A DNA stretch of 64,000 bases, from positions 46,635,159 to 46,699,158 of the forward strand of contig OX031059.1 of the NCBI GenBank assembly GCA_943736015.1, given 5' to 3'. The translations under genes and the position numbers were made by a program. This document shows, one piece after another, positions 1-64,000 of the stretch. Within the stretch, counting starts at the first letter, position 1, and each line of letters begins with the position of its first letter. The notes below the pieces were generated by a model. It was not told where the DNA came from. It did no database searches and saw only the letters and a program-made list of their open reading frames with translations. Source of the stretch: Tridacna crocea (taxonomy: Eukaryota; Mollusca; Bivalvia; Cardiida; Cardiidae).

Positions 1-202
1 TCTTGAGTTTTAACGACCCTGATAAAGAAGCCATTTGAAAACACTGTGGGAAAAGGGGACCAGCATTTTCTCCTTTTCCCACAAAGTTTTCTTACCTTGT
101 TAAAGACAAAATCTCATCAATTAAGGCCACATTGATATTTTAAGCTGTAAATTCTTTCAATTTGGACAAGTCTACATTTTTGTCATTTGGTAAAGAGTTT
201 TA
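1..202 (+). mobile_element. TTAA-A element, cut by window edge
   Basis: Starts inside the left arm. The stem is damaged (GGGGACCAGCATTTTCTCC: the left half of the apex is deleted). Confidence 0.7.
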
Positions 203-484
203 ATTATATAAATATAAACATTTTGAATCATACCCTGGAAAATGGGGGTTTTATGCATTTCCTTGATGCATTATACCAAGCTAGTCAAAAAATGGTAGAA
301 AAAAAGTTGGTATGAAAACAAAAACACCAAATGCAAATACCAGTGCTCTGCTGCAGCTGCTTTTAACAACACATTGAGTTTCAGTAAGTCATTGAGTCGG
401 GCAAGAGACATATCTGTGATAAAATGTACTTTTACGATTACCTGCCCCTTTGGTATGAGTTACCAAGATAGCTCACAACTAGTC

Positions 485-710
485 TTAACCCTTTACCAAA
501 CTGCAATATTTGAGACTAGTCCAAATTGAAAGCACTTGCAGATGACAAAATAAACATTCAAAAATTAAGATTTGTTTCCAGCATGATAGAAAACAATGTG
601 GGAAAAGGAGAAAATGCTGCTAACCAGTATTTTCTCCTTTTCCCACATTGTTTTCAAAAGGCTTCTATCTTAGGGTTGTAAAAACAAGGGAATGTTTGGT
701 AAAAGGTTAA
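485..710 (-). mobile_element. TTAA-A element, near complete
   Basis: TTAA at both ends, CTTTACC left and GGTAAAAGG right. Stem apex AATGCTGCTAACCAGTATT has lost perfect pairing. Confidence 0.8.
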
Positions 711-1212
711 TTTGAAGTAACAACAGAGACATTGTAATATGTCAAAGTTTTCACCCAATGACAATCTAGATGACAATAGGTCTATGACAATACCAAAATG
801 TCTTTTTAATGTTTGAAAATGGCTGAGCTAAAAAAAGTGAGGAAAGGGGAAAACACACAAAAGTTACAAGCATTTTTGCTTTCTTCTCAGTGCTCTTCAA
901 AAATTGTTTCCCATGATCGTAACAAAACATTACATTATTATGTAAAGCATTCAGCTTAGAGCTGCCTAGAATATAAAACATTTGTTTTCTATCAATAGAC
1001 TAAACCAAGGTACAATAACTTCAAGGCCACTTAGACCTAAATATCTCACAAAATATTGGACAATGAATGTCCATGTTTGACAGCATGTTTTGCCAAGAAC
1101 CTTATGTTGCCCTTTGCTTGCTTAAGGAAAGCGATTGCTTGTTTCAAAATATCTTTTCATTAAATTTCAACTGGTCTGATGAATAAAACACATTGAGCAC
1201 TAATGGGCTTAC

Positions 1213-1311
1213 CTCATGGATAGGAAACTGTGAAGGAATACTAGTCAGGTCTGGTCCATGCACGATGATCTTCTTTGCACTGGGAACATTGGCCGATATC
1301 ATAATATGTGG
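1213..1311 (-). CDS. UNC80: UNC80 exon 27, last one in the window
   Basis: 99 nt, 33 codons. Acceptor GTTTTGCAG, donor GTAAGCC. It reads PHIMISANVPSAKKIIVHGP, then DLTSIPSQFPIHE, aligned with LLVTASMPGTKTLVVHGQNECDIPTQLPVHE. The good donor shows that the gene continues to the left. No further UNC80 exon is recognisable in 1-1212. Confidence 0.95.
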
Positions 1312-4300
1312 CTGCAAAACAAAACAATGTGTAAAAATCTTCACACAGACACAAATTTTTAGACAAGTCCATATTGAAAGCATGACATAACTGCCAAACC
1401 CCATTTTGTGTTCAACATCCTTATTTTACAATAAAATTGTCCACGTTCTTTGCTCCCAATGTATTTCTGTGACCATTACACCAAGCAAGCCAATATAAGT
1501 GTGGATGTATAAAATCCAATTAGTAGAACAATCAGCTGAATCATGGGCCATGCTGGTCCTTTGACATGTAAAAAATTGACCGATGGCAAAAAGTTTTGGC
1601 CCTTGGTCAGCCTGCCCAGATTGCATAGGCCAAAATGTGTCAATACTTTTTGCAAATGAATTAAGCCCCTTTTCACAGAGCATGGCTCATGAAGTTAAAA
1701 AGGTTATGAGTAACTGTCAACTGTTTGCCAGATAAAAATTTCCTGACTTACCCATATTGAAAAAAATTCCAGCTGTCAAATCAATTGTGGCTTAGAATAT
1801 AGTATGTACCATTTAAAGGGTAGAAAAAATTGTGGGAAAAGGATAAAAATGCTGGTTACCAGCTTTTTTCCCCACAATGTTTTCAGAAGGCCTTCTTCCT
1901 CAGCGTTGTTAGAGCACAGTATTGTTTGGTAAAGAGTCAAAGAAAGACCACTTACATCACACTGTTCTTTCTTCAATGTCTGCTTCAGATCTTTGAAATA
2001 GACACCTTCCACACTTGGAACAATCTGTAATAAAAACGAAGCAGCAATATCATCTTACTGCACTTCCATGTATACAATGTCTGGTGGGATAACAGTAGAG
2101 GATGTTATGTTAGTTTGATTTTTTACTATTACAACTCATTTAACCCATTACCACACAATCATTACTTTTGGCAACACTGAGAAAGAAGCATTTAGAAAAC
2201 ATTGTGGGAAAAGGAGAAAATGATGGTAACCAGCATTTTCTCCTTTTCCCACACTGTTTTCTACCCTTCCAAAACAAATTTTCAGTAACTTTTATTTTGT
2301 CGTCTGCAAATGCATTTGATTTGGACAAACCTAAAATTTTGTCGTTTGTAAATGAGTTAATGATTGGGGCTTAGATGACTTCTTACCACATTAAACCTGT
2401 GCCAAACAAAAGGTGAAAGGCTGGTAAGCTTTTCCCATAATGTTTTGAACTCTTTCAAAAACATATTCCATCATTTGACACGTATTCATCAAAAGCTTTC
2501 AATTTGGAAAAGTCTAAAATTATGACATATGGCATAAAATTAATTATGATGAACTACTGTGGATACATGTATTCCAAGCTTTGTTATTCAACCCTGCAGG
2601 TCTCAATAAAGATATTCTTACAAGTTACATTCCTACGTCTTTTTCATTAACAGTTCAATTGAGCATTTTTTTCCTTACAAGATCTATAACTGAGACAGTC
2701 ATCAACCTTTCAGAAAATACAATTTATGCTATCACTACAGAGGCACTAGATCAAGATCAAATTGTAACTAGCAGATAACTTTGTAAAAATGCAAGAAACA
2801 CATTTAGGCAGTTTCTTGCTTTGACACAGAAGATAAACTAGAAGACCCTGAAGGGCCTGAATATGCTCTACTAGCAGTCAACTTGAAATGGCTACTTTTC
2901 CCATACTGTTTGTTGGTTTTTTTTTTTTTCAAAATCCATAGGATTGAAACTATTGATGAGAATTTAAAATTTTCAACTTGAGATGGCTACTTTTCCCAAA
3001 TTGTTTATTGGAAATTTTTCGAAATCAATAGGGTTGAAGCTACTGTTGTGATAAACAAACTGTGTGATTTTGCATGATAATCTGACAAAGAATTCAGACT
3101 TTATCTTGTAAACAAGAATTTGAAATTTTCAACTTGAAATGGCTACTTTTCCCATACTGTTTGTTGGATTTTTTTCAAAATCCATAGGGTTGAACCTATT
3201 GATGAGATAAACAAACTGTGCAAGTTTCACTTAAATCTAGGAACAAAAGCAGACTTTATTGTGTAAACAAGAATTGAAAATTTTCAACTGGAAATGGCAT
3301 CTTTTCCCATGTTGTTTGTTGGATTTTTCTCAAAATCAATAGGGTTGAAGCTATTGATAAGTTAAACAATCTGTGCAAGTTTCACGAAAATCTAACAACA
3401 AATGCAGACTTTATCGCGTAAACAAGAAAAAGACTATCAGATGGACAGACGGACGGATGGATGGATGGACAGATGACGGAAACCCTGCCATGACATAAGC
3501 TCTGCTGGCTTCAGCCAGTAGAGCTAAAAACTGTTGGTTGTACATCACAGAAAAATGTCTTTATATGTACAAATGTTATGAAATAAGTAGGATAGCTTTC
3601 CAAAGACATTACCTGCCACAGTAGAGCTAATGTTGTAGCTATGGCCTCTTGTCCATAGGACTGTGGAGTTCTTACATAGAACATTACGTAACCAATCTGA
3701 AAATGAAAGACAAATTATATTACATATAATTTAAAAATTAAACGAGTCTTACCTGTAAGATGAAGTTTGATTGTATTTCTATTTCGCCAATAAATCGGTT
3801 CGGAAATAAAATGAGATGTAGCTCACGCATGCGCAGTCAGTAGCTACGTTAATGGCGGGTGATTGATCCTCTAAGAAGACGCAGTCGTCGAAATTACGGA
3901 TTTTTACTATTATTAGCAAGCGTTTGAGGTGTCCTTTGTGGCCATCATATGCAGACTCATTTGGTGTCGATTTTAGACCCGAGGTCGTACGGATTCTATC
4001 GTTTTAATGTTAGAATCTTTGTATTTTAATTTGACCACGTGATCCAACATGGGCGAAACTGGGGGAAATTCCAAAACAAAGGACTCGAATGCGGGGCCTA
4101 CAGCACATATGGAGAAAAAACTCCCCGCTAAAAAGGCTTCTGCTAAGTCTACTCCACCGAAGTTGTCGAAAGAAGGGGCCGAAGCACCGTCCAATGACTT
4201 GTTAGAGAAAATCTTGACGGGTTTGTCGGACATAAAACAACAACAAAAAACCACCGACAAAAATTTCACCCAACTTGTTGATCGTATTTCTTCGATCGAG

Positions 4301-7300
4301 GATTGGCTTGGTGGAGACAATGGAGAGGAGGAATACCCGATGGATCACGAGGAAGGAGAAATCGCCGAGGATTCGTCTTCCGCGTCGAAGCGAAGGAAAA
4401 TGGACCCCGAATCTCGATTCTCATTGATGACGAAGAGACTTAAGGGTCATGAATTGTCTGGCCCACCTCTCGAGGATACATTAGCCTCAAATATCAATGA
4501 TGTTTTTATTAATGGCCTGAAAGAGGAAGAATATAACGGCATGGTGAAAGATGAGTCTCTTCCTCGCCCAGAGAATTGTACTGCATTGCAGACTGTTAAA
4601 TGCAATAAAATGGTTTGGGACTTTTTGTCAACAAATGCAAAATACTTAGATAGGAAACTGCAAAACACTGAAACATCTATTGTAAAAGCAGCTACACTAG
4701 TGGCACAGGCAGTTGACTCTATCGCCAAAGCAGAAATGGAAATAAAGGATGTTGGGATTGACATCAGTTGCCCTCTGGATGGGTGCCAAGATGCACTTTC
4801 TCTACTTGGACATGCTAACAAACAGCTTAACATGGCCAGACAGGAAGCATTACGACCGGAAATGCGCCGACCATATTCTCATTTGTGTTGATCATCTCAG
4901 CCATATAATGAATGGTTATTTGGAGACATTGAGAAGGCAGCAAAAGAGATTGAAGATACTGCCAAAATTGGTAGCAAATTACAGTATGACTCGAATAAAC
5001 AATCTCAGAGAGGCTGACCAACATTTAGGGGTCGATTTATGCGTGGCCAAGGGAATATGAGAGTGTTCTCTGGTTACGGACGTGGTGCACCACAGGATTC
5101 AAAAAACGGCGCACCGAGGCCTCGCAATGCATTTTGGAAACAGTAAAAACTTCGGTGAGTGCAATTTCTACCTTTGTCTGGGGTTTTGTTGTCTGTTTAA
5201 TCATCTAACAAAAGAATTAAGATACCACACCATCTCATGTTTTCGCAACCTGCAGAAAGGCTATCAAAATCAATACAGAAAGAAAATTTTCTGGCAGCAT
5301 TTTTTTTCATTTTCAAATATGTCCTCTCGAGGAAGAACTATATCATTTTAGTCACAGTGCATTTGTCTACTGCAAGTTCTTTAAATATGGACTAAAATAG
5401 TTATGTTAATTGAAGTGATATGCAACTTTTAGCAGTATTTCAGTTACTTCTCAAAGACAGCTGACTAATATGTGTCTGTCCTTGCTTTTGCCAGAGATAG
5501 TCTGAGATAGGACTGATCCAAATTGAGAGCATCTGTAGATATAAAATTAAATGTGGCATAGATGATGAGATTTGTCTTGGAAAAGGTAAAAAAAAGAAAA
5601 CAGAAAATAGTAATAACTTTCTTCTTTTGACATAGTGTTTTCAAAACCTTCACTAAGGTTTATGCTATCAATATGCTAAAGGGTTAACCACAAATCCTAG
5701 AAGGACCTACTTCTTATAATGATCAGAGTATGATAGTACTTGAAGCTTCAAATTGTTTGCCCTATTTTTTTTTTACTAATATTCTATCATTAAAGATTCA
5801 TCCCTATAGCCCAAGACAACATGAGCTTTGCAGTGCGGTGCACCTGAAGGGGCTTGTTAGTGAAATGGGCTAAAATCTAGAACATCTACAGAGATCCAAA
5901 TTTTAACAGTCTTATACACAACTACACATACATACATATCATTGTTAACAGAATCAAACTGCAAAAGGAGTTGGGCACACAAAAAAATTACTGACAGAGG
6001 AACAGATGGACAGACAACCTAGCCATAACATAACATGACCCTAGCCTCATGGCTCATAAAGAATGCTGTTAAAATTGTTAACTATACATGAACCAATTTC
6101 AAACTTCTGACCATGTTTCATGAGCAGCAAGCAGAAAATGTGGCCTTTAGGGTTTTCTAAGATTTGGCAAAGTCACCAACTTTTTTACCAAAAGTGACTT
6201 AATTCTTAACATGTCTGAGATATCATCAAAATTTTTCTGGCCAGCTTTCATGAGAATGAAACGGGAGATAAGGCCTTTACAATGCACACAAGGTTTTTCT
6301 AAGGTTTAAACCCAGTGACCTGCTTTTTCATATGAAGTGAACCAATTTCGAACTTGTCTAATATCATCAAGGACAAACAGTCTGACAAGGTTTCATGAAT
6401 ATTGGACTGAAAAAAAGCCTTTTGAGTGCAAACAATGTTTTTCTTACATTTGACTTGGTGACCTTCTTTTTCACCAAACATTATCAAATATCGGACTTGT
6501 CCGAGACATTATCAATACAAACATTCTGACCAAGTTCAATTTGCATCAAACATAGAATGTAGCTTCTAGAGTGCACACACAGTAATTGTTAACATCTGGA
6601 TGATGTACGATGGACACAGCTTTATTACAAAAGCTCACCTTGAGCACTTTGTGCTCAGGTGAGCTATAACAAGAGGACCATGATGGTCCTATATCGCTCA
6701 CCTGAGTACTAAGCAGCAAAGGTCTACAACAAAGACTATAATTACCAAATACTGAGGTTCAAGGGCTAATGATGATGAAAAAGAGCGGCAAATTGTCGAA
6801 AGATATGCAATCCCACCACCATTTGTATAGGAGGTATAATAGTTGCAAAGGGCTGGCAATGCAACAGACAATTTGACTTGAGACTTCAAAATTCCACTCT
6901 GGACAAGCAAACAATACTATTAAAATAAAGATCAAAGTGGAATTTCTCAAAATCCATGCTAGGTAGAGTTATTGTTCTTGAACCGAGTACTCAGTAATAT
7001 CACAACAAACATGCATACCAATTTTGAATTCGTTCCGACTTGAGATGACAAAGTTATATTCCAAACAAGCATTCAATGCAGACTCATGTGAGATTTTATT
7101 GAGAAAAACATTCTAACCAATTTTCAATTCAGCTTAGCAAGAAATGTGGTCTCAAGAGTGCTCACAAGAACACTTTTAAACATTTCCCTCTTTATCTCTA
7201 TGTGAAATCTGAGACCAACAACATAGGGCTAACTTTCACACCAGGACCATAATTTGAAGTATTTTAGTAGAGGGCCACTAGATGATGCTACATGCCAAAT

Positions 7301-10300
7301 ATGAAAGCTCTAGCCCTTATGGTTTGGGAGAAGAAGATTTTCTAAGATTTCCTCTTTTATCGCGATGTGAAATCCGGGAACCTACAACATAGGGCCATAA
7401 TTCGAGGTATGTTGATAGAAAGCCACTAGATGATGCTATATGCCAAATATGAAAGCTCTAGCCCTTATGGTTTGGGAGAAGAAGATTTTCTAAGATTTCC
7501 TTCTTTATCGCTATGTGAAATCTGGGAACCTACAACATAGGGCCATAATTTGAGGTATGTTGATAGAAAGCCACTAGATGATGCTATATGCCAAATATGA
7601 AAGCTCTGGCCATTACGGTTTAGTACAAGAAAATTTTCTAAGATTTCCTTCTTTATCGCTATGTGAAATCCGAGACCCACAACATGGGGCAAATTCTTTT
7701 CATCAGGGACATAATTTGACGAAAATTGGTAGAGGGCTACTAGATGATGCTACATGCCAAATATGAAAGCTCTGGCCTTTACCATTTGCACAAGAAGGTT
7801 TTTAAAGATTTCCTTCCTTGTCTTTATGTGAAATCCAAGACCAACAACATAGGTTTAATTTCACACCAGGGCCTTAATTTGAAGTATTTTGGTAGAGGGT
7901 CACTAGATGATGCTGCATGCCAAATATGAAAGCTCTAGCCCTTACGGTTTGGGACAAGAACATTTTCTGAGATTTCCTTCTTTATTTCTTTGTGAAATCT
8001 GAGACCCCACAACATGGGACCAATTTCCACACTATGGTGATAATTTGAAGTATTTCAGTAGAGGGCCACTAGATGATGCTACATGCAAATTATGAGAGCT
8101 CTAACCCTTACGGTTTGGGAGAAGGAGATTTTCTAATATTTCCTTCTTTATCTCTATGTGAAATCTGAGAACCCACAGCATAGGGCCAATTTCAAGACTA
8201 CAGCCACAATTTGAAGTATTTTGGTAGAGGGCCATTAGATGATGCTACATGCCAAATATGAAAGCTCTAGCCCTTACAGTTTTTGACGAGAAGATTTTTA
8301 AAGTTTTTTCACTCTGTTGCCATAGCAACCAGAGTTCTACATGGAATTCAAATCTTTGAAGTATTTTGAAAGTGCATCATCTAGGGATCATTTCTGTGAA
8401 GTTTGACTGAAATCTGATTGTTAGTTTAGGAGGAGAAGATTTTTTTTGTAATTGTGAACGGACGGACAGACAGACGGACGAACGATGGACATTGATCGAT
8501 CACAATAGCTCACCTTGAGCACTTCGTGCTCAGGTGAGCTAAAATTTAAGGGAGCAGGAGTTATGATTCCTGTGCACTGCACTCCCCCTTGATGAGATCT
8601 ATCCACCCATGAAATTTCATAACCCTAGCTAGTATAGTTAAAGATTTCCTTCTTTATCTCTATGTGAAATCCGAGAACCCACAACATAGGGCTATTTTCA
8701 ACACTAGGGCCATAATTTGAAGTATTTTGGTAGAGGGCCACTAGATGATGCTACATGCCAAATATGAAAGCTCTAGCCCTTAAGGTTATGGACAAGAAGA
8801 TTTTTGAAGATTTCCTTCTTTATCTCTATGTGAAATCCGAGAACCCACAACATAGGGCCAATTTCCATACTAGGGCCGTTATTTGAAGTATTTTAATAGG
8901 GGGCCACTAGATGATACTACATGCCATATATGAGAGCTCTAGCCTTTATGGTTTGGGACAAGAAGAATTTTAAAGATTTCCTTCTTTATCTCTATGTGAA
9001 ATCCAAGAACCCACAACATAGGGCCATTTTCAACACTAGGGCCATAATTTGAAGTATTTTGGTAGAGGGCCACTAGATGATGCTGCATGCCAAATATGAA
9101 AGCTCTAGCCCTTAAGGTTTGGGACATAAAGTTTTTTACAGATTTCCTTCTTTATCTCTATGTGGAATCGGAGAACCCACAACATAGGGCCAATTTCCAC
9201 ACTAGGGCCATTATTTGAAGTATTTTGGTAGAGGGCCACTAGATGATACTACATGCCATATATGAGAGCTCTAGCCCTTATGGTTTGGGACAAGAAGATT
9301 TTTAAAGATTTCCTTCTTTATCTCCATGTGAAATCCGAGAACCCACAACATAGGGCCATTTTCAAACTAGGGCCATAATTTGACGTATTTTGGTAGAGGG
9401 TCACTAGATGATGCTACATGCCAAATATGAAAGCTCTAGCCCTTACGGTTTGGGACAAGAAGATTTTTAAAGATTTCCTTCTTTATCTCTATGTGAAATC
9501 CGAGAACCCACAACATAGGACCAATTTCTACACTAGGGCCATTATTTGAAGTATTTTAATAGAGGGCCACTAGATGATACTACATGCCATATATGAGAGC
9601 TCTAGCCTTTATGGTTTGGGACAAGAAAATTTTTAAAGATTTCCTTCTTTATCTCCATGTGAAATCCAAGAACCCACAACATAGGGCCATTTTCAACACT
9701 AGGGCCATAATTTGAAGTATTTTGGTAGAGGGTCACTAGATGATGCTACATGCAAAATATGAGAGCTCTAGCCCTTACGGTTTGGGACAAGAAGATTTTT
9801 AAAGTTTTTTCTCTCGGTTGCCATGGCAACCAGAGTTCTCCATGGAATTCAAATCTTTGAAGTATTTTGAAAGTGCATCACCTAAGGATCATTTCTGTGA
9901 AGTTTCACTGAAATCTGTTGGGCGGTTTCAGAGGAGAAGAATTTTTAAGTAATTGTTCACGGACGGACGGACGGACGGACGGACGGACGGACGGACGCCG
10001 GACAACGATCGATCACAATAGCTCACCCTGAGCACTATGTGCTCAGGTGAGCTAAAAAATCCTTTAGGAAACTTTTGTAATAAAAACATTTTCTCAATTC
10101 TTTTAAGATACCAAATGTTTATACCAAGTAGTTAAATAAGGAGTGAGCCATCTGCCAGGGCAACTCTCTGTAGTAAAGGGTCATCTTTCTTAGCAGGAAC
10201 AGCAACTCTTCCTAAAAATAGACAAAAATTTTATTCCTACAAATCCATATGGGAAGCTTAAGAAGCCAATAGCAACTGAAAAAGACTTTATATTATATTT

Positions 10301-13300
10301 CATGTGTCTATTTTTAGAAATGTTATGGGTAAAGAAATTACGTCATTTAAGCGGGGGGGAATTATTTCCCTGTCACAGTGAATATTTTCCTCCTGCCGAA
10401 AATCTGGTCAATTGACTTGAAATCACTACTTTTAAAAGTAGCCTTCGTTGACAAAATAATCAGAGGAAATATAATATACAATTTATTTCATCAGCTTGTG
10501 GTTAATACCTTTCCTTTTTTCCGCAAATATTTCCCCATATTAACCACAAGCTGATGAAATAAACTCTATTTCTCTGTAAGGATAGGGATAATCAACAAAA
10601 AAGGTGTAATACATTTATAAACTGGGAAAAAATATTAATGACAAAATAGGGAAAATGGCATTGATTTGATAGATTCCCCCTTTTGTTGGATTTCAATAGA
10701 AGTCTGCTGTATGGCATTATGTTAATAGTATATTAATTGCTCTTTGTCCAGGAAAAGGGGGTATATATACATGTACCATTATAGCCTATTACATTGAATT
10801 GAGACAGTAATGAGTTTGTTCATCACCATTGTCTAATAGAGTTAATGGTAGGAACAGTGATATGCACTAAGTGGCCATTAACATTTCTCCAAATTCCGTA
10901 TTTTGATTGACTTACATGTATTTTTTGGTGTGCGAGAAAATTAATCATACTGCTTCCAATCACGCATTCACAAAGGAAAACAATATTGGAGGAAAGCAAG
11001 GTTACTGGAGCTACATGTATATAGATTAACCCTTTACCAAACAATCCCTTGTTTTTCTGACCCTGAGATAGAAGCTTTTGAAAATATTGTGGGAAAAGGA
11101 GAAAATGCTGGTAACCAGCATTTTCTCTTTTTCTCACAATGTTTTCTACCCCCTAGAAACAAATTTCAATTTTTGAGTTTTGTTTATTTTGTCGTCTGCA
11201 AATGCTTTCAATTTGGATCAGTATAAAATTTTGTTGTTTGGTAAAGAGTTAACACGCTATTACTGTCTGTTGCCTGATATCAAAGTTTTAGCTGTCAAAG
11301 TTTAAACATAGTCATTTTACTATTGAAAATATTGATAACTTTTAAAAGAGCCGCAGTTTTATATGGCTATTGTGTATCAAGTCTAAAAGTACACAGTTTC
11401 AAAGTCTTGTATGTGGAAATAAAGCTAAATATTTTTTCTTGTCGTTTAATTTCATTTTTTCATTACCATTAATTAAATTACACATAAAAATCTAACCATT
11501 ACCTGGGTGCCTATGCAACTTAAAACAAAAGAAGAAATACAACATGTAGACTTGATTGCAAAATAAAAATTATTCATCTACTAGCTATTTTCCTAAAAAT
11601 CATCATTTAAGACTTGTCAGACAAGCTGAACAGCAGAATCCCCACTTTTAACGACCCTAAAAGAGAAGGCTTCTGAAAGCCATTAGCCAAGGAGATAATC
11701 CCAGTAAACATTATTTTCTAATTTTTCCTACAGTATTTTGTACCCTATAAAACACAGATATCATCATTTTGCAACATTAGCCCCCTGAAAATGCCTTCAA
11801 TTTGGTCAAGTTAAAAAAATTGTCATTTTGCGGAGATAAATCATAAACTAACTCACATTTTTATCCTTATGGGTCATTTTTTCCAGAAAATGTCTGAGGA
11901 ACAGATTGGGGTCTTCTACCATACAGTTCCAGATAACTTTCTCTGCAACTTCACTGACTGTAAAAACAAAGTTTCAGTTTATAAAGGAAAGAAATTCCAA
12001 GGGACAAAACTCCCATAATGATTGATTAATCATTTTAAAACTGCAGGAACAGACTTTCCTTTGTATGATGGCTTACAATAAGTTTTTGTGTTTGTTGAAA
12101 ACTGCAGGGTGAGAGGAAGACACCTTAACCCTGTTGTTAGAAGAGGGGGAATAAAATTATTGCAAAACCTTAACATTTGTAAGGGCTTTGGCCACTGCTA
12201 TGTTTTGTGAACAAAATGATTAGGAGTAAATTGAAAAATTTTACCTTCAATTTGCTGCAATGTTTTCAACAATGAAATTTATACATAATATGTTCACATT
12301 TTAGTTCAGTAAGCACATATAACATTTAGTGGTCAGTCTGAATTATTCAATACAACAGCAACTTAGGTTACCAACTAGGACCACACTACAATTATCATAC
12401 TAACATGGTTAACCCTTGATGACCTGATGGAGAAAACTTCTGAAAACTTTGTGGAAAAGAAGCAAATGCTGGTTACCAGCATATTTTTTCTATTTACTGC
12501 AATGTTTTCTGCACTAACAAGAACAAATTTTATCATTTTAGCCACCTTGAATATGTTGTCTGCCAAGTCAATCATATTCTAATATACCTGCAACTCCATT
12601 GTCGTTGACCTCTCCATCATCTAAAAGATGTATTATGGGTAATACTACAGCACAGATGGATGATGGGAAAAATGTCTGTGCAAGTTGAACATGGTGTAGA
12701 TGGTCTTGTCTTTCCTCATCACCTACACAATTGTAAAGCCATATTGAAGTAATCTATAACAACTTTTCATCAAGTATTCAAATTACCTAAATCTATTATA
12801 ACTTGTTTAACAGTGACACACATTACAATACCAGAATGTTCACAGAGAAATATAACTTAACCCTATCAAAAACCTGTTTAAAGGAATATGGGAGGAAAAT
12901 GCATACATGTGTATATCACAGAGGAGAGGACAAGGGATTGGAAAACAGAGTAAGAGGATATACATGTAGTCAACTGAATTGCTATGTCTGCTGTGAACCA
13001 GACAACAACAAAATAGACTTTTCGACATTGAAAACATTTGCAAATGACAAATGAAATGAGGCGAAAAGTAAGTAACTTTTTCGATAAAATTGGTACAGAA
13101 ATTGGGGGAAAAGGAGACTTTTGTGTGATCACAAACATTTTGTTTTACCCAGGGTGTTTTAAAAGCCCTACTTCCTAAAAGTCTAGAAAGGATTATTTGG
13201 TAAAGCTTTAACCCTTTACTCCATAGATACTCATTTCCACACATTGCTTGTAGGAGCCTTTGGAAAACATTGTGGCAAAAGGTGAAATTGCTTGTGACGA

Positions 13301-16300
13301 GCAATTTCATCTTTTGTCACAATGTTTTCTATACTATCAAAAGGTGTCACTTACACATAAGAAACAGCTTCATCCTTGCTGTTATTTAGGGTCAATTAAT
13401 GATGCCACAGAAATGCCTTATGGGGTAAAAGGTTAAGATTAGCAGTACTGGTAGTTTATTTGTAAACCATCCATAATTATCAGAATAAAATTTAGGAATC
13501 CAAATGCTAAGTGCCAAATGATTAAATTAACCTTACTTATCATTCTCATTATTATATTTATCATCATTATATTCATCAAAAAGTATAGTCAAATGGGTAA
13601 TGACTAAGCAGTCCATCATTTATATATAATGATACATGAATCAGCTTGCCAAATATTTTGCAATTTCATAGATGGAGAACTACAAGCAGACCATATAGCG
13701 AGACAGCTGCTGTCTCTGCTCTTAACATTCACCCTATCACTTTACCTATAGCTTAGAGTACTTTGGCATTCTTAATCTCATTTGCTTATAATACAAAGCT
13801 GTACAAGAACTAGAAAAAATTACTGTAAGAAAAGTATTCAAACCTCGGCTATGATTTGTTCTTTCTGGTATACCCAAATGTTTGAACTTTGACCAAAAGT
13901 ATTTAAGTTAGGGAGAGCATCATACATATACCATTTTACAACAGCTGATAAATTGATTAAGAAGACAATCTAGTGCTGTGGTTTCCATCAAAGTTGCAGA
14001 TGAATATACCATTTCATTCTAGTCAAGTACATGGGTAAGATATGCTCTAATAAAGCATTTACAATTGATATTAAAAAATTCTTGGTAATGTTTTTTTTCA
14101 TCAATGAATTTATTTTTCTTTTACAATCATGTTTCCATTACTGAATAAATATGAATTTGTCAAAATATTATGTACGAGTATATTCCTCTTCTTAGTAAGC
14201 CAATCTGAGATGGTATCAATATCTGAGTCTAAAAAAGCAGAATTAGAATGCAGTGTAAAATGGCTGACAATGAGTAACCATCTCAAGGAAATCATATTTA
14301 TGTAAAGAAAACAACATAAATAATAACCATGGCTGTACCAGCTATTTTGAATATCTGAAAGTTTAAAATGATGAAGGAAAAAACAGGGTGCTTTATAATC
14401 TTCCACATCTGTACATTTTTACTCACATCACAAAGGGAGGGAGGTAAGGTAGGATGGGAAAGATGTATATATATATAAAGGTACATAAAAATGGGTCAAG
14501 TGAAGCAAGATTGAAAAAATATTGATCACAAAGCCACCAGAATCATTATACTACAGCACAAAAATACCATGATCACTGTTACATAGCCAAGCCCTGATTC
14601 ATTCAACAAAACAAAATTCAAACACTTCTATGCATTCAGCTTTAATCCAAGAATCTCTTTATATCAATTTAATTTTCTTTATCTTTAATCCAACACAATC
14701 CTATCCAAGATCTTATGTACAAAGAGTGCAAACCGCTCATAAACTTTTATGCGGTAAGATACAACCAATGAAAATATCTTGCATACCTAGATTCTAGCCT
14801 TAGGTTCTTCACATGGCAAGATTGTAGTTGTGCCTTTCAAACAACAATTTAAGTCCTTATCACAAAACAAAAAAAGAGACAGAAAAGACTGTGTTTCAAT
14901 TATAAAAATACTGTGGCAAGTGAAAGGCTTGGATTGCAGCTTATAGATATAAATTCATTTTGATTGAGAAATAACTTGACAAATGTTCAGACATAAAGAC
15001 AAAAAACAGGAACAAGGACACAAAACATATATACAGTGTTCCTCACCATCCTGATAATGATCAATAACCTCTAATTTTTTAGCATTCCCTTCAGTTATAA
15101 TTGTTGCTGTGGAGACATTTTTTATAGAGATTATGGGAAAAGGAGCAACTGTTCACAACAACTATTTTGCTCATTTGCCCACAATGCCTTCTAATCTATA
15201 GTAAAACAATACTTTCCTATGCGTTGCATATATATGTGTTATCTGCAAAATTAAGGTTTTCTACAGATAGCATGTTTAGTAATGGGTTCTGAGATCTTTC
15301 CATTTAGATCAACCTCTTTCTTACATGTAATTTGGTATAAAAGTTCAAATACTTATAAAATTAAAACAACAAAGCTATTATACTAGTGTCATATTGCATA
15401 CAGCTGATTCTTAAATTCACCAAACTCCAACCGTGGCATCTTGGATACACTTTGCTACATAAAATTGTAAAATAACCTTGCCCAATGAAAATTCTACCAT
15501 CTATCATTCAATAGTAATCCAATCATGGAATAATGCACTTTGAAAGGAAGAGAAAATTCAGCAATAATATACCATAATATGAAAATGAAAATATCCCAGG
15601 AAGAAGTCTACCATTTTGTCCACCAATACAAAGAACATAATTAAACATAAACCATCAAACACCTGTCTGATCCAGTGCAAGAATAAATGTTACATGTGAT
15701 ACAATAGTTTAAAACATTTCATGGAATCAAGGTTCAAGGTACCTTCAAAGCCTTCAATACCTTCAAAGTATGTTTTGTTCAAAATGATAAATGAGGCAAA
15801 TAAAGTTCAAACATGAATCTATGTATTCCTGGATACCCTTTAACTCTCTCTTGCTACGTATGATTGATTTGGACAACTCATATTTTTCTTATATTGAAAA
15901 ATGGTATCATAGTATCAATGGTTTTTGAATTATATATTTTTCTTTTAAGGAACTTATCATTCATACTGAATGTAATATATTGCAGGGACAGTTAGATCAA
16001 ATCAGTAAAATTTACATGATAAATTGTCAATGAATCCTGCTATACATGTGCAAGAAATAAAAAGCACCCTACCTTTCCTATCAACATGTTAAGCACTGCA
16101 ATACAAGATGTTCAAAATATCATAATTGGTTATCAGCCCTGTGTAACTAATTCAAACCTGAACAAAATACAACAATCTACAGCTATTTGAAAAATAAAGC
16201 TGTTTCCCAGTTGCAACTGCATAGGAACAAAATAAGACTAACCAAAAAGCCCATTGTAACTAAAACTTATTTCAGAAAGCTCTGCTAGGTAAGTGCTGTG

Positions 16301-19300
16301 AATTAAATGATGAAATGTAACAATAAAATCAAAAACAATTATAATTAGTAATGAAAGTGCTCCATATCTGTAACTCATAAACTGAATATAATAGAAAAAG
16401 GTCCTCTATGTTCTTCCAAAACAAACCAGAACTATAGAAAACAGGAACTAAAGCTTTCTAGAATAGTTTACCCAACAAAAGAGTATGGTACTATGAAATC
16501 TGTTGCTTGCTTTTTTCCCCAGATGAGAATACCTTCGAAGAATGTTGTTAGTCGTGCCCAGTGCATACTTCCGTTTCTCCACGACATGCTACGACTTGAA
16601 ATATTGTTACGATTGGTAGGCGCTAGTGACACACGTCGTGCAGCAAGATTTATCTCTTCTTGCAGTGCTGATTATTGAAGTAGATGAACATGCAAGTTTA
16701 TATACATACAATGTAGTTATCAAAAACAAATTTTGAAACAAATTAAGTATTGTGGACGAACTTTCTCACATTCCATTTACATACATTAAATACAAGAAAT
16801 TATATGATGGTTTAAGGAAGAGCTATAAGCTAACTTTTTTGTTTAACCTTTTGTATTGGTTAAAGTGAAAAAAGAATAACATCAATTTATGAGAAAAAGA
16901 TGCGTTCCTCAACTATGATCTCAATATACATGTATGTCCTAATATATACAAATCATTAAAACATGTATAAAAATAAGTTATTGTCTAGCATTTTTTCACA
17001 ATTGAGTCAAGAGACATGAAGATCTGGACAATTTTTTTGCACACTGAATAACACATATGCAAAACATGAAACTATACAGTGACACTTAAAAACATGGTTT
17101 TAACCTGTTCCTTTGGAACAAGCATAAAAAGAAGAAGTGTGCAATTACTCTGCAGTATCTAAAATAGATGAAATAATGATAGTGATCTACTCAAAAGCAG
17201 TCAGGTAGCCAGCATGCAGCTGTACACAAGACATAAATTAAAATGAATAAATTCAATTAAAAAAAAATACCCATTATAATATGTATAACCTTTGTGCAAA
17301 AACATACCGGTACAATCAAAAGCCTTTAACCCTTTCCCAAACGGCAAATTTTGGACCAGACCAAATTGAAAGCATTTTGCAGTTGACAAATCAACAGTTG
17401 CTAAAAAGAAGATTTTTCTATATGATAGGGTAGAAAACATTGTGGGAAAAGGAGAAAATGCTGGTTACCAGCATTTTCTCCCTTTCCCACAATGTTTTCA
17501 AAAGGCTTCTATTCCTGACCCGTAAAAACCAGGGATTGTTTGGGAAAGGGTTAATAGAAAGTCTGTTGCAAGTAGTGGAGTGCTGTTACAAATCAAGTCT
17601 TTACTGGTCAATAAAATTTTATCTTGTCAGTTTTGATAGCATTTTGAAGATGACAAATGTGACAATGTCACAGGATTAATCTTTAAAAATATCATTGGAA
17701 AAAGGAGATAATGATAAAGTTAACATATTTAACCATTTCCCAAACAACAAAATTTTGGACAAGACCAAATTGAAAGAGCTTACAGACAACAAATCAAATG
17801 TAATGTAAATGATGATTTTTGTTCATGAAAGAGTAAAAAACATTGTTGGAAAAGAAGAAAATGCTGGTTACCAGCATTTTCTCCTTTTCCTACAGTGTTT
17901 CCAAAAGCCCTCTTTCACAGCACTGTAAAAACTAGGGATTGTTTGGGAAAGGGTTAATTCTTATTTCTACGTCCTCATCAGGGTCTTGTAAACACCACAA
18001 GATTGTAACTATGGTAGAGGATTAAACAGCACTCTTTTGAGGAAAATGTAATGCGGATTTGGCTGCACATGTTCATCGCAACATTACAATAGTTAACCCA
18101 TTACCAAACGACAATATTTTAGACTAGCCCAAATTGAAAGCATTTGCAGACGACAAAATAAAAGTTACTGAAAATTTGAAATTTGTTCTGGGAAGGGTAG
18201 AAAACATTGTGGGAAAAGGAGAAAATGCTGGTTACCAGCATTTTCTCCTTTTCCCATAGTGTTTTCAAAAGGCTTCTTTCTCAGGGGCGTCAAAAGTAGG
18301 GATTGTGTGGAAATTGGTTAAAGCTCTTTTCATGACTACAGTAAATGTTGCCTTTGCAGCCAATTTAGTTCCAGATATGACTGCACAAAAGATACAGTCT
18401 AATCTCTGATCTACACTGTAAGATTTGCTAAAACATTGCAGACAAAATGAACCTCAAAATTGCAATTATTTTGGTCTTGTTTCTAGACTGAAAGTATTGC
18501 TTGGGTTTGTTTAGGGCACTAAGAGTTAACCTTCATGCTCTTTTCTGCAACAACATATAACAACAGATGTCTTTTCAATGAATGTTCCCATCAAAGGCCA
18601 GGAATGCTAAGAAGATGAGAGCTTCATGCTTGATGACACTTAGTTTGAACCAAAGAATGCCAAGTTAATAATGTACAATTTTCGGTCAATAAAACCAGCA
18701 AACTATTGCAGTTTTAAGGTTTTTTAGCCCAATGCATCTCTTGAGATATTCTACAGTAAAGATCATAGATCAGAAAGCTGACAATGTGGCAAGCAGTTAG
18801 GAAAACACAGTTTTACAACACTTCATGGCAAAGCAGCAATTCATGGAGCTCCCTAAAGAAAACTATAACTAAGTAGGAAGTCATGAGAAATTCATGATTC
18901 AAATGGAATTTTTTATGTTCTAGCAAGATAGTTACGATTCATCAGTAAACTTGAATCACTCTGCTATGCTTTCAATGGTACATGCAAACTATGTATATGT
19001 ATGGAATCTAATTCATACAATAGGCTGTATGCTGAATGGAACCTAATTAATAAAATGGAATGAATGCTGAATTTGACAACAATGGAAAGAAGTCACAAAG
19101 CTAGTATCATATTGTTTATACTTATTTGAACCACACAATCCCGACTTTTAAAAACCCTGAAAAAGAAGCCTTTAGAAAACATCATGGGAAAAGGAGAAAA
19201 TGCTGGTAACCAGCATTTTCTCCTTTTCCCACAATGTTTTTTTCCCTTCCAAAAACCAATTTCACATTTTCAGTTACTTTTATTTTGTCATCTGCAAATG

Positions 19301-22300
19301 CTTTGATTTGGGACTAGTCTATAATTTTGTCGTTTGGTAAAGAGTTAAACAACAAAAACTTTTGTTCCTCATCAATAGGATTCTTACAGATAGCATCCAA
19401 ACTTCAAGTTGTCACATTGTATTTATTCCTTATCTCTACCTATTACCCTTACCTCACTGCTCCAACCAAAGAATGCACAACAGTTGTCTTGGTCCAAAAT
19501 TCTATTTAACCCTTTCCCAAACTGCAAATTTTGGACCAGACCAAATTGAAAGCATTTGCAGACGACAATTCAAATCTTGCTGAAAAGATGATTTCTGTCT
19601 ATGATTGGGTAGAAAACATTGTGGGAAAAGGAGAAAATGCTGGTTACCAGCATTTTCTCCTTTTCCCACAATGTTTTCAAAAGGCTACTATTCCAGACCC
19701 CTGAAATCCAGGGATTCTGTGGGAAAGTGTTAATGAGTTGTTGCTTTTAGGTGTGAGGGTTAAAAAAGTGACTGTATATGACATATAAAATCCTATATAG
19801 CAAAGTATAAAAATCCTTGAAACCTTCAACAAACAATCTCCTCTTTTGAATGCTCAATGGAACAAGCATTTCAAAAAACTGTGAAAAAAATATGTGAAAT
19901 GCGGTTAACCTGCATATTCTCCCTTTCCCACACTGTCTTCTGCTTTTTGTAAGACAAATTCTATCATTAAGCCACTTTCAAATGATGTCTACAAAATAGT
20001 GCTTTCTCTTTCGACATATTAACAACAAAATTGCAGCTTTGCCCAAATCGGAAGCATCTGCAGAGGAAAAATTAAATGTAACTCAAATGATGTAATATGT
20101 CTTTCCAAAGGTAGAAAACATTGTGGTAAAAGGAGAAAATGCTGCTTAGCAACATTTTCTCCTTTTCCAACAATGTTTTCAAAAGGCCTATTTATCTGGG
20201 TGGTGAAAAATATTTTGCAGTATCTACATGTATAAGCAATTAATGCATTATATAAATTATCCATGCTAATGACGTGCATGTGTATATACATACATGCAGC
20301 TAGTGTCTACTTCTAACTATCTACTATATTATGCCTGTGATTGGCAGTTTGAAAATCCTCTCACTTGCTTAATCTTACCAGATGCACAATACACCTACTT
20401 AAATTCTTAGACTTTTTACAAAGATAAGATCTATGAATGAATCATTTGGTACAGGCACAAGTCATTTCAGCACTTAACAGTTGTTAACTTAATTACACCA
20501 AAGTTGTGACATTTTGTGAAACAAGAAATCGAAATAGCCATTCGTCTAGTTCAGAGAGAGAACTCCCCCTCCCCCTCCTTTTAGCCTATATCAGAATTTC
20601 ATAACATGAAACTGTCTGATACACCATGAAATTATTCTGTGCTACTATACAATCTTTACAAGTTTAAGATTTTTTGAGCCAATCAGATTAAATTTGTCAT
20701 CAGTGAAAAAAAAAATCACGTGACCATGTAATTCAAACCATTTGATATCTAATGTTTACATAAATAATGAAAAGGATGACGAGTAACTGCACATATACAA
20801 ATGTAAAATCTGCAAGACACCTCTTGCATACGGTATTTTGGCATAAATACCCGACACCCTTCTTAAAAAGAAGTGATTCCAATATTCTTCTGGAAAAATT
20901 AAAAAAAAAAAAACCCAAATTTCTTTTCTGGTTAATAAATTTCCATTGTATTGCTTAGATTAACCAATGAACTGACTAAAAAGCAATCTTTTAACTCTTT
21001 ACCAAAAGACAATATTTTAGACTATTCCAAATTGAAAGCATTTGCAGACGACAAAATAAAAGTGACTGAAAATTTGAAATTTGTTTTGTGAAGGGGGAGA
21101 AAACATTGTGGGACAAGGAGAAAATGCTGGTCACCAGCATTTTCTCCTTTTCACATAATGTTTTCTAAAGGCTTCTTTCTCAGGGGCGTCAAAAGTAGGG
21201 ATTGTGTGGAAATGGTTTTACTGATCTCTGATTACTGATCTAATATACAAATACTAGAAATGGTTTCCCTAGAAATTTTCAATTAGATTAACTCTTTACC
21301 ACACAACAAAATTTCAGACATGTCAAAATTAATCAAATCTGCAGAAAGATGAATGTGACTAAAATCATGCCATAGTCTGTGAAAGGATACAAAACATTTT
21401 GGGAAAAGGAGAAAATGCTGGTTACAAACATTTTCTCCTTTTCCCACACCATTTTAAAAAAATCTTATTGCTTTGGGTCATTAAAAGTTGGGATTGTGTG
21501 GTAAAGGGTTAATACCTAAAATACAGACATAACGTGAAAAGATTAAGTGAAAATGATATTGTGTAAGAACTAACATTCCAACATGTTGTATTGACTTGTG
21601 AGCTAGTGTGTACTACTATTATTAAAAATATAGCACTAAACATACAGTATACAGGGCACCATCCTTTACAAGCTATTAATGCATGGAACCAGCATCTCTA
21701 TACAACATGCAGCTATAGCAGAAAATCAAGAAAAAAGTCAGTGTTAGAATACATTGTACTTCAAGATTTTCATTTAGAATATCTTAATTTTGATGAAGAC
21801 AGCAACTCAATTCCTTCATATTCACTAAAAAGACCTTCCAGTGGCAACACTTTTTCAAATCATAAAACATACCATGGTCATTGATTTGTATCTGGGATTT
21901 GAAATATTGGGTGGAATAGTCACATATCGACACAAAAGTAAAAGGCACAGTCATCCTATGGGATGGATTGAGAACTTCCAGAGCAAGTAGTAGCACATGA
22001 TGTTTTCACTGTTCTATTACACTGTTTGAACAATCAATTCCCTTACTTGCAAGGCAGATACTAGAGGTACATGTTCTATGAAGTTATAGACATGATGAGG
22101 GAATAATGTATATCGGTAAGTAGGAACACGCAAGGAAATAATAGTACCTTCTTCATGGTCCTCACTAACATGATGCAATGATGGTTCCAAGGCAGCAAGC
22201 TGGGTCACAGACACTGTTGTCAAGGGAAATGTCTCTCGACCAATCCTTTTTCTTTCTTCCTCCCTCTGAAGAGCTCTTCTTATCATTTCTTGCTGCTGTT

Positions 22301-25300
22301 TGCGTCTAGTTGTGGTTGCAGTAACAAGTGATTTCTGTGTAAAACATAGAACTGGAAACTGACTATCTTAAAAGGAGAAAGGCAATCCAACTCTATAATA
22401 ATATTGTCAAAGTGAAAATATTTCTATGGAAGGATAATGTCTATCACCTGATTCTATCTATTACATTTTTTTCATATATACTAAATTTCCTCCTCTTGTT
22501 TTTCTTAACCCTTTCCCAAACAATCCCTAGTTTTTATGGGTCAGGAATAGAAACCTTTTGAAAACATTGTGGGAAAAGAAGAAAATGCTGGTTACCAGCA
22601 TTTTCTCCTTTTCCCACAATGTTTTTACCCTATCATATAGAAAAATCATCTTTTTAGCAACTGTTAATTTGCCATCTGCAAATGCTTTCGGTTTGGTCTA
22701 GTCCAAAAGTTTGTCATTTGGGAAAGGGTTATAGGCCCAGAAAAGGCCAAAATATCAACGCAGGTATCATGATACATACAAAATTTTTTTAATCATACCA
22801 TTTAAAAGTATAGAAAATATTGTAGAGATGACAATCTGTTATCATGTGGTTTAGGCCATGTGTTAGTCACTGGCAGAAAAAAGAAATCTAAAATCAGGCA
22901 AAAAGTACACGAAAGACACAGCTACCTGCAGGGTTTTAACCTAGTTTTGAAACTAATTTCTCTGTCAATGACTAATACTTAGACCGATTGTACAATGACA
23001 GATTGTCATCTTCACAGTTATTTCCATACTTTTAAATGGTGTGATATAAATTCAAGTGCATTTAACTCTTTACCACACAATCCTGACTTTAAACGACCTT
23101 AAGAAAAATGCCTTTTGAAAACATTGTGAGAAAAGGAGAAAATGCTGGTTACCAGCATTTTCTCCTTTTCCCACAATGTTTTCTACCCATCCCAAAACAA
23201 ATTTCAATTTTTCAGTCATATTTACTCTGTTGTCTGCAAACACCTGTTTTGTTTACTTTTGATCTATATTGTTACTTTCAACAAAGAAAGGAAAGTAGTG
23301 ATGAACACAGTAATTGGTTTATTATGTCTATATATAAATAGTAAACAAAATATACAAAATACATGAACATTTTGAGAAAATACAAAGTGATAGCCAAAGA
23401 CCTAGTTGGATGTTCCTTACAGTTTGATCCTGATTTACAGTGACTTCTTCTATCTTAGTTTTGAAGTGGGGCTGCCAGGGAGGGTCAATAGGAACTTGAC
23501 GTTGGAGTCCAATGGTTGGTGATGGAAGAGTAAAGTCTATTCCTGGGGGAGGCAGCTGAAATAAACACAATTAGAATGTAAGACATCATATACATAAACT
23601 TGGAGGTCAATGGGTGGTAGCGGTAGGGTGGAGTGTAAGGTTGTAGCACCCATTTCTCATCATAAGCCTATATAAATAAAAAAAATTCTGTGGCCAAAGT
23701 TGTAAATGACAGCATCATTATACACATATTGATTATCTCTAGATCTGTGTCCCTTTTCAAACTAAATAGATTGGTTAATTTGATGCACTGAAGACTAGGG
23801 AACTCCTCTGTGCTTTGCAATAAATGACTCCTTCATACATGACTTTGTCCTGATTTAAATACAACACCTAATATTTGCATAAGAGAGATATATCTTCGGC
23901 ACAATGGCTATGGTACTGTGCTTTAGTCTGGACATTCTAGCGCTAGAATCCTGCCCAGTCCCTGTATTTCTGCCATGCATTTGTTCATTTGTTTCTTTCA
24001 CCTAATGAACAATGTCCATAACAACGGGAGTTTTAGGCTGAAAATGTGGCCCCTAGAGGTTTTTCTAAAACTTCACCCAGAGACTTAGTTTTTGACCCGT
24101 CATGATCCATTTTCGAACTTGACCAAGATATCACCACATCAAACTTTCAGACCAAGCTTCATAAGTATGTGATTGAAAATGTGTCTTCTAGAGTGAACAC
24201 AATTTTTTTCTAAGATTTGATCCAGTGCCAAAGTTTTTTATTGTACATGACCCATTTATCAACTCGACCGAGATATCATCAAGACAAACATTCTGACCAA
24301 CTTTCAGGAGTATTGGACTAAAAATATGGCCTCTAGAGCATACACAAGTTTTTTTTAAGATTTGACCTTGTGACCTAGTTTTTGACCCAATATAACTCTT
24401 TTTTAACTCGTCCGAGATATCATCAAGAGAAACATTCTAAGTTCAAAGAGTATATGACTGAAAATGTAGCGTATGCAGGGTAAAAGTTGATGAAGGATGA
24501 TGCACCCTTGACACAGCACTATCAAAAAAGCTCATCATGAGCACTTTGTGCTCAGGTGAGCTAAAAATTGAGGCAAGTACAAGAAAATAAAGGTAACCAG
24601 CATTTTCTCCCTTTTCCATACCTTCCAGAAGAAAATTCCCTTCACATGAGCAATATCAATTTGTTGACTGCAAATGCTTTCAATCTCCAAAGTTGTAGAT
24701 TTTTTTTGTTTTAAAAAGAATTCAGCATAGTTATTTTGGTATAAGATATTTCAAAAGGACAAGAAATTCAAATCTAACTAACCTTGAAATGCATCTGAGC
24801 TCCCTCTTCCATCCTTGGCCATACCTGATGTCTGAATTTCCACAATGTACCAAATCTGAGATAAAAATATAATAAATCTGAAACGTATATTTCTACATAT
24901 ACATGTACGTAACAAACCACTTCAGCTCAATCTAGGCAACAGTACATGTGACAAACTGATCTCAAACATTTACACAGTAGTAAAATTTGTTCATACACTG
25001 TAACTCAATACTCAAAGAGCAAACATATGAAGGAAAAGAAAAGTGTTTCTCAACAGGGTGGGATACACTGTTGGGGAAAACAATAAATTGCAGGCTGCTT
25101 AACAATATAAGAGGTGCTTAACCCTTTACCCCATAGGGCATTTCTATAGTATCTCTAATTGACCCTAAATAACAGCAAGGATGAAGCCATTTCTTATGTG
25201 TATATGACACCTTTTGATAGCATAGAAATGTTGTGAGAAAAGGTGAAATTGCTTGTCATGAGCAATTTCACCTTTTGCCACAATGTTTTCCAAAGACTCC

Positions 25301-28300
25301 TACAAGCAATGCATAGAAATGAGTATCTATGGAGTAAAGGGTTAACAGTATTTGTGCAGTAAATGGTTTATCCTTTACCTCAAAAACCTGTTTTTACAAC
25401 AGTTGGAAAACATTTTGGCAAAGGAAGAAAAATATAGGTAAACATCATTTCTCTTTTTCCATCAATGTTTCTACCCTTCCAAAGACAAATCCTATCATTT
25501 GAAGTATATAACATTTATCTTCTGAAAATGCTTTCAATTTACCAAGTCTAAAGTTTGTGGTAAGGTAAAGGGTAAATCCAGAAAAACATTTCAAAGCATT
25601 GCAATTTGATAATTAGCCAGGATATCTCATACAATAGAGTGAGTGTATATCCAAGATTAGGCTGCACATTCTGTGCAGTCTGATCCTGATTTACACTTTC
25701 TGCAATAGGCAAATATAATATTGATTTTTATTGTCTTAACTCTTTACCAAAATGACAAAATTTTAGACTGGTCCAAATTCAAAGCATTTGCAGATGACAA
25801 AATGAAAGTGACCAAAAAACTGAAATTAGTACATGTATTGGAATGGGCAGAAAACATAGTGGGAAAAGGAGAAAATGCTGGTTAGCAGCTTTTTCTCCTT
25901 TCCCCACAATGTTTTCAGAAGGCTTCTTTCTCAGGGTCGTTAAATGTCGGGATTGTGTGGTAACGAGTTAAACAACTACTTGAAGGTTACTAAAATCCAG
26001 GAAAAGTACCTTAATACAGCATTTATTCTTTGATGTGGATCCTCATGTTGAAGCTCTTTAAACACCATGGTTTGAGCTTTCTCAGGGGCTTTCACGGATG
26101 ATATTAGAAACATGCAGGCTGTAAATAAAGAACAAGAGGGCCATCATGGCCCACAATCACTCACCTGAGTCAAAAGGCAAATTTTACTCCACATGCAAAA
26201 TTCAATTTCTGACCAAATGTCAGGTCAATTGAGCTTAAAGTGTGGCATCTAGATGCATCAACAAGAAATTTTCATAAGTTGACCTAGTGACCTATTTATC
26301 AGCGTATGTGACCCAAAGTAGAACTTATCAAAATATTTCTCAAGACAAATATTCTTAAGAGTTTTCAAGTTAATTGAGAAATAAATGGGGCCTCCAAAGA
26401 GCCCTTAATGTATTTCTTTGATTTGACCAAGTGACCTAATTAATGATCACAGGTAACCCAATTTCAAACTCATCCAATATTTTATCAAGACAAGCATTCT
26501 GACCAATTTTAAAGTCAACTGAGCTAGGTCTGTGGCCTCTAGAGTGCCCTAAAGGTGTTTCTTTAATTTGATCTAGTGACCTAGATTATGACCCCACACA
26601 CCCAATTTTGAACCCATCTTAAATTCCATCAAGACAAATATTTTCACCAATTTTCAAATCAGTTGAGGAAGAAATGTGGCCTCTAGAAAGCCCACAAGGT
26701 ATTTCTTTAATTTGACCTAGTGGCCTAGTATATGAGCCTAGTTGACTCAAATTCAAACTTACGTGGGATTTGATCAAGACAAACATTCTGACTAATTTTC
26801 AAGTCAATTCAGCAAAAAATGTGGCCTTTAGAGTGTATTTTGACCTAGTGACCTAGTTTATGATCCCAGGTGATACAAATGCAAACTCATCCAAGATTTC
26901 ACCAAGACAAACATTCTAATCAAATTTCAAGTCATTTGAGCAAAAGATGTAGCCTTTGGAGTACCCACAATGTATTTCTTTAATTTGACATGGTGAACTA
27001 GTTTTTAACCCCAAGTGACCCAATTTTGAACTCAGTGAACATGTTGTGCTCAGGCTGGTTAACAAACTTAAAACAGGTTCTCTCCATACCAAATATCAAA
27101 GCTCTACGCCTTGCAGTTTCACAGAAGAAGAATCTCAACAATTTGCCTTTTTTGATTCTATGTTCAAACTTAAGACCCCTTGGGTGGGGCCAGTTTTGAC
27201 CCCTGGGGCATCATATGAAAAACTTGGTCTAGGTAACTACATACTAAGTATCTAAGTTCTACACCTTCTAGTTTTAGAGAGGAAAAATTTTAAAGTTTTC
27301 CTTCTTTGTTTGAATTTGTAACCCCGCCCCCCCAGTGTGGGAGATCTAGATCCAAATATCAAAACTCTATGCCTTCCAGTTTTGAGAAAAAATTTCAACT
27401 TTTCTAGTGACCCCCTTGGATGGGGCCAGTTTTGACCTCAGGGGCATCAAATGAGGAAACTTGATAGAGGTCCACTAGGAATACTATATACCAAATATCC
27501 AAGCTCTATGTCTTCTAGTTTCAGAGTAGAAGATTATTTTGCATTTTTTTTACCTTTCTGCTACCATGGCAACCAGAGTTTTAACTGGAATTCAATTCTT
27601 TGAACAACTTTGAAGAGCTTTACCCAAGAAACATCCATTCCAAGTTTCATCAAGATTGGCCCACTAGTTTAGGAGAAGATCATGTTTAAAGAAACTGTTG
27701 ACGGATGACAGACACCGGACAAGGGGCGATCACAACAGCTCACCTTGAGCATATTGTGCTTAGGGTAAAAAAGATTGATAAGACCTCTAAAATTTAGTCA
27801 TATTCATATAATTAAAAGGCAGGGTTTTTTTAAATATATATTGGCAAGTTCTGATTGGCTGAAATTTCAACCGTAAATATGAAGAGAGAGCTTAAACTCA
27901 TAGTCACTTTGCTGCGTTCTAAATAAAGTTTATGATCCCAGGTAATAAATCTACTAAATCTGCCAATGTTCAATACTATAATGACGCTATGAATTTATGT
28001 TGTTATTACGTCATGAATTAGCAGATTTATAAAGCTATGAATTATCAATGAAATGGACATCAAATAAATTTATTTTGTCGTTTGCAAATGCTTTCAATTT
28101 GGACTAGTCAAAAATGTTGTCATTTGGTAAAAAATTAAACAGAAAATTTATCAAAGATGAAAACAAACCAGCAGCAGCAGATAATTCCTGATCACTTTCA
28201 GTCATAAGTTCCCAAGCTACAGGCATGATGTCTATAAAATTGTCCTCTGTGAGTATTGGGGCAGCTTTGGATAAAATCCCCAGTGGACACTGTATTAATT

Positions 28301-31300
28301 TTTGTGCCTGAATAACAGAAAGTATGTAAATCATTTACCAGTACCGACTTCTAACAATCTGGAGAGGAGGACTTTGAAAATATGGTGGTAAAAGGAGAAA
28401 ATTCTCAGGCAACAAGCATATTCTTCTATTACTGTCATGTTTTCTACCATGTCAAAGAACTGTGGTTCATTTGTATCATTTTCAAATTAGTTGTCTGCAG
28501 ATGCTTTCAACCTTGAAGAGTGTAAAATTTATTGTGTAGCAAAGAATTAATCCTTTAACCCTTTACTCCATAGATACTCATTTCTACACATTGCTTGTAG
28601 GAGCCTTTGGAAAACATAGTGGCAAAAGATGAAATTGCTCGTGACGAGCAACTTCACCTTTTGTCACAACATTTTCTATGCCATCAAAAGGTGTCATTTA
28701 CACATAAGAAACTGCTTCATCCTTGCTATTATTTGGGGTCAATTAGAGATACCATAGAATTACCTTATCGGAAAATGTTGATACATATTCCCAAGTTTTA
28801 ACTGAGAAAAGAGCCCTTTTGAAACATTGTGCAAAAAAGGATGAATATGCTGGTAACCGGCAAATTTTCTAGATATTCGAGAAACAATTCTCAATATTTG
28901 AGTCACATTTGTTGTCTGCCTTGCTTTCAATCTAGACAGGTCTAAATTTTTGTTGTTTGGTAAAGGATTACACAATAACATATAAGATTAAATTTCTCCA
29001 TCATTTTACAAAATGCATGCTTTGGAATAAAAAGAGGGAAACAATTTGTGACAATCAGTAAAATTGCTTTTTGTCTTAACTCTCTACCAAATGACCAAAT
29101 ATACATTATTCTAACAGAAAGCATTTGTAGACAAAAAATAAATATGGGTGAACAGTTAAAATTTGCTATGGACAGGGTAGAAAACATTGTCAGAAAAGGA
29201 GAAAATGCTGGTTACCAGCATTTTCTGCTTTTCTCAAAATGTTTTCAAAAGAATTCTTTACCAGGGTTGTTAAAACTCGGGATTGTGTGGTGAAGACTTA
29301 ATGCTATCCTGATAACCAACATTTTCTACTCTTCCCAATTTCTTTGTCCCTTCTGTAACAAATTTGATAATGTTAGCCATGTCATGTGTCAAGTGACAGT
29401 GCACTCACTTATCACAGATAAGTCTTGAACTTTCTTTCTGGCAACGAAAAACTTGCATAATATGTTACAATTCTATTAAAAATAATGTTAAGCATATTGT
29501 AAAAAGATAACACTCTCTATTTTTATTCGTGCTTTCAGTCTGTAGTGTTTATGGCCTATATGGAAATAAGCCCAACCAAATTTTTGAAAATCAATTAACT
29601 CTTTACCATACGACAAAATTATACACTGGTCCAAACTGAAAGCATTTGCAGAGGACAAAATAAATGTGACTAAAAAATTGGAATTTGGTTTGGGAAGGGT
29701 AGGAAACATTGTGGGAAAAGAAGAAAATGCTGGTAACCAGCATTTTCTCCTTTTCCCACAATGTTTTCAAAAGGCTTCTTTCTCAGGGTCATTAAACGTC
29801 GGGATTGTGTGGTATAGAGTCAAAGAATGGATGAAGATCCCACCTGTGATGAGATGTATTTGACTATAGCAGAATCTTCTTTTACTTCTTTGGGTTTATC
29901 ACCTTTCTTCCAGTGGTTAAGTTTTTGTTTAACAAGGGATACATCTGTTTTGATTTTCTCAAGCAATGGTGTACTTTCTCTTCTCTTAGTGGGGGATGAC
30001 TGTTGAAAGATGGACTCCTGAAATAGTATGTAAAGTAAAATATAAAATGAAGTTTATAATAGACAGATCTTTATCAAAATTTGCTTTGAAATTGTTAGAA
30101 TTTGCTATGTTTTCTATGTTTATTATATTCACTCAACTACAAATTTTATTTGTCATAACCTCCCAAAATATATCATACTGGCTGGCCATATTATAGTCTG
30201 CTTCATAAAGATAATTAGCATTACAAAACTTTTAACCATACTGAAGCTTAACCCTTTCCCAAACGGTAAATTTTGGACCTGACCAAATTGAAAGCATTTT
30301 ACAGATTTCAATTTAACAGTTGCTAAAAAGATGATTTTTCTATATGATAGCGTAGAAAACATTGTGGGAAAAGGAGAATATGCTGATTACCAGCATTTTC
30401 TCCTTTTCCCACAATGTTTTTAAAAGGCTTCTATTCCTGACCCATAAAAACCAGGGATTATTTGGGAAAGGGTTAAAGCCCCAGTAAAGTTAAAAAAAGG
30501 TAATTTTCACTGTTTATATAACTCAAAAATATAACGGATAGCCCATCACAACACACATACATATATAAGATTGGAGAAAACCCAAACCTGTCTATATATA
30601 TTTGTGGAAATGCATGAAATTCCCTCTGATTCAGGGACACCATTGTTCAAGACAATTTTTGTTAACATTCTTGTATACGAGTATTTGAACTACATCTTAG
30701 AGAATGTCATGCAATAGCATTGTATCTCATTAGTGCTATGACATAGTACACAAGCGTATAGTTTACACTTCAAATATTATGTCATCAGAGAGTAAGATTG
30801 CTCATTCTGAACCTGTTTTTTTTTTTTTTTTTTTATTTTGATGTTGCAAACGCTTCCTGTAATGATCATAAATGAATAAGTGACAATCAGCTTCTGTTGT
30901 TGTTTACAATATCGATAAACTTATTTTTTCAAGCCTAGAATGGGGACAAAACAATCAAGTGAATGAAAGTTTGTTTTGATGCATTGAATTATCATGTGGT
31001 GTTTATTTCACTATTACATCACTAGGGAGATTTACGAAAGTCAACTATTCATCAGAGATCATCAATGTAAACAAACAGAATCTGATAACGCTACATGATA
31101 GAATCTGTTCTAGGTTCTTTTTTTTTTCCTGCCATCGACTGGAACTGTTTCGAATTGCACCTTTACATGTTGTTAAAGTCATAATAATGGCCACATTTTT
31201 ATATAGTAAAAATGAAATTTATTTATATATTTTCAAAAGGCTTTTTTTTCTTTAACTTTATTGTGACTTTAAGCTTTCAATAAAATGAAGCTTTCAAGTA

Positions 31301-34300
31301 TTAAAGAAAACAAAAAGCATTTTCTCTTTTTCCCACAATGTTTTCTACCCTATCAAAGAAAAATTGCATCATTTCAGCCACTATGACATTTTTGTCTGCA
31401 AATGTTTCCAATTTCAATAGGTCTAAAATTCTGCAATATGGGAAAGGGTTAATAATGCAAAAAATTAAGTTAAAAATTGGTTGAAAATGCAATTGTTTTG
31501 GTCAAATTCTACACTGTATCTTATAGGTTTATTTGGTGTTCTAGGGCAAAAGAGGAAGACATACCCTTCTTTTAAATCTCTCTTTCAACATGTTCCTTTT
31601 TTGATCCAGTTTCTTCTCTGATTCTTTCTGTTTCTCTTCTGGTGATGACTCATAGATTTTTTTCACTGCTGTAACAAGCCTAGAACAGCTCCGTCTCTGT
31701 CTTTCATAACAATCTGGATGGCAAAACCCTTGGTGGGGACAGATGAAATTGGACAAGTTTGCAAGCTGAATCACGACCTAGAAATTTATAATGTTAATAC
31801 TTCAGTCTAATCAAACTAAAATCAAGAATTGTCTAGTTGTAGATCAAGGTCAGACCACTACTATCCACTATTTTGAAAAATATCAAAGTAAAATCAGCCG
31901 ATAAATTCCTACAGTGACACTGACTTAAAATTTTCAAAAATGTGGTCAAAATAGCCCTGACTAGTGTTCAAACTATGGAGTTCAAAGCCATCGGCTGGCA
32001 TGTTATTCTCCTTGTCCTAAACATTATATTCTAAAACATGCAGTTTAAACAGTATCTTTGGGTAGAAAGTACACAGCTTGCACCATCTCCGGCCTTTACA
32101 TTCCAATTATTATTTTCAATTTTCTCTGAATAAGCCTGTAAAAAAACATGATATACAGGACAGAACCAGTTTTAACCCTTTGGCTACTAAGCATGACTCG
32201 CTGACCTTTAGTGGACAGTATAGATCAAGATCAGACTGCACAGAATGTGCAGTCTGGTCTTAGATCTACACTGTCCGATACGAAGATATGATTACCAATA
32301 TCACAACTTTGAAACAGCAAAATTCGGGTCATTAATATTGAATAAAATTCAATTTTATTTATTTAGCAGGATAAGGGTTAAGTCCATACAGTCATGCTTC
32401 ATATGACTACTAACATATGACTTCAATGAAGGAGTTTAGATTTCATTAACCTTTAGTTGCAATAGTTAAATACAGTTCTTCAATTTTTGAGGATAAAGAT
32501 GCAAGGAAGTCTCCTGACAAAATTTCAACCAAATCATTAAAGGGGCTCATAGGCTGATGTCAGCTAAAGAATTAGATTGTAATATTCAGCACCATGGTTT
32601 ATGATATGCTCTGGCAAGCAAGCATGTAAATAATCATAATTATGTTCATGTGTACAGTGACAAGACTCAACAGTTATACAAACTTGATCATTTTACTCAT
32701 TAGGAAATCATATCCATGAAAAACTATTTCAAAAGACAGATTAAAATTTACAATTTCTGATAGTAACATAAAGCCACAGTTTAAAACTGAACCATAGGAT
32801 ACGAAGGACAATTTTGTACGTAATTCTTACCACTTTACCAGAGGACAGAACTCAGATTTGTTAAATGTGATACTGTTTGCAGATCACAAATGAAATGTGA
32901 CAAAAAGGAGTGATTTATCTTTCAAAAGATAATGAGAAAAGCAAAAATGGTGGTTAACATCATTTTCTCCTTTTCCCATAAAGTTTTCAAAAGCCTTTTA
33001 CTTCATAATAGTTAAATGGAGGGATTTCTGGTAAAAGGTTAAAACTTTGTCAGCAGGGGGAAAACAAGTCAATATTGTTTAACCCATTACCACACAGTCC
33101 CTACTTTTGACGCCCCAGAGAAAGAAGCCTTTTGAAAACACTGTGGGAAAAGGAGAAAATGCTGGTAACCAGAATTTTCTCCTTTTCCCACAGTGTTTTC
33201 TACCCAAATTTCAATTTTTCAGTCACCTTTATTTTATCGTCTGCAAATGCTTTCAATTTGGAACAGTCTAAAATTTTCTCATGTGGTAAAGAGTTAACCA
33301 TTTACCACACAATCACGAGTTTTAATGACCCCAAGAAACAAACCAGTGACCAACATTTTCTGCTTTTCCAGAAATATTTTCTACCCTATCAAATACAAAT
33401 TCCATTATTTGAGCCACATATAAACTTTAATAATAATACAAATGTTTTCAATTTGGACAAGTCTAGATTTTTGTCCTCTTGTAAAGATTTAACTCTTACC
33501 CTGATCCATGGCATATTTTGATATAACTTCTCATCATCAATATCTTGTTGTTCCTCTGTGGCAGCTTCCTGAGCTTCTTCACTAAACATTGTCATGGACT
33601 CTAGGTCCTCTGCACTAGGTTCTCCATCCATGAATTTGGCCCCATCAGATTGTATAGACTGACTACTCACTTTGCGAGATCTAATGCTTCCATACAATTT
33701 TATACCTGAAATAAATGGAAAAAGGTCCATGTCAGCAATCAGAATGATAATCATACTATTTGTCTTAAACCCATTACCAAATGACCATATTTTAGACTGG
33801 TCCAAATTGAAAGCATTTGCAGACGACAAAATAAAAGTGACTGAAAATTTGAAATTTGTTTTGTGAAGGGTAGAAAACATTGTGGGAAAAGGAGAAAATG
33901 CTGGTTACCAGCATTTTCTCCTTTTCCCGCAATGTTTTCTAAAAGCTTCTTCTTTAGGGACGTCAAAAGTAGGGATTGTGTGGTAATGGGTTAAACACAT
34001 CCTCTCTGGTAATAATTCATCTAACTGATGCCAACCTTTAGGAGTCCTTTTATAATCAATACATAAAGTTTTGAGATGTAATTTATGTCCAATTTTTTTA
34101 AACAGCTTAACTCTCTTCCTGTTGAAAAATTTCAGACTCTTCAAAATGCAAAGCATCTGAAGATAACAAATTTGATATTTGAGCTTAACTCTTTACCACA
34201 CAATCCGAGTTTTAACAACCCTGGGAAAGAAGTCCTTAGAAAACATTGTAGGAAAAGGAGAAAATGCTGGTAACCAGCATTTTATCCTTTTCCCACAATG

Positions 34301-37300
34301 TTATCTACCATATCACATACAGAAATCATCTGTTTAGCTACATTCAATATGTTAGAATTGTGTCATGTAGGGTTAACCTTTCATCAAATGATGCCAGGTT
34401 TTATAGACCATGTGGAGGTAACCTTTTTGAAAAAATTGTGGGAAAGGAGAAAATACTAGTAACCAGCATTTTTTTCTTTTTCCACAATGTTTTCTACCCT
34501 GCCTAGAAAAAATTTCATTGTTTGAGCCATATTAAATTTGTTTTCTGCAAATGCTTTCACTTGAGGTGGGTCAAACATTTTGTAATCTGGTAAAGGGTTA
34601 AGTCTGACTCAAAACTGAAATGAATACTTTCAGTCTGTAGGAAAGACAACATTTCAAGCCCTACATCACAATATCTGGTGTTACATAGGCCACAATAGAT
34701 CTATGATCAGACTGCACATAGAGAATACGTATGCTCCTCACTTCCTCCTCCTTCCTGCCTCCTCAACCTAAAGCTTCTGTTTTGTCTAAAACTTGCATTG
34801 TGTGTGGACCCTCTTCGTAAGTGCTTCAACAACTTCTGTCTACCCTGTGCAAGGCGTCTTCCTGAAATTAATACATCACTTAAGAAAGCAAATAAACTCA
34901 ACATCTTCTTGTATGGTAGTGACATGATTATCTTACTTGTATTACTAAATGACTGAGCTTATGCATGTCAGATTTTTTATTTCTGATTTTCAGGATATCC
35001 TGGTTTAACGTCACAACACACAATCAAGCAGAATAAAACACTATTTAACCCATTATCACACAATTCCGACTTTTAAAACCCTGAGGAAGAAGCTCTCTGA
35101 AAACATTGTGGGAAAAGGAGAAAATGCTAGTTACCAGCATTTTCTCCTTTTCCCACAAAATTTTCCACCCTATAAAAGAGAAATGCATTAGTTAAGCCAC
35201 TCTGAAATTGTCGTCTGCAAATGCTTTCAATTTGGACTAGTCTGAAGTTTTGTCATTTGGTAAAGGGTTAAATAAAATGCATTTCTTATCAATACAGTTT
35301 TGTAAATACTAAAATCACATATTAAAATATAGCCAAGTACAGTACAAAAATTTATAGAAAGATATGCAGTGAACGTGAATATTCTTATTTTTTCAAGCTT
35401 GTAATTTCGTGAATAACCACTTAACCCATTACCATGCAATCCCTACTTTTGACGACCCTGAGAAAGAAAACATAGTGGGAAAAGGAGAAAATGCTTGTAA
35501 CCAGCATTTTCTCCTTTTCCCACAATGCTCTCTACCCTTCACAAAACAAGTTTCAAATATGATGTCATTTTTTTATTTTGTCGTCTGCAAATGCTTTCAA
35601 TTTGGACAAGCCTAAAATATTGTTGTTTGGTAATGTGTTAAGACAATGAAAATTTAAGACTTAAAAAAACAATAACAACTTCAGTAAGTGGCATAAAGGA
35701 GACCTACTTGTTCACAATAATACAAACTCCACATCTTAAATGACATGTACAAAATAGTGTGATTAACTGCTTTTCATAAGCCCCTTTTCTCATTATGCTG
35801 ACAAAGTTGCCTACTGCAAAGAAGATGAAGTCATATTTGGATCAAGTCATATTTGAATAAAGAAAGGTTTTCAAAACTTGTGAGGAAAGGTGAAAATGCT
35901 GGTTACAAGGATTACCTCCTTTTATGACAATGTTTCTATCATTCTAATGGCAAATCCAAACTTGAATCAATTTTAATTTGCTTCATTCAAATGTTTTCAA
36001 TATGTCAACATCCTTACTTTTACCACCTTGTGAATATTTATACATGGTCATGGATGTACAAAAATGTATAATACCCTTCCTCTCTTCCACTGGTGTGTGA
36101 GGAGGTCCACCAGGATCTATGGCTGATAAGGATGTTTGGCTACTGTTCAAAGAGTCTGATCTCTCTCTCTGCACAGCAAAACTGATCTTTCTCTCTCCAG
36201 GACTACCCATTGCTCCAGCACCTTAAGTAAACATTGAACTATCCATTAACTATATACTCTTTTCATAAAGATAATCAGCCTAACTATAACTTTTCTGAGA
36301 AACAAATTGCTAAAAAATGGTTCATATGATAATATCCTGCATTCTGTGAGGAAAATGAAAAGAACTCAATAACTAGACTAATGTCATCTAACATTACCAG
36401 ACAAGAAAACAATGAAACAAACATAGACATTTTTTCACAGATTTTAATTTTCTCCTACAGATGTTTCTTTTTTATTTATCTCAAACAGACTGCTTTTGAA
36501 AACATTGTTACAAAAGAAAAAAGTGCTTTTTTTACTTAATTTCTTCTTTTGACACCGTTTCAGGCCCAGTTATGAATCGTTCATTAATTTTCATAATCCA
36601 AATATAGATTTCATGAGGATTTTCATATGGACTTTTTCGAAGCTCCTCACATTTCTTTCTGATTCAAATAGTAGATTTTGTCTTTGAAAGAAAAGAAAAC
36701 TTTGTAGGAAAAGGAGAAAATGCTGGTTTCCACCATGTTCTCCTTTAACAGCATTTAGTGGTGTCCGTGGTCATGAGGTAGAGTGTCTGCCTCATAACTA
36801 AAAGGTCCTGAGTTCGATTCCCTGGAGCGGGTATCAACTTTGGGATTTTTTTTCGGCCCACACTTTCCGCACGACTACTGGTGTAGTTCCCAGGAGGCAG
36901 AATCAAGAGAGATTAGTATAAGTTGTCAGAACTCGTTTCTCAACCGATGTAAAATACGTAAATATGTTTAAACTAAACTAACAACATTGTGTTCGAAAGT
37001 CCTGTTGTTCAATGTTACTAACACTCTTTACATTTTGGTAGAAGGTCAAGGGAGAACTGATAAAGAAACTTCCTAGAAGTCTGCAAGTACATAATTTAAC
37101 TGCATCCTCGGATACCCCGGGGTCTCCCTATTTGCTACGCTACATCGACCCTGGGACAATTGACTAATAAAACTGAATCAGCCTCCGAAAATCGATACGA
37201 AACGTCATAGCGTACAGTCCACTTGCCCATCACAAAATGATGATGGAACCAATGAAAAGCCAGCATTCGGCCAGCGGTAAAGCGAGGGAAATTCAATTAA

Positions 37301-40300
37301 TTGTCCCAGGGGTCAATGTAGCGTAGCAAATAGGGAGACCCCGGGGTATCCGAGGATGATTTAACTGTAATCAGAACAAAAAGTAAGTTTTTTTGTGAAC
37401 TAATTTAATTATCTGTAAAAACCAAGACATATATGGTAATCATATTCTAAAGCATTGTCATGTTCTCAAATCTATGTTGTGCTGTCTCAAGATTATCACT
37501 TCTCCAACACCTCTCTTAAGGGTACTTATTACAAGAGTCATTTAAGAAAATTCTTAAGAATTCTCAAAACAGCTTATTGTCAGCAAAAAACTGAAGAAGA
37601 TATCAACCCTATTGACTCATTACCAAACGACACAAATTTAGACTGGTCCAAATTCCAAGGATTTGCGAATGACAAATTAAATGTGACTGAAAGGATGATT
37701 TTTGTTTGTGATAGGGAAGAAAACATTTTGGGAAAAGGAGAAAATGCTGGTTACGTTAAAACTCGAGATTAAGTGGTAATGGGTTAAAACTAAATGCTCT
37801 CCCTGTCTGAGTCTCTGCATTCCAACTTACAAGGTGAGTGAGGCATTTCACCAATATTTGACTCTGAACTTTTGTCAGAGTGGCCTGGGCTGCTCACTAT
37901 ACTACTGTATCTTCTAGTGGACAGCTGCTTCTCCCATCCTGTTTCCATCTTCTGTTTCTTTGTTCTGGTCAAAGTCTGAAATCGTTCCCTCATGAATGTA
38001 GTAATCTCTTGCAGCACCAGACAGGCCAACATCTTCAAAGCGTAGGGACATTCATTTCCATTTTGGTTTACAGTGTCTACATGACAGTAAAAGATTGAAA
38101 ATGATAAGCGTAGCACTTTCTGTATCAAAAGACACAACACCTAGAAATTTTGGATGCACTTGGCCTATAACCCTTTACAAAACAATCCTGAATTTTAATG
38201 ACTCTGAGGAAGGAGGCCTTTTAACCCTTTTCTAAACAATCCCTGGTTTTTTAACGACCCCAAGATAAAAGCCTTTTTGAAAACATTGTGGGAAAAGGAG
38301 AAAATGCTGGTAACCAGCATTTTCTCCTTTTCCCACAATGTTTTCTACTCTGCTGGAAACAAATTTAAAATTTTGAGTTACGTTTTTTTATGTTCATTTT
38401 GTCGTCTGCAAGTGCTTTCAATTTGGATCAGTCTAAAACCTTGTTGTCTGGTAAAGGGTTAAAGAATTGTAGGAATGGGAGAAAATGCTGGTAACCAGTA
38501 TTTTTTCCCTCTCTACCACAATGTTTTCTACTTTTTCAAAAACAAACGTAATCATCGGAGTTGTGTTTAGTTTAGTAAAAGAAAAACACAATAAAAAAGG
38601 GAGCAGGTGCACTTAACAATACATGCATTTCTTTAATAGCAATGTATCAAAAATTTAATGTTTAACTTATTTGCTCCTTTAAGACATTCCGAACTTAGAT
38701 TATGTCCTTATCCATATGATTTGAGGCTAGTACATAAACATGTTTGAAAATATTATGCACATGAAAAACTGCTTGCAACAGAAATTTTCTCCATAGTAAC
38801 GAAGACTTTCAAAGTGATGAGATGCGAAAAAAAAAAGAGTTTTCTCACTTACTTGACCAATGATCTTAATACAAAATAAATAAAACAAATGTTCCCTACT
38901 TTCATCCAAAAAGTCTTCCTCATCATCTTCCATTCGCAGCTGCCTTTGCTTCTTTTCATCATGTATATCTGTCACATGGTTCAGTTTATTTTGTCTCTCT
39001 TTGGCCATGATGTACTCCATCTGATGTCCAAGATTCTGAAAAAAAATTCTTTCTATTTATTATTTTTTCTATCCATGTAACCCTTCCAGTCTGTATAGCC
39101 AGTTAACAAATATATAATTTGATCAGTTACAAGTAATTTATTTGGGTTGGTTTTCAATATTGCCTGCAGCAGTATTTCAGTTTTGTCACAGCAGCCAGTG
39201 TGCCTATCCATAAATTCCTACCATGTTTTAGCCTGTGCTACAAAGGGGCAAACCATGAGCAAATTTTTTCAGCTTTAGATTAATTTTTAAACCCTAAAAA
39301 CAAGAAAATGTACATTTTACTGAAGCCAAAGAAAAACAAACATTTCAAACATTTTTGGCCTGATTATTTCACAAAACAATGACAGGGTAATCCCAGTCCA
39401 TACTACATATTTGTCAATCTAAAATGTCTGCTAAAGCAACTTAGGCGTAGGGTAAAGTCAACCTTCAGTAAACTGTAATTGTTTACTTAATCACTCTATT
39501 TAAAAATTCAATGATGTATCCTTCTGCGCATGTATTTTTGTTACAGATATTGAATCAAAACTCTATTTAAAAATTTAACCATGTACTGCTATAATGGTAA
39601 TACTATTGTGGCACTTTCTTCAAGTGGTATTGGTGAAGCGGATATGAATCTTTGAACAGTCACCATTAAATAATTAAAATGCTGCTGACACGGCATTACA
39701 CACCACACAAGGAAAAAAAGGCAGGAAATCTAAAGCTGTGGAAGTATGGCTGTTTCCACTTCGAAAATTATTGTTCGAAAAGGAGAAATCCTTCTCATTG
39801 AGTAAAATTTCTCCTTTACCCACCATGTCTGTTGAGCTTTTATCCTATTTTTTCGTTGAAAAAATAACTTCCACATTGACCTTCAACCTTATTTTCTGGC
39901 AGTATGAACACAGATAGGTGCCATTTTTATTTCTTATTGTCTAGAATCATAAATACTATAATTGTGGAAAGTTTAACCCATTACCACATAATCCCTACTT
40001 TTGATGACCCTGAGAAAGAAGCCTTTAGAAAATATTGTGGGAAAAGGGGAAAATGCTGGTAACCAGCATTTTCTCCTTTTCCCACTATGTTTTCTACCCT
40101 TCACAAAACAAATTTGAAATTTTCAGTGACTTTTATTTTGTCGTCTGCAAATGCTTTCGATTTGGACAAACCTAAAATTTTGTCTTTTGGTAATGAGTTA
40201 AGGAAAATCTGTCTTTTAGAAAGTATGTGTGTTTTTAAGATTAACTCTTGATTTGATCAAATTATCTCAAATTTTTAACTCAATGGCTTATGTATATCAT

Positions 40301-43300
40301 GCATAAGTGTACATTTACAATGCTCAAAACCAGACTTTTGTATATTTTTTGTGCAAAAATATGAATTTTCCTGTATAACTGACTATTAAAAAAAAGGTGC
40401 TTTAAATCCAACATAAGCTGAATTTATTTTGGAACTGCAGATACCTTTTTTAAAAACAAATTTCTCAAAAATAAGCAGTGACCTACATCTTTTTTAACTG
40501 TTATCTCCGAGACATAATTATGGTCTTTGTATGTGCAAAGTTTTAAAAAAATCTGTTCGAAAAATTTGTCATATACATCGTTAATCAATAGGTAATTGTG
40601 GGGAGAAGCAGAAAATGATAAGAAACATCCATTTCTCCAATCAGTGATTTCTCTTTTTCCATGCAATAAAATCACATCATTTGATCCCCAATTGCCAAAT
40701 GACAGTTATTAAGTTTTCTCCCAGGTAGGTTAAGAGTTTCTATGTTAAAAGAGAGAACAATGAAAAAAAAAAATGCATTCAATAGCATGAATTCGATAAA
40801 CTCAGTATGACTCCCCTACCTCAGCCCAGCTATAGAACATGCGACCTGCAGCTTTCTGGAGAGTAACTGTGCGTCTAAAACCAGAAGGTTGACCTCTACT
40901 GCCCAATGCTGATGATGAATGCCTAAAACTTGGCAAGTTTAACCTCATCCAGTTTGGCCAATCATTATGGCTACATCTATGGACAAAGTGAGCACATTCA
41001 AGCAGAAGTGTGGCTCGAGCTGATACTGGAGCATCCTGTATAATAAAAGTCATTCTCATCAAATGCTGTAATAAACAATTTGAATGGAAATGCGGGAAGG
41101 AAATTGAGATAACATACTTAGGGTTGACATGTGCCTCATCATAAAACTATCAAAATAAATTTCACCTTTTAGACAAATGTTAAAAACTAATGTAAAACAA
41201 AATTAATTTCACAATCAGAATATGACAATATGTAAAGTCTGTTCAAGTGTTAGTACCTGGCAGAGAAGTTAATTTCAAAAATTAGGTTAAAAGTTACCAG
41301 ATCATTTCATCTTCTGTTTCCTTTTTCTTGATTTTAAAACTAATTTTTCTGCCACCGACTAAACCTGGACCAGCAACACAATAACAGATTGTCATCTTCA
41401 CAATTTTTCCCATACTTTCAAAGTATTATTTAAATTCAAATGCATTTTAGTACCTGCACTGTTTTTTTGCATCTACTGAGCCTCTAAATCTTTTGAAAAT
41501 CAACTCACTGATCTCAATAACACATGTATATCTATACAGGTAAGTCTAACCCTAACTGGAACTAAATAAATGAAACAATCTCATGCACAACTAAAGAAAT
41601 AGTATTGAAATTTCAAGGCTGTTGTTTGCTGATTGTCTGGAAAAGAAGCAGACATTGGAACATTGTCAATCTACAGCCTGCACATTCTGTGCAGTATGAT
41701 CTTGATCTACAGTACCCACTAGAACACTAAAATCCAAGGTCAGCAAAACAAAGAGTTAAGAACACTCACCAGTTGTAACATAGCAGCCACAAGCTGTGGA
41801 TCAGGTATGGTACCTGGGTGACAGCATTCTAAGAGGAAACTAAACCTCAACATCCCAGACTTTATGATATACTTATCCACCATTTTCTTCTCTCTAACAA
41901 TAACTTCTACATCAGCTTCCTCCACCATCTCACTCTGACTCTGTTTTGTATCTGTGAAAAGCATTCAGTCCATTACCATACAAATGCACTTTTTTACCTT
42001 CAACAATGTTTCAGAAGGTTTCAAAATGTTTGGTAAAAGCTGCATGTTTGATAAAAGTGATAACTTCTTTTCCAAACCCCTTTTTCATATTTTTCAAAAA
42101 ATACCCTCCCTCTATATGGTACCACTTGTGTGATATGTGTCAAATAGCCTTTATTGTCTACCCTTTCACAAGGCAAATCCCTTCATTTAGTCATAAACAT
42201 CTGTCATCTGTCAATTTGAGCTACAGTGTCTGGAATTATGTAGTAAGGTGTTAATAATGATCTAAACATTATATCCAAAACCATTTTATGTTGATAAAAA
42301 TTACATCTATTATTCAAAGAATGATATTTTCATAGACACTCGATGTTTCTTTTTCATGTTTACCTTTAGTAAGGTCAAGTTTGGGAATTTTCTTCCCTAG
42401 CTGTTTAAGTCCACCCTCTATCCTTCTGCGAGCACTGAGAAAAGTCAAGGTTGCTTGACTTGCTGTTTTAAAGGACATTTTGCCCTTCAGACCTGTTCTA
42501 TGAAAGTGGCTCTCACTCTTACTCTCCCTTCTGTCCAAAGCTCCAGGCTCACATGGAGGTTCTTCTTCATGATCAGACTTAGGCTTCCTCCATCCTGTAC
42601 CATGAAAATACATCATATCAAAGAATTTCACACAAAATGTTTCTCTAAACAGTTTAGCTTAAAACAAGTTGATTCGCAGCCATATTTACCATCGATTTCA
42701 GCCCTTTCCAAAACAAAACAAGTTATAAATAATTGCAGATGACAAATTCTAAATCAATATATATGAAATCTAGCTATTTGATAGTATAGAAAACACCATG
42801 GGAAAAGTGAAAATACTTCATCTGAGAAAATGCATTCTTTCTTTTTCCAGCAAAGCCTTCTCAACTCAGAGTCATTAAAACTCTGGATTTTGTTGTAAAG
42901 GGTAAAAAAATAGATCTATTTCTAAATTCAAAGATCAACTGAAACAGAGTTGCTTCTAGCCATTTCATCTCTCAATGTTTTGAAAGCCTTCTCTTGTTCA
43001 GGCTTCAAGTCCTTTACCAAAAAAAAAAGGTTTTAGACTCTTCAGAATTCAAAATATTTGCAGACGACAAATTGAACAAGTTCAAATGATGGAATTTGTT
43101 AGACAATGGATAGAAAACATTATTGGAAAAGCAGAAAATGCCAACTGACAGCATTTTCTGTTTCTCACAGCATGTTTTCAAAATGCCTCCACCTCAGGGT
43201 TGTAAGAATTTGGGATTGCAAAGGACAAACAGTTGAAGGTAAATGAAATACTGTTTTTTCCAAAAGAAAAAACATTGTGGCAAAAGTATCAACTGGGGCA

Positions 43301-46300
43301 GCCTAAAAAGTTTATCTGTACATTAACCCATTACCAAACGACAATATTTTAGACTGGCCCAAATCGAAAGCATTTGCGACGACAAAATAAAAGTGCCTGA
43401 AAATTTGAAATTTGTTTTGTGAAGGGTAGAAAACATTGTGGGAAAAGAAGAAAATGCTGGTTACCAGCATTTTCTCCTTTTCCCACAATGTTTTCTGAAG
43501 GCTTCTTTCTCAGGGGCGTCAAAAGTAGGGATTGTGTGGTAATGGGTTAAAAAGTTGCGCATAATAGTAATCAGAAGTATTTCTATGACTAGGATCATGT
43601 TTTATACTTACCAATATGAAATTTACTAAACTTCCTTCTGGGAGTGCTTGTGCCTGATGGAGGATCATCTTCAGCAGCTGACAGGCTTGCTCTTGGACTA
43701 TTTTTATTGTAATTCTCATCTACAACCTCAGAGTCACTAGCTGCATAGGGCTGTTGTAGATTTAATTGCTAAAGGCAGATAGAACTAGAGCTGTCACTGA
43801 ATGTGACTTAATACCCCCACCAGCCCTTTGACAGAAAAAGGCAATTACAAGTATTTTATACACAGACACATACACTGATGGCCACACAGATGGACACATG
43901 GACAAACGCACAGACAGGCTGATTCCAGTATACCCCAAAAACATTCTTTTTGCAGGGGTATAACAAACAAGACGACCATCAGATCCTGTATCACTCACCC
44001 AATACCTTTTTTATCTGTAGATACCATTTTTTTGCAATACAGTGTTAAAATACAGGAAAACAAGTGTTGTCTCAGGTCAACAAACCTTGTTTAGAAATAC
44101 ATTTTTCAGCTGAAACTATGCCTGTTTGTGTTCTCATAACCCATATTTGATGATGTAATTGTATCATAAAGAGATAAGATCTTCACGAGAAGGATTATTT
44201 GATATTTTCGGACAAGAGCTCTATATTCCTTACCCCAATCTCAAAATTTCAAAACAAGGCTCTAATATGTTTCTTTGTCACTGTACCTGCTTGAACTGAT
44301 GATAGTGGTAAAGTCAAAATAAGTTTATACCTTGATTTGAATGTTAGAATTAAGATGCAGTGGTTATGTGCAGCTACCTTTGAAGTAATTTTCATGCAAG
44401 ACAAAGTCAAACTGGTGGGTTAGTCTCATTTATTAAAATTTCCTCAGGTAAAGAAATGTATTTGCACATTATGAACTTTACTATATAATACACAATTAGG
44501 TTATCAACCCTTAGAGCACCAAATAAACCAACGGACATTTTTGCTATGTAAATAAGACCCATTACATGTAATGACATTTTACAGCTTGCTCTTGTTCAGA
44601 ATGTCACAGTAAAGCTAGACCAAAGACACTGAGCCCAGACTGATCTTGATCTGCACTGACAGCAAAAACAATTATAGTTGTAAAATGCAATTTGAGGGTT
44701 AAAAGAAATGGACACATGTGTGTTGTTGAGGTACAACTTTATGAACTCTGTGCCAATTTTAGACAGAATATGACACTCATCCAAAAATTAAGTATTTGCA
44801 TATGAAAATTTAATTTGTTTAGAATTCTCAAATTTGTCTGTGAAAGGGTAGAAAACACTGTGCGGGAAAAGGAACGATTGTAGTTCACCCACATATTCTC
44901 TTGTTCCCACTTTGTTCCCAAAGCCTTCTTTCTCAAGATAGCTGGCAATCAGGATTGAAAGGAAAACGGTGGATCCTGTTTAAAAATATCTCACTAACCC
45001 TTTGTACACAATACAGACTTTCAAAACGCTCAGGAGCATGCCTTATGAAAACTTTAAAGGAAAAGGTAGAAATACTGGAAACCAGTATTTTTTATTTTCC
45101 TCACACAAAGTTTTGTACCCTTTAATATACAAGTTTAATTATGTGAGCCAAATTTCAGTTGTCATCTGCAAATAATTTTAATCTAGACAGACATGATTTT
45201 TTTCTGTGTAGAAAAAAGTCAAGCTTGCCAAAAGTTTGCTCCATATCATATTTCAAGACTCACATATTATCTATAATAAACATTCAGCTTTACCCATTAC
45301 CAAACGACAATATTTTAGACTGGTCCAAATTGAAAGCATTTGCAGACGACAAAATAAAAGTAACTTAAACTTTGACAATTTGTTTTGTGCAGGGTAGAAA
45401 ACATTGTGGGAAAAGGAGAAAATGCTGGTTACCAGCATTTTCTCCTTTTCCCACAATGTTTTCTAAAAGCTTCTTCTTCAGGGGCGTCAAAAGTAGGGAT
45501 TGTGTGGTAATGGGTTAAAAGCGAAGAATTGTGAGTAAATTTTATATCTCCCAATATCTGTTACCTTCTTCATTCTTTTCCTAAATATAGATTTCCTGGA
45601 TTTTGTCTTGTCTTTTCCCTCTGTACCAGAGCTGTTTGGTGTCTGTGTTTTCTGACTTTCCTTTTCATCACCACTCTCAGAGGTTACAGAAGTTGTTCGA
45701 CTTTATTCGAAAGAGAAAAATTTTATATAAGTAACAAAACAGAAGTCAGTGACCACAAGGCTTTTACTTATATTATACATAGGCTTTTGTAAAGGATATG
45801 TTAAAAATAAGATTTTTAACCTCCATACACAAGTTACAAAATTAAGCAAAATTTAAAATGTTTTTGTACAAAGGGGATAATCAACATAAACAAGGAGTAA
45901 GATTTCATAAGAAATAATTTCTGACTTTCAAAAATTTGCATCTATTTGAATGCTATACTCTTTATCAAAAAACATAAAAATATAAGATTAAACCTTTACT
46001 AAACAATCCGAACGACAAGCAAAAAGTTTTTAAAAAAGGGGAAAGGCTGGTAACCAGCATTTATTCCTTTTATCACAATGTTTTCTTTTCTTTCAAAAAA
46101 GACAATTCAGCTATTTCTGTTAATTTGCCATCTGCAAGCACTTCCAACTTGGATGTGTCTACAATTTTGTCATTTGGTAACCTTTAACCCTCTACAATAC
46201 CACAGAGTTGTAGACTTGTCCAAATCAAATTTGACTCAACTGAAATTCTTTTTGGGCGAGTAGAAAACATAGCAGGAAAAGCGGAAATACTGGTTATCTT

Positions 46301-49300
46301 TGCATTGTCTTTTTATAAATTACAAACTGTTCAGCCATTTTTCTCACGTTTATTTAAATTCATGATTGTTTGGTAAAAGATGAACTCACCTGATTGGATG
46401 AGAGGATGGAGTGACCACCTCCTTTACTTGTCCAGCTTTCTCCTTCACATCAAAATAAGAATCCAGTAAACCACTTAGAGCCACCCGTCTAAATGTTCCG
46501 CCATGAATCTCTTTGAAATAGGTCACAAGTTGTCGAACATCACAAAATAAACTCTGAAATTACACAATAACCAGTATGCTACTAATTACCTGAATTCTAC
46601 AAACTGAAATAGCAATCCTTATCTTTAATGACCCTGGGAGGAACATGTGAGCATAATGGTTTTAATCTTTCCCTTTCCCAAATTTTTTTCTACATTTTCA
46701 AAAGCAAGAACTACTGGTACTTGAATTTTCGATATGTTGTCTTCAAATGTTTTCAATATGGACAAGTTCTGAGTCTATCATTTGGTATAGCGTGAACTCA
46801 ACAGGGTTACAGACAAGACTTACATGTTAAAGAGCTATACAAAGTTCTTCATTGAAACATTTGTTAAAACTGCAAATGATGAGGTATGACAAATAATTTG
46901 GTTGTCTGAAAACAACACTAATCATTTTCATAAAATCATCTTGAACCTATTCCGCTTTTTTATTTTGATCTTTTGACTGCTTATGCTATCTATAAGGCAT
47001 GAGAGAAGAACTGAGGATTTAACTTGTTGGAAATTAGCCAACAACAAAATCTGAAGGTTCATGTGTTACATTATATATTTTGTTATAAACAGTAGAGTTA
47101 GAGTTTTTCAACTGCCTGGCATAGCTATCATTATTGTTGTCAAAGTTATTACTATTGTTGTTATTATTTTCATCATCATTTAACTGTTTACCCAATTACA
47201 AAATTTTGGAATTGTCCAAACTGAACAAATTTGTAGATGACAAAATATATATGATTCAAAAATTGAAATTTGTTTTGGGAAAGGTTGAAATTGTTATAGG
47301 AATAGGAGAAATTGCTGGTAACCAGCATTTTCTCCTTTTCCAAAAATGTTTTCAAAAGGCTTTTTTCTCAGGGTCATTAAATGTTGGGATTGTGTGGTCA
47401 AGAGTTAAACCCTTCTACCAAAGCTTCTAACAAAAAATTATAACATATGACAGGAAATGGCCACAACCCCAATACACCAAATACCATTCCATTTAAAGCT
47501 TATAATACAGAAAAAAAAGAGCTCATGTATTATCTGTTTGGTTGCATTTGCGACCATATGGGTTCATGGAAGTAAATGCAATTGCAAAGGATAACTCACG
47601 ATATTATCACTGCTGTATATCTCTTTAGTTGATTCTGTGCATCTTGACACAAATGTTTTCATGGCATTTGAGATGAGAACACCCTCCACTCCTCTGTAAC
47701 CAACCCCACCAATACTGTGTCCAAAGTTATTTGAAAATCCATTATTATGTAAGGCTTCCTGGGACACTGACTTTCTGTGAGCTAGAAAAACAAGAAAGAC
47801 AGCAGGATGTCTTTTTTTTTTCAACAGTCCTAAATATTGTTCATATTTCGTTAACCAACTAAATTCCTTTCTAATTTAAAGCTTATACACTAGCAATCTG
47901 AGAGCTGGGACATTAATTCATTTTCAGTCTGGACTAGTCAGTCACATGGACAGTTGTTGCCTAAGTTTAAGAGCAAGTTCCAACTCCACACCAGCTACCT
48001 GACTGGCTCAGAATGAGCAGGTTAACCCTTTACCACACAATCCCGACTTTTAACACCCCTCTGAAAAAAGCCTTTTGAAAACATTGTGGGAAAAGGAGAA
48101 AATGCTGGTAACCAGCATTTTCTCCATTTCCCACAATGTTTTCTTCCCTTCCTTAAACAAATTCAATTCTTCAGTCATGTTCATTTTGTCGTCTGCTAAT
48201 GCTTTCAATTTGGACCTATCTATAATTTTGTCGTGTGGTAATGGGTTAAGACAGAATATCAGCCAATCAGATTTCTAGATAAGAAATTATCATTTTACAT
48301 AACAATCCTGATTTTTAACAACCCAAAGTATGAAGGCTTTTGAAAACATATTGGGAAAAGAAGCAATGCAGGTAATGCAACATTTTGTCCATTTTTCCAC
48401 AATGCTTTCTACCTATTTAACTCTTTACCACACGAAAAAATTTTAGACTGGTTCAAACTGAAAGCATTTCCAGACGACAAAATGAAGGGGACTGAAGAAT
48501 TGAAATTTGTTCTGGGAAAGGTAGAAAACACTGTGGGAAAAGGAGAAAATGCTGGTTACCAGCATTTTCTCCTTTTCCTACAGTGTTTTCAAAAGGCTTC
48601 TTTCTCAGGTGCGTCAAAAGTAGGGATTGTGTGGTAATGGGTTAAAGTGAAATTTAATCATTAAAGCCACATTTACCTTGGAGTCTGCAAAGGCTTTCAA
48701 TTTGGGCAAGTCTTCCTAATATTTTGTTGTTTTGTGAAGTGTAGAGAGCCTATCACAAGTATAGTTGCTTTAAACAATTTTTTTTTCAAATCTCTTGTTT
48801 AATTCATCAAATGGTGTTTTATGCCACTATCAACATTTCTTTGGTGACATCACAACAGCTCACTTCTTCATTACCTCCAGGGTTTCATAATTACTCGTCT
48901 TCAGCTCTTCAGCTTTGGGTGAGCAAAATATGGGTCCTACAAAGGTTTGTGCCACTAGCAATTCAACTTATTACAATGAGGAAAAAAAAGCAAATCTACT
49001 CCACTGACTTTCATATACCTGCAACTTCACCAGATGATGTAGTTCTTTTGCATGCAGTATCAAAGCAGACACTAAATCAAAAGTACATTGATATACATTC
49101 AGCATTTTGAAACCATGACGAGTAAAAAAATTTATACCTAGCCTTTTCCATTATTTCTTGGTGTTTCACAATGCTTTGCAATAGTATTTTAGTTTTTATA
49201 TAACATTATTTTCACTTATCTATGCATTTATTTTGCCAGACCAAGTATGAACACATTTTTCTAAGCCAGCAATGGCTCTCTGTTATAAAAGGAGTAAAAG

Positions 49301-52300
49301 CAATGTACAACGCTGATAATGGAATAAAACATGAAAGACTTTAACCCATTACCACACAATCCCTACTTTTGACACCCCTGAGAAAGAAGCCTTTTGAAAA
49401 CACTCTGGGAAAAGGAGAAAATGCTGGTAACCAGCATTTTCTCCTTTTCCCACAGTGTTTTCTACTCTTCCCAGAACAAATTTCAATTTCTCAGTCACCT
49501 TTATTTTGTCGTCTGCAAATGCTTTCAATTTGGACCAGTCTAAAATTTTCTCGTGTGGTAATGGGTTAAACCAAGCCATATTCAAAAAGTCTCATTCAAA
49601 AGTAAGCCTTTCATATACAAGTTTTCTCTCTTAGTGATCGAATTATAAGAGCCACTGTAGTAAAACTGAAGTGATATTAAGCTTTCTACATTTTTTCTAT
49701 AAACTAGAAGATGAAATTGATAATTGTGAAGTTAAGCTCTTTACTGAGCTACAAAATTCTAAAATGACCAAATTGTAAGCATTTGCACACAAGTTGAAAA
49801 TAGCTTAGCTGTAGGATTTAGTTTTTGAAAGGAAAGAATACTTGTGGGAAAAGGCCTTCCTTTACAGTGTCATTGAAACTCCAAGTTGTATGGTAAAGAG
49901 TTAAAATTACTGCAGCCTCATTCATCTGAAAGGGTAGGCTAACAAGCCATTCTTCACAGACCTAATCACTCATGGCTTCAAAGAAAATTATAATAAAATA
50001 AGACCAGAATTTCCCTTCAAATAAAAACAAAATGTTAAATAATATGCATGTACAAGCTTTCTGCCACAGAATATGATACAATAGAAAAAATGTAATAACT
50101 ATAATAATGGTCATAACAGCCATTTCTTCCAAGCCAACATGAACTCTCTACCAAATTACAAAATTTCTAACTTTTGCAATTCAAAGCATTTGCTGATAAG
50201 AAAAAAAAATTGTTTCATATATGGCTTGCAACACGCGAAAAGGGACATTCGGACATTTGCAAAAAGTGCCGTCTCGGATCAGCCTGCGCAGGCTAAACCC
50301 GAGACGGCACTTTCCGTTTATATGATTTTTTCTGTTCTACAGAAGTCTACTGAAGGACAAAATCTAATGAAGACGTGAAGTGCCGTCTCGGATTAGCCTG
50401 CGTGGACTGCGCAGGCTGATCCGAGACGACACTTTACGCAAATGTCTGAAAGACCCTTTTCGCGTGTTGCACTCCATATGGGATTTGTCCTTGAAAAGGT
50501 AGAAAGCATTGTTGGGAAAGGAGAATATTCCAGTTATTAGTATTTTCTCCTTTTCCAACAATTTTTTCAAAAGTCTTATTCCTCTAATTCATTAAAACTC
50601 AGGACAATGCAGTAAAGGGTTAATTCCTTTCCACCTAAAATAAATTTTGAAAAGACAACTTTGAAAATATCCATGTAAAGCCAGGTAGATCAATGTGCTC
50701 TATGACTCAATGAAAACAATGGGAAAAAAAAAAACATTTTTTTTTTTACAAGTGATACATCTTTTTTGCAACATGGTCTTTAAAACATGTGCATTGCTAG
50801 AAGAAAAAAGTTGTCTGCAATGGCCAAAAATCCTGAATTTTAATGACTGTAAACTGGAAGAGGTATTCAAAGCTATGTGGGAAAAAGAGAAGATGCTGGT
50901 AGCCAGCACTTGCTCCTCTTTCTTCAATATCTGCTATGCTTTAACTCTTTACCACACAATGCTGAATTTCAATGACCTTGAAAAGAGATAGCTCTTGAAA
51001 GCATTGTGGGAAAAGGGGAAAATCCTGATAACCAGCATTTTCTCCTTTTCCTACAATGTTTTCTACCCTTCAAAAGTGAATTTCAATTCATTTTGTCATC
51101 TGCAAATGCTTTCAACTTGGACCAGTCCAAAGTTTTGTTGTTTGGTATTAAAAGGTTTAAGAGAAAATCCATAATTTGAGCAAGATATGATTGGTCATCT
51201 ACTAATACTTTCGATTTGGATTAGTCTGAAATGTTGCCATTTGGTGAAAGTTCATTCTTTTACACATCACTATTAAATGCATTATTCCACTATTTAAGGT
51301 GAAACATGTGAAATGAAAATATTTTTGGGGTGAACATGTTGATATTTCAGGAATAACATAAGACAGACATGACTGTAAAATGCATTGTTCAAAAATTGCT
51401 ATCCTGTTAACTGTTCAAACAAAAACTTACAAGTATATAAATAGTTACACAGAGGAGAAATATTTGATAAAAATGGAGTATAATCTAATACATGTACATG
51501 TGCAACAAAAAAAAAGTGATTACTTAACCCATTACCACACAATCCCTACTTTTGACGACCCTGAGAAAGAAGCCTTTAGAAAACTTGTGGGAAAAGGAGA
51601 AAATGCTGGTACCACCATTTTCTCCTTTTCTCACAATATTTTCTACCCTTCACAAAATAAGTTTCAAATTTTCAGTCACTTTTATTTTGTGGCAAATGCT
51701 TCCGATTTTGAAAAGCCCAAAACTTTGTAGTCTGGTAATGAGTTAAGACAGAAAATTTCTCCACCTCCCTCAATGTTTCCAAACCCTATGCTCTGTAGGT
51801 CTGTTGGGACATAAAAGTAGTGGTATAATGCATTTACATGTGAAAGAGAGCATCAAAGCAAATAAAATAGTTAGTTTTTGCCCTTAATTAAATAATCAGT
51901 TACACAGCCCACACTAAAAGACACATAAGGACCTGAATTTTGTGTTAATGGGCTTGTGCCATCAGACATAGATGCATTACTTGTCTTCTTGGCTGTAACG
52001 AAATATTCAATGTTCCAGCATAAAAACAACATTTATTTTTACTAACAGTAACCTGAAACTAGATCTTGTCTGGGACATAGGGTCCGTAGTTTGACTTCTG
52101 GCACCCAGAGACTATATAGTATAAACAAGGGATTTAACTCTATTCAGCCCATTACTTGCCCCCGATTACAAAAAGGCAATGTATATTTTCTTTACTAACA
52201 GTTATTCTCCTTATTCTTTCGACAGCTGAGAGCTATAACATTTCACGGCCAGATAAACACAACTAATTGTCAGTTGCTAATGCAGTCTGACTGCTACAGT

Positions 52301-54457: not shown

Positions 54458-54532
54458 CTGAAATGTAAGTTATGGTGTTACAAATCTAACAAGAGCACTG
54501 CCTGCAGTTACCAACACCTGGCTGCAAGGGCT

Positions 54533-54762
54533 TTAAGTGAAAAATTTTATCCATTTACGAAATTTTAGACTTCTCCAAATTGTAAGCATTAATTTTGCAT
54601 ATGACAGTGTCAATTGGCACATATTTTTCTCTGATAGGGTAGAAAACACTGTGGTAAAAGGAGAAAATGCTGGTTACCAGCATTTTCTCCTTTTCCCACA
54701 ATGTTTGCAAAGCCTTCTCTTTCAGGGGTGTTAAAAGTCGTTATTGTGTGGTAAAGGGTTAA
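54533..54762 (-). mobile_element. TTAA-A element, left end decayed
   Basis: TTTTATCCATTTACG...GTGTGGTAAAGGGTTAA, perfect stem. It lies 75 bp from the exon 1 acceptor. Confidence 0.82.
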
Positions 54763-55016
54763 GTCCCAATAGGGACATAACTGTGTTAAAAATATTTTGA
54801 GGGTTACCAGACCCCATTTCGTATGCCCTCTTGAGTTAGAAGCAAGTATCTTCAGTAACAATAAAAATACTACAAAATTTCGAAGTTTATGCACCACAAT
54901 GACACAGATGAGGATGCCAGGCCTATCACGATACCTTGACATTTTCTTCAAAACAGCCAAGCCATATTCTTCAAAAGAAAACAGCCAAGCTGAAAGTTTG
55001 TACAATCAAACCTGTA

Positions 55017-55245
55017 TTAACCCATTACCACTCAATCCCTACTTTTGACGCCCCTGAGAAAGAAGCCTTTTGAAAACACTGTGGGAAAAGGAGAAAATGC
55101 TGGTAACCAGCATTTTCTCCTTTTCCCACAGTGTTTTCTACCCTTCCCAGGACAAATTTCTATTTTTCAGTCACCTTTATTTTGTCTTCTGCAAATGCTT
55201 TCAATTTGGACCAGTCCAAAATTTTCTTGTGTGGTAATGAGTTAA
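55017..55245 (+). mobile_element. TTAA-A element, intact, ATTACC variant
   Basis: TTAACCCATTACCACTC...GTGTGGTAATGAGTTAA. Confidence 0.9.
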
Positions 55246-55580
55246 ATAAGCATACAAGGGACAACTAAAATGTGCTTGTTTTAGACAGGTGCTTGCTTAG
55301 TAGAGGTACATTTTTAATAATTTGCTGTCCCTGGGATCTCAGTGAGACGTTTGCCTTATACAGGCTGGTTGCTGAGTAGATGTGGCCGCTACAACATGTT
55401 TCAGAGTACTTTCTTTTACATTTCAGAAAATGATTGTGGCAAAAACTCTCCTAATTTCAAGAGTCACATGCACAACTACACATCATAGAGATTGGATGTG
55501 GTAAGTTTGAATTTATTCCAATGGAAACTGTAGGAGGACTTGTGGACACAAGAAATTACAGACGGACAGACAGGCTTCGG
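55246..55580. other. Intron stretch ending in a GACGGACAGACAGG motif
   Basis: No gene. The GACGGACAGACAGG at 55561 recalls the microsatellite before a rolling-circle 3' end, but no hairpin with CTAA follows. Confidence 0.35.
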
Positions 55581-55584
55581 GACG

Positions 55585-55641
55585 TTCGGCGATGCCGAAA
55601 GTCGTTTCGGCGATGCCGAAATCAGTTTCGGCATCGCCGAA
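55585..55641. repeat. Three TTCGGC-GCCGAA palindromes on a 21-bp pitch
   Basis: TTCGGCGATGCCGAA at 55585 and 55606 and the inverse TTCGGCATCGCCGAA at 55627. All are 15-mers, exactly 21 bp apart, in otherwise AT-rich sequence. Confidence 0.85.
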
Positions 55642-55649
55642 ATGTGTAT

Positions 55650-56220
55650 TTACACTTGACACCCTTTATCAGATTACCATTATCTCAGTGTTAACTTGCA
55701 TAAATTTGACATATTAAGTAATTTTATGAATAAGTAAGCTGCATTTTCATCCGTTCGTCTGTGTCTATCCGTCCAGCAGCAGCTGTCTGACTGTCAGTCT
55801 GACCGTCGGTCAACTTTTTATCACCACGTATATGAGTGAATCATTCAATATTTAGCGTTTTGATGCAGTTTCTATGCATAGATGTTTGTTTTCAATTCCC
55901 ATTATTATTCATATGCCTGTTTACCTCTTTACCAGATTTAAAGTCCGACCAGCGTAATAAGCCAATGCTCGGCACGGCCTTGGTATCGCCGAGCGGCTCC
56001 TCGGAAGTCTAGCTAGTCCTGTTCTTATGAATTCCGTGCTTAGTACGGATTTTCTGCATTTTCGCTCCTAGAATGTGCTTTGGACTGCGAGCAGTCTATT
56101 TAGCCATTACCTGTCGTGGCCTTGGTCTCGCCGCATGGCTCCTTTTGAGCTTCGAAGGGCCGAACTTGGTCCATTATCTATATTCTAATTAAAGGTTCGG
56201 TTAGCTTTTTAAGCGGAATT
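55650..56220. other. Non-coding, GC-shifted stretch
   Basis: Contains a pair of related phrases: CACGGCCTTGGTATCGCCGAGCGGCTCC near 55973 and CGTGGCCTTGGTCTCGCCGCATGGCTCC near 56114, about 140 bp apart. No open frame. Confidence 0.45.
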
Positions 56221-56690
56221 TTGCCAAGTTTGGTATTGCAAATTTTGGGTTCGAACTTAATCTAATTTTCTACACTTAAAGTTAGAACGAAAGGCAATGT
56301 TAGCTTAGTTCGAAGTTACGTTTCTTTTTTTCTGTTGTTCCAGTCACAGGAGCAAAACCCAAACTAGCCTATTCACCAGAAATTTGCCAAGATTGGTACT
56401 GCATGAATTGGATTCGAACTTAGTCTATTGTTCTACACTTAAAGTGAAAAAAAAAGACAAACTTAGTTTTTCCCTGGTGTTCAAATTTAAGCAGCCTACA
56501 CACCGGACTTTTGCTAAGATTGGTACAACAGACTTTGGTTCAAACTTAGTCTATTTTTCGACACTTAAAGAGAGAATAAAAGTCAAGCTGAGCCTATTTA
56601 CCGATTTTTTGCCAAGATAGGTACTGCGGACTTGGGTTTGAACTTAGTCTTTTTTGTACACTTTATGGAAGAACAAAAGTCGAGCTTTTA
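56221..56690 (+). repeat. Degenerate tandem repeat, four copies
   Basis: TTGCCAAG.TTGGTA...TTCGAACTTAGTCTA...ACACTTAAAG starts at 56221, 56383, 56511 and 56609. The copies get shorter (162, 128 and 98 bp steps). Confidence 0.7.
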
Positions 56691-57749
56691 TTAGCAATCA
56701 AAAATTGTATTGACCTCTAAAATGGGAAATACGACCCGGCCGAGCCGTTGCAAGTTTAGCCTTTGCTCGCTGGCTCGGGTCTTAAGCCAGACACAAGTAT
56801 TAAACACCAATTTCAAGAAAATAATTTTACCTTCAGGTATATATACATTTCTTGTGGCTTTGGCAAATGATCTTTTCTTTCCAATTACCCATTTCCCTTG
56901 CATAATTGGCTTAATATCTCTAATTAATCTACATTTTGATACAAAATGTAAACTTTTAACCCAAGAATTAAGAGAGTTATCGGTGGTTGAAGGAGGACCG
57001 ATTGTTTGGAATTTTTGCAAATAGTAAATTCGAATTCGTGGCCGCTAATTGTTGCGCATTTTCCCACTTTACACGACTATCAGTATTCAGATATCAAAAA
57101 GCTTTATTTTATTTTCAATGGTGAATATTTAGGTACATTTTGATGTAAAAATGTAATCCTTAACCCAACAGAGATTATGACTCCAAAGAGTTAGGTTCAT
57201 GAACAAGTGATGAAAACTCCAAAGAATTTATGTACATGTCAATTTTTTCTACTTTTTCCGTGCTATTTTCTATCAATGCTCAGAAATTTTGACAATGTTT
57301 CAAACAGGCTTCCTAGGCTACAATCTGGTATTTAAAACATAGAGATCGGTCCAAAACTAAGGACAGGAAATAACGTTAAAGGTTTCTGAAAAACAAGATC
57401 GGACAAGATTGGTACTTCAGAAATTAGACCTGGCAGGAAATAGGGATTAGCAAAGGAATGCAATCAAATTACGAGGTGCAAAAAAAAAACAGGTAATGTC
57501 GGCGACTCCGCTGAAGGTGTGATAAATTTACAACATCTGGCAAGTATTGACAAACTTTAAGCCGGGAGAGGATTGAAAAAATGGACAAATAAGCCATTTT
57601 CAATAACAATATTTTATAAATAAAAAAAAGTCCAGGGCAATAAATGTCTTGAACCTAGGCAATTACAATATCATTGAAATTGGTAATCTTGTGACATCCG
57701 TTTTTCGTTCATTTGCTCCGTTATTTTAAAGTTACCATGTTTCTCTATT
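56691..57749. other. Non-coding stretch with overlapping uninformative frames
   Basis: About 100-codon frames exist on both strands at 56691-57024, but neither has a motif I recognise. The remainder is AT-rich. Confidence 0.3.
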
Positions 57750-58329
57750 TTCTGCTGATCTCAATCTTGTCAATTACAAGACTTGATAATTTATAGCTAT
57801 ATAGGTTGGAATATTATTTTGGATTAAGAATTCATCTTTTATCCTTTTGTAAGGCTGACGATAAATCTGGTTATTCATATTCATGAACTGAGATCAGATT
57901 AGAAGAATTATGTCGGGAGGAAGGTTTGATTGCGAATTTAGTCACTGCTCACAATGTAAAGACCGGATCAAAACAAAAAAACATACGAGAACGATGCGAT
58001 ATGCCTTGGCTTTCGTTAACAATGACTTTCATTTTTATATCTAAAAAAACGATTTAGGGGAATGAAATCAGTGCGGCAGGTGGAAATAATTCTGCAATAA
58101 TTTAGGCTAAATGAGCGGCGGTTTTACAAATCTATGCTGATCCCAATCTTCTCAATAACAAGACTTGATAAATTATAGCTATATAATTTTAAATAATATT
58201 TTGGATTAAGAATTCGTCTTTTCTTCTTTTGTAAATTTGCTGATCAATCCGATTATTCGTATTCATGGACTGTGATCAGAACAGAATAATTATATCGGAA
58301 GGAGCTACGCTCGCCAGTTTGATCATTGC
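57750..58329 (+). repeat. Diverged first copies of the tandem-duplication block
   Basis: TGCTGATCTCAATCTTGTCAA (57750) and TGCTGATCCCAATCTTCTCAA (58135) each start a segment with AAGACTTGATAA.TTATAGCTATAT and ...CACAATGT.AAGAC..GATCA. Diverged and shorter than the later copies. Confidence 0.6.
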
Positions 58330-59310
58330 TCACAATGTCAAGACTAGATCAGAATAAAAAACAAACGAAAACGATGCAAAAATGCTTGACTTTCGTTACT
58401 GATAAATTTCATTTCAGAATCTCAAAAAATGAAAGAATGCGGGGTAGAAAATCAGTGTAGCTGGTGGAAAAAAGGTATAAAATAAGTTTGACTTAATGCA
58501 GCGCTCCTTCACATCTAAGGCATACATAGCGAAATGCAAAGGTATTTATTCGCAAAAATCATTGCTAGAACGTCGGAATAGAGAAGCATTGATTAGACAG
58601 GCTGATCATCAATTAACACTGACCCAGACATAAAAAATGTGTTGTTCGCATCAATTACACGTATCGATTACATCGATTATCGGGGTAGAAAACACGCTTT
58701 CTCCGTGTTTCAAAAGAAGACAAGCGCATTTTCCAAAACGCTATTAATGGAAAAATAGTCGTTTGATTTCTTTGAGAATTTCAAGACCGATCGAAATATA
58801 TGTGCATATGAGGCTTGCGAAAAATGAAATAATGCCGACATAATACTTGGTCGCAAGCACTATTTGAAAAAACGTTTAAATCTGAACTGGGCTAAACGTA
58901 AAATTAAAGCGTCTTAAGTCCTAACCCATTGCTGTCTATATGTAAAGGACTTTTTTAAGCTTATAGAATTCCTGTATGCTGATCTCTGCTGATCCTAATC
59001 TTCTCAATGGAGAAATTCATTCATTTATACTTATATAGAAAACCGATGTCCATGACAGCGAAATACATAAAAAATAATATTAGCAAGTGTAGATTAGATT
59101 CCGACTTTAGTTTTTTATGCAGCTGTCACAATGTTTTCTTGTCCATTTTTTTTGCTGTTACAGACTGAGAATAAATTTTTGACCGAAAAAAAAAAACGGG
59201 TTTTCTTCCAGTGTGAGACTAGCCATATAACGGATTATGCAGGTTGATAGACTGAGGTCAGAAAGAGCTTAATAATGTCAGGAAGGGGGTATGCTTGCAA
59301 AAAAGGTCGT
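58330..59310 (+). repeat. ~981-bp tandem duplication, copy I
   Basis: Landmarks GCGCTCCTTCACATCTAAGG (58501), ATCGATTACATCGATTATCGGGG (58667) and GATCTCTGCTGATCCTAATC (58981) all recur about 981 bp to the right. From 58500 to 59090 the two copies are nearly identical. No protein is recognised in it. Confidence 0.85.
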
Positions 59311-60290
59311 TGCTCGTTGTATAGCTTGGATTAGAATGAAAAATCATACGAGAACGATGCAAAAAGGTTCGGCTTGCGTTACGATAGATTTCATTTCAGA
59401 ATCTCAAAAAATAAAAGAATACAGGGTAGAAAATCAGTGTGGCAGGTGGAAAAAAGTATAAAATTAATTATACTTAATGCAGCGCTCCTTCACATCTAAG
59501 GAATACATAGCGAAATGCAAAGGTATTTATTCGCAAAAATCATTGCTAGAACATCGGAATAGAGAAGCATTGATTAGACAGGCTGATCATTAATTAACAC
59601 TGACCCAGACATAAAAAAATGTGTTGTTCGCATCAATTACACGTATCGATTACATCGATTATCGGGGTAGAAAACACGCTTTCTCCGTGTTTCAAAAGAA
59701 GACAAGCGCATTTTCCAAAACGCTATAAATGGAAAAATAGTTGTTTGATTCCTTTGAGAATTTCAGGACCGATTGAAATATATGTGCACATGAGGCTTGC
59801 GAAAAATGAAATAATGCCGACATAATACTTGGTCGCAAGCACTATTTGAAAAAACGTTTAAATCTGAACTGGGCTAAACGTAAAATTAAAGCGTCTTAAG
59901 TCCTAACCCATTGCTGTCTATATGTAAAGGACTTTTTTAAGCTTATAGAATTCCTGTATGCTGATCTCTGCTGATCCTAATCTTCTCAATGGAGAAATTC
60001 ATTCATTTATATTTATATAGAAAACCGATGTCCATGACAGCGAAATACATAAAAATTGATATTGACAGGTGTAGAAAAGGGGGTCGTAGAAAAGACCCCG
60101 ACTTAAATTTTTGGCAACCGGCACAATGTTTTTGTCTTTTTTTTTTCTGTAGCAGGCTGAAAATATATCTTTGGCCGGGAAAACGGGTTTTCTTCCAGTG
60201 TGAGACTAGCCGTATAACGGATTATGCAGGTTGATAGACTGAGATCAGAAAGAGCTTAATAATGTCAGGAAGGGGGTATATATGCTTGCA
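59311..60290 (+). repeat. ~981-bp tandem duplication, copy II
   Basis: The same landmarks are at 59482, 59648 and 59963. A short frame (59619-59825) exists only because of the repeat and is also broken in copy I. Confidence 0.85.
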
Positions 60291-60600
60291 AAATTAGTCA
60301 TTGCTCGCAATGTACAGCTTGGATCAGAATGAAAATCATACGAGAGCAATGCAAAAAGGTTCGGCTTTCGTTCCTTATAGAGAATCTCAAAAAATGATAT
60401 ACTAGTAATACGGGGGAGAAAATCAGTGTGGCAGGTGGAAAAAGTGTAAAATAAGTTAGACTTAATGCAGCGATACTTTTTATCTTATGAATACAGAACG
60501 ATATGCAAAGGTATTTATACGCAAAAATCATTGCAAGAACGATAGTGTATGGCAGGTTTTTTATTTAATTTGTTGCATTATTAATTTATCCACTTGGAAA
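60291..60600 (+). repeat. Partial third copy of the ~981-bp duplication
   Basis: Continues through GAAAATCAGTGTGGCAGGTGG and CTTAATGCAGCG, then is cut by the TTAA-A element at 60601. Confidence 0.7.
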
Positions 60601-60821
60601 TACCAAACAATCCCTAGTTTTTTTACGACCCTGAGATTGAAGCCTTTTGAAAACACTGTAGGAAAAGGAGAAAATGCTGGTAACCAGCATTTTTCTCGTT
60701 ATCCCACAATGTTTTCTACCCTGCTGGAAAAATTTCTTAATTTGAGTTATGCTTATTTTGTCGTCTGCAAGTGCTTTCAGTTTGGACCAGTGTAAGATTT
60801 TGTTGTTTGGTAAAGGGTTAA
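60601..60821 (+). mobile_element. TTAA-A element, left end truncated
   Basis: Begins at TACCAAACAATCCC without TTAACCC; right end TTTGGTAAAGGGTTAA. It interrupts the tandem-duplication region. Confidence 0.82.
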
Positions 60822-61027
60822 AAGTTAGGGAAAGAATTAAACCACGTGGCAAATAAACTGCAAAAAGTTTGTTTTTTTCCTCAGTGTTAATAACTCAGTA
60901 TCGAGGAAGTCTCTTGGCCATTTTTTTAAAACTTGACTCTTAAATTTATTCAGCACAAAATTACAAATTTTCCTAGTTGATAAAAGCAATAGCAAACAAA
61001 TGGATAGAGAAATGCGTGGAAAAATTG
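60822..61027. other. Spacer, nothing recognised
   Basis: AT-rich sequence between two TTAA elements. Confidence 0.35.
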
Positions 61028-61126
61028 AATCATTCCCAAACGACAAATCATTTAGACTCTTCAAAACTGAAAGACTTTGCAGACAACATTTTTCAGTTTC
61101 GGGAAAATGGCTGAAAGTTCTCAAAT

Positions 61127-61164
<38 letters not shown>

Positions 61165-61273
61165 GGGAAAAGGAAAAGTGCTTGTTACAAGCAATTTCTC
61201 CCTTTCCACACACTGTTTTCAAACAGCTTGTACTGCAAACACGTAAAAACAGGGCTTGTCTGGGAAAGGGTTG
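61028..61273 (-). mobile_element. TTAA-A-like element carrying a (CA)n run
   Basis: CATTCCCAAACGACAAATC...GTCTGGGAAAGGGTTGA, TTTCCC variant. The apex is B-like (GTGCTTGTTACAAGC). A CA run occupies the left base of the stem. Confidence 0.7.
61132..61162 (+). repeat. (CA)n microsatellite
   Basis: About 15 CA units. Confidence 0.95.
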
Positions 61274-61499
61274 ATAGCATTATCAAGAAAATTTCATCTA
61301 TTGATGAATCAATTTCCCAAAAAGGCCCCAAAGAATGAATATTTTTAGCAAAGAAAAGCTATTTTCTTGTACGTTTGCAGTATATGAATGAACGAATGAA
61401 TGAATGAATGTCCTTGTTTATCATCGCTGATAATGGAAAGGAAGTAATGTCTGACTCTCTGAGAGAGAGAATACAAAAATTAATCAAATTACTGGTTAT

Positions 61500-61651
61500 G
61501 TCGTAAGCAACAGCAAATTATCGAAAACCGGCATGTTAGTCTGTCTGTTCCGGCAGAAGACAGAAGGTTTCGGCAACGCCTTGTTTTCTGTCGAGAAGGT
61601 CAGGTTCCGGACTGGTTACCTTATATTAACAGCTAAATATCGAAAAAAAAA

Positions 61652-61695
<44 letters not shown>

Positions 61696-64000
61696 TTGAT
61701 TGAAATACGCCTAATTCTCTGCACGAGGCCAGATCTGGACCAGTTCATGCAGTTCTGAAAAAAAATGCAAAATATCGAAAAAATGAGAGAGAGAGATGGG
61801 ACAACTGATTGATAGTTTTCTATCATGGAGGCCAGATACGGATTTGAAGAATTAACAAAAAATGACTGAAATATTGGTAGATCCGCGAAATCCGGTATGT
61901 TAGACTGTCTATCGGAATATTTAGGGAGTATGTTTCTGTGAGATCCTGACTGGTTATGATATAAAAAACAGCAAATTATCAAATAAAAGAAAGAAAAAAG
62001 AGAGATAGGCGGAGAATAGAAAAAAAAGAAGAAAATGGTTGAAATACTGAAGATCATCACTACCCGGTATGTTAATCTGTCTGCTCTGACAGAAGGTTTC
62101 GGCAACGCCTAGTTTTCTGTCATAAAGGACAGATCTGGACTAAAAGTATTAACAAAAGGACTAAAATATTGGTAGAACTGCGACATCCGATATTGCAGAC
62201 GGTCTGCTCCGACAGAAGGTTTCGGCAACGCCGAGTTTTCTGTCACGGAGGCCAGATACGGACTTAATATTAATAAAAAAAAACCCTGAAATATTCGTAG
62301 ATCTGCGAATCCGGTAGTATAGACTGTCTGCTCTGACAGAAGATTTCGACAACACCTAGTTTTCTGTCATGAAGGATAGATCTGAACTTAAAATATTAAC
62401 AAAAGGACTAAAATATTGGTAAATCTGCGATATCCAATACAGAAGGTTTCGGCAACGCCGAGTTTTCTGTCACGGAGGCCAGATACAAACTTAATATTAA
62501 CAAAAAAAAAACCTGAAATATTTGTAGATCTGCGAATCCGGTAGTACAAACTGTCTGCTCTGACAGAAGATTTCGGCAACGCCTAGTTTTCTGTCATGAA
62601 GGACAGATCTGGACTTAAAATATTAACAAAAGGACTAAAATATTGGTAGATCTGCGACATCCGATATTGTATACTGTCTGCTCCGACAGAAGGTTTCGGC
62701 AACGCCGAGTTTTCTGTCACGGAGGCCAGATACGGACTTAATATATATATAAAAAAAAAAACTGAAATATTCGTAGATCTGCGAATCCGGTTGTGTAGAC
62801 CGTCTGCTCTGACAGAAGATTTCGGCAACGCCTAGTTTTCTGTCATAAAGGACAGATCTGGACTTAAAATATTAACTAAAGGACTAAAGTATTGGTAGAT
62901 CTGCGACATCCGATATTGTGGACTGTCTGCTCCGACAGATGGTTTCGGCAACGCCGAGTTTTCTGTCACGGAGGCCAGATACGGACTTAATATTAATAAA
63001 AAAAAACCCTGAAATATTCGTAGATTTGCGAATGTGGTAGTATAGACTGTCTGCTCTGACAGAAGATTTCGGCAACACCTAGTTTTCTGTCATGAGGGAC
63101 AGATCTGAACTTAAAATATTAACAAAAGGACTAAAATATTGGTAGATCTGCGATATCCAATACAGAAGGTTTCGGCAACGCCGAGTTTTCTGTCACGGAG
63201 GCCAGATACAAACTTAATATTAACAAAAAAAAAAAACTGAAATATTTGTAGATCTGCAAATCCGGTAGTACAAACTGTCTGCTCTGACAGAAGATTTCGG
63301 CAACGCCTAGTTTTCTGTCATGAATGACAGATCTGGACTTGAAATATTAACTAAAGGACTAAAATATTGGTAGATCTGCGACATCCGATATTGTAGACTG
63401 TCTGCTCCGACAGAGGTTTCGGCAACGCCGAATTTTCTGTCACGAGACCAGATACTAACTTAATAATAACAAAAAGCTGAAATATTCGTAGATCTGCAAA
63501 TCCGGTAGTATAGACTGTCTGCTCTGACAGAAGATTTCGGCAACGCATAGTTTTCTGTCATGAATGACAGATCTGGACTTGAAATATTAAGAAAAGGACT
63601 AAAGTATTGGTAGATCTGCGACATCCGATATTGTAGACTGTCTGCTCCGACAGAGTTTTGGCAACGCCGAATTTTCTGTCACGGAGGCCAGATACGGACT
63701 TAATATTAACAAAAAGCTGAAATATTCGTAGATCTGCAAATCCGGTAGTATTGACTGTCTGCTCTGACAGAAGATTTCGGCAACGCCTAGTTTTCTGTCA
63801 TAAAGGACAGATCTGGACTTAAAATATTAACAAAAGGACTAAAATATTGGTAGATCTGTGACATCCGATATTGTAGACTGTCTGCTCCGACAGAAGGTTT
63901 CGGCAACGCCGAATTTTCTGTCACGGAGGCCAGATACGGACTTAATATTAACAAAAAGCTGAAATATTCGTAGATCTGCTAATCCGGTAGTATAGACTGT
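61500..64000 (+). repeat. Satellite array, ~120-bp half-unit, ~245-bp dimer, 723-bp higher-order repeat; continues past the right edge
   Basis: The key phrase TTTCGGCAACGCC with GAGTTTTCTGTCACGG or TAGTTTTCTGTCATGA alternates every ~120 bp. CGGCAACGCCG occurs at 62223, 62450, 62697, 62946, 63173, 63420, 63660 and 63901. The 227-bp steps share one ~20-bp deletion (TATCCAATACAGAAGG), so every third dimer matches and the higher-order period is 723 bp. The last steps (240, 241) leave that pattern. The first ~700 bp are diverged. All open frames here are by-products of the repeat. Confidence 0.88.
61654..61690 (+). repeat. (GA)n microsatellite
   Basis: About 18 GA units at the left margin of the satellite. 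Confidence 0.95.

Follow-up and report, generated by a model that had tools for sequence, protein, structure and literature searches.

The window, i.e., the whole stretch of 64,000 nucleotides that was analyzed, carries exons of UNC80, a nerve-channel gene, on the minus strand, as identified by matches to PF19424 and to unc-80 homologs in PDB. Open frames with UNC80 exons were found at the following positions:

22017–22367, minus, UNC80 exon (PF19424, 8.6e-25; unc-80 homologs in PDB)
28104–28334, minus, UNC80 exon (PF19424, 5e-19)
31541–31777, minus, UNC80 exon (PF19424, 3e-24)
33389–33904, minus, UNC80 exon (PF19424, 9.1e-10)
37790–38140, minus, UNC80 exon (PF19424, 2e-23)
40802–41146, minus, UNC80 exon (PF19424, 1.8e-29)

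The same window was screened for copies of one short repeat by an iterated profile search seeded with four copies, in which a match was discarded when more than 30% of it was overlapped by a better one. This yielded 86 non-redundant full or partial copies, which occupy 15,867 of the 64,000 bases (24.8%). The original prediction had put the family at roughly 70 copies and a fifth of the sequence; the density was real, and the figures were slightly low. As controls, the profile search was run on 20 dinucleotide-shuffled versions of the window and on its reversed sequence, with no match in any of them. Both orientations are present (39 plus, 47 minus), and the copies diverge from the consensus by 5–22%. 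Near-full copies, spanning model positions 1–3 to 226–229, account for 39 of the 86; as judged at the profile boundary, 27 of these 39 have TTAA at both ends and 12 do not. Individual copies of the miniature inverted-repeat element (MITE) were located as follows:

485–710, plus, near-full copy, both ends TTAA
1719–1940, plus, near-full copy, intact TTAA at neither end
2140–2360, minus, near-full copy, both ends TTAA
11026–11252, minus, near-full copy, both ends TTAA
17326–17554, plus, near-full copy, both ends TTAA
17729–17957, plus, near-full copy, both ends TTAA
18093–18321, plus, near-full copy, both ends TTAA, 5.7% from consensus
19506–19733, plus, near-full copy, both ends TTAA
20991–21218, plus, near-full copy, TTAA left only (profile boundary)
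21288–21512, plus, near-full copy, both ends TTAA
22505–22731, minus, near-full copy, TTAA at one end (profile boundary)
25118–25345, plus, near-full copy of low score, both ends TTAA
25370–25575, minus, near-full copy of low score, no intact TTAA (profile boundary)
25736–25971, plus, near-full copy, both ends TTAA
29076–29301, plus, near-full copy, both ends TTAA
29595–29823, plus, near-full copy, left TTAA, right TCAA
30248–30476, plus, near-full copy, both ends TTAA
32827–33042, plus, near-full copy, left TTAC, right TTAA
33079–33297, minus, copy sharing TTAA 33294–33297 with the next
33294–33492, minus, copy sharing TTAA 33294–33297 with the preceding one
33768–33994, plus, near-full copy, right TTAA, profile match begins at position 3
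34373–34601, minus, near-full copy, both ends TTAA
35045–35271, minus, near-full copy, both ends TTAA
35421–35641, minus, near-full copy, both ends TTAA
38168–38570, minus, older copy split by insertion 38221–38462, joined flanks align to model 65–228
38221–38462, minus, copy nested in the older copy, both ends TTAA
39973–40201, minus, near-full copy, both ends TTAA
43323–43550, plus, copy with perfect 13-bp ends, 5.3% from consensus
44744–44970, plus, near-full copy of low score, no intact TTAA (profile boundary)
44995–45221, minus, near-full copy of low score, no intact TTAA (profile boundary)
45289–45518, plus, near-full copy, left TTTA, right TTAA
46184–46381, plus, near-full copy of low score, TTAA left only
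47180–47408, plus, near-full copy, both ends TTAA
48022–48249, minus, copy with perfect 13-bp ends
48294–48742, minus, older copy split by insertion 48417–48645, joined flanks align to model 4–222 via one TTAA
48417–48645, plus, copy nested in the older copy, both ends TTAA
49341–49569, minus, copy with perfect 13-bp ends, 5.7% from consensus
51524–51746, minus, near-full copy, both ends TTAA
53707–53935, plus, near-full copy, both ends TTAA
55017–55245, minus, near-full copy, both ends TTAA
61025–61272, plus, near-full copy of low score, no intact TTAA (profile boundary)

A TTAA common to two adjoining copies occurs in only two neighbour pairs of the window; on this raw count, a preference of new insertions for the TTAA that belongs to a copy already in place was considered as a candidate and rejected.

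The consensus of the family is 229 bp long and reads TTAACCCTTTACCA...TGGTAAAGGGTTAA, with TTAACCCTTTACCA at both sides and CCC/GGG as terminal motif. The TTAACCC...GGGTTAA termini noticed earlier were thus confirmed by the consensus. The terminal inverted repeats (TIRs) fall within the 12–19 bp looked for in a piggyBac-like MITE, the inverted ends agreeing over only the first ~14–17 bp. A central palindrome of 67 bp in total is centred on consensus column 141 and consists of one centre base and 33 consecutive pairing positions per side. Ends and centre are therefore symmetric and the outer arms are not, the layout that had been proposed from the letters. Beside the CCCT type, terminal variants with CCCA are likewise common genome-wide.

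The palindrome is the best-conserved part of the element. Among 81 near-full copies, its divergence was 7.6%, as compared to 14.6% and 11.4% for the two TIRs, while the outer arms diverged most (left 20.3%, right 19.1%). In the 26 youngest copies, divergence was 3.5% for the palindrome, 3.2% for the right arm and 7.7% for the left arm. That the palindrome of the youngest copies is no better kept than the right arm, though better than the left, counts against the explanation favoured below, i.e., a role in mobility.

One alternative is that the palindrome is maintained for an RNA hairpin, either a small-RNA precursor or dsRNA, which would benefit the element or serve a host function. The copy at 49341–49569 folds at −97.3 kcal/mol (z of −8.8); however, any palindrome folds, and the window copies are without clear strand bias. 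A search against Rfam at gathering thresholds gave no match in the window, which also counts against a hairpin, and this explanation was judged unlikely.

Slightly less probable still is that the palindrome is maintained at each insertion by ongoing arm-to-arm correction, through gene conversion or template switching, and not by selection for mobility. In the local copies, double changes at paired positions are overrepresented: 138 both-side changes were counted at true pairs, 81 of them compensated, and six shifted pairings gave 63–88. The same counts were also entered in favour of the main explanation given below. Genome-wide, compensated doubles at two pairs numbered 247 and 281 versus 196 for each unpaired cross double (392 for the two types), an excess of about 1.3-fold. 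At pair 135/147, compensated doubles were 2.9-fold more frequent than naive independence would give, a figure that was not accepted as it stands since the copies differ in age; the unpaired cross control lowers it to about 1.3-fold. Against such correction stand 8,867 one-arm changes versus 247 compensated ones at pair 135/147, the one-arm count covering this pair only, and the young copies, in which palindrome and right arm have diverged to the same degree (3.5% versus 3.2%). The genome-wide change counts disfavour repair between the arms as what chiefly preserves the palindrome.

Since the two arms of the palindrome decay almost independently after insertion, the palindrome is probably needed for mobility and not repaired in place. 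In lineages that are still moving, three parts would be held constant: the 67-bp palindrome, the ends, and model positions 37–60, which form a subterminal block. Most likely, the palindrome would act in cis in transposition, e.g., as a symmetric site for the transposase or a host factor. Specifically a transposase site is a possible but tentative assignment of this role. More speculative still is a cis-acting amplification module, i.e., a symmetric platform for transposase or host factor that unites both ends; it might have enabled about a million copies and a share of one fifth of the genome, left the outer arms free and possibly served several piggyBac movers in turn. A precedent for a role of the palindrome is provided by piggyBac and piggyBat (PDB 9c0f, 6x67), which like the MITE target TTAA, and whose ends, as described in PMC11707139, hold symmetric palindromic transposase-binding sites bound by CRD dimers. 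In contrast to the MITE, these elements are full-size and coding, and the bound piggyBac palindrome lies near the ends and not in the centre; at 19 bp it is far below 67 bp, which counts against the mobility explanation (PMC11707139).

The target site was deduced from empty sites and nested insertions. For a MITE copy at locus L031, a paralogous empty site with an uninterrupted single TTAA was found in eight of the nine piggyBac-element relatives supplied (96.8–99.1% identity). In addition, two nested insertions in the window (copies 48417 and 38221) lie inside older copies. Together, the single TTAA at L031 and the two nested insertions bear out the TTAA duplication for which a check of empty sites had been suggested, while a second empty site, L033, counts against it, with TTTA instead of TTAA in all seven aligned relatives (nine supplied).

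In the genome, 118 matches to the piggyBac transposase (PF13843) were found, and 26 of the best 30 of these were without internal stop. Two of the loci were compared with PDB and matched only piggyBat and piggyBac. A same-ended autonomous partner encoding DDE_Tnp_1_7 was not recognised in the 30 of 118 loci that were inspected, several of which were without findable ends. Both ends could be located for six piggyBac families, and these had nothing significant in common with the MITE beyond the terminal motif. One group (L025–L029), to which L034 and L037 are related, has a 492-aa frame and lies in a several-kb repeated stretch; the ends of this group were not found. The same stretch bears copies of the MITE.

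The TTAA duplication, the CCC/GGG termini and the presence of piggyBac transposases in the genome support the original prediction of a non-autonomous piggyBac-like MITE, which would be moved by a transposase of the piggyBac type acting in trans. Kolobok and Sola3 are TTAA-using classes as well. TTAA duplication alone cannot tell the classes apart, and the 30 inspected piggyBac loci yielded no recognised partner; membership in Kolobok or Sola3 is nevertheless improbable, with piggyBac transposases plentiful in the same genome and TTAACCC/GGGTTAA ends that conform to CC[C/T]T, the motif at piggyBac termini (PMC2872659). The repeats very probably constitute one very large, long-lived, genome-wide, non-autonomous, TTAA-duplicating piggyBac-like MITE family, the palindrome of which is most likely kept for mobility.

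The genome-wide share of the family was estimated from a random sample in two parts. Part 1 comprised the first 12 of 20 places on 12 contigs of known length, each represented by the opening 3 kb of a planned 10-kb stretch, and part 2 the first 20 of 60 places (1 kb each) on 18 contigs, six with guessed lengths. In these 32 places (56 kb of a 1.05-Gb genome), 75 copies occupied 21.0% of the sequence (bootstrap 13.6–28.3%), and 12 places were without any copy. The four-sequence seed profile gave a similar value on the same sample (72 copies; 20.1%, 12.9–27.2). By exact counting across the genome, the 25-bp palindrome core occurs in perfect form 231,766 times, and complete copies in which the ends TTAACCCWTTACC / GGTAAWGGGTTAA are perfect number 21,256; reversed-pattern controls for both counts gave 0. 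Thus, short length (229-bp model) is combined with the high copy number of a MITE. A single 229-bp family appears to occupy about a fifth of the 1.05-Gb genome, and sample and counts extrapolate to about 1–1.8 million full and partial copies, which would fall into several subfamilies across the whole genome.

That the array is specific to the gene, through local amplification or as a set of regulatory hairpins within the introns of UNC80, is very improbable. The 86 copies do lie around UNC80 exons within 64 kb, and the window holds 20 palindrome cores where the genome averages 14.1 per 64 kb. However, random stretches reach 21.0% (bootstrap 13.6–28.3) versus 24.8% in the window, the copies show no clear preference for the strand of UNC80 (47 of 86), divergences of 5–22% are unlike one local burst, and the random sample and whole-genome counts contradict it. 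The density described as a feature of one gene is shared by random genome stretches; since the family appears to take up about one fifth of the genome overall, the crowding at UNC80 looks typical.

Alu, a human SINE, has on the order of a million copies, which amount to roughly one tenth of the genome in humans. The present family, likewise short and non-autonomous, would be of a similar order in copy number, although Alu is a retroelement. If the estimate holds, a cut-and-paste element has had Alu-like success, filling about a fifth of an animal genome of 1.05 Gb. The family may serve as a natural test of the cis features behind MITE success, with ends, subterminal block and palindrome kept while the rest drifts.

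Searches with the exact palindrome core gave no match in viral_contigs or genome_contigs, and a text search of the literature with six pieces of the element gave none. By description, not by sequence letters, the closest comparison is "consensus sequence 1", a MITE-like repeat in haemoglobin genes of the clam Lucina pectinata (PMC4732748). At 210 bp with terminal inverted repeats, it is similar in size, has a central palindrome as well (77 bp, 96%), and occurs in introns and promoters, as partial copies and with reported matches in other molluscs; the haemoglobin gene record EU999997 is named in the same paper. Its terminal repeat is identical at 27 of 30 positions, whereas that of the Tridacna MITE agrees over only about the first 14–17 bp. 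The account in PMC4732748 likened it to rice MITE-adh, found no target duplication and assigned no superfamily; from the present family, a likely class and a likely target site can be proposed for central-palindrome repeats of this kind.

The CMITEs of Acropora corals share with the Tridacna MITE the TTAA duplication, CCCTTT-type ends, a piggyBac link and an internal region better conserved than the TIRs (PMC2872659). They differ in length, with ~100 bp versus 229 bp, and the passages of PMC2872659 that describe them mention no central palindrome. About 1600 CMITE copies were estimated in A. millepora, and one CMITE family has ends in common with known piggyBac (PMC2872659).

The MITE, a 229-bp TTAA-bounded piggyBac-like repeat, was represented by a profile (columns 1–229) that was seeded with the intact copies at 43323, 49341, 48417 and 17326 and then iterated on the window. 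The search returned 86 non-redundant loci covering 24.8% of the 64 kb, of which 39 were near-full; no match was obtained in 20 dinucleotide-shuffled versions or in the reversed sequence. Thus, the dense array seen by the original prediction (about 70 copies, a fifth of the window) was confirmed as real. Read inward, either MITE end starts with TTAACCCTTTACCA, past which the sides differ, and the central palindrome consists of a single A/T centre (column 141) and 33 consecutive pairing positions per side. At the profile boundary, TTAA was present at both ends in 27 of the 39 near-full copies and not in the other 12. Since the 30 best near-full window copies lie 5–22% from the consensus, the family is not the product of one recent burst.

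The genome containing the window comprises 1,048.8 Mb in 31 contigs. Twelve random 3-kb stretches held 53 MITE copies (23.6% coverage), and together with 20 random 1-kb stretches, 75 copies occupied 21.0% of 56 kb (bootstrap 13.6–28.3%), with 12 of the 32 stretches being MITE-free. The locality implied by the original prediction was thus wrong: the family is spread genome-wide and is not tied to the region of UNC80, the minus-strand host gene around the window copies. PF19424 matched seven of ten open frames tested, including 35983–36222, below the curated cut-off, and the only frame given to the PDB search matched unc-80 homologs. Genome-wide, the 25-bp palindrome core occurred at 231,766 exact sites, and 21,256 MITEs of 214–244 bp had perfect 13-bp ends; both reversed patterns gave 0. 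With 20 cores versus a genome mean of 14.1 per 64 kb, and three perfect-ended copies versus 1.3, the window is somewhat MITE-rich, yet not exceptional. Extrapolation from these small samples puts the total at about 1–1.8 million full and partial copies, whether it is based on 1.34 copies/kb (bootstrap 0.89–1.77) or on the ratio of 161 copies to 30 cores in the window and sample together. The family is ordinary in kind (piggyBac-like) and unusual in its abundance and conserved central palindrome.

Insertion was analyzed at the following copies, L031 and L033 being genome loci fetched around matches to the piggyBac transposase domain (PF13843).

L031, 844–1070: MITE copy within a piggyBac element of a multi-copy family; empty-site comparison with relatives
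L033, 3350–3578: MITE copy in the same piggyBac family; empty-site comparison with relatives
Window, 48417–48645: nested MITE copy that splits an older MITE copy
Window, 38221–38462: nested MITE copy that splits an older MITE copy

At L031, eight of nine supplied relatives (96.8–99.1% identity) showed an uninterrupted join with a single TTAA, the site being altered in L023. At L033, seven aligned relatives of nine supplied carried TTTA within a T-run where TTAA was expected; the position agrees, but the exact pre-insertion tetranucleotide does not. Hence, the single-TTAA empty site expected from the original prediction was found at one locus of the two. Among the 27 TTAA-bounded window copies, nesting was clear in two cases (48417, 38221) and weak at 17729; with the insert omitted and a single TTAA kept, both older copies aligned continuously to the profile. 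A third nesting is likely at 50826–51250, where copy 50941–51147, which fell outside this test set because it does not have TTAA preserved at each end, is flanked by two parts of an older minus-strand copy. At 50225–50464, about 240 bp of non-MITE sequence, possibly another insertion, lies between same-strand parts (model 3–86 and 71–229) of one copy. Fairly recent movement is suggested by how similar the piggyBac relatives at L031 are and by the closest MITE pair (98.7% identity).

The piggyBac transposase domain had 118 genome matches, which include fragments of the same copy. An internal stop was absent in 26 of the best 30, and the PDB chains matched by two tested transposase proteins were piggyBat and piggyBac only. 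At the 30 loci inspected, with longer stretches fetched for nine, the visible end types were TTAACCCTTTATATAC, TTAACCCTAGTCATGC, TTAACCCTTTCAGTGC, TTAACCCATTTATGCC, TTAACCCTCTAGA and TTAACCCTATCCTCCAC; the MITE end type was absent among these, and in other groups no ends were found. When the outermost 400 bp at the 12 ends of six families were compared with the MITE, no clear similarity appeared past the terminal bases they share; the top score, 26 for the left end of L038, lay above the shuffle 95% value of 24 and below the shuffle maximum of 29. An autonomous piggyBac with MITE ends, as sought from the original prediction, was therefore not recognised in these 30 loci (from 118 matches) and six families' ends. 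By analogy with the proposal made for the CMITEs of Acropora corals (PMC2872659), a piggyBac whose inner ends differ from those of the MITE could possibly move it. The piggyBac family invaded by the MITE (L013–L019, L023, L031, L033) has TTAACCCTTTATATAC ends, a frame of up to 624 aa and copies 93–99% identical in the compared stretches. A 492-aa piggyBac-like frame lies in a several-kb stretch that is repeated in L039–L044 and diverged in L045 (with L025–L029, L034, L037); corresponding places carry the same MITE copies, and its outer ends were not found in the fetched loci.

Divergence from the consensus was determined for 81 near-full copies, drawn from the window, the random stretches and flanking DNA (143 kb in all). 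It was 7.6% in the palindrome (columns 107–175), against 14.6% in one TIR and 11.4% in the other; the left arm had diverged by 20.3% and the right arm by 19.1%, and an additional conserved block lay at model positions ~37–60 (11–14%). Nearest-neighbour divergence (76 copies) increased from palindrome (7.4%) to TIRs (10.3%), this block (12.3%) and arms (16.5%). Among the youngest 26 copies, the left arm was the most diverged (7.7%), with the palindrome at 3.5% and the right arm at 3.2%.

In 126 copies, both sides of a palindrome pair had changed 138 times (81 compensated) versus 63–88 with shifted partners; therefore, source lineages changed symmetrically at these pairs, with the excess inflated by shared ancestry. 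Genome-wide, pair 135/147 showed a one-arm change in 8,867 copies and a compensated double in 247, pair 138/144 a compensated double in 281, and unpaired cross doubles numbered 392 over two types, i.e., 196 each. Compensation thus exceeded the unpaired control only about 1.3-fold, and at single insertions the arms vary almost independently. The best reading is that selection on mobile lineages keeps the palindrome. The palindrome may act in cis, for which CRD-dimer binding of short palindromes in transposon ends by the piggyBac and piggyBat transposases (PMC11707139) offers a precedent. A role in hairpin RNA is possible, as one MITE copy has a predicted folding energy of −97.3 kcal/mol (z −8.8). 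Repair in place was disfavoured as the main keeper by the 8,867 one-arm changes against 247 doubles at pair 135/147 and the small excess over the control.

Lucina pectinata haemoglobin genes are described in PMC4732748 as carrying a MITE-like repeat of 210 bp whose central palindrome spans 77 bp, with no target duplication identified there; compared by description alone, this repeat may belong to the same family or share the layout only. The CMITEs resemble the MITE in their piggyBac link and conserved interior (PMC2872659). A bivalve transposon survey gives MITEs a considerable genome share and leaves them unclassified, and the genome paper on the lucinid Indoaustriella reports 5.18% DNA transposons. 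The possible Lucina pectinata case aside, no literature on this MITE was recognised among the matches listed, and a text search with six MITE sequence pieces found no paper.

The window also contains tandem arrays of a ~148/166-bp unit with AGGGCCATAATTTGA (7243–9808, up to seven copies per block) and of a 123/240-bp unit (62077–64000, running to the window end). A plus-strand open frame of 282 aa at 4043–4891, possibly part of a retroelement, matched no Pfam family at E 0.1.
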